DNA of 64,000 nt. Source: Streptomyces sp. NBC_01231. GTDB taxonomy: Bacteria > Actinomycetota > Actinomycetes > Streptomycetales > Streptomycetaceae. Below are positions 1 to 64,000 of this stretch, in pieces. Position 1 is the stretch's first letter, and each line of letters opens with the position of its first letter. The translations under genes and the position numbers were made by a program. Location of the stretch: assembly GCA_035999765.1 (NCBI GenBank), contig CP108521.1:744001-808000 (forward strand), in the 5' to 3' direction. The notes under the pieces were generated by a model. That model did no database searches, was not told where the DNA came from, and saw only the letters and a program-made list of their open reading frames with translations.

Positions 1-158
1 CCGATGGGGAAGATGTCCCGCCCGATGGTCTCGCTCCAGTCCGCGAACCGGTTCACCTCGCCGACCAGCAGCGCGGGGTCGAATACGAAGGCGGTCTTGG
101 CGCAGGTGATGCCCCAGCCACTGCGTGGCCAGTCTGTCGCGTTCGTGCGCCCGCTCAT
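1..158 (-). CDS. SUKH-family (SUKH-3-like) immunity-type protein, N-terminal fragment cut by the window edge
   Basis: The minus frame opens with ATG at 158 and runs off the left edge after 52 codons. It reads GWGITCAKTAFVFDP, then GEVNRFADWSETIGR and DIFPIG. The combination of GE..RF..W....GR..FPIG is what I associate with SUKH-3 domain proteins, cytosolic SMI1/KNR4-superfamily immunity proteins found beside polymorphic toxin genes. Its ATG overlaps the TGA of the upstream small ORF (ATGA at 155-158), so the two look translationally coupled. Only the N-terminal third is visible, so the family call is provisional and the partner toxin is outside the window. Confidence 0.45.
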   Translation of the reverse strand, partial: MSGRTNATDWPRSGWGITCAKTAFVFDPALLVGEVNRFADWSETIGRDIFPI

Positions 159-434
159 CCTCGACGAGGAGAAGTTCGGCCGACCATGGCCGATTGTTTC
201 CTCAGCCGAGCGCGGTCAAGAAACCACGTGGCCAGACCCGCCACTACGGCCGCCCCGCTCCCGTATACCGGCAGCCACTGGGTCGTCGTGGCTGCCAGGC
301 AGCCGGCGACGGCGGCGTGGCTTTGAGCGTCCCGCGCGTAGGCCAAGGCGGCACTGTCGCGGCCAACCACGTTCGCCAGCGCGGCCTGCGCGCGGATCGC
401 CTCGTACTTGCTCCCAGCTCAGGACACCCGCCAC
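155..434 (-). pseudogene. Small single-TM protein gene interrupted by a one-base frameshift
   Basis: From a GTG at 434 the minus frame reads VAGVLSWEQ. The natural continuation YEAIRAQAALANVVGRD lies one base out of frame and then stays open to the TGA at 155. The join is a CAAGTAC stretch around 404-410, where removing one A restores a continuous protein. The restored product is about 90 residues, with one hydrophobic segment (GSGAAVVAGLATWFL) near the C-terminus. It overlaps the SUKH-like gene by 4 nt. I do not recognise the family. The shift may be a real mutation or a sequencing error. Confidence 0.4.
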
Positions 435-771
435 GGGCGACTGACATCGGAAACAACCACGACCAGCGCTGCATCGCGGGAGCCAGAGCGATCGCCACGC
501 ACAGGCCCACGACCAGCGAATACGTCGCCAGATTCCACATGTACGCAGACCGCAGGCCGGGCATCCACGTCGGCAGCCGGTAAAAGGGGAAGATCACCGC
601 AAGAAGCGTCACCCCGATGTACGCGGAGAACCACTCCCACGAACCCTGCGCGAGGGCGAACGTCAGTACCGCGGCGAGTCCAATGCCGATGCCCCCCGGC
701 TGACCGGAAGTGTCACGGCTCGACCCGGCGGATGCGGGCGTCCGGGCTCCATCAGGACGGGGATCGACCAC
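244..771 (-). CDS. Predicted membrane protein with a doubtful 3' end
   Basis: The first ~115 residues look like real protein: a Pro/Ser-rich N-terminus, then hydrophobic spans around IGIGLAAVLTFALAQGSWEW and FSAYIGVTLLAVIFPFY, and a third around YSLVVGLCVAIALAP. After WSWLFPMSVARGG the frame turns into Arg/Pro-rich shadow sequence, while a good coding signal continues in the other minus frames (the frameshifted gene ending at 155). Either this is one membrane protein broken by two frameshifts or two overlapping genes of which the second is damaged. It starts 25 nt after the DUF402 gene on the same strand, so they are probably cotranscribed. Function unknown. Confidence 0.4.
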   Translation of the reverse strand: MVDPRPDGARTPASAGSSRDTSGQPGGIGIGLAAVLTFALAQGSWEWFSAYIGVTLLAVIFPFYRLPTWMPGLRSAYMWNLATYSLVVGLCVAIALAPAMQRWSWLFPMSVARGGCPELGASTRRSARRPRWRTWLAATVPPWPTRGTLKATPPSPAAWQPRRPSGCRYTGAGRP

Positions 772-796
772 GACCTCTCCCCTTGTTCGCGGGCCA

Positions 797-1183
797 TCAG
801 CATCCGGGCGGCACGGGCCAGGCCTGCTCCCACCGCCAGTCGGCCCACGCGTCGGCGTCCGCGAAGGGGCCGGAGCGCTCCTCGATCATCGCCAGGACCT
901 GGGCGCGGGCGGCGTCCGCGGCCTGGTGCTCGATGTCGGTGACGATGCCCAGCGGCCGCACGTGGGCGTACTCGTCTTCGTCCTTCCACGTGAGGGTGGT
1001 CAGGTCGGGGTCGACGACCAAGTGCACCGTCAGGTCGAAGGTGTCGAACCCGTTGACGGTTCGGGCCATGGGGTGCACGAAGTTCACGTACCAGTTCCGC
1101 AGTCCTGCGGTCGTGTAAAAGGCGTTGATGCTGAACCATCGGGCCGGTGGCTTCCACAGCAGCAACTCGGTGTCCGGCCACAC
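797..1183 (-). CDS. DUF402 domain protein
   Basis: 128 residues. The core LRNWYVNFVHPMARTVNGFD followed by TFDLTVHLVVDPDL and WKDEDEY is the DUF402 signature (NWYVN.. plus D..LD.VV.PD plus KDEDE). This fold is found in nucleoside phosphatase and RNA-binding-type proteins of actinomycetes and is often near sporulation or cell-surface genes. I chose GTG at 1183 because GGAGGAG lies about 7 nt upstream and no coding signal is seen further 5'. The product is shorter than usual DUF402 proteins (about 160-230 aa) and lacks most of the normal N-terminal strand region, so it may be 5'-truncated. The 1184-1579 stretch upstream shows no convincing gene. Confidence 0.6.
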   Translation of the reverse strand: MWPDTELLLWKPPARWFSINAFYTTAGLRNWYVNFVHPMARTVNGFDTFDLTVHLVVDPDLTTLTWKDEDEYAHVRPLGIVTDIEHQAADAARAQVLAMIEERSGPFADADAWADWRWEQAWPVPPGC

Positions 1184-1579
1184 CCCGCTTCTCCTCCGTC
1201 CCTGCCGGGACACCCGGCACGGACAGCAGTTCAGCGCCTGCCCGGGCGCTCGGGCAAGCCGCGCCCCCGCCGTACCGCCTCCAGGGAGCACGCCAGGAGG
1301 CATCCGGGGAATGGTGCGAGCTCGCCCTCCCGCGCCCTGTCGCGACCTGTCATGCCGTTGGCTGGTACGGCTGGTGGGAGTGCTCTCTGCCGAGCAGCTC
1401 CGCTGCTTGGTGCTGTGTATGTTCGGCAGCCATCTGTGCCTCGGCCACGACGTCACCTCGTTCACGCACCAAGTCCTCATAGATCGGTACGTGATCGCTT
1501 CCGCTGGGAGCAGGTGTCACAGCTCTGTTCCTTCCGCTGTCGTGCTTGTTTTGGCTTGAGCGAGTATTCAGTAATTCCG

Positions 1580-1933
1580 TCAGGCCCGGTTGAGCCGTGC
1601 AGCAATCCCGTGGCCAACCAGCAAATATATAACGGCAGGCAGACCATAATTGAGGACAACTCGTAGGCCCTCTGTGTCCATGGTGAAAATGTCCTGTGCC
1701 CATCCGGACAGCCAGTTGGCCGTGCCGCGCACGAACTCAACAAATGCGTTTGCCTGGTTGGCGTCGAGCAGGTAGAGCACGATCCACAGCCCCAGCAAAG
1801 CTGCCGCCATGTCAGCGATCGTGCAGATCACAAGGGCTGCCCGCCGCGTGGCGGCCTGGTTGCGCGCGGAGCGGTCGGGCCCCGAGGACTGGTCATACGT
1901 CTGGTATCCGGGAACCGGGTCAGTGCTGTTCAC
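1580..1933 (-). CDS. Small two-TM membrane protein
   Basis: 117 residues. A polar N-terminus with tyrosines and serines (GYQTYDQSS) is followed by a helix around ALVICTIADMAAALLGLWIV, an amphipathic middle (FVEFVRGTANWLSGWAQDIF), and a second helix around NYGLPAVIYLLVGHGIAA. The layout (about 45 residues cytosolic, TM, ~35-residue loop, TM, short basic tail) resembles small YggT-like or uncharacterised Streptomyces membrane proteins. I cannot assign a function. Codon use is typical of the genome, which supports a real gene. Confidence 0.6.
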   Translation of the reverse strand: MNSTDPVPGYQTYDQSSGPDRSARNQAATRRAALVICTIADMAAALLGLWIVLYLLDANQANAFVEFVRGTANWLSGWAQDIFTMDTEGLRVVLNYGLPAVIYLLVGHGIAARLNRA

Positions 1934-2762
1934 GATAAGTCCGATCTGGTACGTGCTTTGTCGGCAGGTCGCCCCGGAACTGAGATTCAGCCTCGGACAC
2001 CGACCCGTTTCTGCCTACTTCTGCGTCTTACGAGGGACACCGTGTTACACCTCCGCCTACGGGCACCCAAATATGGCGGACTATCCCGGCACTTACCGAA
2101 ATATTCACTGGAAGGTATATTTCACGGACGGCGTGGAAGACGTTGTCCCGCAGGGACCATGGCCGGCCGGCGCAGGGCAAGCCGACAGTGCCGTGGCTGA
2201 ACCCGGCGTCTGAGGCGGGTCGTAGCGGTGGAGAGGCGTGAGTACGCCGAGCAGATGGCCCTGATGGCGCGCGATCTGCCGGCCCAGGACAAGGAAGTGA
2301 ACCGGCCTGATCGTCAGCTCTGGCGTCTTCTCGTCGCGATCACGCTTGCCGCCACGGGCGGGAGAGCGGGCATTGAGGCCCTCACGGAACGGTCGGGCCT
2401 GGACCACAGGGCCGGGCAGGCGACCGGGGGACACCTGCCCGTCCCGTGGGCAATGACCCGCTCACGGGGGGAAAGCGGGTCTTGCGATGAGGGCCGTGGT
2501 CACGGGCCCTACTGGTCATAGCGCAACGGGCACCGCAGGTGTCACACCCGCGGTGCTGCTTGGCGAGCGCGAGCGCGACCGCGGCTCCGGGCTCCGGGCT
2601 ACGGGCTACGGGCTACGGGCTACGGGCTACGGTCCGTGCCCACCATCGCGACGCTGCGGGATGGTCGGCGCCGGAAGGATGCTCACAGTGTGCGCGGGCG
2701 GCTCCCGGGTATACGCACGACCGAAAGCCGCTCAGAGCGGCGACCACAACGAAAGAACCCAC
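1934..2762. other. 829-bp stretch without a convincing gene; possible regulator remnant
   Basis: No frame shows sustained actinomycete codon bias. At 2228 a plus-strand GTG frame begins VERREYAEQMALMARDLPAQ, which resembles the start of GAF-type signalling regulators from streptomycetes, but the similarity stops after about 25 residues. It could be a decayed fragment. A GGGCTAC tandem repeat lies at 2589-2630. The GC content is lower than average around 2030-2130, which suggests non-coding or foreign DNA. Confidence 0.35.
2589..2630. repeat. Heptanucleotide tandem repeat (GGGCTMC)6
   Basis: One GGGCTCC unit is followed by five perfect GGGCTAC units. Seven bases is not a multiple of three, so copy-number change would shift any reading frame passing through. 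It lies 130 bp upstream of the anti-sigma-type ATPase gene, outside its likely coding start. Confidence 0.9.
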
Positions 2763-3284
2763 ATGGTCATCCCGCTTATGAAGCAGGCGGCAGATGAGCA
2801 GGGCGTGGACGAGCACACCCCGCTGCGCTGCAGCGCGGTGTGGGCCGATGGCGCTGCCCGCGCCGTCGACGCGCGCCAAGCCCTGCGCGCCTTCCTCGCC
2901 CACGCCCCACATACCGGCCGCGACCCCGTCCCCGCTCCTGTGGCCCTGGACGCCGAGCTCACCGTCAGCGAACTGATCACCAACGCCATCCGGCACGCCC
3001 CCGGCCCCTGCGGGCTGAGCGTGCACCTGTCCAGTGATGAACTGACGATCACCGTGTGGGACAACTCCACCGAGAAACCGACGGTGAGGCAGGGGAACCG
3101 GCACCGGGTCGGCGGCCACGGACTCCACATCGTGCACACGGTCAGCGACAGAGTCGTCGCTACGCCGCACGCCCGAGGAAAAAAGATCACTGCCCATCTA
3201 CGCCTGGCAGCTGACGAGACCACTCCTGAAAGCAGGAGCGTTCTGCCCGCTTCCCTCTCCGGCGGAGCCCGGCAGAGTCCTTGA
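2763..3284 (+). CDS. Anti-sigma-factor-type ATP-binding protein (HATPase_c, SpoIIAB/RsbW-like)
   Basis: About 173 residues from ATG 2763; ATG 2778 is an alternative and neither has a strong Shine-Dalgarno. The GHKL ATPase motifs are visible: N-box ELTVSELITNAIRHAPG (Glu and Asn for Mg-ATP), the Asp of TITVWDNS, and a glycine-rich VGGHGLHIVHTVSD lid segment. Short soluble proteins of this kind are abundant in streptomycetes and usually act as anti-sigma or serine kinases of stress and development switches. No sigma factor or anti-anti-sigma is adjacent, so the partner is unknown. It converges on the polyesterase gene, 44 bp apart. Confidence 0.8.
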   Translation: MVIPLMKQAADEQGVDEHTPLRCSAVWADGAARAVDARQALRAFLAHAPHTGRDPVPAPVALDAELTVSELITNAIRHAPGPCGLSVHLSSDELTITVWDNSTEKPTVRQGNRHRVGGHGLHIVHTVSDRVVATPHARGKKITAHLRLAADETTPESRSVLPASLSGGARQSP

Positions 3285-3328
3285 GGAGCGCTCCGTGGGC
3301 GGGCCGCGGAGCGCTCCGAGCGGGCCGG

Positions 3329-4660
3329 TCAGAACTGGCAGGTGTCCATCCAGCGCGTGACCAGGGCGGTGTTGTTCTTGTCGGCATCACGTGCGGGACC
3401 GCACAGGAACTGGCTGAAGCGGGTGTCGGAACGCAGCCAGAGGCTGAAGAACGACACGATCCACTTGCCCTGCTTGGCCTTGTCGCCGTAGCCCGTCATC
3501 GGACACAGGTGGTCGCCGGGAACCTCGATGTAGAGCTTCTCCGCCTGGGACATGGAGTTGTACCAGGGCACCGCGTAGTTGTCGCCGTTGGCGACGGGGT
3601 CGCTTTCACAGGTCAGGAAGAAGGTGGGCTCGGTGACTCCGGAGAAGTTCGGGTTCGTGTGGTACGGGGCTGTGGGTACGCCCGCCCGGAAGCGCGAGTC
3701 GTCCCGGAGGGCCGCCATGACGCCACCGCCGCCCATCGAGTGACCGGCCGCACCCAGCGTGCCGTTGACCTTCCCCGATATCGGGTTGCCCGTGGCGTTG
3801 CCGAGTGCGAGTAGCTGGGTGCCGGCGGCGGTGATCTGGCGACCCCGCGATTCGGGATCGTCGGTGAGTGTGTTGGTTCCGACGTTGATGACGACGAAGC
3901 CCCAGGAGGCGAGGCGGGGTGCGAGCCACTGCAGATTCTGCTGTGTGCCCTGATAGCCCGGCATCAGGACGACGCTCGGGTACGAGCCACTGGCCGTCGG
4001 GTATGTGACGGTGCCGGAGCCGTACCCGCTTGGGCTGGGAACGGTGTAGGTGGCGGTGGTCAGCGGCCCGTTGGCGGCCTCGAGAGAAGCGGTCGTCGGG
4101 TCCGGGATCCCGTTGCCCGGAGGGGTGCCGCCACCGGAGCCGTACACCTGGAGCTCCCACAGCGAGTAGCCGTAGGCGGTGCCGCGCTGCGTGCCGTAGA
4201 CGCGGACGTACCGGCCGTTGCCGTTGACGTCGAGGGTCTGCACGCCGCCGGTGCCTGTCGTGGTCGAGTAGACGGTGGTCCAGGCGGTGCCGTTGTCGGA
4301 GGTCTGGATCTGGAACGCGCGGCCGTACGCGGCCTCCCAACGCAGCACCACTTGGCTGATGCTGGCGGTGGTGCCCAGATCCACGCTCAGCCACTGCGGA
4401 TCACTGAACGTGCTTGACCAGCGCGTACGGGGGTTGCCGTCCACCGCCGCCGACGCGGGGGTGGAGGTGTTCTCGGTGGACGAGGAGGTCGCGGGCTTGC
4501 CCTGGGACAGCAAGTCGGCGGCGGCCGCCGGCGGCGCGGCGGCCGTCAGCAAGGTCAGCGCCAAGCCGATGGTGGTTGCCAGTGCGATGAGGGCCTTCAT
4601 GGCACGGGGCCGGGTCCGTAACGGCACGGTCGTGTCGGTCGAGGGACTGGATGGACGCAT
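3329..4660 (-). CDS. Secreted PETase/cutinase-like polyesterase with N-terminal F5/8 type C (discoidin) domain
   Basis: 443 residues; the ATG at 4660 is preceded by GGAGGT. Residues ~20-48 form a signal peptide ending PPAAAA. Residues ~49-175 are a discoidin/CBM32-like domain (DPQWLSVDLG, GRYVRVYGTQRG, YSLWELQVYG). Residues ~200-443 are an alpha/beta hydrolase of the PETase/actinomycete cutinase family: PSGYGSGTVTYP, oxyanion Tyr236 in PGYQG, nucleophile Ser308 in GHSMGGGG, Asp354 in CESDPVA and His384 in GDHLCP. Cys351, Cys386, Cys420 and Cys441 fall at the places where I recall the four cysteines of Ideonella PETase, including the extra active-site disulfide that typical actinomycete cutinases lack. 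The usual Trp-to-His (GHSMG) is cutinase-like. The likely role is extracellular hydrolysis of cutin-like or other polyesters; substrate unproven. Confidence 0.85.
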   Translation of the reverse strand: MRPSSPSTDTTVPLRTRPRAMKALIALATTIGLALTLLTAAAPPAAAADLLSQGKPATSSSTENTSTPASAAVDGNPRTRWSSTFSDPQWLSVDLGTTASISQVVLRWEAAYGRAFQIQTSDNGTAWTTVYSTTTGTGGVQTLDVNGNGRYVRVYGTQRGTAYGYSLWELQVYGSGGGTPPGNGIPDPTTASLEAANGPLTTATYTVPSPSGYGSGTVTYPTASGSYPSVVLMPGYQGTQQNLQWLAPRLASWGFVVINVGTNTLTDDPESRGRQITAAGTQLLALGNATGNPISGKVNGTLGAAGHSMGGGGVMAALRDDSRFRAGVPTAPYHTNPNFSGVTEPTFFLTCESDPVANGDNYAVPWYNSMSQAEKLYIEVPGDHLCPMTGYGDKAKQGKWIVSFFSLWLRSDTRFSQFLCGPARDADKNNTALVTRWMDTCQF

Positions 4661-4903
4661 TGATCTACCTCCGGAATGCGGTGAGAGCGCGGTAACCGGA
4701 TAGCGAGGTGCGCCCGCACTGTAAGCGCTGCCGGAGTGAGCCGGAAGACGACCTCTCACAGTGCGGATGGAAAACGAATCGGCCAGAAACCTACTGATCG
4801 GGGCGTACTGAAGCGGCCAAGGATGCAGTGATTCGCGTGACCGCAACTGGTCGTCGGACCCGCCTTGATGACCCCGGACCGGGTGGCCGCCACGTGCGGC
4901 CGA

Positions 4904-6298
4904 CTACCGGGACTGTTCGAAGAGCCAGTCGATGACCACGTCGTTCTCGTATGTCTGGGCCCAGGCGAGGTGTGGGTTCACCGGTGTCGTGCCGGGCGTA
5001 TAGCTCGTGAACAGTACGTGGCTGCGCGTGGCCCGGGCCTGCCGTAGGAGCGCCCGGGACCGGGCCTCGAACTGTGCCTTCGGCAGATCGTTCGCCCACT
5101 CCCCACGGCTGACCCGTGCACCGGCGGTCTCCAGCGCGTTCATCAGGGTCCAGGTACCGGGATTGCCGAACCGGCCCTCCCGGTAGGGGACGACCGGGTC
5201 GTCGATGGAGTGGTCCGCCCAGATCGGAATGTGCGTGATGCTGTCCATGGTGGCCGCGTCACCCCAGCCGGCTGTGGGCAGGGCAGCCGCGAACACGTCG
5301 GGGCGCTTCGCCAGCAGGCTGTAGATTCCGCGCCCACCTGAGGACAGGCCGACGAGATAGAGCCGGTCTCGGTCCACGTCTCGGGGGTGCTCGCTCACGA
5401 ACGTGTCGATGAGTTCGATCAGCGCGGCCTGGACCTTGGCGTCGGTCCAGTCCGTGCCGTCGGGTCCGTCCATGGGACGTGGCAGGGGGATCTGCGGAGA
5501 GAGGACGAACGCGGGGTTGCGGCGCTGTCGTTCCGGTTCGGCGAACGTGACCGCGATCCGGTTGGAGGTGAGCTGGGTCATGTTGTTGTCCGCGACTTCG
5601 CCACCGCCGTGCAGGGTGACGACGAGCGGGTACCGCGTGTGCGTCTGAGGGCGCCGTACGAACCCTTCAGGCCGGTACAGACGGAAGCCCAGTTCAAAAC
5701 CTGCGGAGTCGGTGAAGGAACCGGCGACGAAGTCGTCGACCACGGGGGTGATGACGTCGTCGTTCCGGCTCGCGAACGGACCGGCCGTGAGGACCGGTTC
5801 ACCTCCCGGGGTCCGCACGTCCGCCAACTGTCTGACGGAGTATGCGCGGTCGAGCGGAAGGGGATCGGTGCCGGCGGCACGCGCGTTGGAGTCGTTCGGG
5901 TCGAGTTCGATGATCAGGCGGTCTCCGGGCCGTCCGGGGTGGGATCGGTCGTCCACTTCGGCGGCGGTGTTGGAGTAGATCCGGGTCACCGTGCGAGCCG
6001 CTGTTTGCCCGCCCACGGTGGCCTTCACCTCGAAGGCGGAGAGCGGGACCGCCCCGCCACGTAAGTCGATGCGCTGCGAGTACTGGATGGCGACGGCTGT
6101 CACCAGCCAGTTGTTCCTCGGCGTCACCCGCGTGACGAGGTCCGTTCGCAGGACCGGATTGACTCCGGAGACCGCTTGTCGTCCTTCAGACGCGACGGTC
6201 GTGGTGTCGGCGGCCGCGGCGGTTGCCGTACTCACCGCCGGCGCCGTGACCGCGCCTGCCGTGATGGTGAGCACCGTACGTCTGGTGATCCATCCCAT
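4904..6298 (-). CDS. Tat-exported EstA-like esterase (Ig-like domain plus COG4099-type hydrolase)
   Basis: 464 residues. I chose ATG 6298, giving MGWITRRTVLTITAG, a twin-arginine signal. Residues ~40-170 form a beta-rich Ig-like domain (RVTPRNNWLVTAVAIQY...). Residues ~190-464 are an alpha/beta hydrolase: LVVTLHGGGE oxyanion region, nucleophile in VGLSSGGRGIYSLLAKRP, Asp in WADHSIDDPVVPY and His in NPHLAWAQTYEND. This arrangement matches the EstA/predicted peptidase group, esterases with an N-terminal Ig-like domain. It sits 243 bp upstream of the polyesterase on the same strand, so the two may cooperate on ester-rich polymers. Substrate not deducible. Confidence 0.75.
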   Translation of the reverse strand: MGWITRRTVLTITAGAVTAPAVSTATAAAADTTTVASEGRQAVSGVNPVLRTDLVTRVTPRNNWLVTAVAIQYSQRIDLRGGAVPLSAFEVKATVGGQTAARTVTRIYSNTAAEVDDRSHPGRPGDRLIIELDPNDSNARAAGTDPLPLDRAYSVRQLADVRTPGGEPVLTAGPFASRNDDVITPVVDDFVAGSFTDSAGFELGFRLYRPEGFVRRPQTHTRYPLVVTLHGGGEVADNNMTQLTSNRIAVTFAEPERQRRNPAFVLSPQIPLPRPMDGPDGTDWTDAKVQAALIELIDTFVSEHPRDVDRDRLYLVGLSSGGRGIYSLLAKRPDVFAAALPTAGWGDAATMDSITHIPIWADHSIDDPVVPYREGRFGNPGTWTLMNALETAGARVSRGEWANDLPKAQFEARSRALLRQARATRSHVLFTSYTPGTTPVNPHLAWAQTYENDVVIDWLFEQSR

Positions 6299-6951
6299 GG
6301 GTCCTCGTCTCAGTCGGTGGAGGCACCCGGGCCAGGTGCCTCTGTGTGGATCCGCTCGCCCGTTTCCGGGATCTCGGAGGGGGGCGGCACGTTGGGGCAG
6401 CGCGCAGAGACGGTTGCGATTTCGGCAGCTGAGCACGTACGAGGCCACCGGCACCCAGGTGACACCGAAACCCATCGCGGGCAGCACGGGGTTGCAGCAG
6501 TAGGTTCGACGATCGTGGCGAAGCCCGGCACTGCCGACATGGGGCGCTCGCTTTCTCGGGGCGGCCCTCGGCGACGGTGCGGCGGAAGGCCGAGGTGTTA
6601 CGCGAGAGTTTCCGAGCACCACTGGATCGGTGTCCAGCATCGAACCGAGATCTGTCCATGCGATGTGCGCATCAATGCGGGTGGGTGGGCCTCGTTTCCC
6701 CCCCAGACCTCGCAGCCGGAACCCCTCCCCCTTGCGTTTTCCAGTCGATTCGAGCCCGCCCACACCGTCTCCACCGGAATCTCCCCAGGCTCCTGCGGCC
6801 GCAGCGGTACCCGAACCCTCCCCGAACACAAACGTGGGCCTTCAAGACCACAAGCAGGTCTTGAAGGCCCATGTCACGCACCGGCCCGCATTCGCCAACA
6901 CCATCCGCAGCCAGGGGCGAAGTCCTTCCTCTGTTCAGACTGCGCCACAGC
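6299..6951. other. 653-bp intergenic region
   Basis: Lies between the start of the EstA-like gene and the end of the glycosyltransferase gene. I see no credible coding frame on either strand. It contains a 15-bp perfect hairpin at 6835-6871 (listed separately) and must hold the promoter for the esterase near 6300-6500. Confidence 0.6.
6835..6871 (-). terminator. 15-bp perfect hairpin, terminator of the polysaccharide operon
   Basis: TGGGCCTTCAAGACC (6835-6849), 7-nt loop ACAAGCA, then the exact reverse complement to 6871. It lies 81 nt after the stop of the glycosyltransferase gene. No U-tract follows, as is common for streptomycete terminators. Confidence 0.7.
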
Positions 6952-8244
6952 TCAGGTCTGTTCCACCGGCAGCGGCACCTTGCGCGTGCCCCAGTGGGTG
7001 GTGCGCGCCTGAGTGAGAGCCCAATACATGGCGGGGCGGACGACGAACAGGTTGAGCAGGGTCACCAGAGGAGTGAGGAGGAGCCATGCGGCAAGCTTCT
7101 GGCCGGCCGTCAACTCAGGGCGCAGAGCGGCGTACATGCCGGTCTGGGCGTAGGTCATGATGAGCCAATAGCCGAGTCCCTGCAGGAACAGCAGCTTGTC
7201 ATCGGTGTGGTACGGCAGCACGAACAGAACCCAGGCGTACAGGATCGGCATCGTCGCGGTGACGACCAGACCGTAGAGGCGGAAGAACAAGGGAGCCGCC
7301 GAGAAGTTGGTCAGCTCCCAGCCGACGTAGCGCCAGTACGACTTGAACCACCGCACCCGCTGAGTGAACAGTTCGTTCAGATCGGTGGGCATGTTGCTGT
7401 AGACCCATGCCTCGTTGACGGCCACCACCTGGCCGCGCTGGAGCGCGTAGTGCGTCAGGCGCCGGTCATCCCCCGCCGTTCCGGAGCTGATGTAGTCGTC
7501 CAGGTTGTCCAGGACGAGTTCCTTGCGGTAAACGGCGAGGATACCGGAGGTGGGCGCGACGGCTCCGACCTGGGATCGGGCCATACGCGTCACCAGGCAC
7601 CAAGTGACGATCTCGACGTCGATCACCCGGGTCAGCAGGTTGTGCGCGCGGTTGGAGACCAGCGTCAGTCCGGTGCACGCCTGCACTCGCACGTCCGACA
7701 TCGCCTTCAGACAGTGCAACAGACCCATGCGATGCACGACCGAGTCCGAGTCGACGGTCATGACGAGGTCGTACGTCGACGGGTCCACCGTCCGCAAGAC
7801 GTGTGCCTGGGCTTCGCGCTTGCCCGCATTGTCCTGGCGGTGCCAGGTGACCAGGGGATGCTCGAAGGGAACCACGGGAATCTTGGAACCGTCATCGACG
7901 ACATGGATCGCCTCGGGCGGACGCACCTGGTCGATGAGCGCCCAGACCGTTTTGCAAAGGGCCTCGGGTGGTTCGTTGTACGCAGGGACGATGGCCAGCA
8001 CTCGACCGTCATGGGTGGGCAGGTGGCTGAAACTCCGCCCCTTGACCACCGCTGCCAGCGAGTAGACGAGTACGGCGGTCACAGCGCAGTAGAAGACCAG
8101 CGCGGTTCCCCAGGGCTGGGTGCTCCAGTACAGGTGGTAAACGAGGGTCCAGGCGGTGGCCGCCAGAGCGGCGGCCACACAGACCCAGGTCTGCCACGGA
8201 GCACGTCGGCTCCGCTTGGACTTGTGATCGGACACGTCAGACAC
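6952..8244 (-). CDS. Hyaluronan-synthase-like family 2 membrane glycosyltransferase
   Basis: 430 residues. Two TM helices lie at the N-terminus (~20-65). The cytosolic GT2 domain follows with VDDGS (116-120), the DSDS metal-binding motif (165-168), SGILAVYR, GDD (258-260) and QRVRW (295-299, the Q..RW processive motif). Four or so TM spans follow and a C-terminal WGTRKVP. The order and the WGTR tail match class I hyaluronan synthases and NodC-like enzymes, which polymerise and export a beta-linked polysaccharide from UDP-sugars. The upstream UDP-sugar dehydrogenase suggests a hexuronic acid in the product. ATG 8244 overlaps the stop of the upstream LAXTG peptide by 8 nt, so the three genes form an operon. 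The exact polymer is unknown. Confidence 0.8.
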   Translation of the reverse strand: MSDVSDHKSKRSRRAPWQTWVCVAAALAATAWTLVYHLYWSTQPWGTALVFYCAVTAVLVYSLAAVVKGRSFSHLPTHDGRVLAIVPAYNEPPEALCKTVWALIDQVRPPEAIHVVDDGSKIPVVPFEHPLVTWHRQDNAGKREAQAHVLRTVDPSTYDLVMTVDSDSVVHRMGLLHCLKAMSDVRVQACTGLTLVSNRAHNLLTRVIDVEIVTWCLVTRMARSQVGAVAPTSGILAVYRKELVLDNLDDYISSGTAGDDRRLTHYALQRGQVVAVNEAWVYSNMPTDLNELFTQRVRWFKSYWRYVGWELTNFSAAPLFFRLYGLVVTATMPILYAWVLFVLPYHTDDKLLFLQGLGYWLIMTYAQTGMYAALRPELTAGQKLAAWLLLTPLVTLLNLFVVRPAMYWALTQARTTHWGTRKVPLPVEQT

Positions 8245-8401
8245 GACCTCGTTGGTGCCGGGTCACGGTCCGGTAGGTGAAGGCGCCGACCAGAACAAGC
8301 GCCACCGCGATGGCGAGTATCCAGTTCAGCGAGACGCTCGCACCGAACAGCGTGATCGCTCCCACTCCGGTTCTGGCGAGTGCTCCGTCGTCATAACCCA
8401 T
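8237..8401 (-). CDS. 54-aa membrane peptide carrying an LAXTG-type sorting signal
   Basis: The product starts MGYDDGALARTG, continues with a ~25-residue hydrophobic helix (LNWILAIAVALVLVGAFTY) and ends in a basic tail RTVTRHQRGRV. LARTG plus helix plus Arg tail is the layout of a class E sortase (LAXTG) cell-wall sorting signal, here with only seven residues in front of it. The gene lies between the UDP-sugar dehydrogenase and the glycosyltransferase and overlaps the latter by 8 nt, so it is coupled to polysaccharide synthesis. It could be a wall anchor for the polymer, a synthase subunit, or simply a membrane peptide with a chance motif. It is too short for default gene callers. Confidence 0.65.
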   Translation of the reverse strand: MGYDDGALARTGVGAITLFGASVSLNWILAIAVALVLVGAFTYRTVTRHQRGRV

Positions 8402-8511
8402 GGTCTTTCCGTCCTCTGGCTCATAGTTGCTTGATCGCTGTGATTGATGCGGTGACTGGGCAGGCACGAGCGGCGGTCCGCGTGTGCGCTGCCGTGCGGC
8501 GGCCGTGGCCG

Positions 8512-9774
8512 TCAGAGGCGCTCGATGTGCGGGGCGGCCGCCATGACGCCGCGGGTGTCCAGCACGTAGGCCGATTCCGCTGCGACCCGCACGAGGTCGA
8601 ACTCGTCGTGCGGAGTGAGCAGTACGACGGCGTCGAATTCCCCCACAGTCACGTCCGTGTCCGGGTCCCCGGCGGCGAAGGGGATGTCCCGGTGGCCGTC
8701 CGCCAGATAGGGGTCCACAACAGTGACCTCCGCGCCCATGTCCCGCAGCCGTTCCACGACCTGCACCGCCGGTGACTGGCGGGCGTCCGCAGTGCCCGGC
8801 TTGTAGGCGGCGCCCAGGGCGAGGATGCGAGCGCCGTGGACGCTTCGGCGGAAGCGGCGGCTGAGCGCGTCCTGCAGACGGCGCACCACGTAGTCCGGCT
8901 GGCTGTCGTTGATGTCCTGGGCCAGCTCGATGAGGCGGAAGGTCTGCCCGTGCTGCGTCTTGACGTGATGGCTGAGGTAGACAGGGTCGATGGGCAGGCA
9001 GTGCCCGCCGACGCCCGGTCCGGGCAGGAACTTGGTGAATCCGAAGGGCTTGGTCGCGGCCAGCTCCAGGGTGTGCCACACGTCCACACCCAGCGTGTGC
9101 GCCATCCGGGAAAGCTCGTTGACCAGCGCGATGTTGACGTGGCGGTAGGTGTTCTCGAACACCTTGGCCAGCTCGGCCTCCTCCAGCCCCGAGGCCGGCA
9201 CGGTGGCGTCGGTGACCGTGTCGTAGAAGGCCTTCACCTGGCTCAGGCAGGCCTCGGTGAGCCCGGCGACGATCTTGGGCGTGTTCTCCAGCCGCCAGGT
9301 GGCGTTGCCGGGATCGATGCGCTCGGGACTGAACCCGACGTGGAAGTCCCGTCCCGCTGTCAGCCCCGACCCCTGCTCCAGCAGCGGTATGAGCACGTCG
9401 CGGGTGGTGCCGGGGTGCGTGGTGGACTCCAGCACCACGGTCGCGCCGGGCTCCAGCCGCACGGCCAGTTCACGGGCGGCGTCACGCACACAACTCAGGT
9501 CCGGCGTGCGGTCGGTGAGCGGTGTGGGCACGGTGATGACGGCGACGTCGAAGCCCTTGAGGTCCTCGGGGTCGTCCGTGGGCGTGTACGCCCCCGAGCC
9601 GAGCAGGTCCTGCAGGCGCGTGGATTCGACGTCCTCGATGTAGGAGGATCCCGCGGCCAGTTGCGCGCAGCGCTGCCTGTTGGGTTCGTATCCGGTCACG
9701 GTGTGACCGGCCTCGGCGGCCCGTAAAGCCAGGGGCAGGCCGACATATCCCTGCCCGAGAACACAGATGTGCAT
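8512..9774 (-). CDS. UDP-glucose / UDP-N-acetylhexosamine 6-dehydrogenase
   Basis: 420 residues from ATG 9774 with GTGAGGA upstream. It has an N-terminal Rossmann motif ICVLGQGYVGLPLALRAAE, STTHPGTT and FSPERIDPGN, and the central Lys/Asn helix (AELAKVFENTYRHVNIA). The catalytic Cys is in GPGVGGHCLPIDPVYL, and the C-terminal NAD-domain half has ALGAAYKPGTADARQSPA. The GGHCLPIDP form is closest to WecC/TviB/WbpA-type enzymes that oxidise UDP-N-acetylhexosamines, though UDP-glucose is also possible. It would supply the UDP-uronate for the downstream glycosyltransferase. First gene of a three-gene minus-strand operon. Confidence 0.88.
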   Translation of the reverse strand: MHICVLGQGYVGLPLALRAAEAGHTVTGYEPNRQRCAQLAAGSSYIEDVESTRLQDLLGSGAYTPTDDPEDLKGFDVAVITVPTPLTDRTPDLSCVRDAARELAVRLEPGATVVLESTTHPGTTRDVLIPLLEQGSGLTAGRDFHVGFSPERIDPGNATWRLENTPKIVAGLTEACLSQVKAFYDTVTDATVPASGLEEAELAKVFENTYRHVNIALVNELSRMAHTLGVDVWHTLELAATKPFGFTKFLPGPGVGGHCLPIDPVYLSHHVKTQHGQTFRLIELAQDINDSQPDYVVRRLQDALSRRFRRSVHGARILALGAAYKPGTADARQSPAVQVVERLRDMGAEVTVVDPYLADGHRDIPFAAGDPDTDVTVGEFDAVVLLTPHDEFDLVRVAAESAYVLDTRGVMAAAPHIERL

Positions 9775-10018
9775 GGTGGTTTTCCTCACCTTCAGCCGGC
9801 CCGCCGGCATGGCGGTCCGGGGAACGGCGCCCCTGAATGCGGCCCCCTGGTCCTGAAGCAGGCGGCCGCGGCGTCGGATACTGCGTGGTGCCGTGCTGGG
9901 CTACACGGCGTTTGCTGCAACCCCCCGTTGGGTTGCGGTGACGCCCAGTTGAGTCATCGCCGGTGCTACGACCGGTCCAGGCCCCCTGCCTGAACGTGCG
10001 TCAGACACGCACTGCGAT

Positions 10019-10101
10019 CTTCACAAATCCCCCTCATTTGTGGAACTCCAGGGTTCAACAAGTCGCCGAGAAGCGGAAGCCCCTTTACCCATTCGAAACA
10101 T
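10019..10101 (-). repeat. Leader repeat copy A (upstream of polysaccharide operon)
   Basis: Read on the minus strand it contains TTGTTGAACCC, then TGAGGGGGA and TTGTGAAG, i.e. a ribosome-binding-like GAGGGGG followed by GTG AAG. The following frame stops after seven codons (MKIAVRV). It pairs with copy B, 253 bp further upstream. Confidence 0.6.
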
Positions 10102-10130
10102 ATGAATGGATGCGCCGCCCACGTCTACCG

Positions 10131-10277
10131 TCAGCGGCGACGCCAAACACTGGATGGAACAGGGGTTTTGTGGCGCCTCGGTTCCAATCGGCCGACGCGG
10201 ACGACCTCGTTCGCGGCCTGCCGGTCGGGGTAGTCCCTCGACCTGGATGGCTGTGCCGGGATGTGGAAAGTCTTCAC
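10131..10277 (-). CDS. Possible 48-aa small ORF downstream of leader repeat copy B
   Basis: GTG at 10277 is preceded by GAGGGGGA at a workable distance. The frame reads MKTFHIPAQPSRSRDYPDRQ then AANEVVRVGRLEPRRHK and ends at a TGA at 10131. The first residues MK and the leader are shared with copy A, where the ORF is only seven codons. It is basic and unlike any family I know. Either a short unknown protein or a leader peptide; low confidence. Confidence 0.25.
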   Translation of the reverse strand: MKTFHIPAQPSRSRDYPDRQAANEVVRVGRLEPRRHKTPVPSSVWRRR

Positions 10278-10354
10278 AACTCCCCCTCACCGCACATGAT
10301 AAAGGATTCAACAACGGATCAGGAAACGGAAGGCCTGTTGCCGATTCGCGACAT
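10272..10354 (-). repeat. Leader repeat copy B
   Basis: Ungapped counterpart of copy A. Conserved blocks in plus orientation are CTTCACAA, TCCCCCTCA, GGNTTCAACAA, CGGAAG, ATTCG and ACAT. The regions between the blocks have diverged, as expected for functional sites kept after an old duplication. Confidence 0.6.
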
Positions 10355-10565
10355 GCGGAGTGGTTGCGTTCCGAAAAAGTGCGCGCCCCTGGCATGCGCC
10401 CCTTGTACCAACCCCCCGGTCGGGCCACGTCCCGGACTCATGAGGCGAGGCGGCCGGAAGGGAAGAGTGCTCTTCCACGGCTCGGGACCACGCCGTCTGG
10501 CACATCGGCGAGACGTCGGCGAGACGTCGGCCGGCAACCAGCGGGGAACTCCGGGGCCAGCATGA

Positions 10566-10599
10566 AGGCCCGCTGCCCAAGTCGAAGGGCAGCGGGCCT
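10566..10599 (-). terminator. 13-bp perfect hairpin, terminator of the amino-acid oxidase gene
   Basis: AGGCCCGCTGCCC, 8-nt loop AAGTCGAA, then the exact reverse complement. It lies 113 nt after the oxidase stop codon. Confidence 0.7.
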
Positions 10600-10711
10600 A
10601 TGGGGTACGAGTCGTGTCGGGATCCCGCTACCAGGTGAACGAATCCGGGTGCGGGGACGACAGGTTGGCCGTCAGCGAGTCAGCGAGTCGTCAGGTCTTC
10701 CGTCGAACCGG

Positions 10712-12715
10712 TCACGAGGTGTGGACCTCCAGAGCGGCGCGGACCGCCGACTCCAGGGCGCCCTCGATCCAGGCCGGCTTGAGGGAGGTGTGGTCACCCG
10801 CGAAGTGCAGCGGGCCCTCGGGCACGGGGATGGAGGGCAGCAACTCGGTGTGCTGGCCGGGCAGCAGTACGGACGCCTCTCCGTAGGCGTAGGGGTCGCG
10901 CAGCCAACTCTGGGTGCGTCCGGCGCCGGTGTAGAAGACCTCGACGCGCTGGCCGTAGACCTGCTGCAGTCCGCACAGGGCGTGCGGGTAGCGGGCCTCG
11001 TCGTCCAGGGAGTCCCAGCGGAGCGCGTCGTCCGCCCAGCTGTAGGAGGCCAGCACCACTCCGCCGGAGCTGCCGGGCACCGGGTGGGAGGGGTGGTACA
11101 TGAACCGGTTGGCGCTGTCCGACACCGAGCCGCCGCCCACGACGTGTGCGGCCTCGGGCTGGTCGCGGGAGACGGCACGGTTGGCGGCGTAGTGGGTGCG
11201 CTGGCCCGGGGTGATGTGACCGGCCGGCACGGAGGAGTGGGCGCCGAGCAGGCTGCCGTCGGCGGGGGCGCGGCCGGTGCGGTAGGCGTCGTACAGCTTC
11301 GGGTCGATCCGGCCCAGCTCGCGCTTCCAGTCGGCCTCCGTGAACTCCCACCAGCGGCGGCTGAACTCCAGCAGCACCTTCGTGGCGCAGTCGTAGTGCA
11401 GTTCCGTGACCGCGCGGCGCTTGCGGTACGACATCAGGGGGCTGATCTGTACGTGCCGCAGACCGGAGAAGGGGACGGTGACCACGGCGGCGTCCGCGGT
11501 GAACTGCTCGCGCACCACCGGACCGTCGCGCCCTTCGGAGACCGTGTCCACCCACACCTGCGGACCCTTGCGGCCGACGTGCCGGGTGTCGGAGGAGGGG
11601 CGATCGGGATCGTGGTACTCGACGCGGGTGACCCGGCGGTCGAACCGGACCGTGTCGCGCACCTTCGCCAGCAGCGCGTCCGGCAGCACCGCCGTGCCGC
11701 CCTCCAGCTCCCAGAAGGCGGTGTCGGGGCTGATGAGGGAGGAGCCGATGAAACTGTGGATGAACGACAGGGGCAGGCGTGACGTGAGGTTCTCCAGGGT
11801 GCCGATCAGGTCGACCGTGCGCTCGTCCAACCCCGCGTGCTCGGTCAGGAAGCGGAACATCGACCAGTCGCCGAACCGTTGGATGACCCTGGCCCAGCCC
11901 TGCACCCGTTCCGGCAGCGGCTTGTCGACCCGTTTGCCCCCGGCGTCCACGGTGCTGAACTCGTCACGCACCGGGTCCAGCACCGACCGGAGGATGGCGG
12001 AGGCGGGAGTGTCCCAGCGGGCGCGCGGCACGCCGAAGGACCGGTTGATGCGGCGGGGCGCTCGGGCGTAGTCCTCGCGCCGCATCCGGATGCCGTTCAC
12101 GTAGATCCAGGTGCGGTTGGCGGGCCGGCCGTCCCCGTCGACGTCGACGTAGTGGAACCGCCGCTTCTTCAGGTCCAGTTGGTCGATCAGACCCATCACC
12201 AGCGGGTGACTGGAGGGCAGGCGCATGGCACCCGCCTCGGCGTACTGGCGGGGGTCCGCGAAGGGCTGTGCCGCCCGTTCGTGACCACCGCGGCGGAACG
12301 TCTTGATGCGTCCGCCCGCCCGGTTGCCGTTCGCCTCGAGAACGGTCACGTGGTGGCCCGCCCGCTTCAGCAGCAGCGCCGTCACCAGACCGGCCGGGCC
12401 GGCCCCGATGACGAGGACCTTCTTGGGGGTGGCCTTCCGCTGAGCGGGCAGTCCGTCCTGGAGTACGCGCTCGTAACGCGGGACGAGGGGACGGTCGTGG
12501 TCGTCCACGACCAGCAGCGCCCTGGCCACAGCCAGGCATCTGTCGAAGTCCGCGCCCCGGGTGGGCGCCGGTGCGGCCGGGACGGCCTGGACGGGCGTCG
12601 CCGCGGCAGGCGCGCCGGCCAGAGCCGTGGCCGCCGCAGCCGTTCCCGCCGCCGTGGTGAAGCTGCGCCTGGACAGGCCTGAACCTGCCGTGACGGCCTC
12701 GTGATCTTCAGTCAT
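10712..12715 (-). CDS. Secreted FAD L-amino-acid oxidase, L-glutamate oxidase type
   Basis: 667 residues. A Tat-like signal [10 protein letters not shown] lies at residues 15-24. The FAD dinucleotide fold is [20 protein letters not shown] (99-118), followed by [15 protein letters not shown]. The sequence tracks Streptomyces L-glutamate oxidase (X-119-6 type) closely: [44 protein letters not shown]-like, [20 protein letters not shown] and [16 protein letters not shown]. Residues corresponding to the substrate-binding Arg124, Arg305 and His312 of that enzyme appear as Arg165, Arg313 and His320. It would oxidatively deaminate L-glutamate outside the cell, giving 2-oxoglutarate, ammonia and peroxide. 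That enzyme is proteolytically matured; whether this one is cannot be told. Monocistronic by context. Confidence 0.85.
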
Positions 12716-13011
12716 GACGCACTTCTACCGGTCGGCCGCTCCGACCCGCCCGCCCGCGTCGCGGCGTTGCCCCGAACGAGCGATGCCCACGTCAAACCAC
12801 TGACGTCCCGCCGGACATCGGGCGGAGCGGCCCCTTCGGCGATGTCCCCGAAGGGATGAACGACGGACAGAGATCCGCGTGTCACCGCCGTCTCGTCGGC
12901 ACACTTCCAGGGCGCCGCGTGGCCGTGCGCGGTCGGTGGGGGAAGCGGGCGGGGGCGAAACGGAGCGGCATGGCTGCCGCCGCCGGAACCCCGGCGGAAC
13001 AGGGGGCAGGC

Positions 13012-14904
13012 ATGGAACGAAAGGCTTCGCTCAAAGGCAGGGCGCGCTACTGGTTCGACACCACGTTGGCACGCGGCACCTCCGCGCTCGTCGGCTGGCT
13101 GGCGCTGGGCTGCCTTGCCGTCGTCTTCCCTGCGAGTGCCCTGCTGGTGTGGACGGACCCCCATGCGCCGACGTCCCGCTCGGGGAGGCTGGCAGCGATC
13201 TGGCGTCTCACCGGTGAGACGCTGCGGCTCGGCGGGGCAACAGGCCCGCTCCTGCGCGTGCTGTTGTCGGTACTGCTCGCTCTGGTCGCCCTGGTGTACG
13301 TGTCCACCCTCGTCGGTCTGATCACCACCGGGCTCACGGAGCGGCTCACCGCGCTGCGGCGGGGCCGCTCCACCGTCATCGAGCAGGGGCACTCGGTGGT
13401 CCTTGGCTGGTCCGAGCAGGTGTTCACGGTGGTGGGCGAACTGGTGGCCGCCAACGCCAACCAGCGGTACGGCGCAGTGGCCGTACTGGCGGACCGGAAC
13501 AAGACCACCATGGAGGAGGCCCTCAGCAGCAAGGTGGGGGCCACCGGCCGTACCAGGCTGATCTGCCGCAGCGGTCCCCCCACCGACCCCGCCCTGCTCG
13601 CCCTGGCCAACCCCGGCGCGGCCAGCGCTGTACTGGTGCTGCCCCACGACGATCCGTCAGCAGACCCGGAAGTGGTCAAGACGCTGCTGGCGCTGCGGTC
13701 CGTACTCGGCGGGGAGGAAGGCCCGCCCGTCGTCGCCGTCGTCAGAGACGACCAGTACCTGCTGGCGGCCTCCCTCGCCGCGGGATCGCGGGGCATCGTC
13801 CTGGAGAGCGACGCGATCACCGCCCGGCTGATCGTCCAGTCCGCCCGCCGTCCCGGACTCTCCCTGGTGTACCGCGACCTCCTGGACTTCGCCGGAGACG
13901 AGTTCTACATCACCTGCGATCCGGCCCTGACCAGCCGCTCCTTCGGCGACGCGCTGCTGGCGTACGCCACTTCCAGCGTGGTCGGCCTGCTGCGTGACGG
14001 CAGGCCCCTGCTGAACCCGCCACCGCAGACCCTGATCGGCCCCGGCGACCGGCTGATCGTCATCACGCGCGACGACGACACCGCGCGCCTCAGCGACTGC
14101 TCCGAGCTGGTCGACGAGTCGGTGATGACGCCCCGGCAGTCGGCGAACGCCCGGCCGGAACGGATCCTGATCCTCGGCTGGAACCGGCGGGCCTCGCTCA
14201 TAGTCGACCAGTTGGGCCGCTCTGCCGCGCACGGGTCGGTCATCGCCGTGGCGGCGGACCGGGAGGAGGTGACGGCCGAGCAGTTACGGGAGGCCGGTGC
14301 GGACTTCGCGCCCCGGCTGACCATCACGTTCCGGCCCGGAGACGTCACCCGGCCCGAGACGCTTCGGTGCCTGGGGATCGACTCGTACGACAGCGTCGTC
14401 GTGCTCGGCCCGGACCCCGTGCCGGGACAGCAGCCCCACGAGGCGGACAACCGGACCCTCGTCACGCTCCTCGTTCTGCACCAGCTGCAACAGGAGACCG
14501 GGCGGGAGCTGCCGGTGGTCACCGAGATGATCGATGACCGCAACCGGGCGCTCGCGCCCATCAGCCCCGGAGCGGACGTGATCATCAGCGGAAAGCTCAT
14601 CGGCCTGCTGATGGCCCAGATCTCCCAGAACCGGCACCTGGCCGCCGTGTTCGAGGAACTGTTCTCCCTCACCGGCAGCCAGGTCCATCTGCGACCGGCG
14701 GCGTCGTACGTCCTGCCCGGCAGTGAGTCTTCCTTCGCCACGGTCGTGGCAGCGGCGCGGCAACGGGGCGAATGCGCCATCGGGTACCGCCGCCACGACC
14801 GGGCCACGGCTGTTCCCGACCACGGAGTGCGGATCAACCCGGACAAGAGCGAGCGTCGGCGCTGGACCGAGCGCGACGAGGTGGTCGTGATCGCGCAGGA
14901 CTGA
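13012..14904 (+). CDS. CASTOR/POLLUX-like ion channel with RCK/TrkA-N domains
   Basis: About 630 residues from ATG 13012 (AGGGGGCAGG upstream); in-frame starts at 12970 and 12856 would only add low-complexity sequence. Two N-terminal TM spans (ALVGWLALGCLAVVFPASAL and LLRVLLSVLLALVALVYV) flank a pore-like loop. Then come GHSVVLGWSEQVFTVVGELV (first Rossmann/RCK unit), a TrkA-C-like segment (FGDALLAYATSSVVGLLRDG, GPGDRLIVITRDDD) and a second unit (RILILGWNRRASLIVDQLG). This architecture is that of the CASTOR/POLLUX/SYM8 cation channels, common in streptomycetes. Likely role: ligand-gated monovalent or Ca2+ cation flux across the membrane. It diverges from the oxidase gene (296-bp shared region) and converges on the MFS gene. 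Confidence 0.8.
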   Translation: MERKASLKGRARYWFDTTLARGTSALVGWLALGCLAVVFPASALLVWTDPHAPTSRSGRLAAIWRLTGETLRLGGATGPLLRVLLSVLLALVALVYVSTLVGLITTGLTERLTALRRGRSTVIEQGHSVVLGWSEQVFTVVGELVAANANQRYGAVAVLADRNKTTMEEALSSKVGATGRTRLICRSGPPTDPALLALANPGAASAVLVLPHDDPSADPEVVKTLLALRSVLGGEEGPPVVAVVRDDQYLLAASLAAGSRGIVLESDAITARLIVQSARRPGLSLVYRDLLDFAGDEFYITCDPALTSRSFGDALLAYATSSVVGLLRDGRPLLNPPPQTLIGPGDRLIVITRDDDTARLSDCSELVDESVMTPRQSANARPERILILGWNRRASLIVDQLGRSAAHGSVIAVAADREEVTAEQLREAGADFAPRLTITFRPGDVTRPETLRCLGIDSYDSVVVLGPDPVPGQQPHEADNRTLVTLLVLHQLQQETGRELPVVTEMIDDRNRALAPISPGADVIISGKLIGLLMAQISQNRHLAAVFEELFSLTGSQVHLRPAASYVLPGSESSFATVVAAARQRGECAIGYRRHDRATAVPDHGVRINPDKSERRRWTERDEVVVIAQD

Positions 14905-14922
14905 CGCAGGGTGGCTCGGTTC

Positions 14923-16221
14923 CTACGCCGGAACGTGCCGGGGGTGCCTCGGGGCGCGTACGACCAGTGCCATCAGGGCGGCGACCAGGCACACCGCGCT
15001 CAGCGTGGTCCACACCACGTCATAGGTGCCGAACAGGTCGCGTGCGGTGGCTCCGAGGAACGCCGAGGCGCCCGCGCCCAGTTGGTGCGCGGAGTTCGTC
15101 CAGCCGAAGACGATGGGGCCGTCCTCGCCGTAGACACGACCGCACAGGGCGATGACGGGCGGGACTGTGGCGACGTCGACCAGACCGTAGACGACCACGA
15201 AGACGACCAGGGGGAAGGTGACGGTGGACGAGAGCACCATCGGCAGGACCAGCAGGGTGAGCGCGCGGACTGCGAAGTACGTCGTCAGCAGGCGGCGGGG
15301 ATCGAAACGGTCCGTGAGCCAGCCCGAGAGGACCGCGCCCAGGGCTGAGAAGATCCCGATGAGGGAGAGCATCGACGCCGCCGCCGTGGCGTGCATGCCG
15401 TGGTCGTGTGCGGCGGGGGCCCAGTTGCTCCACATGATGCCGTTGGTGGAGGCGCCGCAGATGACGAACATGCCGGCCAGGAGCCAGAAGGGGCCGGTGC
15501 GTACGGCATCGAAGAGCACGGTCAGCGTGCGCCGTGCCGCCCCGGGGGCCGGCGCCGGTTTGGGCACGAACTCTGGTGCTCCGTAGGGCTTCACGCCCAC
15601 GTCGGCCGGGTGGTCACGGAGCAGAAGGAGCACCAACGCGGTCACCGCCAGAGCAACGAACGCGAGTGTCACCACCGGCGGCCGCCAGCCGTAGTGATCG
15701 ACGGCCCAGGCGAGGAGCGGCAGGAAGAGCAGCTGGCCCAAGTGGCTGGATGAGCTGAGTACGCCCGTGACCAGCCCCCGGCGCTTGTCGAACCAGCTGC
15801 TGGTGATGCTCGCGGCGAATGTCATGGTGAGACAGCCGCTGCCGAGACCGATCAGCACGCCCCAGTACGCGACCAGTTGCCAAGGCCGGGTCATGACACT
15901 GGTGAGCAGAGCGCCCACGGCGACGAGCAGAAGCGCGCCCACGACCACCCGGCGGATGCCGATCCGGTCCATCAGGGCCGCCGCGAAGGGCGCCGTGAGA
16001 CCGAAGAGCACCATGTTCACCGAGGCCGCGAGGGCGATGTGTCCACGGTCCCAGGCGTAGCTTTCGTGCAGTGGAGTCACCAGCAGACCGGGGACGGTGG
16101 TGAAGGCACCGGCCGTGACGATGGCCGCGCCCGCGGCGACGGCGATCGCCCACGCCCGGTGGAAACGTGGTCCTGGCGCACGCGGTGCGGTGTTCGGTGA
16201 GGTGTGTGTCAACTGGGCCAT
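14923..16221 (-). CDS. MFS transporter (OFA/monocarboxylate-like)
   Basis: 432 residues with 12 predicted TM spans. The conserved loop 2-3 motif is MDRIGIRRVVVGALLL, TM4-5 shows SGCLTMTFAASITSSWFDKRRG, and loop 8-9 shows GWLTDRFDPRR. The WF.KRRG motif after TM4 is typical of OFA/MCT-type carriers of oxalate, formate or monocarboxylates. Substrate not deducible. Transcribed divergently from the GlxA-type regulator, with 44 bp between starts, so the regulator probably controls it. Confidence 0.8.
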   Translation of the reverse strand: MAQLTHTSPNTAPRAPGPRFHRAWAIAVAAGAAIVTAGAFTTVPGLLVTPLHESYAWDRGHIALAASVNMVLFGLTAPFAAALMDRIGIRRVVVGALLLVAVGALLTSVMTRPWQLVAYWGVLIGLGSGCLTMTFAASITSSWFDKRRGLVTGVLSSSSHLGQLLFLPLLAWAVDHYGWRPPVVTLAFVALAVTALVLLLLRDHPADVGVKPYGAPEFVPKPAPAPGAARRTLTVLFDAVRTGPFWLLAGMFVICGASTNGIMWSNWAPAAHDHGMHATAAASMLSLIGIFSALGAVLSGWLTDRFDPRRLLTTYFAVRALTLLVLPMVLSSTVTFPLVVFVVVYGLVDVATVPPVIALCGRVYGEDGPIVFGWTNSAHQLGAGASAFLGATARDLFGTYDVVWTTLSAVCLVAALMALVVRAPRHPRHVPA

Positions 16222-16265
16222 GGTGCAAGCCTGCTGGGAAAACCTCCCGCATCACGAGAGGCCAG

Positions 16266-17297
16266 ATGGCCCGCATGCGCAAGAATGTGGCCATGCCTGT
16301 TTTCTGCGACCCCGGGCGGCATCGCATCGCCCTCTTCGTCCGCCAGGTCCTGCTCCCCATCGAGCTGGGCATCGTCCACCAGCTGTTCGGGCAGGCCAGA
16401 TCGGGCGCGTCGGTGGACGGGGAGCCTCTGTACGAAGTCGCCACCTGCGCCTTGCGGGCCGGAGACGTACGGACGGACGGCGACTTCACCGTGCGTGTCC
16501 CGCACGGCCAGGAAGCCCTGGCGGAGGCGGACACGGTGATCGTCCTGTCGTCCTACGAGGACTACGTCCAGGAGGCACCGGACCTCGCTGCTCCGCTGGC
16601 CGAAGCGTTCGCCGGTATCCGGCCCGGCACCCGGATGGCGTCCATCTGCACCGGCGCGTTCGTGCTCGCGTCCGCCGGACTTCTGGACGGTCGTCCCGCA
16701 ACCACCCACTGGCGCTACACCGACTTGTTCTCCAGGCTGTTCCCGCAGGTCGAACTGGACCCGGATGTGCTCTATACCGATGCGGGGAACGTGCTGACCT
16801 CCGCGGGCTGCGCGTCCGGAATCGATCTGTGCCTGCACATGATCCGGAGCGACCACGGCACGGCCGTCGCCGGCGATGTCGCCCGCCGCGCGGTCGTGCC
16901 GCCGCACCGTGAGGGGGGCCAGGTCCAGTACATCCGCCACCCCGTACCTGCTCACGCGGCACCCGCTACCTCGGCCGCCCGCGAATGGGCGCTCCGGCAT
17001 CTCCACGAGCCCATCACACTCGGGCAGTTGGCGGCCAGGGACGCGATGAGCGTGCGGAACTTCAATCGACGTTTCCGCGATGAGGTCGGCACGACGCCGA
17101 TGAGCTGGTTGGCCCGGCAACGCGTGGAACTCGCACGGGAGTTGTTGGAGGAAACGGACCTGCCCGTCGACCAGGTCGCCGCACGCACCGGCCTGGGCAC
17201 GGCGGCAAATCTACGGCAGCACTTCCACGCGGCCCTGGGCACATCGCCGAGCGCCTACCGCATCACGTTCCGCGGGCCGGGCGGCTCGGCCTCCTGA
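16266..17297 (+). CDS. GlxA/DJ-1-type AraC-family transcriptional regulator
   Basis: About 343 residues from ATG 16266 (GAGAGG upstream; ATG 16275 and 16293 possible). The N-terminal DJ-1/PfpI-like domain has HRIALFVRQVLLPIELG and the nucleophile-elbow-like ASICTGAFVLASAGLLDGR. The C-terminal ~90 residues hold two AraC helix-turn-helices (ITLGQLAARDAMSVRNFNRR; VDQVAARTGLGTAANLRQHF ending SPSAYR). Proteins of this type sense small metabolites in the DJ-1 domain. It shares a 44-bp divergent promoter region with the MFS carrier, the probable target. Confidence 0.85.
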   Translation: MARMRKNVAMPVFCDPGRHRIALFVRQVLLPIELGIVHQLFGQARSGASVDGEPLYEVATCALRAGDVRTDGDFTVRVPHGQEALAEADTVIVLSSYEDYVQEAPDLAAPLAEAFAGIRPGTRMASICTGAFVLASAGLLDGRPATTHWRYTDLFSRLFPQVELDPDVLYTDAGNVLTSAGCASGIDLCLHMIRSDHGTAVAGDVARRAVVPPHREGGQVQYIRHPVPAHAAPATSAAREWALRHLHEPITLGQLAARDAMSVRNFNRRFRDEVGTTPMSWLARQRVELARELLEETDLPVDQVAARTGLGTAANLRQHFHAALGTSPSAYRITFRGPGGSAS

Positions 17298-17309
17298 CGT
17301 CGTCCGCGC

Positions 17310-18044
17310 TCAGCTTGCCTCCGGCCGCCTCGCGAGAAAGACGAACTCCCGGCCCGGACGGTCAGGAGCTTCGCGTACATCGTCGACCACATACCCCTGC
17401 GCGAACAGGCCCGCCTCGACCTCCTTCCGCTCGCGGAAACGCAACGTCGAGTCCGACGTGAGCACTTGTGCGTCCGAAGCGAAGAGGTAGGTCCACCGAA
17501 ACGTCACCAGTGGCCACCTCACGTCGGTCACCTCGACCCAGGTCTCGACCACGCCGACTCCGGGGACTTCCGTCACGCGGTACGAATCCTCCCGGTTCCA
17601 CTGCTCCCAGGCACGCCTGGCCGGATCCCGGGTCTCGAACATCAGGAGCCCGCCGGGCCTCAGTGATGCGTACGCCCTCCGCAGAGTCTCGCGCCAGATC
17701 TTCCGGCCCACGATGGCCTGAGCCACGTTCGCCGTCATGGTCGCCAGATCGACCTGCAGCGGTGGGAGTTGGGACACATCACCGCGGATCCACCGCACCC
17801 GTTCACTGCCCGGCTTGCCCTCGGCCACGTCAACCGACGCCGCGGCGGGGTCGACCCCGACAACCTCGATTCCGCGATCAGCCAGGAGAAGGGCGAACAC
17901 TCCTGTCCCGCAGCCGATGTCCAGCACCCGACGTGCGGCGAGCTCTTCCGCCATGTGGACGTACGCGTCGAGATCGCTGCGATCGGGGTCGAGCGAGTCA
18001 TAGATCGCGGCGAGCCGTGGATGCCCGAAGCACTCGTCAGCCAT
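17310..18044 (-). CDS. Class I SAM-dependent methyltransferase
   Basis: About 244 residues from ATG 18044 (MADECFGHPRLAAIYDSLDP); a GTG seven codons upstream is possible but less like family starts. Motif I is VLDIGCGTGVFALLLADRG, post-I is VVGVDPAAASV, motif II-like is WIRGDVSQLPPLQVDLATM, and motif III is LRPGGLLMFETRDPA. Small-molecule methyltransferase of unknown substrate; the N-terminal YD.LDPDRSDLDAY pattern is common in a large streptomycete subgroup. Convergent with the AraC-type regulator, 12 bp apart. Confidence 0.85.
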   Translation of the reverse strand: MADECFGHPRLAAIYDSLDPDRSDLDAYVHMAEELAARRVLDIGCGTGVFALLLADRGIEVVGVDPAAASVDVAEGKPGSERVRWIRGDVSQLPPLQVDLATMTANVAQAIVGRKIWRETLRRAYASLRPGGLLMFETRDPARRAWEQWNREDSYRVTEVPGVGVVETWVEVTDVRWPLVTFRWTYLFASDAQVLTSDSTLRFRERKEVEAGLFAQGYVVDDVREAPDRPGREFVFLARRPEAS

Positions 18045-18143
18045 GCGGATGAAGGTACGCGTCACCAGTTCCGCGGCTCTACTCGTTTCGCTGCCGCCCA
18101 GTGCTGACAGGCCGAGGGGCGAGCGCGCCCAACGAGGCTCCCG

Positions 18144-18677
18144 TCAGATGTCCAGTGCGGGCAGGTGGCCCAGGCCGGTGTCGAGCATGATGCGGTCGAC
18201 GGTCTCGTGCAGGGCGCTGTCGGCGCCGATGAGGGTCTCGACACCGTCCGGCAGCAGATCGCGTGACCGGTACCAGTCGCGCAGTTGCGTCTCGTTGACG
18301 TCATCGGCGATCGGCTTGGTGGCGTGCCGGGCGAGGGTTTCGGTGAACGGCACGTCGAGGTAGTAGCCGTGGGTCGGGCCACGGTGGTCGGCGCGCAGCT
18401 GGGTGAGCATGTCGCCGTAGTGGTCGGCGGACAGGATGCCTTCGACGACGACGTGATAGCCGACGTCAAGGGCGTAGCGGACCGTCAGGTCGATCAGGCC
18501 GATGTTCGCCGCTCCCGGCCGGTCCCGTTCGAGGAGCACGATGCGGCGGAGGTTGTCCTGGCCGACCAGGGCCAGACCGCGGCCGAACTTCTCGCGGAGT
18601 CCGACCGCGACGGACGATTTGCCCGAGGCGCTGTTGCCGCGCAACACGACCAGCCGGGATTCTTCGGTGCCCACCAT
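18144..18677 (-). CDS. Small P-loop kinase (zeta-toxin/AAA_33-like)
   Basis: About 177 residues from ATG 18677 (MVGTEESRLVVLRGNSASGK). Walker A is RGNSASGKSSVA. Further features are GRGLALVGQDNLRRIVLLERD, a Walker-B-like VGYHVVVEGILSADHYGDM and a lid with TKPIADDVNETQLRDWY. The fold resembles AAA_33/zeta-type or nucleotide/antibiotic kinases that phosphorylate a small metabolite. No antitoxin gene accompanies it, so a toxin role is unlikely. It follows the dehydratase on the same strand by 122 bp. Confidence 0.7.
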   Translation of the reverse strand: MVGTEESRLVVLRGNSASGKSSVAVGLREKFGRGLALVGQDNLRRIVLLERDRPGAANIGLIDLTVRYALDVGYHVVVEGILSADHYGDMLTQLRADHRGPTHGYYLDVPFTETLARHATKPIADDVNETQLRDWYRSRDLLPDGVETLIGADSALHETVDRIMLDTGLGHLPALDI

Positions 18678-18799
18678 CACGACGGTCACGCTACCGACGG
18701 CCAGTGACACCGCCCCGCACGTTCCGAGGAAAAGCGGGCAGATACGTGCCACCGACTCCAGACGCGCGAGCTGCGTGACGTCGACCGCGAGAAGGACTG

Positions 18800-20512
18800 T
18801 CAGTGCGACTCGCGGCTCACCTCGGAACCGCTGGAGCCGACCAGGAAGTCGAGATCGGCGCCGGTGTCGGCTTGGAGGACGTGGTCGACGTAGAGACGTT
18901 CCCAACCGCGGCGAGGGGTGGCGAAACCTGTGACGGTGGCCTCGTCGGGGGTTCTGCGGGCGAGTTCGTCGGCCGGCACGTCGGCCTCTATACGGCGGGC
19001 CTCGACGTCGAGGGTGATGAAGTCGCCGGTGCGTACGAGGGCGAGGGGCCCGCCTGCCGCGGCTTCCGGCGCCACGTGCAGGACGACGGTGCCGTAGGCG
19101 GTGCCGCTCATCCGGCCGTCGCAGACCCTGACCATGTCACGGACACCCTGCTCCAGCAGCTTCTTCGGCAGGGGCATGTTCGACACCTCGGGCATGCCCG
19201 GGTAGCCCTTGGGGCCGCAGCCCCGCAGGACGAGGACGGAGTCGGCGTCCACGTCGAGCTCGGGGTCGTCGATGCGGGCGTGGAAGTCCTCTATGGAGTC
19301 GAAGACGACCGCCCGTCCGCGGTGGCGCAGCAGGTGCGGAGAGGCGGCGGCCGGCTTGATGAGGGCGCCGTCGGGAGCGAGGTTGCCCCGCAGGACGGCG
19401 ATGCCCCCTTCGGCGACCAGCGGCTCGGCGCGGGTGCGGATGACCTCGCTGTCCCAGATCGGGGCGTCGTCGAGGCCGTCCACCAGCGGTTTTCCGGTGA
19501 CGGTCAGAGCGTCCGGGTCCAGCAGGTCGCGTATCTCGCGCAGCACGGCGAGCAGGCCACCGGCGCGGTGGAAGTCCTCCATGAGGAAGCGGCCGGCCGG
19601 TTGGAGGTCCGCCAGGACCGGTACGCGGGAGCCGATGCGGTCGAAGTCGTCGAGCGACAGGTCGATGCCGAGCCGGCCCGCGATCGCCAGGAGGTGGACG
19701 ACCGCGTTGGTCGAACCGCCGATGGCGGCCAGCGCCACGATCGCGTTGTGGAAGGACGCCTTGGTCAGGAACGTCGCGGGCCGCCGGTCCGCGCTCACCA
19801 TGTCCACCGCCAGCCGGCCGGTGTGGTGCGCGGCCTCCAGCAGACGGCTGTCGGGGGCGGGCGTACCGGCCACCCCGGGGACGACCGTGCCGAGCGCCTC
19901 CGCCACCAGCGCCATGGTCGAGGCGGTGCCCATGGTGTTGCAGTGCCCGCGGCTGCGGATCATCGACGACTCTGACCTGGTGAACTGCTCCTGGGAGAGC
20001 GTGCCCGCCCGCACCTCCTCCGACAGCTGCCACACACCGGTGCCACAGCCCAACAGGCCGCCGCGGAAAGTGCCGTTGAGCATCGGGCCGCCGGGGACCA
20101 CGACCGCGGGAAGGTCCACCGAGGCGGCGGCCATGAGCAGGGAGGGGATCGTCTTGTCGCAGCCGCCGAGCAGGACGACGCCGTCGATGGGGTTGGCCCG
20201 CAGCATCTCCTCGGTGGCCATGGCGGCCATGTTGCGCCACAGCATCGCGGTGGGTCGCACCTGCGTCTCGCCCAGCGACACGACCGGCAGGTCCAGCGGG
20301 ATCCCGCCCGCCTCGTACACGCCGTTGCGAACCGAGGCCGCCACCTCGTTCAAGTGCGCGTTGCAGGGGGTCAGGTCCGAGGCCGTGTTGGCGATGGCTA
20401 TCTGCGGTCGGCCGGTGAAGGAGTCCCCCGGCACACCCCTGCGCATCCAGGCTCGGTGGATGTAGGCGTTGCGGTCCTGACCCGCGTACCACTGGTCGCT
20501 TCGGAGCCCCAC
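18800..20512 (-). CDS. IlvD/EDD-family sugar-acid dehydratase
   Basis: About 570 residues; I chose GTG 20512 because GAAGAGG precedes it by 6 nt and the product then starts VGLRSDQWYAGQDRNAYIHR, as in sugar-acid dehydratases. Fe-S ligands and metal site are visible: TASDLTPCNAHL, VLLGGCDKTIPS, SRGHCNTMGTAST and LRGCGPKGYPGMPE, with the C-terminal VCDGRMSGTAYG swivel-domain signature. This branch includes L-arabonate, D-xylonate, D-galactonate and L-fuconate/L-rhamnonate dehydratases rather than the branched-chain enzyme. It would convert an aldonate to a 2-keto-3-deoxy acid. It is divergent from the IclR gene with only 49 bp between starts and pairs functionally with the FAH and zinc dehydrogenase genes. 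Confidence 0.85.
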   Translation of the reverse strand: MGLRSDQWYAGQDRNAYIHRAWMRRGVPGDSFTGRPQIAIANTASDLTPCNAHLNEVAASVRNGVYEAGGIPLDLPVVSLGETQVRPTAMLWRNMAAMATEEMLRANPIDGVVLLGGCDKTIPSLLMAAASVDLPAVVVPGGPMLNGTFRGGLLGCGTGVWQLSEEVRAGTLSQEQFTRSESSMIRSRGHCNTMGTASTMALVAEALGTVVPGVAGTPAPDSRLLEAAHHTGRLAVDMVSADRRPATFLTKASFHNAIVALAAIGGSTNAVVHLLAIAGRLGIDLSLDDFDRIGSRVPVLADLQPAGRFLMEDFHRAGGLLAVLREIRDLLDPDALTVTGKPLVDGLDDAPIWDSEVIRTRAEPLVAEGGIAVLRGNLAPDGALIKPAAASPHLLRHRGRAVVFDSIEDFHARIDDPELDVDADSVLVLRGCGPKGYPGMPEVSNMPLPKKLLEQGVRDMVRVCDGRMSGTAYGTVVLHVAPEAAAGGPLALVRTGDFITLDVEARRIEADVPADELARRTPDEATVTGFATPRRGWERLYVDHVLQADTGADLDFLVGSSGSEVSRESH

Positions 20513-20561
20513 CTGGAACCTCTTCCAGCAGTCGGTACGGCGGTCTAGAGTCTGGAACATC

Positions 20562-21386
20562 ATGAAGCATACGCAGACGGACTACGGACCGACAGCCCCC
20601 GACGAGGACGGCCCGGCAGGTGCCGACGGCGCCCGGCTCGTGGGCTCGGACCGGGTGCTCGCGGTCCTCAAGGAACTCGCGCGACATCCCGGCGGCGTCG
20701 GCCTGGAGGAACTGACCCGGGCGATCGCCAGCCCCAAGCCGACCGTGCACCGGGCGCTCGGCGCCCTGCGCCGGGCCGGGCTGGCCGACCAGGACGCCCG
20801 TGGCCGCTATGTGCTCGGGGACGAGTTCCTGCGCATGGCCTTCGCGCACCACGAGGCCCGCCCCGAGCACGTCCGCGTCCGCCCCGTACTCGACGCACTG
20901 GCGCACCGGTTCGGCGAGACGGCCCACTACGCGGTCCTCGACGACCGCGAGGTCGTCTACCGCGCCAAGGTCGACCCGCCCAGCGGCGCCGTCCGGCTGA
21001 CCTCGACGATCGGCGGACGCAACCCCGCCCACACCACGGCAGTGGGGAAGCTGCTGCTCACACGGCAGTTGGACTCCTTGGGCGAGGTCGAGAAGTGGGT
21101 CGGTGACTCCCCGCTCGAGCGCCGGACACCCCGAACGCGGTGCACTGCCGTCGACCTCCATCGGGAACTGACAGCCACCCGTGAACGCGACTACGGCGTG
21201 GACGACCAGGAGAACGAGAACGGGGTCAACTGCCTTGCCCTGCCCGTCTATCTGACCTCACCGACCACTCCCTCCGGAGCCGTGAGCATCAGCGCGCTCG
21301 CCTACCGCACCCCCCTGGCGTCCCTCATCGACGCGCTCGATGAGATCCGCGTCCTCCTCGGCCCTCTCGGGGAACCGCACAGCTGA
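20562..21386 (+). CDS. IclR-family regulator of the sugar-acid genes
   Basis: 274 residues. The N-terminal winged HTH (VLAVLKELARHPGGVGLEEL, SPKPTVHRALGALRRAGL) is followed by the IclR effector domain (YRAKVDPPSGAVRLTSTIGG, PAHTTAVGKLLL, YGVDDQENENGVNCLALPV, GAVSISALAYR). It sits between the divergent dehydratase and the codirectional FAH hydrolase, the usual place for a local regulator of a sugar-acid pathway. No Shine-Dalgarno is seen before ATG 20562; a TAGAGT hexamer ends 9 nt upstream, so a leaderless or very short 5' leader transcript is possible. Confidence 0.85.
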   Translation: MKHTQTDYGPTAPDEDGPAGADGARLVGSDRVLAVLKELARHPGGVGLEELTRAIASPKPTVHRALGALRRAGLADQDARGRYVLGDEFLRMAFAHHEARPEHVRVRPVLDALAHRFGETAHYAVLDDREVVYRAKVDPPSGAVRLTSTIGGRNPAHTTAVGKLLLTRQLDSLGEVEKWVGDSPLERRTPRTRCTAVDLHRELTATRERDYGVDDQENENGVNCLALPVYLTSPTTPSGAVSISALAYRTPLASLIDALDEIRVLLGPLGEPHS

Positions 21387-21435
21387 CGATCCGCCCAGAA
21401 CCACCACCTCACGCCCCAACCCTGGAGAGAGACCC

Positions 21436-22296
21436 GTGTACCTCATGCGCATCGGCGCCCCCGGCGCCGAGAAGCCCGTCGCCCGCATCGACGACGAGAC
21501 CTACGTCGACCTCTCCGATGTCGTCACGGACTTCGACGAGGCGTTCTTCGGCTCCGGCGGCATCGACCGCGTCCGTCCTCTCGTGGCAGAGCGGGCCGAC
21601 GCAGGTCAGGCGTCGCGCTTCGCCGGAGAGCGCGTCGGCGCCCCGATCGCGCGCCCGCACCAGATCCTGTGCATCGGGCTCAACTACCGTGACCACGCGG
21701 CCGAGAGCGGCATGCCCGTCCCCGACGAGCCGATCCTGTTCACCAAGTCACCCAACACCTTGGTCGGCCCGCACGACGACGTGCGCATACCGCGCGGCTC
21801 CACCAAGACCGACTGGGAGGTCGAGCTCGGCATCGTCATCGGCCGCCGCACCAGCTACCTCGACTCGGTGGAGGAGGCCCGCGACGCCATCGCCGGATAC
21901 CTGGTCGTCAACGACGTCAGCGAGCGCGCCTTCCAGTTGGAGCGCGGCGGCCAGTGGGCCAAGGGCAAGTCCGCCGAGACCTTCAACCCCGCCGGTCCTT
22001 GGCTGGCCACCACCGACGAGATCGACGACGTCCTCGCCCTGGACATGTGGCTGGACGTCAACGGGGTCCGCCGGCAGACCGGCAGCACCAAGACGATGGT
22101 CTTCGATCCGTACGTCATCGTGCACTACCTGAGCCAGTTCCTCGTCCTGGAGCCGGGCGACCTCATCAACACCGGCACCCCGCCCGGAGTCGGCATGGGC
22201 CTCACCCCGCCCGTCTACCTCCAGCCCGGAGACGTGATGGAACTGGGCATCAGGCAGCTCGGCACGCAGCGTCAACACGTCCTGGCTCCCCGGTGA
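21436..22296 (+). CDS. Fumarylacetoacetate-hydrolase-family enzyme (2,4-diketo-3-deoxy sugar-acid hydrolase candidate)
   Basis: 286 residues from GTG 21436 with GGAGAGAG upstream. FAH-domain motifs are ILCIGLNYRDHAAESGMPVP, LFTKSPNTLVGPHDDV, DWEVELGIVIGR (metal-binding Glu pair), NDVSERAFQLERGGQWAKGK and GDLINTGTPPGVGMG. Members beside sugar-acid dehydratases hydrolyse 2,4-diketo-3-deoxy-L-fuconate or -rhamnonate to pyruvate plus lactate. Its stop overlaps the next gene's GTG (GTGA), so the dehydrogenase is cotranslated. The precise substrate is an inference from neighbours. Confidence 0.85.
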   Translation: MYLMRIGAPGAEKPVARIDDETYVDLSDVVTDFDEAFFGSGGIDRVRPLVAERADAGQASRFAGERVGAPIARPHQILCIGLNYRDHAAESGMPVPDEPILFTKSPNTLVGPHDDVRIPRGSTKTDWEVELGIVIGRRTSYLDSVEEARDAIAGYLVVNDVSERAFQLERGGQWAKGKSAETFNPAGPWLATTDEIDDVLALDMWLDVNGVRRQTGSTKTMVFDPYVIVHYLSQFLVLEPGDLINTGTPPGVGMGLTPPVYLQPGDVMELGIRQLGTQRQHVLAPR

Positions 22297-23342
22297 GCGG
22301 TGGCCGCATACACGCCTTCGTGCTGACCGCCCCCGGCGCGTACGAGGTCCAGGAGATCCCGGCACCGGTGGCCCGACGCGGCGAGGTCGTCGTCGACGTC
22401 GAACGGGTCGGCGTGTGCGGCACCGACATGGAGTTCTTCACCGGTGAGATGGCCTACCTCCACCAAGGCCACTCCTCCTACCCGATGCGGCCGGGCCACG
22501 AGTGGGCCGGCCGCGTCGCCGTCGTCGGCGAGGGTGTCGACCGCGGCTGGCTCGGCCTCCGCGTCATGGGCGACACCATGCTCGGCTGCGGTACCTGCCG
22601 CCGCTGCCTGCGCGGCCACCAGCATGTGTGCGAGAAGCGGAGCGAGGTCGGCATCCGCGGAGCGCAGCCCGGCGCCCTTGCCGAGCAACTGGCCGTGCCT
22701 GTCTCCTCGTTGCACGCCTTGCCCGATTCCGTCGACGCCGTGCTCGGAGCGCTCGTGGAACCGGGCGGCAACGCCCTGCGCGCCGCGCGGGCCGCCGCCC
22801 CGCGGGCCGGGGACCGAGCGCTGGTCCTGGGCCCGGGGACCATCGGCGTGCTGGTCGCGATGTTCCTGCGCGCGTCCGGTGCCGAGGTGCACCTGATGGG
22901 CACCACCGAAGGCTCTCTCGCCTTCGCCCGCGGTCTGGGCTTCGATCACGTGTGGGCGCAGGACTCCGTCCCGGACCTGCCCTTCGACGCGGTGGTGGAC
23001 GCCACGAACGCCGCCCAACTCCCCGCGACGGCACTGGAACTCGTCGAACCGGGCGGCCGCCTCGTCTGCATCGGGCTGGCGGGCGAACCCAGCCGCATCG
23101 ACACCCGCGCCCTCGTCCTCAAGGACGTGACCGCCGTAGGTGTCCTGTCCGCCTCCCCCGGCCTCGACGCCACCATCCGCGCGTACGCCGACGGATCGGT
23201 CGACCCCCGGCCGCTCGTCGCGGCCACCGTGGGCCTCGACGAGGTCGGCTCCGTCCTCGCCGGGGAACGCCCTGCGGACGCGGGGCCCGGTCCCAAGATC
23301 CACGTCGATCCCCGATCGAGTGCGGCGAGCACGGCTTCATGA
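22293..23342 (+). CDS. Zinc-dependent medium-chain dehydrogenase
   Basis: 349 residues from GTG 22293. Catalytic zinc ligands are in VGVCGTDMEFF and MRPGHEWAGRV. The structural zinc loop CGTCRRCLRGHQHVC has all four cysteines. The nucleotide fold is ALVLGPGTIGVLVAMFLRA. It belongs to the threonine/sorbitol/glucose dehydrogenase side of the MDR superfamily. Overlapping the FAH hydrolase gene, it is the natural candidate to oxidise C4 of a 2-keto-3-deoxy sugar acid, making the diketo acid that the hydrolase splits. In characterised fucose/rhamnose routes that step is usually a short-chain dehydrogenase, so an MDR here would be unusual. Confidence 0.85.
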   Translation: MSGGRIHAFVLTAPGAYEVQEIPAPVARRGEVVVDVERVGVCGTDMEFFTGEMAYLHQGHSSYPMRPGHEWAGRVAVVGEGVDRGWLGLRVMGDTMLGCGTCRRCLRGHQHVCEKRSEVGIRGAQPGALAEQLAVPVSSLHALPDSVDAVLGALVEPGGNALRAARAAAPRAGDRALVLGPGTIGVLVAMFLRASGAEVHLMGTTEGSLAFARGLGFDHVWAQDSVPDLPFDAVVDATNAAQLPATALELVEPGGRLVCIGLAGEPSRIDTRALVLKDVTAVGVLSASPGLDATIRAYADGSVDPRPLVAATVGLDEVGSVLAGERPADAGPGPKIHVDPRSSAASTAS

Positions 23343-23425
23343 GAACCGGGAGCGGTTCAGCACGCCGCCGCAACCGGGAGTAGTTCAGCACGACGCCGGT
23401 CCCGGAGGGCCGGGCCCTCGTCGGA

Positions 23426-24280
23426 TCATCCCGTCCCGTACCCACCGCCCGACAGGGTCCGCAGCGCCGAGGTCACGGCGTCGGCCATCGCCCGGCGCGC
23501 CGTGGTGAGGGCCGGCCGGGGGTCGACCGTCGCGGGTGCCGCGGCGAGTGTGTCGCGGACCGCGCCGGTGAAGGCGGCGTTCAGTGCCGTACCGATGTTG
23601 ATCTTGACCATGCCGGCCGCCACCGCCTGCCTGAGCTCCGCGTCGGGCACGCCCGTCGAGCCGTGCAGGACCAGCGGTACGGGGACCGCCTTGGCGAGGC
23701 GGGCGATGAGATCGTGGTCCAGCCGGGCGGTGCGCGTGGTCATCGCGTGAGAGCTGCCGACCGCGACGGCCAGGGCGTCGACACCGGTGGCGGACACGAA
23801 GTCGCGCGCCTGATCGGGGTCCGTACGTGCCGAGGGCGCGTGTACTCCGTCCTTGCCACCGATCTCGCCGAGTTCCGCCTCCAGCCACAGCCCCTGGGCG
23901 TGTGCCCACTGCGCCGCGGACCGCGTGGCGGCCACGTTCTCGGTGTGGGGCAGCGCGGACGCGTCGAACATGACGGATCCGAAGCCGCAGTCCGCGGCGC
24001 GTCGCATCAGCGCTTCGTCGGTGACGTGATCCAGGTGCAGGGCCACGGGGACGGTGGCGGACTCGGCGAGCGCGGCGGTGGCGCGGGCGATCGGGGCGAG
24101 CCGGTTGCCGTGGAACCGCACGGCGTTCTCGCTGATCTGGCAGATGACCGGGCGGCCCGCGGCTTCCGCCCCCGTGACAACGGCCTCGGCGTGCTCCAGG
24201 GTGATCACGTTGAACGCGCCGACGGCCCGTCCGTCGCGGTAGGCGGAGCTCACCACGTCGGCGGTGGGAGTCAGTGGCAC
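23426..24280 (-). CDS. Class II fructose/tagatose-bisphosphate-type aldolase
   Basis: 284 residues from GTG 24280, with GGAGGG 5 nt upstream. Zinc-site and catalytic motifs are VALHLDHVTDEALMRRA (two His and Asp), WLEAELGEIGGKDG, VPLVLHGSTGVPD and MVKINIGTALNAAF. It groups by pattern with GatY/KbaY-like enzymes that cleave tagatose-1,6-bisphosphate or fructose-1,6-bisphosphate. Divergent from the DeoR regulator (188 bp) and near the SIS isomerase and sugar importer, it likely finishes a hexose or hexosamine phosphate pathway in the cytosol. Confidence 0.85.
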   Translation of the reverse strand: MPLTPTADVVSSAYRDGRAVGAFNVITLEHAEAVVTGAEAAGRPVICQISENAVRFHGNRLAPIARATAALAESATVPVALHLDHVTDEALMRRAADCGFGSVMFDASALPHTENVAATRSAAQWAHAQGLWLEAELGEIGGKDGVHAPSARTDPDQARDFVSATGVDALAVAVGSSHAMTTRTARLDHDLIARLAKAVPVPLVLHGSTGVPDAELRQAVAAGMVKINIGTALNAAFTGAVRDTLAAAPATVDPRPALTTARRAMADAVTSALRTLSGGGYGTG

Positions 24281-24377
24281 GGTCGCCCTCCGATCGCGGC
24301 GTACGACGGCCGCGACGACGCCAGGGACAGCGGCAGGGACACCGGCGAGGGCTCGCGGGATGTGCAGGGTTTTGCTC

Positions 24378-24407
24378 GTTTGGTGACCATAAAACACCCA
24401 ATCAAAC
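24378..24407. promoter_or_regulatory. Candidate operator between aldolase and DeoR-type regulator genes
   Basis: GTTTGGTG at 24378-24385 and CAATCAAAC at 24399-24407 form an imperfect inverted repeat (GTTTG outer arms) around an AT-rich centre ACCATAAAA. It is the most AT-rich patch of the 188-bp divergent region. DeoR-type proteins usually bind next to their own gene. Assignment is by position only. Confidence 0.35.
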
Positions 24408-24468
24408 GCTGTGGTTTCATGGAGGTGCGCATATCGTCGCGCACACCACGAACGGGGAGTTGTGAAAC

Positions 24469-25257
24469 ATGGCGGCACCGCAGGCCCGGTGGAGCTCGCT
24501 GCTGGAGATGCTGACGCGCGACGGCCGGATCGAAGTCGAACCGGCTGCCGAGGAGTTGCGGGTCTCCGCCGCGACGATCCGGCGCGACCTCGACGAGCTG
24601 GCCCGTCAGCAGATGGTCACGCGCACGCACGGCGGAGCCGTGCTCAACGCGATCGCCTATGACCTGCCGCTGCGCTACAAGGCCGCGCGCAACGCTCCGG
24701 AGAAGGAGCGGATCGCGCACGCGGCCGCCGGGCTGGTGAAGGCCGGTGCCGTGGTGGGGTTGAACGGCGGCACCACGACCACCGAGGTGGCGCGGGCGCT
24801 GGCCACCCGCGCGGACCTGAGTTCCGGCGGCGCGGAGACGGCGGTCACCGTGGTGACCAACGCCCTGAACATCGCCAACGAGCTGGTCGTACGGCGCCAC
24901 GTCAAGCTCGTGGTGACCGGCGGGGTGGCCCGGCCGGCGTCCTATGAGCTGATCGGGCCGCTGGCCACCGAACTGCTCGCGGAGATCGCGCTGGACCAGG
25001 TCTTCATCGGAGTGGACGCCATCGACGTGGCCCACGGGGCGACCGCCCACCACGAGGGCGAGGCAAGCATCAACCGGGCGCTGGCCCGCCGCGCGCAGCA
25101 GGTCGTGGCGGTCGCCGACTCCTCCAAACTGGACCGGCGGGCCTTCGCCCGCATCTGCCCGGTGGAGGACATCGACGTCCTGGTGACCGACAAGGCCGCC
25201 TCGGACGAACTGACCGAGTCGTTCGCGGCGGCCGGCGTGGAGGTCATCCGCGCCTGA
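24469..25257 (+). CDS. DeoR-family sugar regulator (AgaR/GlpR-like)
   Basis: 262 residues. The N-terminal DeoR HTH is LLEMLTRDGRIEVEPAAEEL followed by VSAATIRRDLDELARQQMVTRTHGGA. The C-terminal sugar-phosphate-binding domain has VGLNGGTTTTEVARAL, VVTNALNIANELV, VVTGGVARPASYELIGP, VFIGVDAIDV and VVAVADSSKLDRRAFA. The effector is probably a sugar phosphate produced by this locus. It sits between the aldolase and the ABC importer, which it likely represses together with itself. Confidence 0.88.
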   Translation: MAAPQARWSSLLEMLTRDGRIEVEPAAEELRVSAATIRRDLDELARQQMVTRTHGGAVLNAIAYDLPLRYKAARNAPEKERIAHAAAGLVKAGAVVGLNGGTTTTEVARALATRADLSSGGAETAVTVVTNALNIANELVVRRHVKLVVTGGVARPASYELIGPLATELLAEIALDQVFIGVDAIDVAHGATAHHEGEASINRALARRAQQVVAVADSSKLDRRAFARICPVEDIDVLVTDKAASDELTESFAAAGVEVIRA

Positions 25258-25319
25258 CACCGCGCGCCCCTCCCGTACCGGCCCCCGCGACAGCCCCGGC
25301 TCCGACGCGGATCCCGGCG

Positions 25320-26207
25320 TCATCCCCGCACGCCGCCCGCTGTCAGGCCGGCGACGAGGTAGCGCTCCACGAAGACGAACAGCACCACCACGGGCACGAT
25401 CGCGACGATGGACGTGGCGAACAGGTACTGCCACTGCTCGTGGTACGAGGTGACGAAGCCGGGAATCGCCCTGGTCAACGTCATCCGGTTGCCGGACGAG
25501 GTGATCGTGAGCGCCACCACGTACTCGTTCCACGCGCCGATGAAGGTGTAGACGAGCGCGGTCACCACACCGGGCATCGCGAGCGGCAGGATGACACGGG
25601 TGAGGGCACCGAACCGTCCGGTGCCGTCGAGCCAGGCCGCCTCCTCGAGTTCCTTGGGGATGCTCGCGAAGTACGCGTTGAGGATCCACACGCAGAACGG
25701 CAGGTTGAATGCCGCGTTCACGAGGATGAGGCCCTCGGCGGTGTCGGTCAGGTTGAGGCTGACCATCTCCCGGTAGATGCCGACCAGCAGTGCGGTCGGC
25801 GCGAACATCTGGGTGACGAGTACGAGGATCAGGAAGGCGCCGCGTCCGCGGAAGCGGTGCCGTGCGGTGTAGTACGCGGCGGGCAGCCCGACGGCCAGGG
25901 CGAGCAGCGTCGACGCCCCGGCGACGTACAGCGAGAACAGCAGCGCGTCCCCTACGCGCGGGTCGGTGAGCGACCAGATCTGCGTGAAGTTCGACCACTG
26001 CCAGTGCGAGGGCAGATAGGACGGCGGGGACTTCATCAGTTCCGGCGTCGGTTTGAGCGCCGTCAGCAGCATTTCCGCGTAGGGCGCGAGAAACGCGAGC
26101 GCCACCAGCCAGCCGGCGGCGGTGAGCAGGACGGTGCGCAGCTTCATCGGTCGTGGCCGCCTCCTGCGCGGCGCGGCTTTGCGGGATATGACGGCGGTCC
26201 TGCTCAC
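25320..26207 (-). CDS. CUT1 sugar ABC transporter permease (MalG-like)
   Basis: 295 residues from GTG 26207, overlapping the preceding permease stop (GTGA). Six TM spans are visible, with the EAA loop as KELEEAAWLDGTGRFGALTR followed by VILPLAMPG. The N-terminus is Arg/Pro rich. It forms the second membrane subunit of the importer encoded by 25320-28434. No ATPase gene lies here; streptomycetes commonly use the shared MsiK ATPase for such systems. Confidence 0.9.
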   Translation of the reverse strand: MSRTAVISRKAAPRRRRPRPMKLRTVLLTAAGWLVALAFLAPYAEMLLTALKPTPELMKSPPSYLPSHWQWSNFTQIWSLTDPRVGDALLFSLYVAGASTLLALAVGLPAAYYTARHRFRGRGAFLILVLVTQMFAPTALLVGIYREMVSLNLTDTAEGLILVNAAFNLPFCVWILNAYFASIPKELEEAAWLDGTGRFGALTRVILPLAMPGVVTALVYTFIGAWNEYVVALTITSSGNRMTLTRAIPGFVTSYHEQWQYLFATSIVAIVPVVVLFVFVERYLVAGLTAGGVRG

Positions 26208-27169
26208 GCGGTGTCCTCCTGTCGGCGGACGACGCGCAGATAGACCAGCACCACAGCGAGGACCAGCCCGAAGTTGACGACGGCCATGGCGGCCGACTCC
26301 CCCACCGACTGGTTGTCGAAGGCGAGTTTGTACAGGTAGGTGGTGGTCGTGTCGGTGGTGAAGCCAGGGCCGCCGCGCGTCATGGCCCAGATGATGGGGA
26401 ACGAGTTGAACACGTTGATGACGTTGATGATCGCGGCGACCACCAGCGAGGGCCGCAGCAGCGGCAGGGTGATGCCCAGGTAGGCGCGGACCGGGCCGGC
26501 GCCGTCCACCCGCGCCGCCTCGTACACCTCGCCGGGGATGCTCTGCAGTCCGGCCAGCAGGACGAACGAGGTGAACGGCAGCGAGACGAACACCGCCACG
26601 CCCATCATCGCCGCCAGGGCCTGCCCCGGATGGGCCAGCCAGTTGACGGGGGCGTCCAGCACCCCGAGGTCCATGAGCAGCCGGTTGATCACGCCGTAGA
26701 AGTTGTTGAGCATCCAGCGCCAGATGAGCGCCGTCATCAGCACCGACGAGGCCCAGGGCACGATCATCGCCCACCGCACCAGCCTGCGCCCTGGGAAGCT
26801 GGCGTTCAGCAGTTGGGCCAGGGCGAGGGAGACCAGGATCGTGACGGTGACGACCCCGATGACCCACACGACGGTGCGCAGCAGCACTCCGGGCAGGTCG
26901 CCCTCGGCGAACAGGTCCGAGTAGTTGCGGAGGCCGGCGAATCCCTCGGACAGTCCGGTGGAGCTCACCTTCGTCAGGGACGTACGGATCATCTCGATGA
27001 TCGGCCAGACGACCATGGTCAGGATGAGGAGGGTCGCGGGCCCGAGCCACAACAGGGGCTCGAGTGCGCGCCATGTCCTGCGACGGCGGCGCGGCGGGGA
27101 CGGCGCCGGCGCCGCCGGGGCCGGGTGTTCGGCCCCGGTGGCGCTTGCGGTGACATCGTGTACGGCCAC
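26204..27169 (-). CDS. CUT1 sugar ABC transporter permease (MalF-like)
   Basis: 321 residues. A Pro/Arg-rich cytosolic tail is followed by six TM spans. The EAA motif is GEVYEAARVDGAGPVRAYLG, then ITLPLLRPSL. The segment GGPGFTTDTTTTYLYKLAF is typical of MalF-type CUT1 permeases of actinomycetes. It lies 5 nt after the binding-protein gene and overlaps the next permease by 4 nt, so the three are one operon. Confidence 0.9.
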   Translation of the reverse strand: MAVHDVTASATGAEHPAPAAPAPSPPRRRRRTWRALEPLLWLGPATLLILTMVVWPIIEMIRTSLTKVSSTGLSEGFAGLRNYSDLFAEGDLPGVLLRTVVWVIGVVTVTILVSLALAQLLNASFPGRRLVRWAMIVPWASSVLMTALIWRWMLNNFYGVINRLLMDLGVLDAPVNWLAHPGQALAAMMGVAVFVSLPFTSFVLLAGLQSIPGEVYEAARVDGAGPVRAYLGITLPLLRPSLVVAAIINVINVFNSFPIIWAMTRGGPGFTTDTTTTYLYKLAFDNQSVGESAAMAVVNFGLVLAVVLVYLRVVRRQEDTA

Positions 27170-27174
27170 CGAAG

Positions 27175-28434
27175 TCAGTCGCCCTTCTGCGCGGTCTTCT
27201 GGATCTCACCCAGGACCTTCGCCGGGTCGCCGCCCGCCACCCCCGTGCCGATGCGCTGCTTCACCGCACCGTCGACCGCGGCCCACGCCGGGTCGTCGGT
27301 GGGGGCGAACTCGGCGCTGGAGAGGGCGTCGACGAACGGCTTGTAGTAGGCGGCGTTCTTGCTGTCGGAGCTGAGCACCGCACCAGCCGAGTCGGTGACC
27401 GACAGGAACCCCTCGGTGGAGACGAACTTGGCGGCGTTCTCCTTCTGGTAGAAGAAGTCGAGGAACTTCTTGACCGCCGGCTTGTTCGACCCGTCGCTCT
27501 TCTTGAAGGCGACGAGGTAGTCCTGCACGCCGAGCGTCTTGTGGGTGCTGCCGTCCTTGCTGGGCAGGGCCGCGACGCCGTAGTTCAGTTTGGCGTTGAC
27601 CGGGTCGATGAAGCCCTTCCGCATGAAGACCGCCCCGTTCAGCATGCCGATCTTGCCCTGGGCGAACTGGTTGAAGACGTCCTTGCGGTTGGTGGCCTCC
27701 GGGTTGGGCTGGGTGACCTTTTCCTTCGTCAGTTTCCGCAGATAGCTGAGCGTGTCGACGTTGGCCTGCTGGTCGATCGCCCACTTGCCCGAGGGGTCGG
27801 TCCAGCCGCCGCCGTTGTTCATCGCCCAGATCTGGAACTCGGCCTGTGCCTCCTCGGGACCCAGCGGCAGCCCGAGGCCGATGTAACCGGCCTGCTTGAT
27901 CTTCTTGGCGTCGGCCTCGACCTCGGCCCAGGTGGACGGCGGCTGGGCTATGCCCGCCTTGCCGAAGATGTCCTTGTTGTAGAAGAACAGGCGCGCGCTG
28001 GAGATGAAGGGCAGGCCGTACTGGGCCCCCTTGTACTGCGCCTTCTGCCGGAACAGCGGAAGGAAGTCGGCCAGCACCTTGGGGGAGACGACGTCCTGCG
28101 CCTTGTGGACCAGGCCGTCGCGGGCGAAGTCGGAGAACTTGTTGTAGTTGAGGATGTCCGGTTCCTGCTTGGTCTGGACGTACGTCTTGACCTTGGAGTC
28201 CATCTGCTCCCAGTCGACGACTTCGAGATTCACCCGGTAGCCGGGGTTCGCCTTTTCGAAGTCCTTGATCAGCGCAGTCCAGTAGGCCTGGGTGTCGTCG
28301 TCGTACTTCGCCGCGACGAACCTGATCGTCTTGCCGTCGGATCCGCCGCTGTCCGAGGAGCTGCCCTTGCCACAACCGCTGAGGGCAAGTGCCAGGGCCA
28401 GTCCCCCGGCGAGGCCCGCGAGGTGCCGTTTCAC
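27175..28434 (-). CDS. Sugar-binding lipoprotein of the CUT1 importer
   Basis: 419 residues from GTG 28434, chosen for GGAGAGG 6 nt upstream. Signal peptide II with lipobox LSGC (Cys21), then a Ser/Gly linker and a family-1 solute-binding fold: IRFVAAKYDDDTQAYWTALI, YGLPFISSARLFFYNKDIFG, QPPSTWAEVEADAKKI and MNNGGGWTD. It captures an oligo- or monosaccharide outside the membrane for the two downstream permeases. The ligand cannot be read from sequence; from context an amino-sugar or galactosyl glycan fragment is likely. Confidence 0.9.
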   Translation of the reverse strand: MKRHLAGLAGGLALALALSGCGKGSSSDSGGSDGKTIRFVAAKYDDDTQAYWTALIKDFEKANPGYRVNLEVVDWEQMDSKVKTYVQTKQEPDILNYNKFSDFARDGLVHKAQDVVSPKVLADFLPLFRQKAQYKGAQYGLPFISSARLFFYNKDIFGKAGIAQPPSTWAEVEADAKKIKQAGYIGLGLPLGPEEAQAEFQIWAMNNGGGWTDPSGKWAIDQQANVDTLSYLRKLTKEKVTQPNPEATNRKDVFNQFAQGKIGMLNGAVFMRKGFIDPVNAKLNYGVAALPSKDGSTHKTLGVQDYLVAFKKSDGSNKPAVKKFLDFFYQKENAAKFVSTEGFLSVTDSAGAVLSSDSKNAAYYKPFVDALSSAEFAPTDDPAWAAVDGAVKQRIGTGVAGGDPAKVLGEIQKTAQKGD

Positions 28435-28456
28435 GGAGTACCTCTCCGCACGCATG

Positions 28457-28516
28457 GCGTGCTTGTTCACAGCGCGTGCTCGCCTGATTGCGTGCTCGCT
28501 TGCTTGTTTATGCTCG
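28457..28516. promoter_or_regulatory. Phased direct repeats, candidate DeoR-type operator for the importer operon
   Basis: GCGTGCTT at 28457, GCGTGCTC at 28474 and 28490, and a weaker TATGCTC near 28509 recur every 16-18 bp. They lie between the importer genes (minus) and the SIS gene (plus). DeoR/AgaR-class repressors commonly bind direct repeats. The closest copies share GCGTGCTCGC exactly. Confidence 0.5.
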
Positions 28517-28630
28517 ATTCTTAGTGCTATCAATCATCTAACGACATGATGCTCAATGAAACGCGCACGGTGTCAAGGGTCGACACATCACGTATCGGTC
28601 ACACCGTGCGCCCGAGAGGGGAGTTCCCCG

Positions 28631-29530
28631 ATGAGTCAGACCGACATCGAGATCGCCACCCAGCCCGACTGCTGGCGGCAGGCCGTGGCACTGGCCGGGA
28701 GGCTCGACGGTCCCGTCTCCGCCTCGCTGCCCAGGCCCGGCGAGCGGGTGGCCGTCGTCGGCTGCGGGACGTCCTGGTTCATCGCCCAGGCGTACGCGGC
28801 ACTGCGGGAGTCGGGCGGCCACGGCGAGACCGATGCCTTCCCCGCCTCCGAGATGCCGGACGGGCGGCACTACGACCGAGTGGTCGCGCTGACCCGGTCC
28901 GGCACCACGACCGAAGTGCTGGAGCTGCTCGGCAGACTGCGCGGGCACACCCCCACGACCGCGGTGACCGCGGTGCCGCAGTCGCCTGTGACGGGGCCGG
29001 CGGACGCCGTCGTCGTGCTCGACTTCGCCGACGAGACCTCGGTCGTCCAGACCCGGTTCGCCAGCACCGAACTGGTGGTTCTGCGGGCCCACCTGGGCGA
29101 GGACCTCGGACATCTGCCCGAGCAGGGGGACTCGGCGCTGGACGAACCGCTGCCGGACGGGGTGCTGGAGGCCGAGCAGTTCACCTTCCTGGGGCAGGGC
29201 TGGGCGTACGGGATCGCCCAGGAGGCGGCGCTGAAGATGCGCGAGGCGGCGGGCGCCTGGACCGAGGCCTACCCGGTGATGGAGTACCGGCACGGCCCGA
29301 TCAGCGTCACCGCACCCGGCCGGGTGGCGTGGTGGTTCGGGGACCCGGCCGCGCTGCCGCTCGGTCTCGCCGACGAAATCGCGCGCACCGGCGGGCAGTT
29401 GGTGGCGCTCGGCCGGGATCCGCTGGCAGATCTCGTCGTGGTGCACCGGCTGGCCGCCGCCCTCGCCTCGGCACGCGGGCTGGACCCGGACAATCCGCGC
29501 CATCTGACCCGTTCCGTGATCCTGGCCTGA
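28631..29530 (+). CDS. Tandem SIS-domain sugar isomerase/deaminase (AgaS-like)
   Basis: 299 residues from ATG 28631 with GAGGGGAG upstream. The first SIS domain is RVAVVGCGTSWFIAQAYAAL and VVALTRSGTTTEVLELL; the second is TFLGQGWAYGIAQEAALKMR and AYPVMEYRHGPISV. It lacks the GlmS glutaminase domain, like AgaS and FrlB-type proteins that deaminate or isomerise amino-sugar 6-phosphates. With a class II aldolase, DeoR regulator and sugar importer nearby, a galactosamine-6-phosphate deaminase/isomerase role is the best fit. The deacetylase and kinase needed for a full GalNAc route are not in the window. Confidence 0.8.
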   Translation: MSQTDIEIATQPDCWRQAVALAGRLDGPVSASLPRPGERVAVVGCGTSWFIAQAYAALRESGGHGETDAFPASEMPDGRHYDRVVALTRSGTTTEVLELLGRLRGHTPTTAVTAVPQSPVTGPADAVVVLDFADETSVVQTRFASTELVVLRAHLGEDLGHLPEQGDSALDEPLPDGVLEAEQFTFLGQGWAYGIAQEAALKMREAAGAWTEAYPVMEYRHGPISVTAPGRVAWWFGDPAALPLGLADEIARTGGQLVALGRDPLADLVVVHRLAAALASARGLDPDNPRHLTRSVILA

Positions 29531-29883
29531 CCGGGCGTCCTCCGGAAGGATCTCGGGGCACAGAATTTACCCGTCTGTTACGAACAGTTTCCGGGCCCGC
29601 CGAGGCCGGTCAGCGGGCCCCGGGACCGACCGCCACCAGGGACAACAACTGCTCCACGACACCCCTCGGGGCACTCGGAACGCCGGGTTCCCCGCATGTT
29701 GACAGGTGGCGGTTCTCGCAAGAGCATGTGCGAAATCGCTTGGAATCTTGCATCTGCACGCAGTATCAAGCAGACCGCAGCCCTGGCGGGCACCGCGCTT
29801 TTCAGTGACCGTGCGCTCCGCACGCCACCGGCACCACGCACCGCCGCTCCTGAGCCATCGTCCTGTCCGACAGGAGGACACGA
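29531..29883. promoter_or_regulatory. 353-bp upstream region of the secreted-glycosidase genes
   Basis: Non-coding. It contains the perfect inverted repeat CTGTT-ACG-AACAG at 29575-29587 (possible operator), a terminator-like hairpin at 29592-29619 and a TTGACA at 29699-29704 without a clear -10. A GCAAGA...TCTTGC inverted pair lies around 29719-29756. The promoter for the 29884 gene must lie here. Confidence 0.5.
29592..29619 (+). terminator. Hairpin after the SIS-domain gene
   Basis: GGGCCCGC, 12-nt loop, GCGGGCCC; perfect 8-bp G/C stem 62 nt after the SIS stop codon. Confidence 0.5.
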
Positions 29884-32800
29884 GTGCACGCCCGATTGAG
29901 CAGTCCCGGCGGCCTGTTGCTCGCTGCCGCACTGACCGCCGCCATGCTGATGGCGCCCCTCACCGGCTCCACCGCCGCGGCCACGGCCGCCACCACCACC
30001 GCCACCGACGGGCCGAAGGTGGTCCGCACCGCGAACGCCGTCACGGTCTCCGTGCCGGCCTCGGTGAACACCCCCGGCTACACCCTCGACGTGGCCACCG
30101 ACGAACTCGCCCTGACCACGCGCCGCGCCGGGAAGACCGTGCTCGCCACCGCATCCGGCGACACCGGCGCCCTGCGCTTCACCGCGGCCGACGGCACCTG
30201 GCAGCACGCGACCGACGTCACCGACTGGACGTGGAAGAACGGCGTCCTGACCGTCACCGCCGACAGCACGCTCGACGGCGCCACGGTGGAGGCCCGGATC
30301 ACCCCCGGCGCCGACCGCTACCAGCTCGACTGGGACGTCCACGGCGGCGCACCGACGCAGCTGGGCCTCACCTACGACCTGTCATCGGCCGGTCACTGGT
30401 ACGGCCACGGCGAGGCGGAGACCCCGCAGGGCGGTCCTGGCACCAACCAGCCCTGGCCGCTCGACGCCGGCGAGGTCGACCACAAGACCTTCGGCCCGGC
30501 GTCGTACCACATGATCGACCCGTTCTGGTACACCTCCAAGTCGACCGGTCTGCGCGTCGACACCGGGAACGTCATGGACGTGGCGCTCAACAAGGGCAAG
30601 GACGGCCTCGGCAGCTTCATCATCGAGTCGCCCGACACCTACAAGGCCACCGTGTTCGTCGAGTCGACCCCGCTGGAGGTCTACCGCGACTACATCGGCA
30701 TCGTCGGCAAACCCACCAAGTCCGATGCCCCGTACGAGCAGTACGCCAAGCCGCTGTGGAATTCCTGGGCGCAGTTCTACACCAAGGTCGACCAGGAGAA
30801 ACTGCTCGACTACGCCACCGACCTCCACGACAACGGCCTGGACGGGCACACCATCCAGCTCGACGACAAGTGGGAGTCGAACTACGGCAATCTGACCTGG
30901 GATCCCAAGACCTTCCCCGATCCCAAGGGCCTCTCCAAGAAGATCCACGACATGGGGTTCGACTTCGGCGTCTGGGTCACCCTGTGGATCAACCTGGACT
31001 CCGCCAACTACCAGTACGCGGTCGACCACGGCTATCTGCTCATGGACGCCAAGGACAAGACCAAGCCGTGTGACGTGACCTGGTGGAACGGCGAGGCGGG
31101 GATCATCGACCTGGCCAACCCCGAGGCCAAGGCCTGGTACGAGGGCAACCTCAAGTCCCTCATGGACACGTACGACATCGATGGGCTGAAGTTCGACACG
31201 CGCTTCTTCGACGAGAGGTGCGCGCCGCGCGAGGGCTCCCAGGTCACGGACTACCAGAAGCTCGGCACGCAGCTCGCCGACGAGTTCGACCTCCAGGGCG
31301 CCGGTATCCGGGTGCACTGGAACAAAACGGCTCACGAGGCCGGCTTCGTCACCCGCCAGGTCGACAAGGGCACAGGCTGGGACTCCCTGCGCGCCTCCGC
31401 CTCCCAGAACCTGGCGATCTCCACCATCGGCTACCCGTTCGTCGAGTCCGACATGATCGGCGGCTCCGGCGGCCAGCCCGCACCGACGAAGGACGTACTG
31501 GTGCGGTGGGCGCAATCCGCCTCGCTGATGCCACTGATGTACGCCTCGACCTCGCCGGTCGACACCAACGACACCACCACCGGGCAGAAAGTCGACTACG
31601 ACCAGGAGACGGTCGACCTCTACCGGCAGGCGATCAAGACGCACGAGAAGCTCGCTCCCTACATCTGGGACCAGGTGCAGAGCACCCTGAAGACCGGCGA
31701 TCCGATCATGCGGCCGCTGTTCTTCGACTTCCCGAAGGACGAGGCGAGTTACACGGTCGCCGACGAGTGGATGCTCGGCCCGGCCGTGCTGGCCGCACCG
31801 AAGCTGAGCACCGGAGCCACCCGCTCCGTCCATCTGCCGCCGGGCACCTGGTACGACGTGAACCAGGGCACGTTGCTCCGCGGTCCCCAGACCCTCAAGG
31901 GGTACGCGGCGCCGCTCGGCGTCACCCCGGCCTTCGTCAACATCAAGGCCGAGGGCGCGGACAAGGCCATCAAGGCGCTCAAGCGCGACGACGCTCCGGC
32001 CGCCGCCGTCCTGATCACTCCGGACGCCCCGGCCACCGACGCCGGCAAGCCGTTCCAGGTGACCACCGACGTGACCAACTGGAGCACCGGAACCCTCACG
32101 AGCGTCAAGGCGGCCCTCGGTCTGCCCGACGGCTGGAGCGCCAAGGCGACCGGCCCGACGACCGCGAGCTCCCTCAAGAACGGCGCGACACTCACCACCA
32201 CGTGGACGGTGACCCCCGCCGAGGACGCCCGCTGGGGCAGCCACGACCTCACGGGCACCGCCACCTACAACGGCTCGACCAAGGTGTCGGACACCGTGCA
32301 GGCACAGGTGAAGGCCGCGCCGGGCAGTGTGCAAGCGCCGTACCTGACGACCGACACCACCTCCGAGGACCCTCAATACGCCCAGGCCGGTGACCAGTTC
32401 GCCATCTGGGCGGGCGGCCAGGACCTGTCCGGCTGGAAGGACGAGAAGGGCGTCATCTACCGCGACGACGCGGCCGGCGAGAAGTCGACCGTGCAGGCCC
32501 AGTTGGTCTCCCAGAACAGCGCCTCACCGGTCGGCAAGGCGGGCGTCGCCCTCGCCAACGACCTGACCGCACCCGAGAAGGGCGGATACGCGGTGCTGGT
32601 CATGACCCAGAGCTACGGCCTGGAGTTCATGACCGACAGCGACGGCGACGGGAAGCTCGACACCTGGGCGGGCGGCAATGCCACCTATCACCCGGCGTAC
32701 CTCAAGCTGACCAGGGACGGCGCCACCTACACGGCGTACGCCAGCAAGGACGGCCAGACCTGGTCGCAGGTCGGCACCGCCCAGGTGCCGTCGGCCTCCG

Positions 32801-32898
32801 GCGCCGAGGACGCGGGGATGGTCGCCAGCGCGGCCAACGTCAACTACCCCGGCCAGAACATCGAAGCCGTCTTCAGCGGATTCTCCGTCACCTCCTGA
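29884..32898 (+). CDS. Secreted GH31 alpha-glycosidase (MYORG/alpha-galactosidase-like) with NEW3 and C-terminal lectin-like module
   Basis: 1004 residues from GTG 29884 (GGAGG upstream). Signal peptide ~1-34. The N-terminal beta domain has GHWYGHGE. The (beta/alpha)8 domain has nucleophile Asp438 in DIDGLKFDTRFFDE and acid/base Asp523 in TIGYPFVESDMIGGS. GYPFV..DMIGG is the pattern of the MYORG/alpha-galactosidase branch of GH31; the alpha-GalNAcase branch cannot be excluded. Then come a NEW3 domain (~720-815, ITPDAPATDAGKPFQVTTDV) and a concanavalin-like DUF1349-type module (~820-1004, GLEFMTDSDGDGKLDTWAGG) shared with three other proteins of the cluster. A 197-bp stretch is identical to the second GH31 gene. 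Confidence 0.85.
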   Translation: MHARLSSPGGLLLAAALTAAMLMAPLTGSTAAATAATTTATDGPKVVRTANAVTVSVPASVNTPGYTLDVATDELALTTRRAGKTVLATASGDTGALRFTAADGTWQHATDVTDWTWKNGVLTVTADSTLDGATVEARITPGADRYQLDWDVHGGAPTQLGLTYDLSSAGHWYGHGEAETPQGGPGTNQPWPLDAGEVDHKTFGPASYHMIDPFWYTSKSTGLRVDTGNVMDVALNKGKDGLGSFIIESPDTYKATVFVESTPLEVYRDYIGIVGKPTKSDAPYEQYAKPLWNSWAQFYTKVDQEKLLDYATDLHDNGLDGHTIQLDDKWESNYGNLTWDPKTFPDPKGLSKKIHDMGFDFGVWVTLWINLDSANYQYAVDHGYLLMDAKDKTKPCDVTWWNGEAGIIDLANPEAKAWYEGNLKSLMDTYDIDGLKFDTRFFDERCAPREGSQVTDYQKLGTQLADEFDLQGAGIRVHWNKTAHEAGFVTRQVDKGTGWDSLRASASQNLAISTIGYPFVESDMIGGSGGQPAPTKDVLVRWAQSASLMPLMYASTSPVDTNDTTTGQKVDYDQETVDLYRQAIKTHEKLAPYIWDQVQSTLKTGDPIMRPLFFDFPKDEASYTVADEWMLGPAVLAAPKLSTGATRSVHLPPGTWYDVNQGTLLRGPQTLKGYAAPLGVTPAFVNIKAEGADKAIKALKRDDAPAAAVLITPDAPATDAGKPFQVTTDVTNWSTGTLTSVKAALGLPDGWSAKATGPTTASSLKNGATLTTTWTVTPAEDARWGSHDLTGTATYNGSTKVSDTVQAQVKAAPGSVQAPYLTTDTTSEDPQYAQAGDQFAIWAGGQDLSGWKDEKGVIYRDDAAGEKSTVQAQLVSQNSASPVGKAGVALANDLTAPEKGGYAVLVMTQSYGLEFMTDSDGDGKLDTWAGGNATYHPAYLKLTRDGATYTAYASKDGQTWSQVGTAQVPSASGAEDAGMVASAANVNYPGQNIEAVFSGFSVTS
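31609..31805 (+). repeat. 197-bp segment identical to 43909-44105 (first copy)
   Basis: Every base matches the segment exactly 12,300 bp downstream. It encodes about 66 residues at the end of the GH31 catalytic domain, starting TVDLYRQAIKTHEKLAP. Sequence on both sides diverges at once. Confidence 0.95.
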
Positions 32899-32933
32899 CA
32901 CACCGGTATCACCAGCACCACCCCCGGTTTCCC

Positions 32934-32962
32934 GGCAGGCCCCCTCCCCTTGAGGGCCTGCC
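32934..32962 (+). terminator. Hairpin between GH31 and GH123 genes
   Basis: GGCAGGCCC, 11-nt loop, GGGCCTGCC; perfect 9-bp stem 36 nt after the GH31 stop. It suggests partial or full termination, with the genes from 33055 on possibly having their own promoter in 32963-33054. Confidence 0.6.
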
Positions 32963-33054
32963 GGGGACCATCCCGCTTCCCGACAGTCCGCCCGCCCCCG
33001 GGGGTCCGCCGGGGACCACTCCCCGCACCTCCGTGAGAGAGGGAACCCAGCCCC

Positions 33055-34923
33055 ATGGCACGTACGTCCTCACTCGTCGCCGGCTTCGTAGCAGGCGTCG
33101 TCGTGGCCGCCAGCACCACCGCGATCGCCGTCACCGATACGACGACCACCAGCACCGACCCCAACTCCAAGGCCACCACCACCTGGCTGACCGTCAAGGT
33201 CGCCGACGCCATGGGCACCAGGGACACCATCACCTGGGTTCCCACCGGCTCTTTCGCCGGCTCCGCGGAGGAGCGGGTCCCGCGCTACCCGATGACCCCC
33301 ATCCAGGGCAAGGACACCAAGGAGCTGAAGCTCTCCGCCGTGCGCAACGAGCAGGTCTCGGCGCAGTTGGCGATCGCCTCCGGCAAGAACCTCGACGACG
33401 TCAATGCGGTGGTAGGCGACCTCACCGGGCCCGGCGGCACGAAGCTGTCCGGTGCCGGCACCCAGGTCCGGTTCGTCAAGTACGTGCCCGTGCAGCGCTC
33501 CAAGACGGAGGTCGACTGGTCCGCCACCATCGACCAGGTGAGCTCCGGCAAGGAGGTGTCCGGCGACCGCAACCCCGACGTGGTCGGCGACCCGCTGGAG
33601 GAGGGGTCCTCGGTGGACGTCCCCGCGTACGCGGCGCAGCCACTGTGGTTCACCTTCCACATCCCCAAAGGGGCCAAGCCCGGCACCTACACCGGCACGG
33701 TGAAGGTCAACGCCGACGGCCACACTCAGAGCACCTACCCGCTGACCATCGAGGTCGCTGACGCGAGCGTGCCCGACCCGAAGGACTACAGCTTCTTCCT
33801 CGACGTATGGGCGCAGCCGGAGACGCTCGCCAAGAACTACGGCGTCAAGCTCTGGTCCGACGAGCACTGGAAGCTGATCGACAAGTACGACCGCGACCTG
33901 GCCTCGCGCGGCCAGAAGGTCATCAACACCACCATCGTCGACAACCCGTGGCACCACCAGTGGTCGCTCGGCAGCCGGGAGTCGCAGACGGCGACGCCGT
34001 ACACCAGCATGGTGGGCTGGGCCTGGAACGGAAAGACGTTCTCCTTCGACTTCAGCCGCTGGGACAAGTACGTCGAGACCGCCAGACGCGCAGGTCTCGG
34101 GCCCGACATCGGCGCCTTCTCCATGCTGGCGTTCCAGGACCAGGAGCACCTCACCTACACCGACACCAGCACCGGCAAGACCGTCTACGAGAACGTCGAT
34201 CTGGGCGGCGACCGCTGGCGTCAGGCGTGGGGAACGTTCCTTCCGGCCTTCGAGAAGCACCTGAAGGCGAAGGGCTGGCTGAACGACACCTACCTGTCCT
34301 TCGACGAGCGGCCCATCGACACCATGACGGTCGTCAAGAACTTCGTCCACGAGGTCGCGCCGGCCTTCGACGACCGTATCTCCGTGGCAGGTTCGATCAA
34401 CACCGAAGGCGTCGCGTCCAACCTGTCCGTCGACTGGGGCGGCATCGACGCGATGACGAAGGAGAAGGTGGAGGAACGGCGCAAGGCCGGAAAGATCACG
34501 ACCTTCTACGTGTACGGCGCTCCGGCCCACCCGAACACGCTGTCCTACTCGCCCGCCGTCGAGTCGCGGATGCTGCCCTGGATCTCCGCCCAGCGGGATC
34601 TGGACGGCTTCCTGCGCTGGTCGTACAACAGCTGGACCAGCGATCCCTTCAAGCAGCCGGTGTACATCTTCACGCAGGGCGACGAGTACCTGGTCTACCC
34701 GGGCAAGGACGGCCCGATGTCCAGCATCCGCTGGGAGCAGCTGAAGGAGGGCATCGAGGACTACGAACTCATCGCCCAGCTGCGGAAGAAGGACGGCGGC
34801 ACCGACAGCGACGCGCTGACCGACGCGCTCACCACCGCGACGCGGAACCTCGACGGCCGGACGAAGGACGTCAACGACATCGAGACCGCGCGGGCGGCGG
34901 TCGTGAAGGGGCTGACGTCATGA
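33055..34923 (+). CDS. Secreted GH123-like beta-N-acetylgalactosaminidase (DUF4091 type)
   Basis: 622 residues. Signal peptide ~1-27. The N-terminal beta-sandwich (~85-235) has AQPLWFTFHIPKGAKPGTYT. The TIM-barrel domain has VADASVPDPKDYSFFLDVWA and the paired acidic motif YLSFDERP (Asp417-Glu418), the substrate-assisted pair of GH123. The C-terminal DUF4091-like part is WSYNSWTSDPF, EQLKEGIEDYELI. GH123 enzymes remove beta-linked GalNAc from glycosphingolipids and related glycans. GAGAGAGGGAA precedes ATG 33055. Its stop overlaps the next ATG (ATGA), so GH123 and GH35 are coupled. Confidence 0.8.
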   Translation: MARTSSLVAGFVAGVVVAASTTAIAVTDTTTTSTDPNSKATTTWLTVKVADAMGTRDTITWVPTGSFAGSAEERVPRYPMTPIQGKDTKELKLSAVRNEQVSAQLAIASGKNLDDVNAVVGDLTGPGGTKLSGAGTQVRFVKYVPVQRSKTEVDWSATIDQVSSGKEVSGDRNPDVVGDPLEEGSSVDVPAYAAQPLWFTFHIPKGAKPGTYTGTVKVNADGHTQSTYPLTIEVADASVPDPKDYSFFLDVWAQPETLAKNYGVKLWSDEHWKLIDKYDRDLASRGQKVINTTIVDNPWHHQWSLGSRESQTATPYTSMVGWAWNGKTFSFDFSRWDKYVETARRAGLGPDIGAFSMLAFQDQEHLTYTDTSTGKTVYENVDLGGDRWRQAWGTFLPAFEKHLKAKGWLNDTYLSFDERPIDTMTVVKNFVHEVAPAFDDRISVAGSINTEGVASNLSVDWGGIDAMTKEKVEERRKAGKITTFYVYGAPAHPNTLSYSPAVESRMLPWISAQRDLDGFLRWSYNSWTSDPFKQPVYIFTQGDEYLVYPGKDGPMSSIRWEQLKEGIEDYELIAQLRKKDGGTDSDALTDALTTATRNLDGRTKDVNDIETARAAVVKGLTS

Positions 34924-37900
34924 GGGGCAGGTGGAGATCTCTGCTGCTCGCCGGAGCGCTGACTGCCATGTCCCTGTCCGGCGCGGGTGTTGTGACATCG
35001 GCCCAGGCGGAGCAGCAGACCCCGGCGCGGCACACCGTCACCTACGACCAGCACTCCGTACTGGTCGACGGAAAGCCCCTGTACATCTGGGGCGCCGAGT
35101 TCCACTACTTCCGGCTGCCCAGCCCCGACGCGTGGCGCGACGTCCTGCAGAAGATCAAGGCGGGCGGATTCAACGCGGTCTCGCTGTACTTCGACTGGGG
35201 TTACCACTCCTCCAAGCCGGGCTCGTACGACTTCACCGGCATCCGTGACGTGGAGCGGCTGCTCGACGAGGCCGAGCGTGCGGGCCTGTATGTGATCGCC
35301 CGACCGGGCCCGTACATCAACGCGGAGGTCTCCGGCGGCGGCATGCCCGCCTGGCGGTCCACGCAGGCCGGCGTGAACCGTACCTCCGAGCCGGAGTACA
35401 TGAAGGCGGCCCGGGAGTGGATGAGCCGGATCAACCCGATCATCGCGCGCCACCAACTCACCCGTGGTACCGGTTCGGTGATCCTGTACCAGATCGAGAA
35501 CGAGTACCAGGGCGGTCGCCACGACGCCGACTACATGCAGACCCTCATCGACTGGGCGAAGGAGGACGGCATCGATGTGCCCACCTTCGTCAACGACGGC
35601 GGCGCCAACCAGAACTGGGTCAGCGGCAAGGGCGCACCGGACATCTACGGCTTCGACGCCTACCCACAGGGCTTCGACTGCAAGGACCCCGACACCTGGA
35701 AGAACCTTCCCGACTATTCGTACGTCAACGAGTGGAAGCCCGAGTCCCCGCTGATCATCCCGGAGGCACAGGGCGGTGCGTTCGACCCCTGGGGCGGCAC
35801 CGGATACCAGGACTGCGCGAAGCTCACCGGCACCGACTTCACCCGGGTGTTCAGCAAGATGAACATCGCCGCCGGAGTGAGCGGCCAGTCCTTCTACATG
35901 ACGTACGGCGGCACCAACTGGGGCTGGCTCGCCGACCCCAACGCGGTCTACACGTCGTACGACTACGGGGCCCCGATCAACGAGTCCCGCCAACTGACGG
36001 ACAAGTACCAGGAGTTCAAGCGCCTCGGGTACATGGTCAACTCCGTCACCTCGCTGGCGCGCACCGACAAGGCCGAGGCCCCCACCCCGACCGACGACGC
36101 GCTGCGCATCGACCGGCGTGTCAACCCCGACGACGGCACCCAGTTCTTCACGGTGCGGCACGCCGACACCCGCGTGAAGGACAAGGACGAGACCACCCTG
36201 TCCCTCTCGGGCAAGGACGGCGACTACCCGCGCGTCCCCCAGCAGGGAACGATCACCGTCGACGGCCGGGACGCCAAGCTCCTCGTCGCGGGCTATGACC
36301 TGGGCGAGAAGCAGCGGCTCGTCTACTCCACGTCGGAGATCATGACGCACGCCAAGATCGGCGACCGGGAGGTGGCGCTGCTGTACGGGCGTGCGGGCGA
36401 AACCGGCGAGACCGTGCTGCGGTATGCCGAGCGGCCCGAGGTCAAGGTCCTCGACGGCGATGTCACCACCACCTGGGACGCCGCACGCGGTGACCTGCGC
36501 CTGAACTACACCCACAAGGGCCTGGCCCGGGTGCTGGTGAACGGCATGGAGCTGCTGATCGCCGACACCGCGGAGACCGCCCACTGGTGGCGGCAGGACA
36601 CCGCCGCGGGCCCGGTCCTCGTACGCGGGCCGTCCCTGGTCCGTACGGCCGAACAGGCGGACGGCACCCTGAAGTTGACCGGTGACTCCACCAAGGCCGA
36701 GAAGATCGAGGTCATCGCGGACGCCAAGAAGGTGACCTGGAACGGCCGCGAGGTCGCGGTCACCCAGGCGCCGCTCCCGGTCGAGCTGCCCAAGCTGACG
36801 ACGTGGAAGTACAAGGAGGAGGCGCCGGAGTCCGCTCCCGGCTTCGACGACTCCACCTGGACCACCGCCGACCACCTCACCGCCAACAACGCGGCGCTGG
36901 CCGGGTCGCTGCCGGTCCTCGCCATGGACGAGTACGGCTTCCACCACGGCAACGTCTGGTACCGCGGCCGGTTCAAGACCACCGGTGCCGCGACCGCGCT
37001 CGCACTTGACGCCAAGACCGGCAACACCGGCCAGTACGCGGTGTGGCTCAACGGCCGCTATCTCGGCAGCTCCGGCGACGGCGCGCACACCTTCGACATC
37101 CCGGCGGGCACGCTGAAGGCCGCCTCGGACGGCGGGGACAACCTCCTTTCCGTTCTCGTGGAGAACGCGGGCCACAACGAGGAATGGGGCCACGACTACT
37201 CCAAGGAGCCGCGGGGTCTGCTCAGTGCCGAGGTGATCGGCGGGGCCTCCACCCTCACCTGGAAGATCCAGGGCAACCGGGGCGGCGAGGACCCGGTGGA
37301 CACCGCACGGGGCCCGTACAACAACGGCGGGCTGTACGGAGAGCGGGCCGGCTGGTCGCTGCCGGGCTTCTCCGACGGCAGCTGGAAGAGCACCACCCTC
37401 GCCCAGCAGACCGCGAAGACCGGTCCCGGGGTGCGCTGGTACCGCACCTCCGCCCCGCTCGACCTGCCGCAGGGCCAGGACAACGCGCTCGCGCTCGATC
37501 TCGCCGAAGCAGGCGGGGGCAAGACCGGCTACCGCGCCCAGATCTTCGTCAACGGCTGGCTGATCGGCCGCTACCTGCCGGGCACCGGGCCGCAGACACG
37601 GTTCGTCATCCCCAAGGGTCTCCTGCGTGAGCAGGGCAGCAACACCATCGCCCTGGCCGTGTGGTCCACCGAGGCCGGCGCGGGCCCGGGTTCGGTGAAG
37701 CTCGTCGACCTCGGCGCCTCGGCGGGCGGGATCAAGGTCGGTACGGTGGCGGCGCCCTCGTACGACGCCAAGACCTACGCGATGCCGACCGCGGGCGCCC
37801 GGGTCACCGTCGACGCCGAGCCGTTCCTGGCCACCGGCACCGCGACCAAGGTCCCCGTCACGCTCAGCGTGCCGAAGGACGCGCCGACGGCCTCGAACGT

Positions 37901-38576
37901 CGCGCTGGCGCTGAAGGTTCCGGACGGCTGGACCGCGACCACTGACGACACGACCCGTTTCGACCAGGTCCGGCCCGGCGGCACCGTGACCGCGGACTAC
38001 ACGGTCACCCCGCCGGGTGACCCGGTCCTGTACGCCGTGCTGTCCGCGACCGCCAAGCTCACCCAGCCCGGTCGTCCGGGGACCGTCACCGGTGTGCGCG
38101 CCGTACAGGTGCCACCGCCCGCGCTGTCCGCCGACGCCTATGTGAGCGACCTGACCCTGGTCAAGGCGGTCAACGGCTGGGGGCCGGTGGAGAAGGACTC
38201 CTCCAACGGGGAGGACGCGGCGGGTGACGGTCGTCCCCTGAGTATCGGCGGCACCACGTACGCCAAGGGCCTCGGCGTGCACGCGAACAGCCAGGTCCGG
38301 GTCTATCTCGGCGGTGGCTGCACCCGGTTCACCGCCACCGCCGGGGTGGACGACGAGGTCGGTGACGGCGGCAGCGTCACCTTCCAGGTGATCGCCGACG
38401 GCCGCTCGCTCACCACGACGCCGGTGGTGCGGGGATCCGACGGAGGCACCGGCATCGACGTGGATGTGACCGACGCCCGTTGGCTGGACCTGCTCGTCGA
38501 CGGTGCCGGCGATGTCTCCTCGGACCATTCCGACTGGGCCGACGCCAAGCTGACCTGTGCGGGAGGCGCCTCGTGA
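34920..38576 (+). CDS. Secreted GH35 beta-galactosidase with jelly-roll, NEW3 and NPCBM (CBM51) domains, copy 1
   Basis: 1218 residues. Signal peptide ~1-30. GH35 barrel ~35-385: HTVTYDQHSVLVDGKPLYIW, FHYFRLPSPDAWRDVLQKIK, acid/base Glu195 in QIENEYQ and nucleophile Glu282 in IIPEAQGG; MTYGGTNWGWLA closes the barrel. Several beta-sandwich jelly-roll domains follow to ~935 (GFDDSTWTTAD, NVWYRGRFKTTG). A NEW3 domain and a C-terminal NPCBM/CBM51 (~1070-1218; GVHANSQVRVYLGGGC) end the protein. CBM51 modules bind galactose and blood-group antigens. It removes terminal beta-galactose from extracellular glycans. Paralogue of the next gene, which it overlaps by 4 nt. Confidence 0.87.
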   Translation: MRGRWRSLLLAGALTAMSLSGAGVVTSAQAEQQTPARHTVTYDQHSVLVDGKPLYIWGAEFHYFRLPSPDAWRDVLQKIKAGGFNAVSLYFDWGYHSSKPGSYDFTGIRDVERLLDEAERAGLYVIARPGPYINAEVSGGGMPAWRSTQAGVNRTSEPEYMKAAREWMSRINPIIARHQLTRGTGSVILYQIENEYQGGRHDADYMQTLIDWAKEDGIDVPTFVNDGGANQNWVSGKGAPDIYGFDAYPQGFDCKDPDTWKNLPDYSYVNEWKPESPLIIPEAQGGAFDPWGGTGYQDCAKLTGTDFTRVFSKMNIAAGVSGQSFYMTYGGTNWGWLADPNAVYTSYDYGAPINESRQLTDKYQEFKRLGYMVNSVTSLARTDKAEAPTPTDDALRIDRRVNPDDGTQFFTVRHADTRVKDKDETTLSLSGKDGDYPRVPQQGTITVDGRDAKLLVAGYDLGEKQRLVYSTSEIMTHAKIGDREVALLYGRAGETGETVLRYAERPEVKVLDGDVTTTWDAARGDLRLNYTHKGLARVLVNGMELLIADTAETAHWWRQDTAAGPVLVRGPSLVRTAEQADGTLKLTGDSTKAEKIEVIADAKKVTWNGREVAVTQAPLPVELPKLTTWKYKEEAPESAPGFDDSTWTTADHLTANNAALAGSLPVLAMDEYGFHHGNVWYRGRFKTTGAATALALDAKTGNTGQYAVWLNGRYLGSSGDGAHTFDIPAGTLKAASDGGDNLLSVLVENAGHNEEWGHDYSKEPRGLLSAEVIGGASTLTWKIQGNRGGEDPVDTARGPYNNGGLYGERAGWSLPGFSDGSWKSTTLAQQTAKTGPGVRWYRTSAPLDLPQGQDNALALDLAEAGGGKTGYRAQIFVNGWLIGRYLPGTGPQTRFVIPKGLLREQGSNTIALAVWSTEAGAGPGSVKLVDLGASAGGIKVGTVAAPSYDAKTYAMPTAGARVTVDAEPFLATGTATKVPVTLSVPKDAPTASNVALALKVPDGWTATTDDTTRFDQVRPGGTVTADYTVTPPGDPVLYAVLSATAKLTQPGRPGTVTGVRAVQVPPPALSADAYVSDLTLVKAVNGWGPVEKDSSNGEDAAGDGRPLSIGGTTYAKGLGVHANSQVRVYLGGGCTRFTATAGVDDEVGDGGSVTFQVIADGRSLTTTPVVRGSDGGTGIDVDVTDARWLDLLVDGAGDVSSDHSDWADAKLTCAGGAS

Positions 38577-41500
38577 ACCTCGCCCGAGTCGGACGGCTGA
38601 GAGCCCTGCTGTCCGCGGCGCTGGCTTCCGTCCTGCTCGCGGTCCTCGCCGCCGCGGTGCCCGCACACGCCACGGTCCCGGCCGACGCCGCGGCCGCCAA
38701 GCCCACGCCCCACACCGTCAGTTACGACAAGTACTCCGTCAAGGTCGACGGCAAACGGCTCTTCGTCTGGTCCGGGGAGTTCCACTACTGGCGGCTCCCC
38801 AGCCCCGACCTGTGGCGCGACGTGCTCCAGAAGATCAAGGCGAGCGGCATGAACGCCGTCTCGATCTACTTCGACTGGGGCTACCACTCCCCCGCGAAGG
38901 GCCGTTACGACTTCACCGGGATCCGTGACGTCGACAAGCTCCTCGACATGGCCGAGGAAGCCGGGCTCTATGTCATCGCCCGGCCGGGCCCGTACATCAA
39001 CGCCGAGACGGACGGCGGAGGGTTCCCCGGCTGGCTGATGACACAGAAGGGACAGGCCCGCTCCACCGACCCCGAGTACCTCGACGCCGCCCGCGAGTGG
39101 CTCAAGCAGATCGACAAGATCCTCGCCCGCCACCAGGTCACGAACGGCACCGGACCTGTGCTGCTCTACCAGGTCGAGAACGAGTTGTACGACCCCGAAG
39201 GTCGCGACTACATCGTCGATCTCTCCAAGCAGGTACGGGCCGACGGCATCACCGTGCCGCTCGTCGGCAACGAGCCGATGCCGCAGTACGCGGGTGGTGA
39301 GGGCCTGGACTTCGTCGGCGAGCTGGACCAGTACAACTCCTTCTGCAAGGGCGAGTGGTGGCTGCCTGCCCTCAAGCGGCAGCAGGACAACGCACCGCTG
39401 TCCATCTTCGAGGCGGGCACCGGCTGGTTCCAGACCTGGGGCGACACCGGCTACGAGAAGTGCCCGGAGAAGATGGGCCCCGCCTACCAGAAGATCGTCA
39501 ACAAGCACGAGGTCATGCAGGGCACGACGATCGAGAACCTGTACATGACCTACGGCGGCACCAACTGGGGCTGGCTCGCCGACCCGCGCCAGGTGTACAC
39601 GTCGTACGACTACGGCGCACCGATCAGTGAGCCGCGCCAGACCGGCGCCGACTACGACGAGATGAAGCGGCAGGGCCTCTTCTACACCACCACCGCCCCA
39701 CTCACGGCCACCGATCCGGCCGACGCCCCCGCCTCCTCCAACGACGCCGTGCACATCGAAGCCCGCGCCAACCCGGACACCAAAACCCAGTTCCTCTACC
39801 TCCGGCACAGCGACCCGATGGCCGACGCCGACGCCACCACCACCTTCGACTGGAAGACCCCGGACGGCACCTATCCGGTCACCGCCCGGCTCAACGGCAA
39901 GACCGGCAAGATCCTCGTCGCCGGCCATGACCTCGGCGGCGGCCAGCGGCTCGTCTACTCCACCAGCGAGCTGCTGACCAGCGCGAAGACCGGTGGCCGT
40001 ACACAAGCCGTGCTGTACGGCGGTGAGGGTGACCCCGGGCAGACGATGCTCCGCTACTCCGCCAAGCCCAAGGTCACCGTGCTCGACGGCAAGGCGGACG
40101 TCAGCTGGGACGCCGAGCGCGGCGACCTGAAGCTGGACTACACCCACTCCGGACTCACCCGGGTCCTCGTCCAGGGCGGCGGCCGCCCCGACCTGCTGCT
40201 GCTCATCGGCACCGACTCCGAGGCCGCCGGCTTCTGGCGGCAGGACACGGCAGCCGGTCCGGTCCTGGAACGCGGCACCGAACTGGTCCGCACGGCGACC
40301 GTCACCGGCCTGGGAACGACGCTCGCCCTCACCGGCGACGCGAAGAAGGCGGGCCCGCTGGAGGTCTTCGCCCCGTCCGGCGTACGGAACGTCACCTGGA
40401 ACGGCGCACCCCTGAGCGTGAAACCGACCTCCTCCGGCAGCCTGTTGGGCACCGTGCCCGGCCCGAAGGACGTCAAGCTCCCCGAGCTGACCGGCTGGAA
40501 GACGTCCGCCGAAACCCCCGAGGCCGCCCCCGGCTTCGACGACTCGTCCTGGACGTACGCCGACAAGCTGACGACCGACAACCCGACCAAGCCCGGGACT
40601 CTGCCGGTGCTCTATCAGGACGAGTACGGCTACCACTACGGCTACGTCTGGTACCGGGGCCGCTTCAAGGCCACCGGCACCGAGAAGTCCCTGTCCCTGA
40701 CCGCCTACGCCACCAACCCGGACACCGGCTCGGCCGCGGTGGGCGCGTACTCGGTGTGGATCAACGGGAAGTTCGCCGGGACGAGTCAGACCGGCCGCAA
40801 GACCTTCCCCATCGCCGACGGTCTGCTGCACAAGGGCAAGGAGAACGTGATCTCCGTCCTGGTCGGCACCATGGGCCACAACGAGGACTTCACCTGGAAC
40901 AGCGACGACCACAAGCAGCCGCGCGGCCTGACCACGGCGTATCTGGCCGGGTCCGACGCGCAGATCACCTGGCGTATCCAGGGTGCGCGGGGCGGCGAGA
41001 AGCCCGTCGACCCGGTGCGCGGGCACATGAACAACGGCGGTCTGTACGGGGAGCGTTCGGGCTGGACCCTGCCCGGATTCCCTGACGGATCGTGGGACGC
41101 GGCCACGCTGCCGACGAGTGACACCACTCCCGGTATCGCCTGGTACCGCACCACCTTCAACCCCCAGCTGCCCACGGGCCAGGACGTCTCCGTCGGCGTC
41201 ACGATCACCGACGATCCCGACCGCGACTACCGCGCCCTCATCTATGTCAACGGCTGGCTGATGGGGAACTACGTCAACGACACCGGCCCCCAGCACACCT
41301 TCCCCATCCCCAACGGCATCCTGCGCGCGGACGGCAAGAACACCATCGCCATCGCCTCGTGGAGCGAGGACGCCAAGAGCGGCGGCCTGGGCAAGGTCGG
41401 CCTGACCACACTCGGCAATGTCACCTCCTCACTGCGCGTCGCCGATGTGGCCTCCCCCGCCTACGACGCCGCCACCTACGCCGACCCGGCCACCCCGGCG

Positions 41501-42298
41501 CGGGTGACCGTCGACTCCCCCGACACCGTCGAGCCCGGCAAGAGCTACCAGGTCACGGCAACGGCCTCCGTACCGGAAAACGGCAAGACGCTCAACGGCC
41601 TCTCCCTGAACCCGAAGCTGCCCGACGGCTGGACCGCCACCCCGGCCGATCCGGTGAAACTCGGCACCCTCGAACCGGGTGGCTCGGCGAAAGCGCAGTG
41701 GACCGTCACCGTGCCCGCCGACCAGAAGACCGCCACCGTCGCCATTCTCCGCGTCACCGCCGACTTCACCCGGGCCGGCAAACCCGGTTCGGTGACGGGA
41801 GAACAGGTGGTCGCGGCGCAGCCACCGCCGCTCACGGCCGGCGACCACTACGTCAGCGATCTGCCGTTCGCCTCCAGCAGCAACGGCTGGGGCCCGGTCG
41901 AACGCGACCAGTCCGTCGGTGAGAACGCCGAGGGCGACGGCCTGCCGCTCACTCTCCACGACACCGTCTACGAGAAGGGCCTCGGCACGCACGCCGCCAG
42001 CAGCGTCCAGGTGTGGCTCGGCGGCACCTGCACCACCTTCCACGCCGCGCTCGGCCTCGACCAGGAGACCTACGGCCGGTCCGACGGCCCGGCCACCGTC
42101 ACCTACACCGTCCTCGCCGACGGAACGCCCGTCTACGAGAGCGGCACCGTCGACCGGGACACCGCGACGAAGAACATCGACGTCGACGTGGCAGGCGCGC
42201 GGCGGCTCGAACTCGTCGTCTCGGACGCCGGGGACGGCAACGCCCTCGACCACGCCGACTGGGCCGACGCCAAGCTGACCTGCGGCGGCGGTGCCTGA
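38573..42298 (+). CDS. Secreted GH35 beta-galactosidase with jelly-roll, NEW3 and NPCBM (CBM51) domains, copy 2
   Basis: 1241 residues from GTG 38573 (GGGAGG upstream, GTGA overlap). Signal peptide ~1-32. GH35 barrel: FHYWRLPSPDLWRDVLQKIK, acid/base Glu204 in QVENELYD, nucleophile Glu280 in SIFEAGTGWF, then MTYGGTNWGWLADP. Jelly-roll domains, NEW3 (SPDTVEPGKSYQVTATASV) and terminal NPCBM (KGLGTHAASSVQVWLGGTC) follow the same order as copy 1. The residues around the nucleophile differ (FEAGTGW against PEAQGGAF), so the two copies probably prefer different galactosides, for example beta-1,3 against beta-1,4, though this is inference. The stop shares one base with the next ATG (TGATG). Confidence 0.87.
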   Translation: MNLARVGRLRALLSAALASVLLAVLAAAVPAHATVPADAAAAKPTPHTVSYDKYSVKVDGKRLFVWSGEFHYWRLPSPDLWRDVLQKIKASGMNAVSIYFDWGYHSPAKGRYDFTGIRDVDKLLDMAEEAGLYVIARPGPYINAETDGGGFPGWLMTQKGQARSTDPEYLDAAREWLKQIDKILARHQVTNGTGPVLLYQVENELYDPEGRDYIVDLSKQVRADGITVPLVGNEPMPQYAGGEGLDFVGELDQYNSFCKGEWWLPALKRQQDNAPLSIFEAGTGWFQTWGDTGYEKCPEKMGPAYQKIVNKHEVMQGTTIENLYMTYGGTNWGWLADPRQVYTSYDYGAPISEPRQTGADYDEMKRQGLFYTTTAPLTATDPADAPASSNDAVHIEARANPDTKTQFLYLRHSDPMADADATTTFDWKTPDGTYPVTARLNGKTGKILVAGHDLGGGQRLVYSTSELLTSAKTGGRTQAVLYGGEGDPGQTMLRYSAKPKVTVLDGKADVSWDAERGDLKLDYTHSGLTRVLVQGGGRPDLLLLIGTDSEAAGFWRQDTAAGPVLERGTELVRTATVTGLGTTLALTGDAKKAGPLEVFAPSGVRNVTWNGAPLSVKPTSSGSLLGTVPGPKDVKLPELTGWKTSAETPEAAPGFDDSSWTYADKLTTDNPTKPGTLPVLYQDEYGYHYGYVWYRGRFKATGTEKSLSLTAYATNPDTGSAAVGAYSVWINGKFAGTSQTGRKTFPIADGLLHKGKENVISVLVGTMGHNEDFTWNSDDHKQPRGLTTAYLAGSDAQITWRIQGARGGEKPVDPVRGHMNNGGLYGERSGWTLPGFPDGSWDAATLPTSDTTPGIAWYRTTFNPQLPTGQDVSVGVTITDDPDRDYRALIYVNGWLMGNYVNDTGPQHTFPIPNGILRADGKNTIAIASWSEDAKSGGLGKVGLTTLGNVTSSLRVADVASPAYDAATYADPATPARVTVDSPDTVEPGKSYQVTATASVPENGKTLNGLSLNPKLPDGWTATPADPVKLGTLEPGGSAKAQWTVTVPADQKTATVAILRVTADFTRAGKPGSVTGEQVVAAQPPPLTAGDHYVSDLPFASSSNGWGPVERDQSVGENAEGDGLPLTLHDTVYEKGLGTHAASSVQVWLGGTCTTFHAALGLDQETYGRSDGPATVTYTVLADGTPVYESGTVDRDTATKNIDVDVAGARRLELVVSDAGDGNALDHADWADAKLTCGGGA

Positions 42299-44316
42299 TG
42301 CCCAGTCTGAGACGAACCGTCCGCCGCGGCTCGGCGGCGCTGGTGCTGGCCGCCCCGCTGCTCGGCACGGCACCGGCCGCCGCCGACTCCGGGGGGCCGG
42401 TCACCGTCACGACACCCGCCTACGAACTGCGCGTCGCCACGGACCGGTTGACCGTCACCACCGTACGGGCGGGCCGGACCGTGCTGGCCACCGCGCCCGC
42501 GGCGTTCCGGTTCCGGATCGGCTCCGACTGGCACATCGTCGGGGAGGTCACCGGCAGCACCCGTGACGGCAACACCCTGCGCGTCACCGCCGCCACCGAC
42601 CTGCCGGACGTCACCGTCGATCTGCGGATCACCCTGCGCTCCGACCGGTACGACATGAACTGGTCTCTGTCGGGCGCACAGGCCGACGCGCTCAGCACGG
42701 CGTACGACCTGAGCAGCGCCGGGCACTGGTACGGGCACGGCGAGAACAGCGACCAGACGGTCCAGCCGTGGCCGCTGGACTCCGGGCAGGTGGTGGACAC
42801 CGGGTTCAGCCCGGCGTCGTACCAGGTGATCTCCCCCTTCTGGTACACCTCCAGCGCCACCGGACTGTGGGCGGACACGAACGACCCGATGGACGTGCGG
42901 ATCAACTCCGGCGGCAACGGGCTCGGCGAGTTCACCGTCACCGGAGACCGACCCGCCGCCTCCACGGTGTTCGTCGAGGACACCCCCGCCGGGGTGTACC
43001 GGGACCACATCGCGCTGGTCGGCAAACCCGAACGCTCCGACACCCCCTACGAGCAGTACGCCACACCGCTCTGGAACTCCTGGGCGCAGCTCTACGGCGA
43101 GCAGACCCAGGAGAACGTCCTCGCCTGGGCCCGTGCGCTGGCCGGCGCCGGGCTCGGCGGGCACGCGGTGCAGATCGAGGAGAGCGTGATCGCCTCGGAC
43201 TTCGGCGAACGCTTCCCCGATCTGCCCGCGCTGTCCAGGCAACTCGGCCGCCTCGGCTTCGACCTCGGTATGTGGACGGGCCTGTACATGCCCGAGACCG
43301 CAGCCAACTTCTCCGAAGCCGTCGACAACGGGTATCTGCTGAAGGACCCGTCCGACCCGTCCAAGCCGTGCCTGTTCACCTGGTGGAACGGCCGCCAGAC
43401 CGGGCTGATCGACCTGGCGAACCCGGCCGCCCGGCAGTGGTACACCGACGATCTGAAGGCACAGACAACGGAGTTGGGGGTAGCCGGGTTCAAGTTCGAC
43501 ACCGCCTTCTTCGACGACCGGTGCGCCCCCTACCCGGGGGCCACCCGCGCCGACTACGTGAAGTACGGCACCGAGCTGGCCGACGAGTTCGACCAGCAGG
43601 GAGCCGGGCTGCGAGTCGCCTGGAACGCCGCGCAGGCCCAGGGCTTCGCCACCCGCACGGCCGACAAGCCGACCACCTTCGCGGGGCTGCGCGCCGCGGT
43701 CTCGGCCAACCTGGCGGTCTCCACGATCGGCTACCCGTTCGTGGAGACCGACATGATCGGCGGCTCGCTCAGCTACCCGCCACCCACCAAGCAGGTCCTG
43801 GCCCGCTGGGCGCAGGCGGCCTCCCTGATGCCGCTGATGTACGCCTCGACCTCGCCCACCGGCGTACGGGACGCGACGACCGGCGAGTGGGTCGGTTACG
43901 ACCGCGGGACGGTCGACCTCTACCGGCAGGCGATCAAGACGCACGAGAAGCTCGCTCCCTACATCTGGGACCAGGTGCAGAGCACCCTGAAGACCGGCGA
44001 TCCGATCATGCGGCCGCTGTTCTTCGACTTCCCGAAGGACGAGGCGAGTTACACGGTCGCCGACGAGTGGATGCTCGGCCCGGCCGTGCTGGCCGCACCG
44101 AAGCTCGACGAAGGCACCACCCGGGACGTCTTCCTGCCCACCGGAACGTGGCGTGACGTCACCAACGGCAAGGTCGTCCGCGGCCCCGTGACGCTCAGGG
44201 GATACGCGGCGCCGCTCGGCGTCACCCCGGCGTTCGTGAACCTCAGGGCCGAGGGCGCCACCAAGGCGTACCAGGCGCTTGCGCGCACCGGCGCGGAACA
44301 GCAAGCGGAACAGTAA
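42298..44316 (+). CDS. Secreted GH31 alpha-glycosidase, single-domain paralogue of the 29884 gene
   Basis: 672 residues. Signal peptide ~1-29. N-terminal beta domain with SSAGHWYGHGENSDQ, nucleophile Asp401 in VAGFKFDTAFFDDRC, acid/base Asp485 in TIGYPFVETDMIGGS, and a C-terminal beta domain ending near ALARTGAEQQ. It lacks the NEW3 and lectin-like modules carried by the first GH31. Aglycone-side loop sequence differs (VQIEESVIASDFG against IQLDDKWESNYGN), so specificity probably differs. Most of the gene is diverged from its paralogue, but 43909-44105 is identical to it. Confidence 0.85.
   Translation: MPSLRRTVRRGSAALVLAAPLLGTAPAAADSGGPVTVTTPAYELRVATDRLTVTTVRAGRTVLATAPAAFRFRIGSDWHIVGEVTGSTRDGNTLRVTAATDLPDVTVDLRITLRSDRYDMNWSLSGAQADALSTAYDLSSAGHWYGHGENSDQTVQPWPLDSGQVVDTGFSPASYQVISPFWYTSSATGLWADTNDPMDVRINSGGNGLGEFTVTGDRPAASTVFVEDTPAGVYRDHIALVGKPERSDTPYEQYATPLWNSWAQLYGEQTQENVLAWARALAGAGLGGHAVQIEESVIASDFGERFPDLPALSRQLGRLGFDLGMWTGLYMPETAANFSEAVDNGYLLKDPSDPSKPCLFTWWNGRQTGLIDLANPAARQWYTDDLKAQTTELGVAGFKFDTAFFDDRCAPYPGATRADYVKYGTELADEFDQQGAGLRVAWNAAQAQGFATRTADKPTTFAGLRAAVSANLAVSTIGYPFVETDMIGGSLSYPPPTKQVLARWAQAASLMPLMYASTSPTGVRDATTGEWVGYDRGTVDLYRQAIKTHEKLAPYIWDQVQSTLKTGDPIMRPLFFDFPKDEASYTVADEWMLGPAVLAAPKLDEGTTRDVFLPTGTWRDVTNGKVVRGPVTLRGYAAPLGVTPAFVNLRAEGATKAYQALARTGAEQQAEQ
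43909..44105 (+). repeat. 197-bp segment identical to 31609-31805 (second copy)
   Basis: Perfect direct repeat at a distance of exactly 12,300 bp, inside the second GH31 gene. The boundary falls at AAGCT (44105), after which the sequences diverge; on the 5' side identity begins at ACGGTCGACCTC. Confidence 0.95.
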
Positions 44317-44326
44317 GGGGCGTCAG

Positions 44327-45547
44327 ATGCATGGGATACGCGGCAGGCTCGCGGCGTTGCTCCTGGCGGTCTCGGCCGTCGTGGCCGGGACGGTGGCACC
44401 CGCCGAGGCCGGTCAGCAAGGCGACGGGCGCGGCTGGACGGGGACCTGGGCGACATCGGTCAGCGAGCACTACGAGATCTCGGGGATGTCCGAGGTGACG
44501 GTACGGATGCCGGTGCACACCAGCGTCGGCGGCTCATCCGTACGCATCCGGCTGACCAACGCCTACGCCACCGACCCGGTGACGATCGGGCACGCGACCG
44601 TGGGCCTGCGCGACGGCGGTTCCGCCGTGGCCCGCCCGTACGACCTGCGGTTCGGCGGGAAGGGAGCGGTCACCATCCCGGCGGGCGGCCAGGCTGTCAG
44701 CGATCCGGTCGGACTCGCCGTGCCGGCCCTGACCGACCTGGTCGTCAGTCTCCATCTGCCCGGCCAGGTCACACACATCACCGATCACTGGTGGGCGCAG
44801 CAGACCGTGTACTGGACGGACTACGGTGCGGGCGACCACGCCGCCGACACCTCCGGCGACGCCTACACCTGGACCACCACGAGCTGGCCGTTCCTCAGCG
44901 GCGTCGACGTGACCGCGCCGAGGACCGGGTCGGTGGTGGCGCTCGGCGACTCGATCACCGACGGGTCCTACTCGACGGCCGACACCAACCAGCGCTGGCC
45001 CGATCTGCTGTCGGCCCGGCTGAACGCCTGCCTGCCCGGCGCCGGAGTGCTCAACGCTGGCATCACCAGCAACCGGATCACCGCCGGGACCGCGACCAAT
45101 CCCTCGGCGCTCGACCGGCTCGAACGGGATGTGCTCTCCCAGCCGGGCGCCAGGACTCTGATCCTCTTCGAGGGGATCAACGATCTCGGCGGGGCGAGTG
45201 CCGAGCAGATCATCGCCGGCATGACGGAGATCGCCGACCGGGCGCACCAGCGCGGGATGCGGGTCGTCGGCGCCACCATCACCCCGTACAAGGACTTCAC
45301 CTGGGGTGGCTGGACCGAGGAGACGGAAGCGCGGCGACAGCAGGTCAACGCGTTCGTCCGGGACTCCGGCAAGGTCTTCGACGACTACGCCGACTTCGAC
45401 CGGGCGGTCCGGGACCCGGCGGATCCGCAGCGGCTGGGCGCGGCATACGACTCCGGAGACCATCTGCATCCCAACGATGCCGGCATGAAGGCATTCGCCG
45501 ACTCCATCGACCTGACGTCCCTCGGCCTCGGCCGCGGCTGTTCCTGA
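44327..45547 (+). CDS. Secreted SGNH/GDSL esterase, short form
   Basis: 406 residues from ATG 44327 (AAGGGG upstream), 10 nt after the GH31 stop. Signal peptide ~1-28. An N-terminal beta domain (GWTGTWATSVSEHYE, SSVRIRLTNAYATDPVTIGH) precedes the SGNH fold: Ser in VVALGDSITDGSYS, Gly in LNAGITSNRI, Asn in LFEGINDLGG, Asp/His in SGDHLHPND. Enzymes of this layout deacetylate carbohydrates. In this operon a role in removing O-acetyl groups that block glycosidases is plausible; the acyl substrate is not known. Confidence 0.85.
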   Translation: MHGIRGRLAALLLAVSAVVAGTVAPAEAGQQGDGRGWTGTWATSVSEHYEISGMSEVTVRMPVHTSVGGSSVRIRLTNAYATDPVTIGHATVGLRDGGSAVARPYDLRFGGKGAVTIPAGGQAVSDPVGLAVPALTDLVVSLHLPGQVTHITDHWWAQQTVYWTDYGAGDHAADTSGDAYTWTTTSWPFLSGVDVTAPRTGSVVALGDSITDGSYSTADTNQRWPDLLSARLNACLPGAGVLNAGITSNRITAGTATNPSALDRLERDVLSQPGARTLILFEGINDLGGASAEQIIAGMTEIADRAHQRGMRVVGATITPYKDFTWGGWTEETEARRQQVNAFVRDSGKVFDDYADFDRAVRDPADPQRLGAAYDSGDHLHPNDAGMKAFADSIDLTSLGLGRGCS

Positions 45548-45556
45548 GGAGGAACC

Positions 45557-47704
45557 GTGTCCAGACGGCTTGAACACCTGCGGGGGCACCGAAGATTCGC
45601 GGTCCTTGCCACAGCGTTGGCGGCCACGGTGGCAGCCCTGCTTCCAGTGGCGCCGGCCGCGGCCGAGACCACACCGCAGGGGTGGACGGGGACGTGGGCG
45701 ACCGCCCAGCACGCCGCGTACGACCCGGGCACCTCGGAGGTGACGGTTCGGATACCGGTGCGGGTGAGCGCCGGCGGGTCGAGCGTGCGCATCCGCCTGA
45801 CCAACGACTTCACCACCGAGCCGGTGACGATCGGACACGCGACCGTCGGACTTCGTGATGGCGGTTCCGCCGTCGCGAAGCCGCAGAAGCTGCGGTTCGG
45901 CGGGAAGAGCGGGGTGACGATCGCGGCCGGCGAGCAGGCGGCCAGCGATCAGGTCCAGCTCACCGTGCCCGCCCGCAGCGACCTGGTCGTCAGCCTGTAC
46001 TTCCCCGGCCGGCTCACCCACATCAGCCAGCACTGGATGGGCCTCCAGACGGTCTACTGGACGCCCGACGGCGGCGGCGACCACGCCTCCGACGCCGACG
46101 GGGACGCCTTCACGAAGACCGATTCCACCTTCCCGTTCCTGACCGGTGTCGACGTACAGGGCGGCAACGCGGCGGGCGCCGTGGTGGCGCTCGGCGACTC
46201 CATCACCGACGGCGCGGCCTCCACCTCGAACGCCAACCGGCGCTGGCCCGACTATCTGGCGGGCCGGCTGTCGGCCTGTTCGTCCACCGCCGGGGTGCTG
46301 AACGAGGGGATCAGCGGCAACCGGATCACGGCGGGCGTGGACGGCAACCCGTCGGCGCTGGACCGGCTGGAGCGCGATGTGCTGTCGCAGCCGGGCGCCC
46401 GGACGGTGGTCCTGTTCGAGGGCGTCAACGATCTCAGCTGGGGCGGCGCCACCGGTGATCAGGTGATCGACGGCATGAAGGAGATCGTGCGCCGCGCCCA
46501 CGAACGCGGGCTGCGCGTGATCGGCGCGACGGTCGTGCCGTATCGCGGCTGGGGCGACTGGTGGACCGAGGCCAAGGAGGCCGACCGGCAGAAGGTCAAC
46601 ACGTTCGTCCGCGACGGCGGCGTCTTCGACGGCTACGCCGACTTCGACAAGGCCGTTCGGGACCCGGACGACCCCACCCGCTACGCCGCAGCGTTCGACT
46701 CCGGTGACCATCTGCACCCCAACGACGTCGGGATGAAGGCCTTCGCCGACGCCGTCGACCTCACCACGCTCGGGGCGGGCCGCGACTGCCCGACGGCCCG
46801 CGTCCGGATCACCCCGTACCGGCCGACCCTGCAAGCCGGCGGCGACGGCACGGCGATCACGTCGACCGTCACCAACACGGGTACCAAAGCGGTCACCGAG
46901 GTCAGCACGCGTCTCGATCTCCCCGACGGCTGGTCCGCCGAACCGGCCGGCAGCACGCGGGTACGCTCCCTCGCCCCGGGCGACAGCGCCAAGGTCACCT
47001 GGACGGTGACGCCGGCGGCCGACGCGGTCTGGGGCACCCACGAGATCGGCGTACGCACCTCCTTCGTCCAGGACGGCCGGACACGGCACGACTCCGACAG
47101 TGTGGACGCCACGGTGACCCCGGCTCCGTCCGAGGTGCGGGCGCCGTATCTGACGACCGCCACCACGACCGAGAAGGCCCAATACGCCCAGAACGGCGAC
47201 CAGTTCGCCATCTGGGCGGGCGGCCAGGACCTGTCCGGCTGGAAGGACGAGAAGGCGGCGGTCTACCTCGCCGACGCCGCGCCGCCGTCCGGCACCGTGA
47301 CCGCCCGGGTCGTCGGTCAGACCGGCAGTGGCCCGTCCGCCAAGGCGGGGATCGCCGTGGCCAACGACCTCACCTCGCCTCAGGCGGGCGGCTACGCGGT
47401 GCTCACCATGTCCGCGCAGTACGGCCTGGAGTTCATGACCGACAGCGACGGTGACGGGAAGCTCGACACCTGGGCCGGGGGCGGCAGTTCGTACCACCCG
47501 GCCTGGCTGAAGATCGTCCGCGACGGCACCGCCTACACCGCGTACGCCAGTTCCGACGGCACCGCCTGGCAGCAGGTCGCCACCGCCACCGTTCCCTCCG
47601 CGAGCGGCACCGGCGACGCAGGTCTGGTCGCGAGCGCGGTCAACCTCAACTACCCCGGCCAGATCACGACCGCACTTTTTGACTCCTTCTCCACCCAAGA
47701 GTGA
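45557..47704 (+). CDS. Secreted SGNH/GDSL esterase with NEW3 and C-terminal lectin-like module
   Basis: 715 residues from GTG 45557 (AGGAGG 5 nt upstream). Signal peptide ~1-35. The first ~410 residues are a paralogue of the preceding gene (SSVRIRLTNDFTTEPVTIGH, VVALGDSITDGAASTSNANR, LFEGVNDLSWGG, SGDHLHPNDVGMKAF). A NEW3 domain follows (ITPYRPTLQAGGDGTAITST) and then the DUF1349-like module (QYGLEFMTDSDGDGKLDTWA). Fifty-eight bases of the module (47198-47255) are identical to 32392-32449 of the GH31 gene. Its TGA overlaps a GTG, but the next gene more likely starts at ATG 47716. Confidence 0.85.
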   Translation: MSRRLEHLRGHRRFAVLATALAATVAALLPVAPAAAETTPQGWTGTWATAQHAAYDPGTSEVTVRIPVRVSAGGSSVRIRLTNDFTTEPVTIGHATVGLRDGGSAVAKPQKLRFGGKSGVTIAAGEQAASDQVQLTVPARSDLVVSLYFPGRLTHISQHWMGLQTVYWTPDGGGDHASDADGDAFTKTDSTFPFLTGVDVQGGNAAGAVVALGDSITDGAASTSNANRRWPDYLAGRLSACSSTAGVLNEGISGNRITAGVDGNPSALDRLERDVLSQPGARTVVLFEGVNDLSWGGATGDQVIDGMKEIVRRAHERGLRVIGATVVPYRGWGDWWTEAKEADRQKVNTFVRDGGVFDGYADFDKAVRDPDDPTRYAAAFDSGDHLHPNDVGMKAFADAVDLTTLGAGRDCPTARVRITPYRPTLQAGGDGTAITSTVTNTGTKAVTEVSTRLDLPDGWSAEPAGSTRVRSLAPGDSAKVTWTVTPAADAVWGTHEIGVRTSFVQDGRTRHDSDSVDATVTPAPSEVRAPYLTTATTTEKAQYAQNGDQFAIWAGGQDLSGWKDEKAAVYLADAAPPSGTVTARVVGQTGSGPSAKAGIAVANDLTSPQAGGYAVLTMSAQYGLEFMTDSDGDGKLDTWAGGGSSYHPAWLKIVRDGTAYTAYASSDGTAWQQVATATVPSASGTGDAGLVASAVNLNYPGQITTALFDSFSTQE

Positions 47705-47715
47705 GAGGCATGTTG

Positions 47716-49164
47716 ATGCCAGTCAACCGCAGACACTTCATGACCACCGCTGCCGCCCTCGGTGGCGCGGTGCTGCTCGCCCCGCCCGGCACCGCCCAGG
47801 CGCTCACCCAGGGTGCGACGCTCGACGCCTCCGGCATCCCCGACTACCAGCCCACCAAGGCGTCCCTCGACACCCACCCGGTGCCGCGCTGGTACAAGGA
47901 CGCCAAGTTCGGCATCTTCGTCCACTGGGGCATCTACTCGGTGATCGGCGGCGCGACACCGAGAAGCGCCTCCGAGTGGTACCTGTGGTACCAGAGCACC
48001 AAGGACACCGCCGAGTGGAAGTACCACCGCGACACCTACGGCGAGGACGTCACCTACGACGACCTCATCCCCCAGTTCAAGGCCGAGAAGTACGATCCTG
48101 ACGCCTGGGTGAAGCTGTTCGAGCAGGCGGGCGCCGAGTACTTCGCGCTGACCAGCAAGCACCACGACGGATTCGCCCTCTACCCGAGTCAGGTGACGGA
48201 CCGTCACTCCGTGGCGTACGGCCCGAAGCGTGACCTGGTCGGCGAGTTGATGACCGCGGCCCGCAAACGAGGCACCGTGCGGCCAGGGCTGTACTACTCG
48301 CTCGGCGAGTTCTTCAACCCGGCGATCGGCCGGCCGATGCGCAACTTCTACACCGACCAGGAAATCCCGATGACCGGCTACAAGCCGGTCCAGGACTACG
48401 TCGGCGACTACGAGCTCAAGCAGCTGTACGAGATCATCGACCGCTACGACCCGGAGCTGCTCTGGGCCGACGGTCAGTGGTTCCGGCCCGCCGACAACCC
48501 GCCGTGGCGCAGCGAGGAACCCATGGCCCACTACTACAACCAGGCCAAGAACCGTACGCGCCCCAAGGGTGTCGTGATCAACGACCGGTTCGACACCCAC
48601 TTCGACTTCGCGACGTACGAGCAGCGCACCAATCCCACGATGGATCCCCAGAAGTGGGAGTGCTGCATGACCATCGGCTACTCCTGGGGCTACAACAAGC
48701 ACGAGCCGGACGAGGACTACAAGACCTCCGAGTTCCTGATCCAGTTGCTCGCCGACGTGGTCAGCAAGAACGGCAACCTGCTGCTCAACATCGGCCCCAA
48801 GCCGGACGGCACGATCCCCGAGATCATGCAGGAGCGGCTGAAGGACATCGGCGCCTGGCTGAACGTCAACGGCGCCGCGATCTACGGGTCGACGCCATGG
48901 GTGCGGGCGGAGGAGGAGGGCAGTGCGCTCGGCATCCGCTACACCGTCTCCCCGGGCAAGTTCAACATCATCGTGCTCGGCAAGCCCAGCGGCACCCTCT
49001 CGGTGCCCGGCGACATCCCCATCAGCGCCACGTCCCGGGTGCGGCTGCTCGGCACGAGCGGCAGCCTGCGGTGGACCCGCGGTGACGGAAAGATCAACAT
49101 CACCGTCCCGTCCTCCGTGCCCAGCGACATCGCCAATGTCTTCACCGTCGACTGGGCCCGGTGA
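47716..49164 (+). CDS. Tat-exported GH29 alpha-L-fucosidase
   Basis: 482 residues from ATG 47716, chosen because GAGAGG lies 7 nt upstream; GTG 47701 and ATG 47710 also fit the frame. The Tat-like signal is VNRRHFMTTAAALGGAVLLA. GH29 motifs are PRWYKDAKFGIFVHWGIYSV, YFALTSKHHDGFALYPS, KRDLVGELMTAARKRG, nucleophile Asp252 in PELLWADGQWF and NGNLLLNIGPKPDGTIP. It removes alpha-linked L-fucose from glycans outside the cell. The stop overlaps the GTG of the next ORF (GTGA). Confidence 0.9.
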   Translation: MPVNRRHFMTTAAALGGAVLLAPPGTAQALTQGATLDASGIPDYQPTKASLDTHPVPRWYKDAKFGIFVHWGIYSVIGGATPRSASEWYLWYQSTKDTAEWKYHRDTYGEDVTYDDLIPQFKAEKYDPDAWVKLFEQAGAEYFALTSKHHDGFALYPSQVTDRHSVAYGPKRDLVGELMTAARKRGTVRPGLYYSLGEFFNPAIGRPMRNFYTDQEIPMTGYKPVQDYVGDYELKQLYEIIDRYDPELLWADGQWFRPADNPPWRSEEPMAHYYNQAKNRTRPKGVVINDRFDTHFDFATYEQRTNPTMDPQKWECCMTIGYSWGYNKHEPDEDYKTSEFLIQLLADVVSKNGNLLLNIGPKPDGTIPEIMQERLKDIGAWLNVNGAAIYGSTPWVRAEEEGSALGIRYTVSPGKFNIIVLGKPSGTLSVPGDIPISATSRVRLLGTSGSLRWTRGDGKINITVPSSVPSDIANVFTVDWAR

Positions 49165-50114
49165 GCGGCATGGGAATCAGCAGCGGTACCCAGTTCGACA
49201 CCCTGGGCCCCACCCTCACCGTCACCACGCAGCCGGCCGAGCCGACCGGCGGTGACACGGTCACCGCCACCGCGGTCCTCACCAACGACTGCCCCTTCCC
49301 ACTCAGCAACGCCGTGCTCCATCTGATCAACCCCGGCGCCACCACGGCGGCGAAGACCATCCCGCTCGGCGACCTGCCGCGCGGCGCGAAGACAACCCGG
49401 CGCTGGGAGACGGCGATGCCGGCCGACGTGGCCGGGGACGTGTCGTTCACCGCGCACCTCGTCTTCGACGTCGACGAGAACAGCAGCGACTGCGCGCGGT
49501 CCGTGAAGACGTTCACGGTGCCTTACGAGCCCAATGAGGTGCGGGACCCGTACCGGACATTCGCCACCACCGACGACGCCAAGTTCGGCCAGTACGGCAG
49601 CCAGTTGGTGATCTGGGCGGGTGGCAGCGACTTCTCCGGCGGCACCGACGAGAAGGGGGGCATCCTCCTTCCCGGCTCCGCCGCCGAGTCGAGCGTGGTG
49701 CAGGTCGAGACGGTCAGCCTCACCGGAAGCGACAACCCCACCGCCAAGTACGGGATCGCCGTCGCCAACGACCTCACCGCCCCGGAGAAGGGCGGCTACG
49801 CCGTGCTCACCATGTCGAAGTCGTACGGCGTGGAGTTCATGACCGACAGCGACGGCAACGGACACCTCGACACCTGGGCAGGCGGCGGCGTTTCCACCCA
49901 TCCCGCCTTGCTGCGCCTGGTCCGCTCCGGCACCACCTACACCGCGTACACCAGCATCAACAACGGCCTCTCCTGGAACGAGATCGCGAGCGCGACCGTG
50001 CCCTCCGCGAGCGGCGCCCTGGACGCGGGCGTGGTGGCGAGCGCCGTGAACCTCAACTACCCCGGCACGACGGTCCAGGCCGTGTTCGACCACTTCACCG
50101 TGGTGGCGTCGTGA
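49161..50114 (+). CDS. Signal-less NEW3 plus lectin-like accessory protein
   Basis: 317 residues from GTG 49161 (ATG 49170 possible). There is no hydrophobic leader: the N-terminus is SGMGISSGTQFDTLGPTLTV. Residues ~15-125 form a NEW3-like domain (DTVTATAVLTNDCPFPLSNA). Residues ~130-317 are the DUF1349-like module (YGVEFMTDSDGNGHLDTWAG, SASGALDAGVVASAVNLNYP). No catalytic domain. It is coupled by a 4-nt overlap to the fucosidase upstream and to the next ORF downstream. It may be a binding subunit co-exported with the Tat substrate GH29, or the split tail of a once longer fucosidase. Confidence 0.7.
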   Translation: MSGMGISSGTQFDTLGPTLTVTTQPAEPTGGDTVTATAVLTNDCPFPLSNAVLHLINPGATTAAKTIPLGDLPRGAKTTRRWETAMPADVAGDVSFTAHLVFDVDENSSDCARSVKTFTVPYEPNEVRDPYRTFATTDDAKFGQYGSQLVIWAGGSDFSGGTDEKGGILLPGSAAESSVVQVETVSLTGSDNPTAKYGIAVANDLTAPEKGGYAVLTMSKSYGVEFMTDSDGNGHLDTWAGGGVSTHPALLRLVRSGTTYTAYTSINNGLSWNEIASATVPSASGALDAGVVASAVNLNYPGTTVQAVFDHFTVVAS

Positions 50115-51016
50115 TCGCCTACCGTCCCGAGGAGGACTTCCTCTCGCCGCCCGTATCGCTCACCGTCACTCCGTCCGCACTCGAGGCCGGCAAGGCCGTG
50201 ACCCTGACGGCCACCCTCACCAACACCGCCACGATCACGCTGCGCGGCACCGTGCTCTACCTCGCCGTGGACGACTCCGCCGAACAGGACGGCCTGGGCG
50301 ACCTCGCGCCCGGACGGTCGGTGACCCGCACCTGGCGGACCCGGCTCGCCGACGACGCGGAGGGCCGGATCCTGTTCACCGCGCACGCCCTCTTCGACGT
50401 GCACCCGCACGGCTCCGACTGCACCCGCACCTCCTCCTCCGCCCTACTGCCGTACCGCTCGTTGGCCGCGGCGTTCGACAACGCGGGGATCTCCACCGAG
50501 GACGCCCTCACCGTCGCGAACATCGACGGGTCGAACTCCAGTCTGTCCGCCGAGGCGCTGGCGTCGGTGGGGCTGGCTCCGGGGGCCACGGTCACCTACG
50601 ACGGGGTGCCCTTCACCTGGCCGGACACCCGGCCCGGGAGCAAGGACAACGTCATCTCCTACGGCCAGACCGTGCTGCTGTCCGGCTCCGGTTCCCGGTT
50701 GTCCTTCCTCGGTACCAGCACGTGGGGCGACGGCAAGGGTGACGGCAAGGTCGTCTACGCCGACGGCACCGAGCAGGCGTTCTCGGTCGCCGTCCCCGAC
50801 TGGTACGGCGCGAACTCCTCCGCCGCGGTGGTGCTGCCCTACCGCCACATCAGCTCCGGCCGGGACGACAACCCCGTCAGCCTGTTCACCTTCGGCGTCG
50901 ATCTCGCGGCCGGCAAGGAGCTGGGCTCCGTGGTCCTGCCCAAGGTCAGCGACGGCATCCAGGCGGGCGCCCCGGCCCTGCACATCTTCGCCTTGACGAT
51001 CACGCCGATCAACTGA
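50111..51016 (+). CDS. Signal-less NEW3 plus beta-sandwich accessory protein
   Basis: 301 residues from GTG 50111, overlapping the previous stop (GTGA). N-terminus IAYRPEEDFLSPPVSLTVTP without a leader peptide. Residues ~15-115 form a NEW3-like domain (AGKAVTLTATLTNTATITLR). The rest is a beta-rich domain with DNAGISTEDALTVANIDGSN, SAEALASVGLAPGATVTYDG, FTWPDTRPGSKDNVI and YRHISSGRDD, which I know as a tail domain on several actinomycete glycosidases. No catalytic residues recognised. Same puzzle as its neighbour: a secreted-type domain with no export signal. Confidence 0.7.
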   Translation: MIAYRPEEDFLSPPVSLTVTPSALEAGKAVTLTATLTNTATITLRGTVLYLAVDDSAEQDGLGDLAPGRSVTRTWRTRLADDAEGRILFTAHALFDVHPHGSDCTRTSSSALLPYRSLAAAFDNAGISTEDALTVANIDGSNSSLSAEALASVGLAPGATVTYDGVPFTWPDTRPGSKDNVISYGQTVLLSGSGSRLSFLGTSTWGDGKGDGKVVYADGTEQAFSVAVPDWYGANSSAAVVLPYRHISSGRDDNPVSLFTFGVDLAAGKELGSVVLPKVSDGIQAGAPALHIFALTITPIN

Positions 51017-51035
51017 GCTCTGCGGAAGGACGTTC

Positions 51036-54000
51036 ATGCACGACAACCGAGACCACCTCGGCATCACAGGTGTCACCCGCAGACGGATCCTCACCGGCGC
51101 CGTCGTGCTGGGCGGCGCCGCGCTGCTGCCCCTCCCGCAGGGCGCGTACGCGGCCGACGGCACCCTGTTCGACACCGCGCCCGCGGCGGCCGCTGTGAAG
51201 CGGCTGCTTCCCGACCACTACCAGCAGCTCACCCTGCGGGCCGTCAACGACAAGACCGACCGCTTCCGGGTCACCGGCCGGGCCGGACGGATCACGGTGG
51301 AGGGCACCAGCGCCGCCGTGCTGCTCGCAGGCCTCCACACCTACCTGCGGCGGACCGCGCACGCCTCCGTCTCCTGGACGGGCGAGCAGTTGAACCTGCC
51401 GCGCACCCTCCCCGCGCCCGCCGCGGAGATCACGGGAACGGCCAACGTGCCGCACCGCTTCGCCTTCAACGACACCAACGAGGGCTACACCGGCGCCTAC
51501 CGCGACTGGGACGCCTGGCAGTACGAGCTGGACGTGCTGGCCGTGCACGGAGTCAACCGGGTCCTCGTCTACATGGGCGGCGACGCCGTCTACTACGACA
51601 CGTTCCGTCAGTTCGGCTACACCGACGCCGAGATGCGCGCCTGGATCCCGGCCCCCGCCCGCCAGCCCTGGTGGCTGCTGCAGAACATGTCGGGCTTCGG
51701 CGGGCCCGTCTCCCGGCAGCTCATCGAGAAGCGTGCCGCGCTCGCCGAGAAGATCACCGACCGGATACGTGACCTGGGCATGACGCCGGTCCTGCCGGGC
51801 TACTACGGCAGCGTCCCGGACGACTTCCCCGCCAAGCACGGCGGGGACGCGGCGGTGGTGGCGCAGGGCACCTGGGGCGCCTTCAAACGCCCCGACTGGC
51901 TCGACCCGCGCACCACGGCCTTCGAGGACGTGGCCGCCGCCTTCTACCGTGCCCAGAAGGAACGATTCGGCGAGAGCACGATGTACAAGATGGACCTGCT
52001 GCACGAGGGCGGCAACGCCGGTGACGTGCCGGTGGGCGAGGCTGCCAAGGCCGTCGAGGTGGCCCTGCAGAAGGCCCACCCGGGGGCCGTCTGGGCGATC
52101 CTCGGCTGGCAGAACAACCCGGCCAAGGAACTGCTCGACGGCGTCGACAAGAGCCGGATGCTGATCGTGGACGGCCTGTCGGACCGCTACACCACCGTCA
52201 CGGACCGGGAGAGCGACTGGGGCGGCACCCCGTACGCCTTCGGCAGCATCTGGAACTTCGGCGGCCACACCCCGATCGGCGCCAACGCCCCGGACTGGGT
52301 GGACCAGTACCCCAAGTGGCGTGACAAGAAGGGCAGTGCGCTCGCCGGTATCGCGGCGATGCCCGAGGGGGCCGACAACAACGCGCCCGCCCTGGCCCTC
52401 CTCACCGACCTGGCCTGGACGCCCGGCACCGTGGACCTGGACGACTGGTTCGCCGCGTACGCCCTCTCCCGCTACGGCGGCCCCGACCGGCATGCGGCGG
52501 CGGCCTGGCAGACGATCCGCGACACCGCGTACAACATGTCCCGCGCGGACTCCTGGAGCGAGGCACCCGACGGACTGTTCGGCGCCCGTCCGAGCCTGAC
52601 GGCGAACAAGGCCGCCGCCTGGGGGCCGGAGAAGGACCGCTACGACACCACGGCGTTCGACGCGGCACTCACCGAACTCCTGGCGGTACAAGCGGGGTTG
52701 AGGGACAGCTCGGCCTACCGGTACGACGTCGTCGACGTGGCCCGGCAGGTCCTGTCCAACCGCAGCCGGGTCCTGCTGCCGCAGATCAAGGCCGCACACG
52801 ATGCCGGGGACAAGGCCCTGTTCGGCAAGCTGACCAAGACCTGGCTGAGCTGGATGGACCTCCTCGAGGACCTGCTGGCGACCTCCGGCCAGCATCTGCT
52901 CGGGCGGTGGCTCGCCGACGCGCGCTCCTGGGGCGCCGACCGGGCCGAGAAGGACCGCCTCGAGTACGACGTCCGCTCCCTCATCACCACCTGGGGCGGA
53001 CGCGAAAGCAGCGAGGAGGGCCTGCACGACTACGCGAACCGGGAGTGGTCCGGACTGGTCGGCGGCCTGTACCGCACCCGCTGGCAGACGTACTTCAATG
53101 CGCTCACCACGGGAAAGGACCCTGCGACGATCGACTGGTTCGCCCTGGAGGACCGCTGGGCGCACGCACACGAGACGTACCCGACCGATCCCCACGGCTC
53201 CCCGTACGCCCTGGCCCGCAGCGTGCGCGACCTGCTCGCCGCCACTCCGTACCAGGCGGCCCTCACGGCGGGTGTCGACCGGGGAGCGGTGGCCGAGGGC
53301 ACGCCCGCGACGGTGACGGTCACCTTCACCAACAGGAACGGGTTCACGGCGGCACGCGGCGTGAACCTTTCCGTCACCGCCCCCGAGGGCATGGCGGTGA
53401 CGGCGCTCGATCCGGTGAGCAAGGCGTCGGTGGCTTCCGGCGAAACGTTGGTCGCTCGCTTCGAGGTCTCTCTGGCGGGTGCGCCTTCGGAACTGGTCGG
53501 CCAGGTCGTCGCGGCGGCGGTGTACGCGGGTGGCGGAAAGGTCGTGGCGCCGGTACGGCTGATGGCCGCGGCCGGGGTCGGTGACCCGTACCGCACGGTC
53601 TCCTACAACGACGCGGTGTTCGGCCAGGCCGGCGACGAGATCGCCATCGAGGGCGCGGGGGCCGACCTGTGGGCCGGCACCAACGAGTTCGGGGCGGTGT
53701 ACCGGGCGGGCGGGTACAAGGACGGAACGGTGGCCCAGGTCACGGTCACGTCCCAGGACGCGTCCGGGGGCTGGGCACGGGCGGGCGTCATCGTCCGCAA
53801 CGACCTGGGCACCCAGGGGACCGCGGGCTATGTGAACCTGGCGATCACACCGTCCAACGGCTGTGCACTGAGCTGGGACGCGGACGGTGACGGCCGTTTC
53901 GACTCGATCGAACAGTCGGGCTCCTTCACCGCGCCGGTGCGGCTGCGGCTGACCAGGTCCGGCGCCTCGTACATCGGTGAGGCCAGCACGGACGGCGTCA

Positions 54001-54134
54001 CCTGGACCACAGTGGGCACGGCCACACCGGGAGGCACGGCCGCCGCACAGGACGTCGGGGTCTTCATGACCGCGGCCAACGGCTGGACCGACGGACGGGG
54101 CATCGCCACGTTCGACGGATTCACGGTGACCTGA
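51036..54134 (+). CDS. Tat-exported GH89 alpha-N-acetylglucosaminidase with NEW3-like and lectin-like modules
   Basis: 1032 residues from ATG 51036 (GGAAGGA upstream). Tat signal TRRRILTGAVVLGGAALLPL. The N-terminal domain ~45-135 is followed by the NAGLU barrel: FAFNDTNEGYTGAYRDWDAW, YELDVLAVHGVNRVLVYMGG, catalytic Glu324 in MYKMDLLHEGGN and Glu444 in AAMPEGADNNAP, with WNFGGH between them. An all-helical region ~460-745 follows, then NEW3-like (~750-835) and the DUF1349-like module (CALSWDADGDGRFDSIEQSG). GH89 cleaves terminal alpha-GlcNAc, known from heparan sulfate and from alpha-1,4-GlcNAc-capped mucin O-glycans. Last gene of the glycosidase run. Confidence 0.87.
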   Translation: MHDNRDHLGITGVTRRRILTGAVVLGGAALLPLPQGAYAADGTLFDTAPAAAAVKRLLPDHYQQLTLRAVNDKTDRFRVTGRAGRITVEGTSAAVLLAGLHTYLRRTAHASVSWTGEQLNLPRTLPAPAAEITGTANVPHRFAFNDTNEGYTGAYRDWDAWQYELDVLAVHGVNRVLVYMGGDAVYYDTFRQFGYTDAEMRAWIPAPARQPWWLLQNMSGFGGPVSRQLIEKRAALAEKITDRIRDLGMTPVLPGYYGSVPDDFPAKHGGDAAVVAQGTWGAFKRPDWLDPRTTAFEDVAAAFYRAQKERFGESTMYKMDLLHEGGNAGDVPVGEAAKAVEVALQKAHPGAVWAILGWQNNPAKELLDGVDKSRMLIVDGLSDRYTTVTDRESDWGGTPYAFGSIWNFGGHTPIGANAPDWVDQYPKWRDKKGSALAGIAAMPEGADNNAPALALLTDLAWTPGTVDLDDWFAAYALSRYGGPDRHAAAAWQTIRDTAYNMSRADSWSEAPDGLFGARPSLTANKAAAWGPEKDRYDTTAFDAALTELLAVQAGLRDSSAYRYDVVDVARQVLSNRSRVLLPQIKAAHDAGDKALFGKLTKTWLSWMDLLEDLLATSGQHLLGRWLADARSWGADRAEKDRLEYDVRSLITTWGGRESSEEGLHDYANREWSGLVGGLYRTRWQTYFNALTTGKDPATIDWFALEDRWAHAHETYPTDPHGSPYALARSVRDLLAATPYQAALTAGVDRGAVAEGTPATVTVTFTNRNGFTAARGVNLSVTAPEGMAVTALDPVSKASVASGETLVARFEVSLAGAPSELVGQVVAAAVYAGGGKVVAPVRLMAAAGVGDPYRTVSYNDAVFGQAGDEIAIEGAGADLWAGTNEFGAVYRAGGYKDGTVAQVTVTSQDASGGWARAGVIVRNDLGTQGTAGYVNLAITPSNGCALSWDADGDGRFDSIEQSGSFTAPVRLRLTRSGASYIGEASTDGVTWTTVGTATPGGTAAAQDVGVFMTAANGWTDGRGIATFDGFTVT

Positions 54135-54246
54135 TCTCCGTGACCGCGGCGGCAGTCAGCACACCCAGGCGGAAGCGCGGCACCGGGCTACGGCCCGGCA
54201 GCCGGACGACACCGGCCCCGGCACGGTCGTCCACGGCTCGCCGCCT

Positions 54247-54271
54247 GGGGCTGCGGCGCCTGCACAGCCCC
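54247..54271 (+). terminator. Hairpin after the glycosidase operon
   Basis: GGGGCTG, 11-nt loop, CAGCCCC; perfect 7-bp stem 113 nt after the GH89 stop. The remaining 54135-54375 region shows no gene. Confidence 0.45.
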
Positions 54272-54375
54272 TTGGCGCGCACCGCGGGGTGGATCGCGCT
54301 CGCCACCAGGTCGGCGATCTGCCCACCCGGACCCGCTTCGGGCTCGGGCTCGGGGTGAGTGGGTAGGGTCCTGGC

Positions 54376-54783
54376 ATGGCAGAGGTCGAAGGCGTTCCGG
54401 AGAAAGTGGCCTGGGTTCTGGTGCGTGACGGGCGGGTGCTGGTAACACGCAACCGCGGTGTGGATGTCTTCTACTTCCCCGGTGGGAAGAGGGAGCCCGG
54501 AGAATCCGACGCCGAGACCCTGGCGCGCGAGATCGACGAGGAACTCCAGTCCCGGGTCGATACGTCCACGATGATGCACGTCGGCACCTTCGAGACGCGG
54601 AGGGACTCCGACGGACGCACCGAGTTCCGGATGATCTGCTACACCGCAGAGCACACTGGTCCGCTGATCCCTTCACGCGAGATCGCAGAGTCGGACTGGT
54701 TCGGCTATGGCGATCGCGCGCGGGTCTCGTCAGTGGACCAGATGGTGTTCGACGCGCTTCATTCAGCTGGCCAACTGACCTGA
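54376..54783 (+). CDS. Nudix hydrolase
   Basis: 135 residues. The Nudix box GGKREPGESDAETLAREI continues DEELQ, matching GX5EX7REXXEEXX. The leading strand KVAWVLVRDGRVLVTRNRG and the tail (ESDWFGYGDRARVSSVDQM) are typical of small streptomycete Nudix proteins that hydrolyse nucleoside diphosphate derivatives in the cytosol. Substrate unknown. Unrelated in function to the upstream glycosidases. Confidence 0.88.
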   Translation: MAEVEGVPEKVAWVLVRDGRVLVTRNRGVDVFYFPGGKREPGESDAETLAREIDEELQSRVDTSTMMHVGTFETRRDSDGRTEFRMICYTAEHTGPLIPSREIAESDWFGYGDRARVSSVDQMVFDALHSAGQLT

Positions 54784-54824
54784 TAGGGACGCCTGTTGTT
54801 GAGTCTGCTGACGGGGGCGGGCAG

Positions 54825-55856
54825 TCACCATGCCCCGAGGATCGGGGGCTTCGTTGCTCGGTCAGGGGTGTCCAGCCAGTCTCCGATGAGGGTGACCGCA
54901 TCCTCCACGATTGCGCGCGGGGCGCCCGAGGACTCGACCGACGTGCGGGCTATGGCGGCGAGTTGGGGATCGGTGAGGGCGAAGGCCGTGCGGGCCGTCT
55001 CGTACTCCTCCAGCAGGCCCGGGCCGAACAGGAGGGGGTCGTCGGCGTTGAGAGTGCACCGGACGCCTGCTTGCAGCAGAAGCGGGAGGGGGTGGACGGA
55101 CAGGGATTCCGCTACGCCGAGGGCGACGTTGGAGGTGGGACAGACGTCGAGGACCACGTCCTCCGCCGCGAGACGGGCGAGGAGAGCAGCGTCCTCAACC
55201 GCCCGCACGCCGTGAGCGATGCGTCGCGCGCCGAGCACGTCGAGTGCGGCGCGCACGCCGGCCGGACCGGCGAGTTCCCCGGCGTGCGGAGCGGAAATCA
55301 GCCCGGCATCCCGGGCGATGGCGAATGTCTCGGCGAACGGCTCAGGGGGAAATCGGGCCTCGTCCCCGGCCAGGCCGAAGGAGACCACCCCATGTCCTGC
55401 CCGGCGGGCTGCGAGGCGGGCGGCCTCGACGCCCTCCGAAGGGTCCGCGTTACGCCGGGCGAACACCAGGACGCCGAAGCCGATCCCGAGCCGTGCAGCG
55501 GTACGGCGGCCCTCGTCCATCACCATGTCCAGCAGGTCCAGCGCGGCGTCCGGATCGGTCTCGTAGGTCAGGGGGTTGATATGCGGCTCGATCCAAACCG
55601 CTCCGTCTGCGGCGGCGTCTTCGACCACTTCGCGCACCAGCCGCAGAAGGTTCTCCCGCGGGCCCTCGCGCACCAGCCGAGCAGCGGCACGGTACAAGGA
55701 CGTGAAGTCCTCGAAGGACTTGAAGCCGCTTGATTCCGGGGGTTGTTCGCCCCGTTCGCCCCGCTCGCCCGCTAGTTCCACGAGCGTGGCGGGGCGCATG
55801 GCGCCTTCGAGATGGAGATGGAGATGGGCCTTCGGCAGACGGGCCAGGCTTCGCAT
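54825..55856 (-). CDS. Adenosine deaminase family protein
   Basis: 343 residues from ATG 55856 (MRSLARLPKAHLHLHLEGAM). The HLHLHLEGAMRPATL zinc-binding start, WIEPHINPLTYETDPDAALD, the GHGVVSFGLAGDE region, SAPHAGELAGPAGVRAALD (His and Glu), RIAHGVRAVED and CPTSNVALG with LNADDPLLFG (catalytic Asp pair) are all present. Metal-dependent deamination of adenosine or a related aminopurine. The gene converges on the Nudix gene, leaving 41 bp. Confidence 0.88.
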   Translation of the reverse strand: MRSLARLPKAHLHLHLEGAMRPATLVELAGERGERGEQPPESSGFKSFEDFTSLYRAAARLVREGPRENLLRLVREVVEDAAADGAVWIEPHINPLTYETDPDAALDLLDMVMDEGRRTAARLGIGFGVLVFARRNADPSEGVEAARLAARRAGHGVVSFGLAGDEARFPPEPFAETFAIARDAGLISAPHAGELAGPAGVRAALDVLGARRIAHGVRAVEDAALLARLAAEDVVLDVCPTSNVALGVAESLSVHPLPLLLQAGVRCTLNADDPLLFGPGLLEEYETARTAFALTDPQLAAIARTSVESSGAPRAIVEDAVTLIGDWLDTPDRATKPPILGAW

Positions 55857-55977
55857 GCCGCATGACTCTATGGCCACCCTGTGACGGCCGTGCACCTGGG
55901 CATCGATCGCCCCCGGACAAGGTCTCCTCGATAACGTGCTGCGGGCCGTCGCTTCGGGTGCGATGCGACGCCGCTTC

Positions 55978-56340
55978 CTATGCGGTGACGGGGCCGTCGA
56001 GGAAGCGAAGCAGCACGGCGGCCTCCGCACGGAGCTGCGCGGCTCGGTCAGCGTGTGCGGGCGCGGTCAACTGCGCTGCGACCTCCAGTCGTTCGGCCGC
56101 CTCGGCGCGCACGACATCCACCACACTGCGCTCGCTCAGCTCGCGCCGCGCTGCTTCGGTGACGCCGACGCCAACCGGCGACTGCTCAAGGGCCACGCCG
56201 CGGAGCTCAGCTTCGTCCACGGGCACCGCCTCGGCGTTGTCCAGCGCGGCAAGTGTCGCGCGCAGTGCGCTCACCGCGGCCCTGTCACGAGCGCGCATCG
56301 CTTCCGGCAGGGCTTGACGCATACGAAGACGTAATGACAT
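55978..56340 (-). CDS. GatB/YqeY domain protein
   Basis: 120 residues. RLRMRQALPEAMRARDRAAV followed by SALRATLAALDNAEAV is the YqeY pattern (L...AMKARD...LR.LLAAI..AE). Unlike classic ~150-residue YqeY it is short, with little after the helical region. Proteins of this family relate to the tail of amidotransferase GatB; cellular role unclear. Start ATG 56340 with AAGGT upstream. Confidence 0.7.
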   Translation of the reverse strand: MSLRLRMRQALPEAMRARDRAAVSALRATLAALDNAEAVPVDEAELRGVALEQSPVGVGVTEAARRELSERSVVDVVRAEAAERLEVAAQLTAPAHADRAAQLRAEAAVLLRFLDGPVTA

Positions 56341-56460
56341 GCCGGTGACCTTATGAGCGGCGCCCCTCGACGCACAACGGCAATTACGTGCGGCGACAGA
56401 CTCACGGTCAACCGACCCGGGGACTGCGGCACCAAGCGGCGCATGTCAGGGAGCAAGCGG

Positions 56461-57288
56461 TCACCGAGGTGCCGGAGCGATTCCGCCCAAGCGGTCCGTG
56501 AGGGTTCGGGAGGTCTCGACGACCTGCCTTCCGATCTCTGCGACGCGGTCGTGCGTCACCCGGGAGGCCGGGCCGGAGATGCTGACCGCCGTGACGACGG
56601 CCCCGCTGTGGTCGAAGGCCGGTGCGGCCACGCAGCGGATGTCGAGTTCGTTCTCCACATCGTCGACGGCGTAGCCGCGCTCACGGATACGGGCGAGTTC
56701 GGCGTGCAGTTGCTCCGCTGAGGTGATGGTGGCCGGTGTGCGTGCGGGCATGCCGGCCAGTACCACCTTGTCGAGCACGTCGTCCGTGGCGTGAGCGAGG
56801 AACGCTTTGCCGGTGGCTGTGCAGTAGGCAGGCTGGCGCCCGCCGACCCGGGAGTGCATACGTACGGCCTGGGGGCTCTCGACCTTGTCGATATAAACGA
56901 TCTCGGGGGGATCAAAGCTGACCAGGTGCACCGCTTCGCGGACGTCCTGGGCGAGTTGGTGCAGCAGCGGCGACGCCGTGCGCCGGATGTCGAGGCGCTC
57001 CAGGTAGAGCTGCCCGAGCAGGGCGTTCTGCGGCCCGAGCCGATAGTGGCCACTTTCCGGATCCTGATCCACCAGTCGTTCTTCCCGCAGTGGGCCGACG
57101 AGCCGCAGCACGGTGCTCTTGCTCATCTGGAGCCCGGTGGCGAGGTCGGTGAGTGAGGTGCCGTGTGGATGGCCGTCGTCCTCGGCCAGGTACTTCAGGA
57201 TGCTGAGTGCACGTCGCAGGGACGATGAGGCGTTGCGACGCGCCCCGGGCACCTCGGGAGTCTCATTCGCGCTGTCGAGCGAAGCCAC
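56461..57288 (-). CDS. IclR-family regulator (KdgR-like) of the adjacent importer/kinase operon
   Basis: 275 residues from GTG 57288 (AGGAGG 7 nt upstream). Winged HTH: LRRALSILKYLAEDDGHPHG, TSLTDLATGLQMSKSTVLRL. Effector domain: FDPPEIVYIDKVESPQAVRM, GRQPAYCTATGKAFLAHA, RERGYAVDDVENELDIRCVA and VVTAVSISGPASRV. It is divergent from an operon ending in a 2-keto-3-deoxygluconate-type kinase; IclR proteins beside such kinases commonly sense KDG. TGCATAGCARAAC occurs in both halves of the intergenic region, consistent with joint control of both units. Confidence 0.87.
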   Translation of the reverse strand: MASLDSANETPEVPGARRNASSSLRRALSILKYLAEDDGHPHGTSLTDLATGLQMSKSTVLRLVGPLREERLVDQDPESGHYRLGPQNALLGQLYLERLDIRRTASPLLHQLAQDVREAVHLVSFDPPEIVYIDKVESPQAVRMHSRVGGRQPAYCTATGKAFLAHATDDVLDKVVLAGMPARTPATITSAEQLHAELARIRERGYAVDDVENELDIRCVAAPAFDHSGAVVTAVSISGPASRVTHDRVAEIGRQVVETSRTLTDRLGGIAPAPR

Positions 57289-57372
57289 GCCGGTTCCTCC
57301 TGCAGGATGCGTTGCGAGGGCGGTCAGCCCCTGCCGGTCCCGTGCGGGGGACTCAACGGCACCCTACCGAAC

Positions 57373-57385
57373 TGCATAGCAAAAC
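57373..57385. promoter_or_regulatory. IclR operator candidate, proximal to the regulator gene
   Basis: TGCATAGCAAAAC, followed by GGTATG. The 13-mer recurs with one change at 57469-57481 (TGCATAGCAGAAC). Confidence 0.5.
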
Positions 57386-57411
57386 GGTATGTCACATATT
57401 GAAATCGGCCG

Positions 57412-57440
57412 TTGACGACCGCGGGGCACCGGGCTAGCTT
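57412..57440 (+). promoter_or_regulatory. Sigma70-type promoter of the importer/kinase operon
   Basis: TTGACG (57412-57417), 17-bp spacer, TAGCTT (57435-57440). The expected start of transcription is near 57447, five bases before the palindromic operator. Confidence 0.6.
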
Positions 57441-57451
57441 CTCCCCAACGT

Positions 57452-57474
57452 TATGCGAAACGTGATTTTGCATA
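57452..57474. promoter_or_regulatory. IclR operator candidate, palindrome just downstream of the promoter
   Basis: Arms TATGCGAAA and TTTTGCATA around a 5-bp centre (8 of 9 arm positions complementary). Its position over the start of the transcript suits repression by blocking polymerase. Confidence 0.6.
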
Positions 57475-57563
57475 GCAGAACATAGCTGACGATCGATGGC
57501 GATCACCCCTTCTCCGGCCGCTCAGGCTCACCCTCAAAACCCTCCCGGAAGGGAGTCCATGTG

Positions 57564-58400
57564 ATGAGACTTCGTCACCGTACCCGCACTCTGATGACGA
57601 TTTGTATCGGTGTGACCGCTGTCGCGTTCCTCGCCGCCTGCACCTCCAGCAGCGGCACCTCGGCTGCGAACCAGCAGTCGTCGACGCTCCAGGAAGTCAT
57701 CAAGCGGGGCACCCTCAACGTCGCCAGCTGCCTGACGTTCCCGCCGTTCGGGTCGATGGACAAGAACAACAAGCCGCAGGGCTTTGACGTCGACGTCGCC
57801 ACCGCCATGGCCACCGCCCTCGGCGTCAAGGTCAAGATCGTGGACACCACGTCCGCCAACCGCATTCCCAACCTGCAGACCAAGAAGGTCGACGCGGTGG
57901 TCTGCAACTTCACCACCACCGCCGAGCGCGCCAAGCAGGTCGCCTTCAGCGACCCCTACATCGTCGCGGGCGAGGTGATGCTGGTGAAGAAATCCAGCGG
58001 CATCTCCACTCTGAAGGACCTCAGCGGCAGGACGGTCGCCGTGACCAAGGGATCCACCAACGGCGACGCCGTCAAGGCCGGCAACCCCAAGGCCAAGATC
58101 CAGGAGTACGACACCTCCTCCGCCGCCGTGCTCGCCGTCAAGCAGGGCCAGGCCGACGCCATGGTCGAGGACTCCAACTTCCTCAACTTCCAGGCCAAGA
58201 CGGACCCTTCACTCAAGGTCACCAAGGACTCCGTCGTGCCGCTGGAATACAACGGCATCGGCGTTCCGCTGGGCGACGCCACCTGGCTGCAGTGGGTCAA
58301 CACATGGCTGCGGGAGTTCAACACCTCGGGACAGGCGAACACCGTCTACAAGAAGTGGTTCGGCGTGGACCGTGTCTACCCGCTCAACCCGTCCTACTGA
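57564..58400 (+). CDS. Substrate-binding lipoprotein of a polar amino-acid-type (family 3) ABC importer
   Basis: About 278 residues from ATG 57564 (GTG 57561 also possible; GGGAG upstream). Lipobox LAAC (Cys26). Family-3 binding fold: LNVASCLTFPPFGSMDKNNK, QGFDVDVATAMATALGVKVK, VDAVVCNFTTTAERAKQVAF, DLSGRTVAVTKGSTNGDAVK and ADAMVEDSNFL. Proteins of this fold bind polar amino acids, opines or related amino compounds. The carboxylate-binding Arg of typical amino-acid members is not obvious, so the ligand may be an acidic sugar or amino-sugar acid, fitting the kinase at the end of the operon. Confidence 0.85.
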   Translation: MRLRHRTRTLMTICIGVTAVAFLAACTSSSGTSAANQQSSTLQEVIKRGTLNVASCLTFPPFGSMDKNNKPQGFDVDVATAMATALGVKVKIVDTTSANRIPNLQTKKVDAVVCNFTTTAERAKQVAFSDPYIVAGEVMLVKKSSGISTLKDLSGRTVAVTKGSTNGDAVKAGNPKAKIQEYDTSSAAVLAVKQGQADAMVEDSNFLNFQAKTDPSLKVTKDSVVPLEYNGIGVPLGDATWLQWVNTWLREFNTSGQANTVYKKWFGVDRVYPLNPSY

Positions 58401-58451
58401 GTCCCGGCCGGGCGGCGGCCCTCCCCTGCCGCCGCCCCATGGAGGAGTCCC

Positions 58452-59195
58452 ATGTTCGTTGACTGGACCTACGCCCTCCGGGACTGGGCCACCTATCTCG
58501 ACGCGGCCTGGCTGTCCCTGAAACTGTCGCTCGAGGCCTTCGCGCTCGCCTTCGCCCTCGGCCTGCTCGGCGCGCTCGCCCGCAGATCCCGCTACGTGGT
58601 CCTGCGCGCGCCCGCGGCCGTCTACGTCGAGGTCATCCGCAACACCCCCGTACTGCTGCAGATGTTCGTCGCCTACTTCGCCCTTCCGTCAGCGGGCCTG
58701 CGACTGAGCCCGGTGCAGGCGGGAGTGCTCGCCCTCGGCGTGAACGTCGGCGCGTACCTCACCGAGATCTTCCGCGCCGGCATCCAGGCCGTCCCGCGCG
58801 GCCAGAGCGAAGCCGCCCGGGTGCTGGCCCTGAGCCCGCCGCGCACGTTCCTGCATGTGGTGCTCCCCCAGGCCCTGCGCAACGTCTACCCCGCCGTGGT
58901 GAACCAGCTGGTCCAGATCATCCTGGGCTCGTCGCTACTGTCCGCCATCTCCGTCCCCGAGCTGACGGGCACGGCCATGGTCATCAACTCCCGCACCCTG
59001 CTGACCGTGCAGGTCTTCGGTATCGCCGCGGTGCTCTACCTGGTCCTCACCAACGCGGTGGTCCTCGTTGCCGGGCTCATCGGACGCGTCGCGTTCAAGC
59101 CGCCACTACGTCCCTCCGATCGGCCCCGCCCCCTGGGCGCCATACGCCGTCTGCTGCCGGCCCGTTCCGCGCGTCCCGTCCAGAAGGAGGCCTGA
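58452..59195 (+). CDS. Polar amino-acid-type ABC permease, first subunit
   Basis: 247 residues from ATG 58452 (GGAGGAG upstream). HisM/GlnP-type permease with AAVYVEVIRNTPVLLQMFVA and the EAA loop GIQAVPRGQSEAARVLALSP followed by FLHVVLPQALRNVYPAV. About five TM spans; the C-terminal tail is Arg/Pro rich. The stop shares a base with the next ATG (TGATG). Confidence 0.9.
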   Translation: MFVDWTYALRDWATYLDAAWLSLKLSLEAFALAFALGLLGALARRSRYVVLRAPAAVYVEVIRNTPVLLQMFVAYFALPSAGLRLSPVQAGVLALGVNVGAYLTEIFRAGIQAVPRGQSEAARVLALSPPRTFLHVVLPQALRNVYPAVVNQLVQIILGSSLLSAISVPELTGTAMVINSRTLLTVQVFGIAAVLYLVLTNAVVLVAGLIGRVAFKPPLRPSDRPRPLGAIRRLLPARSARPVQKEA

Positions 59196-59845
59196 TGGAC
59201 TGGTCGGTCATCTGGTCGAACCGTGAACTGTACGTCTCCGGCCTGTGGGCCACCGTACTGCTGTCGATCGCGGCGATCGCCACCGGAACACTGCTCGGGC
59301 TGGTCGTCGCGGCCCTGCGCACGAGCCGCATCCCGGTCCTGGCCCAGCTCGCCCGCGGCTATCTGGAGGTCTTCCGCGGCACGCCCCTGCTGATCCAGAT
59401 GCTGTTCCTCTACTTCGGCGCGGCATACCTGGGCCTCGTGGGGATCACCGTCTTCGGCGCCGCCCTGCTCGCCCTGACGCTCTACCAGGGCGCCTACATC
59501 GCGGAGATCTTCCGGGCCGGTATCGAGGCGGTGCCCCGTGGTCAGTGGGAGGCGGCGCGAGTGCTGGGCCTGCCCCGCATCCAGACGTTTTTGAGCGTCA
59601 TCCTTCCCCAGACCCGCGCGATCGTCCTTCCCCCACTGGTCGGCCAGTACCTGTCCCTGATCAAGGACACCTCGATCGCCGTGGTGATCGGGTACGTCGA
59701 ACTGGTCCGCCAGGGACAGGCCGTCATCGACCGGGTGGGCGATCCCGGCACGTCCTACCTCGCCGTCGCCGTCCTGTACTTCGTCATCTGTTACCCGCTG
59801 TCGCTGTTCGTGCGGCACATGGAGCGAAAGGCTGTCACCGCATGA
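59195..59845 (+). CDS. Polar amino-acid-type ABC permease, second subunit
   Basis: 216 residues. [20 protein letters not shown] and the EAA loop [20 protein letters not shown] with [20 protein letters not shown] define it. [17 protein letters not shown] is the usual pore segment. It pairs with the upstream permease, and its stop overlaps the ATPase ATG (ATGA). Confidence 0.9.
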
Positions 59846-60615
59846 TGACCACCGACCCCGCCGCCCAGCAGAAGGCGGTGACCGCCTCCCGGATTTCCCT
59901 GTCCGGCGTGCACAAGCGCTTCGGTGAACTGGAGGTCCTCAAGGGCGTCGACATCGATGTGGAACCGGGTGAGGTCGTCGTCCTGATCGGTGCCAGCGGC
60001 TCCGGCAAGAGCACCCTGCTGCGGATCATGTGCGACCTGGAGCGGGCGGACAGCGGAGAGGTGTGGGTGGGCGGGGTCCCGCTGCACGACCGCAAGCGCG
60101 CCCCGGAGATATTCGGGCACGTCGGGATGGTCTTTCAACAGTTCAATCTCTTCCCGCACAAGACCGCGCTGGGCAACGTCACGCTCGCCCTGCTGAAGGT
60201 CAGGAAGCTCTCCCGCACGGAGGCCGAGGAGCGCGGCCGGGCCGCCCTGAAGCGGGTCGGGCTCGCCGACAAGGCCGACGCCTACCCCGCACAGCTGTCC
60301 GGTGGTCAGCAGCAGCGTGTCGCCATCGCCCGCGCCCTGGCCATGGACCCCGCGATCATGTTCTTCGACGAGCCGACCTCCGCCCTCGACCCCGAACTCG
60401 TCGGTGAGGTCACCGGTGTCATGCGTTCCCTCGCCGAGGACGGCATGACCATGGTCGTCGTCACCCACGAGATGCGCTTCGCCAAGGACACCGCCGACCG
60501 CGTGGTGTTCATGGACGGCGGCGTCGTCCTCGAACAGGGCTCCCCCGAGCAGGTCTTCGGCAGTCCCGCCGAACAGCGCACGCAACAGTTCCTGCACCGC
60601 GTCCTGGACACCTGA
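59842..60615 (+). CDS. Polar amino-acid-type ABC transporter ATPase
   Basis: 257 residues from ATG 59842. Walker A is [13 protein letters not shown]-loop [20 protein letters not shown], signature [15 protein letters not shown], Walker [20 protein letters not shown] and switch His in [20 protein letters not shown]. GlnQ/HisP class. It energises the two upstream permeases in the membrane. Confidence 0.92.
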
Positions 60616-60670
60616 GGGGCACTCCTTCCGTCCCGACACCGCAGTCCGAAAGCCCGCAGAAGGAACCCTC

Positions 60671-61681
60671 GTGCTCATCCGCCCCCCTTCTCCCCGTGCT
60701 CCAACCGGGTCCGCGCCCGGAGCCGACGTGGTGTGCGTCGGAGAAACCATGGCGGTACTCAGCCCCTGGGACTCCCGGCCTCTCGCGCACCAGAGCGCAC
60801 TGGCGCTCGCCGTGGGCGGAGCGGAGTCCAACGTGGCCTGCGCCCTGGTCGCCCTGGGGCACAGCGCCGCCTGGCTGGGCCGAGTAGGCGACGATCCCCT
60901 CGGACAGCGTGTCCTGGATGACCTCAGCGCCCGCGGCGTCGACGTCTCCGCCGTCGAGACAGACCCGCTGCGGCCGACCGGTGTCTACTTCAAGGACCCC
61001 GGCCCGGACGGCACCGGAACGTACTACTACCGCCGGGACTCCGCGGCCGCCGCCATGGGCACCCACCTGGCGGACCTTGTGCTGCTGCACCGAGCCCGCG
61101 CGCTGCACCTCTCCGGCATCACCGCGGCACTCTCGGACACCTGCGCCGACCTGGTCACCCACATCGTCTCCCGGCGCGCCGTCCCCGGACCCGTCATCTC
61201 CTTCGACGTCAACTACCGCCCAGCGCTGTGGCGGCATCGTCCGGCCGACGCCGCCCCCGTACTGAGAGAGCTGGCCCGCGGCGCCGACCTCGTGTTCGTC
61301 GGACGCGACGAGGCCGAGAGGCTGTGGGGCACCCGCACGACGCAAGACGTCCGCGACCTGCTCGGCCCCGGCCCGGTACTGGTCGTCAAGGATGCCGGGC
61401 GCGGAGCCATGGCGTATGGCGCCGACGGTGAGGAAACCTTCGTCCCCACCCCCGCCGCACGGGTCGTCGAACCCGTCGGAGCCGGTGACGCCTTCGCCGC
61501 CGGTTACCTCGCAGCGCTCCTGGAAGGCCGCACCCCGACGCACGGACTGCGCCTGGGCCACCTGGTGGCCGCCGCGACGCTCGGCACCCGGGAGGACGTC
61601 CCCACCGACCTGACCCGCGACACCCTCGACCGCCACCTCGCGCTCGACGACGCAGCCTGGTCCGCCCTGCGCCTGAACTGA
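60671..61681 (+). CDS. kdgK: PfkB-family 2-keto-3-deoxygluconate-type sugar kinase
   Basis: 336 residues from GTG 60671 (AAGGAA upstream), 55 nt after the ATPase. VVCVGETMAVLSPWDSRPL start, GGAESNVACALVALGHSAAW, LGRVGDDPLGQRVLDDLSAR, FDVNYRPALW and the anion-hole/base motif VEPVGAGDAFAAGYLAALLE. The pattern G..E.N.A..LA.LG and DxNYRP.LW is typical of KdgK. It would phosphorylate 2-keto-3-deoxygluconate or a close analogue. Joining this kinase to an amino-acid-type importer and a KdgR-like IclR suggests uptake and use of an acidic or amino sugar acid. Confidence 0.75.
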   Translation: MLIRPPSPRAPTGSAPGADVVCVGETMAVLSPWDSRPLAHQSALALAVGGAESNVACALVALGHSAAWLGRVGDDPLGQRVLDDLSARGVDVSAVETDPLRPTGVYFKDPGPDGTGTYYYRRDSAAAAMGTHLADLVLLHRARALHLSGITAALSDTCADLVTHIVSRRAVPGPVISFDVNYRPALWRHRPADAAPVLRELARGADLVFVGRDEAERLWGTRTTQDVRDLLGPGPVLVVKDAGRGAMAYGADGEETFVPTPAARVVEPVGAGDAFAAGYLAALLEGRTPTHGLRLGHLVAAATLGTREDVPTDLTRDTLDRHLALDDAAWSALRLN

Positions 61682-61763
61682 CGTCGCCTCCCCCGACTAG
61701 CACCGACGAGCACCGACGAGCACGCTGATCTCACCCTTCGACACCGGCCGCCCCCGCAAGCAA

Positions 61764-61799
61764 GGCTTCGGCTTCGGCTTCGGCTTCGGCTTCGGCTTC
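61764..61799. repeat. Hexanucleotide tandem repeat (GGCTTC)6
   Basis: Six perfect units. Read on the minus strand it would encode (Ala-Glu)n, but it lies 33 bp beyond the TetR stop in non-coding DNA. A 10-bp tandem GCACCGACGA occurs twice just upstream (about 61700-61719). Confidence 0.9.
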
Positions 61800-61831
61800 G
61801 GCAAGGAGGTTCAAGGAGGTTGCCGACGTCG

Positions 61832-62452
61832 TCACGCAGATGCTGGGCCGACGTCGGCGAGGGCGGCGTCGACCAACGACTCTGCGATGACTCGCGCGCA
61901 CGCGGCGGTGTGGCTGCTGTTGAGGACGGTGCCGCGTGCGGCCGCCCCGTCGAAGAGCAGTGCCAGTTGCTCGCCGAGGGTTTCCGGGTCTGCGGCCCCG
62001 GCCTGCCGTGCGATGTCCGTGAGGCGGCGGGCGAACTCCCTCTTGTACGCCGCTGCCAACTGGTGGGCGGAATGCCCGGGGTCTGGCACCTCGACGCTCA
62101 CGTTCAGTAACGGGCATCCCCGGAACGGAGCGGTGGATTCCGACGGCTTCCGGTCGAAGATGGCGAGGAGCTGCTCACGCGGGTTCGTTGTCGGCCGGTC
62201 GGGCGAGGGCGGGACCGGCAGGAGAGGGTCCACCAAGGACTGCAGGTACGCCCCGATGAGCTCGTCCTTGCTGGGGAAGTGCGTGTACAAGGTGCGTTTC
62301 GACACTTCGGCGACGGTCGACAGCTGGTCCATCCCGGTCGCGTTGATCCCCTGCGCCGTGAACAGCTCGGTCGCCGCCTTGAGGATCCGCTCCCGGGCGC
62401 CGCGCCCACGACGCCGACGTACGGGCTGAGTTTCGGTCACAGCCTTAAGCAT
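61832..62452 (-). CDS. TetR-family regulator (NemR/AcrR-like)
   Basis: 206 residues from ATG 62452; GTG 62440 is an alternative. HTH: ARERILKAATELFTAQGINA, then TGMDQLSTVAEVSKRTLYTH and FPSKDELIGAYLQ. The C-terminal ligand domain begins around RPTTNPREQLLAIFDRKP and contains FRGCPLLNVSVEVPD, a cysteine placed as in electrophile-sensing family members. It is divergent from the aldo/keto reductase, and the shared region holds two CGATCG-centred sites, so it likely represses both. The start codon touches the first site. Confidence 0.85.
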   Translation of the reverse strand: MLKAVTETQPVRRRRGRGARERILKAATELFTAQGINATGMDQLSTVAEVSKRTLYTHFPSKDELIGAYLQSLVDPLLPVPPSPDRPTTNPREQLLAIFDRKPSESTAPFRGCPLLNVSVEVPDPGHSAHQLAAAYKREFARRLTDIARQAGAADPETLGEQLALLFDGAAARGTVLNSSHTAACARVIAESLVDAALADVGPASA

Positions 62453-62521
62453 ACCGATCGTTTTACATAAGGCGGTGGGACAGCTATGGTGGACCCTAAG
62501 TAGACCGATCGTCTTACTTAA
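62453..62521. promoter_or_regulatory. Twin TetR operators upstream of regulator and reductase
   Basis: ACCGATCGTTTTACATAA at 62453-62470 and ACCGATCGTCTTACTTAA at 62504-62521 are near-identical 18-mers 51 bp apart. The second sits in a palindrome with AAGTA/TACTT arms and a CGATCG centre. AGACCGATCGTCT resembles the NemR-type box. Confidence 0.7.
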
Positions 62522-62691
62522 CCATCCCGCCTCGCAGCACGCGTATGAGTGGTCCGTCGGAGCTGCATCCCACCAGCACGCACACGGCGCCCCCTGGTCA
62601 CTCCGGCGGGCCATCGTCGGGACCGGGCCGGCGTCTCACCCGCCACCGCCCGCCGCGAGCGTCGATGCGGATTCAGCACCAAGGAGACCTG

Positions 62692-63747
62692 ATGCGTTAC
62701 ACGACCTTCGGACGACGAACCGGACTGCGCGTTTCCGAGTACGCGCTGGGCACGGGGAACTTCGGCACCGGCTGGGGCGCCGGTGCCGAGCCGGACGAGG
62801 CCCGCCGGATGTTCGACAGGTTCGCCGAGGCCGGCGGTACGTTTCTCGATACCGCGGACGGCTACCAGTTCGGTGAGTCGGAAGAGCTGGTGGGGAAGTT
62901 CGTCGCCGCCGACCGGGACCACTTCGTCCTGGCCACCAAGTACACCAACGGCGCCGGCCCGCAGCCCGGCATCTCCAGGACCGGCAACAGCCGCAAGAAC
63001 ATGGTCGCTTCGCTGGAGGCGAGCCTGAAGCGCCTCGGCACCGACTACGTCGACCTGTACTGGGTCCACTTCCCCGACGACCTCACGCCCATGGAGGAGA
63101 TCCTGCGCGGACTTGACGACCTGGTCAGCTCCGGCAAGATCCTCCACGCCGCCCTGTCCAACTTCCCCGCCTGGCGCGTCTCCCGCGCCGCCACCCTCGC
63201 GGACCTGAAGAACTGGGCGCCGGTCACCGGCATCCAGGTCGAGTACAGCCTGGTCGAGCGGACCGCCGACCGCGAGCTGCTGCCGATGGCCGAGAGCCTG
63301 GGACTCGGCGCAGCCCTGTGGTCCCCGCTCGGCGGCGGACTGCTCACCGGCAAGTACCGCCGCAGCGACGAGGGACGCCTGACCGATCTCAAGGCGGTCA
63401 TCCACACCGAGAGCACCGAGCAGAAGACCGCCGTCATCGACACCGTCCTGGCCATCGCCGAGGAGACCGGCGCGACGCCCGCCCAGGTGGCTGTTGCCTG
63501 GCTCCGTGAGCGTGCCGCTCAGGCGTCCACCCCGTTCGTCCCGATCATCGGCCCGCGCAACCTCACCCAGCTCGACGACTATCTCGGCGCGCTGGACGTC
63601 CAGCTCACCCCGAAGCAGTTCGCGCGCCTGTCGGACGTCAGCGCAATCCCCCTCGGAGTACCCCACGAGGCGACCGCTCGCGCCCGGGACGCCGTCCAGG
63701 GCGGTAACGCCTCCCTCGTCGACCAACCCGCAGCGCCTGTCGCCTGA
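62692..63747 (+). CDS. Aldo/keto reductase
   Basis: 351 residues from ATG 62692 (AAGGAG 5 nt upstream). Catalytic tetrad is visible: Asp and Tyr in TFLDTADGYQFGESEELVG, Lys in VLATKYTNG and His in DLYWVHFPDDLTPMEEIL. NADPH site: LWSPLGGGLLTGKYR and FVPIIGPRNLTQLDDYLG. It belongs to the YajO/Tas-like AKR group that reduces aldehydes or ketones. Induction through the adjacent TetR protein by reactive electrophiles is a reasonable guess. Confidence 0.9.
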   Translation: MRYTTFGRRTGLRVSEYALGTGNFGTGWGAGAEPDEARRMFDRFAEAGGTFLDTADGYQFGESEELVGKFVAADRDHFVLATKYTNGAGPQPGISRTGNSRKNMVASLEASLKRLGTDYVDLYWVHFPDDLTPMEEILRGLDDLVSSGKILHAALSNFPAWRVSRAATLADLKNWAPVTGIQVEYSLVERTADRELLPMAESLGLGAALWSPLGGGLLTGKYRRSDEGRLTDLKAVIHTESTEQKTAVIDTVLAIAEETGATPAQVAVAWLRERAAQASTPFVPIIGPRNLTQLDDYLGALDVQLTPKQFARLSDVSAIPLGVPHEATARARDAVQGGNASLVDQPAAPVA

Positions 63748-64000
63748 GCAGCGGATTCTGCCGCTGGGCGGCACCAATCCGTCGACGCCCCTTCCGCCCC
63801 GCGTCGTTCGCACGGTTCGGGGCGGTGCCGTTGGTCTGACCACGGCCCGTCTGGTCCGACCACGGCCCGTCCCGCCAGGTGTCACAGCCCCCATCGTGTC
63901 GCTCGTTTTCCCACCGAGCAGGCTCCACAGCGCCGCGGGCGTATCGCAGCAACCCTTTCGATCGATGACACGGCGAAACGGCAGAACGCGCTTCCTCGGC
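63748..64000. other. Right-edge intergenic region with hairpins and a 20-bp tandem repeat
   Basis: CAGCGG-ATTCTG-CCGCTG begins two bases after the reductase stop, and CCGCCCCG/CGGGGCGG (63794-63801, 63818-63825) forms an 8-bp stem; either may terminate the reductase transcript. GGTCTGACCACGGCCCGT at 63833 repeats with one change at 63853. No gene is supported; an ATG at 63965 runs off the edge after 12 codons. Confidence 0.5.

Follow-up and report, generated by a model that had tools for sequence, protein, structure and literature searches.

Our analysis of a glycosidase gene cluster in Streptomyces sp. NBC_01231 leads us to conclude that this is a locus conserved within Streptomyces, where its distribution is patchy. 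The explanation that accounts for it best, to which we give about an even chance, joins two proposals: that the locus is devoted to animal-type glycans, and that its fucosidase is split, with binding subunits that would hitchhike through the Tat pathway. In outline, the enzymes of the locus would dismantle, outside the cell, animal-type glycans that are neutral and fucosylated and that bear beta-GalNAc and alpha-Gal; a CUT1 transporter, controlled by a DeoR regulator resembling AgaR, would import the products. The GH29 enzyme would be a Tat-tagged catalytic part that lacks a binding module; its Ig-like and lectin-type modules would be made as separate signal-less proteins, N1 and N2, whose translation would be coupled through start-stop overlaps of 4 nt. 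Both would attach to GH29 once it has folded in the cytoplasm and would cross the membrane together with it via Tat. The sequences themselves show the gene content and its conservation, the overlaps, the missing signal peptides, the twin-arginine motifs and the relatives in which an N2-type domain is fused to GH29; from these we infer complex formation, Tat co-export and the glycan source. Taken alone, the proposal of a three-part fucosidase assembled before export in at least 24 genomes, whose signal-less coupled binding modules would cross only on the Tat-exported catalytic subunit, falls somewhat short of an even chance in our judgment.

The window, by which we mean the whole 64,000-nucleotide stretch analyzed (GCA_035999765.1, contig CP108521.1, 744,001-808,000, forward strand), contains the region at positions 18,800-54,134; coordinates below refer to the window and to its plus strand unless marked minus. 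A gene-neighborhood search across Streptomyces bore out the cluster as a conserved locus whose gene order is kept. Full-length GH123 occurs in 15 of 392 genomes of the genus Streptomyces, always with GH31a beside it (15/15). Among GTDB loci from Streptomyces and Wenjunlia, GH31a is the upstream neighbor of GH123 in 26 of 27, and in the remaining one (L048) the contig ends just upstream of GH123; this adjacency shows that the grouping of the genes is more than chance. Partial GH123 matches (G058, G150) and loci repeating a genome were left out of the counts. The core order is DeoR / CUT1 importer / SIS / GH31a-GH123-GH35a(-GH35b-GH31b)-SGNH-SGNH-GH29-N1-N2-GH89, within which GH31a-GH123 is invariant and GH35a nearly so. 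Composition and tRNA scans of the window gave nothing useful.

The enzyme families that an earlier, sequence-only reading had placed in the region (two GH31, GH123, two GH35, two SGNH, GH29 and GH89) were all recovered there by Pfam. GH31a (29884..32898), a predicted secreted alpha-galactosidase with NEW3 and a DUF1349-like C-terminal module, and GH31b (42298..44316), a GH31 of the MYORG type in which IEE replaces IDD, both score best with MYORG and alpha-galactosidases, xylosidases scoring lower. The nucleophile, acid/base and galactose-binding residues of MYORG were taken from the accessible part of PMC9491548. Nine of these active-site positions (W321, D353, D354, W426, K461, D463, R504, R517 and D520) are kept in 20 of 20 unique GH31a sequences; MYORG D213 aligns, by eye, with a Glu. 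GH31b carries EE in place of D353/D354, so that two of the nine positions differ in 12/12 sequences, while R504 is kept in 11/12. GH31a looks like an alpha-galactosidase, with an identity to characterized alpha-galactosidases that is low, roughly 30% by eye. We rejected it as an alpha-GalNAcase because both arginines are kept (20/20) where an N-acetyl group would need a pocket.

GH123 (33055..34923; Pfam PF13320, E 4.7e-91) has as its closest solved structures the beta-N-acetylgalactosaminidases 5l7r/5l7v and 5fqe, and its adjacent Asp-Glu (DE) pair, which we take to be catalytic, is found in 33 of 33 unique sequences. A relative in Virgibacillus (L055), 48% identical, has GH101, GH112 and a BNR protein in its neighborhood. 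The predicted beta-galactosidases GH35a (34920..38576) and GH35b (38573..42298) each have an NPCBM domain, presumably of the CBM51 type (both Pfam). Two SGNH/GDSL esterases follow, SGNH1 (44327..45547; Pfam) and SGNH2 (45557..47704; Pfam), the latter with a NEW3 and DUF1349-like module by alignment; both match solved SGNH hydrolases, one match being named acetylxylan esterase, at 3e-5 only. The predicted alpha-N-acetylglucosaminidase GH89 (51036..54134) has its own NEW3 module and a twin-arginine motif (16/16), and scores better with 2vc9 than with 4xwh, which we take to be the Clostridium perfringens and human enzymes, respectively. Signal peptides and overlaps guided the choice of start for GH35a, GH35b, GH31b and SGNH1, whose mechanical ORFs are longer.

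The non-glycosidase genes were likewise largely as first named. Pfam identified the CUT1 importer (permease B, 25320..26207; permease A, 26204..27169; solute-binding protein, SBP, 27175..28455; all minus), the DeoR-family regulator (24469..25257), a class II ketose-bisphosphate aldolase (23426..24292, minus; also NCBIfam), an IclR regulator (20562..21386; also synteny), an IlvD/EDD sugar-acid dehydratase of the arabinonate-dehydratase type (18800..20563, minus; also NCBIfam and synteny) and an FAH hydrolase (21340..22296), whose best NCBIfam match, 2,4-didehydro-3-deoxy-L-rhamnonate hydrolase, is below cut-off. A dehydrogenase is also present, but corrected to a zinc-type MDR enzyme (22299..23342; NCBIfam). 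The DeoR gene is present in all 13 other genomes in which the flank extends that far, and the aldolase is whole in six of 13 and partial in one. The IlvD/IclR/FAH/MDR set is adjacent in the window genome and beside the locus in none of the 13 others, which places this proposed fucose-catabolism set outside the conserved locus. Nor is the SIS-domain sugar isomerase/deaminase (28631..29530; Pfam, NCBIfam) clearly "AgaS-like": its best NCBIfam score is 85.9 bits with GlmD, against 33.2 for the AgaS family (cut-off 529.2), both far below cut-off. The best NCBIfam family for DeoR is AgaR, at 208.6 bits (cut-off 260). The scanned ORFs of the locus include no GalNAc-6-P deacetylase AgaA. A weak GAGCAT-type element is common to the upstream regions of GH31a, SBP and DeoR; because the motif derived from it matched only three of the ten sequences tried, we claim no operator.

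What, then, are the glycans? The idea of an animal-type glycan forager holds in so far as the locus is dedicated to galacto-configured, HexNAc-containing, fucosylated glycans: GH123 and GH89 resemble enzymes for host glycans, and a Streptomyces sister locus with a related DeoR and SBP carries GH109. The strict label "mucin-type" is not supported. A 2022 survey had already listed mucin-type glycoside hydrolases in Streptomyces genomes (PMC9120202), and the accessible portion of its text makes no mention of GH123. We think it unlikely that the locus is a mucin O-glycan forager as first proposed, with fucose and galactosamine catabolism alongside. The company of GH29, GH35, GH123, GH89 and NPCBM domains speaks for mucin, as do the Virgibacillus neighborhood with its GH101 and GH112 and the closeness of GH89 to 2vc9; the retained arginines of GH31a, the AgaS and AgaR scores below cut-off and the unlinked IlvD/FAH/IclR set in 13 other genomes speak against it. 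Moreover, GH101 and GH109 gave no match in the organism's own genome in a search whose positive controls rang and which did not extend to GH129, GH27 and GH36; because neither was found, removal of the core GalNAc is not encoded by GH101 or GH109. The related claim that only desialylated material would be attacked agrees with the lack of a sialidase among the scanned locus ORFs, but is too strong because a BNR_2 (sialidase-type) gene, a putative sialidase, lies elsewhere in the genome (G000:C1:9186551-9187561).

Glycolipid-type or invertebrate glycans as the natural substrate are also a doubtful proposition. An example would be the globo sequence GalNAc-beta-Gal-alpha-Gal-beta-Glc with fucose caps, on which GH29, GH35, GH123, GH31a and GH35b would act in succession. 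In its favor, 5l7r-like enzymes are active on the glycans of glycosphingolipids, the closest relatives of GH31a are MYORG and the GH31 alpha-galactosidases, and the locus has GH31a-GH123 as its invariant core, with GH35a nearly invariant. Against this, we know of no place for GH89 in globo-series chains, and the similarity of GH31a to characterized alpha-galactosidases is low. In addition, MYORG itself is reported not to cleave Gal-alpha1,4-Gal (PMC9491548). The scanned ORFs contain no ceramidase-type gene. Finally, that the locus serves a polymer of plants or fungi (xyloglucan or fucogalactan) is very improbable: GH31, GH35 and GH29 also occur together in xyloglucan loci, several host species bear scab-streptomycete names and one SGNH match is to the acetylxylan esterase, but to our knowledge GH123 and GH89 have no role in such loci, both GH31s prefer MYORG and alpha-galactosidases to xylosidases, and the scanned ORFs include no endo-glucanase.

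The proposed split fucosidase rests on two conserved ORFs between GH29 and GH89 that the sequence-only reading overlooked. The predicted alpha-L-fucosidase GH29 (47701..49164) is followed by N1 (49161..50114), an Ig-like plus DUF1349-like lectin-type protein, and N2 (50111..51016), Ig-like with a second domain; both are candidate GH29 subunits. GH29 and N1 share a 4-nt NTGA overlap in all 24 genomes with distinct GH29 DNA. The N1-N2 junction is in frame in 20 of 21, with a 4-nt overlap in the window (N2 start 50111, N1 end 50114). We rejected programmed -1 frameshifting as a link between GH29 and N1: by eye, the window junction has no canonical slippery heptamer, and across genomes the last GH29 codons differ whereas the NTGA overlap is constant. 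A sequencing error splitting one gene was rejected because the same split recurs in 24 genomes.

Signal peptides were called by motif and hydropathy. The twin-arginine motif is present in GH29 in 24/24 distinct genomes and absent from N1 (26 sequences) and N2 (25 sequences). Averaged over 15-residue windows within the N-terminal 40 residues, hydropathy is at most 1.35 in N1 and 1.05 in N2 and at least 1.57 in every GH29; with 13-residue windows within 60 residues, the three are no longer separated (N1 0.98-2.14, N2 0.88-1.95, GH29 1.46-1.88). N1 and GH29 are both present in 13 of 14 fetched genomes and both lost in the fourteenth, and neither was seen in two Wenjunlia loci where GH89 is retained. 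N2 is less tightly linked than N1: G391 lacks it, its start seems to be frame-shifted in G307 (L070), and G338 retains it despite having lost GH29. Three loci were left out as N1 carriers because the match is an SGNH2::N1 hybrid or an SGNH2 tail (L046 and L074 read directly, L052 judged from the N-terminus). Pfam gave no match for N1 and a weak CARDB match only for N2, solved-structure and NCBIfam searches with either gave nothing useful, and the model of the N1 fold has low confidence (mean pLDDT 62.8).

Relatives outside the locus mostly point in the same direction. N1-type modules elsewhere lie within larger ORFs in 15/15 cases read. N2-type relatives do so in 14 of 30; the other 16 are free-standing, and all have their own signal (two Tat-type, 14 others), although most of them adjoin a GH109-like gene rather than GH29, which speaks against a simple history of fission from GH29. 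Among the N2-type proteins read, only those of this locus lack one. Of the GH29 enzymes outside the locus, the 12 nearest relatives that were read all carry additional modules in cis, whereas the GH29 of this locus has no accessory modules in the same chain, its modules lying in separate ORFs. The four Streptomyces proteins among these 12 relatives consist of a Tat-type signal, an N2-type domain (E 1e-17 to 1e-21), a spacer and GH29; the spacer reaches NEW3, below cut-off, in one of the four.

The alternative, that N1 and N2 stay unexported, either as cytoplasmic proteins that might, for instance, bind oligosaccharides after import or as what is left of decayed modules, strikes us as unlikely. 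It would explain the missing signal peptides, and the faster evolution of N2 (median dN/dS 0.46) and its absence or apparent frame shift in two genomes. It sits poorly with frames that stay open and overlaps that stay exact across 24 genomes (L035 is cut by its flank), with the N1 median dN/dS of 0.33, with the extracellular-type relatives and with two Cys invariant in N1 (23/23), a pair that would suit a disulfide outside the cell. The features expected of Tat hitchhiking, a carrier with a twin-arginine motif and co-encoded signal-less partners, are seen in GH29, N1 and N2, although GH89, also Tat-type, could be the carrier instead.

If true, the split fucosidase would extend Tat hitchhiking to carbohydrate enzymes, would show that an enzyme can receive its binding modules in trans, and would imply that secretome lists based on signal peptides miss extracellular proteins; one annotated S. 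lividans list gives four piggy-back candidates (PMC5853079). With this locus it can also be tested whether Streptomyces feeds on glycans of animal type, a question relevant to the habitat of these bacteria.

In the parts of the literature available to us, Tat hitchhiking is exemplified by hydrogenases, formate dehydrogenases, PaoABC and tyrosinase, and in Streptomyces MelC2 rides on Tat-tagged MelC1 (PMC2758597, PMC5853079). The MelC1/MelC2 tyrosinase pair likewise has an upstream Tat-signal gene and a downstream signal-less partner in one operon (PMC2758597). There, however, MelC1 is the helper and the enzyme the passenger, whereas here the enzyme would carry and the binding modules ride, with no cofactor known. 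A Streptomyces GH109-GH20 sister locus (G200, G063; L125, L126), with DeoR 58% and SBP 40% identical, also has an N2-type protein adjoining a Tat-type glycosidase, but that protein has its own Tat-type signal and the enzymes are GH109 and GH20. GH31a resembles MYORG and bacterial GH31 alpha-galactosidases (7qqf, 8j50-8j53) in its nine conserved positions; it departs from them in its low identity, as GH31b does in its EE for D353/D354. Finally, the Virgibacillus GH101-GH112-CUT1 locus, a Gram-positive glycan utilization system, likewise sets extracellular glycosidases beside a CUT1 importer; the ORFs of the Streptomyces locus include no GH101, GH112, GH20 or BNR gene and have instead the GH31a-GH123-GH35 core, the SGNH pair and the GH29-N1-N2 unit.

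Every enzyme, transport and regulator family named in the sequence-only reading was found in the window by Pfam, and its core proved to be conserved. A GH123 query against 392 genus genomes gave 17 matches at E <= 1e-10; 15, our own genome (a single contig of 11.34 Mb, C1, on which the window spans 744001-808000) included, are full-length, and the other two, partial at 31-33%, were excluded from the counts. GH31a adjoins GH123 in all 15. GTDB contigs yielded 40 GH123 loci, comprising 27 in Streptomyces/Wenjunlia, one in Rhodococcus rhodnii, two in Bacillota and ten in Bacteroidota; GH31a precedes GH123 in 26 of the 27, and the remaining contig stops there.

We then compared both flanks of GH123 in the 14 full-length genomes besides our own, counting upstream genes in the 13 whose flank extends past DeoR and downstream genes in all 14. 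Upstream, DeoR is present in 13/13 and the importer in 9/13, with remnants in two more. Downstream, SGNH2 (one copy split in two) and GH89 are found in 14/14, and GH35a, GH29, N1 and N2 in 13 each; GH35b and GH31b are whole in four apiece. The adjoining IlvD/IclR/FAH/MDR genes, which had been taken as fucose catabolism encoded alongside, were found in 0/13 by tblastn (E <= 1e-12) within 15.5 kb of GH123, one flank reaching 12.2 kb only. Because of these counts, we conclude that the locus core is a real conserved unit and that the "fucose catabolism" set is a neighbor. Beyond the locus, at 54825-61681, lie an adenosine deaminase, IclR, a family 3 SBP, two permeases and a PfkB kinase, with nothing indicating membership; a Castor/Pollux-type ion channel with a TrkA-N domain (Pfam) occupies 12856-14904. 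Promoter-like footprints with TTGACA and GAGCAT-type elements are conserved across species 5' of GH31a and the SBP (29531-29883 and 28456-28630). In G269, GH123 occurs twice with equal scores, and the two positions mirror each other on an 11.54 Mb contig (C1, 549226-551094 and 10989736-10991604), as if the locus lay inside terminal inverted repeats.

What might the enzymes act on? Among solved structures, GH123 is nearest to 5l7v/5l7r (E 5e-75), and GH89 matches 2vc9 (5e-116) and 4xwh (2e-73), which we take to be the C. perfringens enzyme and human NAGLU. The closest to GH29 is 1hl8, presumably from Thermotoga, and to GH35a 1tg7 and other beta-galactosidases, presumably fungal-type. For GH31a and GH31b, the closest matches are MYORG and chains labelled as GH31 alpha-galactosidase. 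Nine active-site positions, mapped from the MYORG paper (PMC9491548), are kept in 20/20 unique GH31a sequences, including two arginines at whose site, according to that paper, GalNAc would require a hydrophobic pocket. In GH31b (42298-44316), EE replaces D353/D354 in 12/12 unique sequences, giving IEE rather than IDD at the galactose 4-OH/6-OH positions, perhaps another specificity. With positive controls detected, GH109 and GH101 had no match in our own genome; one BNR_2 gene is there, far from the locus.

Related loci elsewhere add context. In Virgibacillus, GH123 is accompanied by GH101, GH112 and a BNR protein, and a flavobacterium has two GH123 adjoining GH29. Rhodococcus rhodnii, presumably a gut symbiont of blood-feeding bugs, groups GH29-PA14, GH123 (65% identical), GH89, GH42, importer genes and LacI; that habitat would fit animal glycans. 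Less telling are Scopulibacillus, with GH123 beside a different GH31 (DUF5110, F5/8) among unrelated genes, and three of the ten Bacteroidota loci, partly read, which yielded another copy of GH123, Sus-type genes or both. A sister Streptomyces locus (DeoR 58% and SBP 40% identical) has two GH20 and GH109. This second HexNAc locus (G200:C1:78000-97900; G063:C1:7960500-7980400) reads DeoR, CUT1 importer, GH20, twin-Arg GH109, an N2-type protein and GH20. Taken together, the similarities and contexts favor animal-type HexNAc glycans as the substrate; they do not single out mucin.

Gene starts were redefined from signal peptides and overlaps. Two ORFs had been overlooked, N1 (49161-50114) and N2 (50111-51016), whose third-position G+C of 0.95 equals the high level of their neighbors. 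After removal of repeats, 24 genomes differ in their GH29 DNA, and in 24/24 the GH29 stop and N1 start share a 4-nt NTGA overlap. N2 is in view in 21 of them; in 20 its start overlaps N1 in frame, and the remaining one appears to be frame-shifted. Median dN/dS against the window copy is 0.23 for GH29, 0.33 for N1, 0.46 for N2 and 0.32 for GH89. N1 tracks GH29: both are present in 13/14 fetched genomes and both are missing in G338, where a deletion has joined SGNH2 to the tail end of N1. That copy, with an in-frame stop in GH89, is by its sequence a decaying one. Two Wenjunlia loci keep GH89, with neither GH29 nor N1 in view. The link of N2 is looser, N2 being missing in G391 and kept in G338 without GH29.

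Twin arginines lie within the first 25 residues of GH29 (24/24) and GH89 (16/16). In a wider, partly redundant set the figures are 31/31 and 21/21, against none for GH31a (0/26), GH123 (0/39), GH35a (0/46), GH35b (0/11) and SGNH1 (0/20); a loose motif matched 14/17 GH31b and 5/22 SGNH2, which we do not take as good Tat signals. N1 (0/26) and N2 (0/25) lack the motif and have an Ig-like domain right from the N-terminus. Hydropathy of their first 40 residues falls below every GH29 signal; with a shorter window over 60 residues they overlap the GH29 range, because it reaches strands of the first domain. In a weak fold model (mean pLDDT 62.8), N1 consists of two all-beta parts. A YRPEEDFL-type peptide conserved before the Ig-like domain of N2 (50111-50160) is a possible docking peptide.

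Among the matches listed from 392 genus genomes, all N1 matches of at least 77% are within the locus, and 15/15 distant relatives read belong to larger ORFs, either GH89 (by similarity) or GH27-like (by eye), with one of another kind. In G279, where SGNH2 is in two pieces, its tail stands alone in a 332-aa frame. N2 relatives occur at E <= 1e-8 in 262/392 genomes. Of the first 16 read among the matches listed, 14 lie within larger ORFs, namely SGNH (by similarity) and GH27-, GH3-, GH20- and protease-like (by eye); the two free-standing ones have their own Tat-type signal and adjoin GH109. Among the nearest GH29 relatives from 246 class genomes (E <= 1e-80), 12/12 loci outside the one studied here carry additional modules in cis. 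Eight have C-terminal additions; Pfam confirmed NEW3 in both of those checked with it, and the others were assigned by similarity or eye. In the remaining four, all Streptomyces, a Tat-type signal is followed by an N2-type domain (E 1e-17 to 1e-21 at 33-35% identity), a spacer and GH29; one of these lies in our own genome (C1:713250-714653).

Such fusions might suggest that N2 arose by simple fission. We read 14 more N2 matches of free-standing size among those listed. Each carries its own hydrophobic N-terminal signal (15-residue hydropathy 1.79-2.33), and 12 of them follow a gene whose product is GH109-like (by eye) and has a twin-Arg motif. Among free-standing N2-type proteins read, only the N2 of this locus lacks a signal. 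These relatives make simple fission less likely and, on signals, support the reading that N2 rides with GH29; our overall confidence in that reading did not shift. Because a GH109-like gene adjoins most of those read, free-standing N2-type proteins are, on gene order, common partners of GH109. In these 12 cases, each from a Streptomyces-genus genome (L172-L176, L179-L185), a twin-Arg GH109-like gene is followed by an N2-type protein with a Sec-like signal, perhaps its secreted accessory protein.

Among the papers listed by full-text searches, which covered few subscription journals, none describes this locus or glycosidase modules that hitchhike through Tat. Streptomyces use of mucin sugars is not a new idea, because a 2022 survey listed GH families of the mucin type across Streptomyces genomes (PMC9120202). 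The conserved locus appears to be new, as does the split, possibly hitchhiking fucosidase.

Domains that are fused in relatives and split elsewhere usually still cooperate, and Tat exports folded proteins. On these grounds, and by analogy with the tyrosinase described below, we infer that translation of GH29, N1 and N2 would be coupled through their overlaps, and that N1 and N2 would join GH29 in the cytoplasm and leave the cell with it. The N2-type protein of the sister locus is free-standing like N2, but has a Tat-type signal of its own. A precedent is Streptomyces tyrosinase, in which MelC2 rides on Tat-tagged MelC1 (PMC2758597, PMC5853079).
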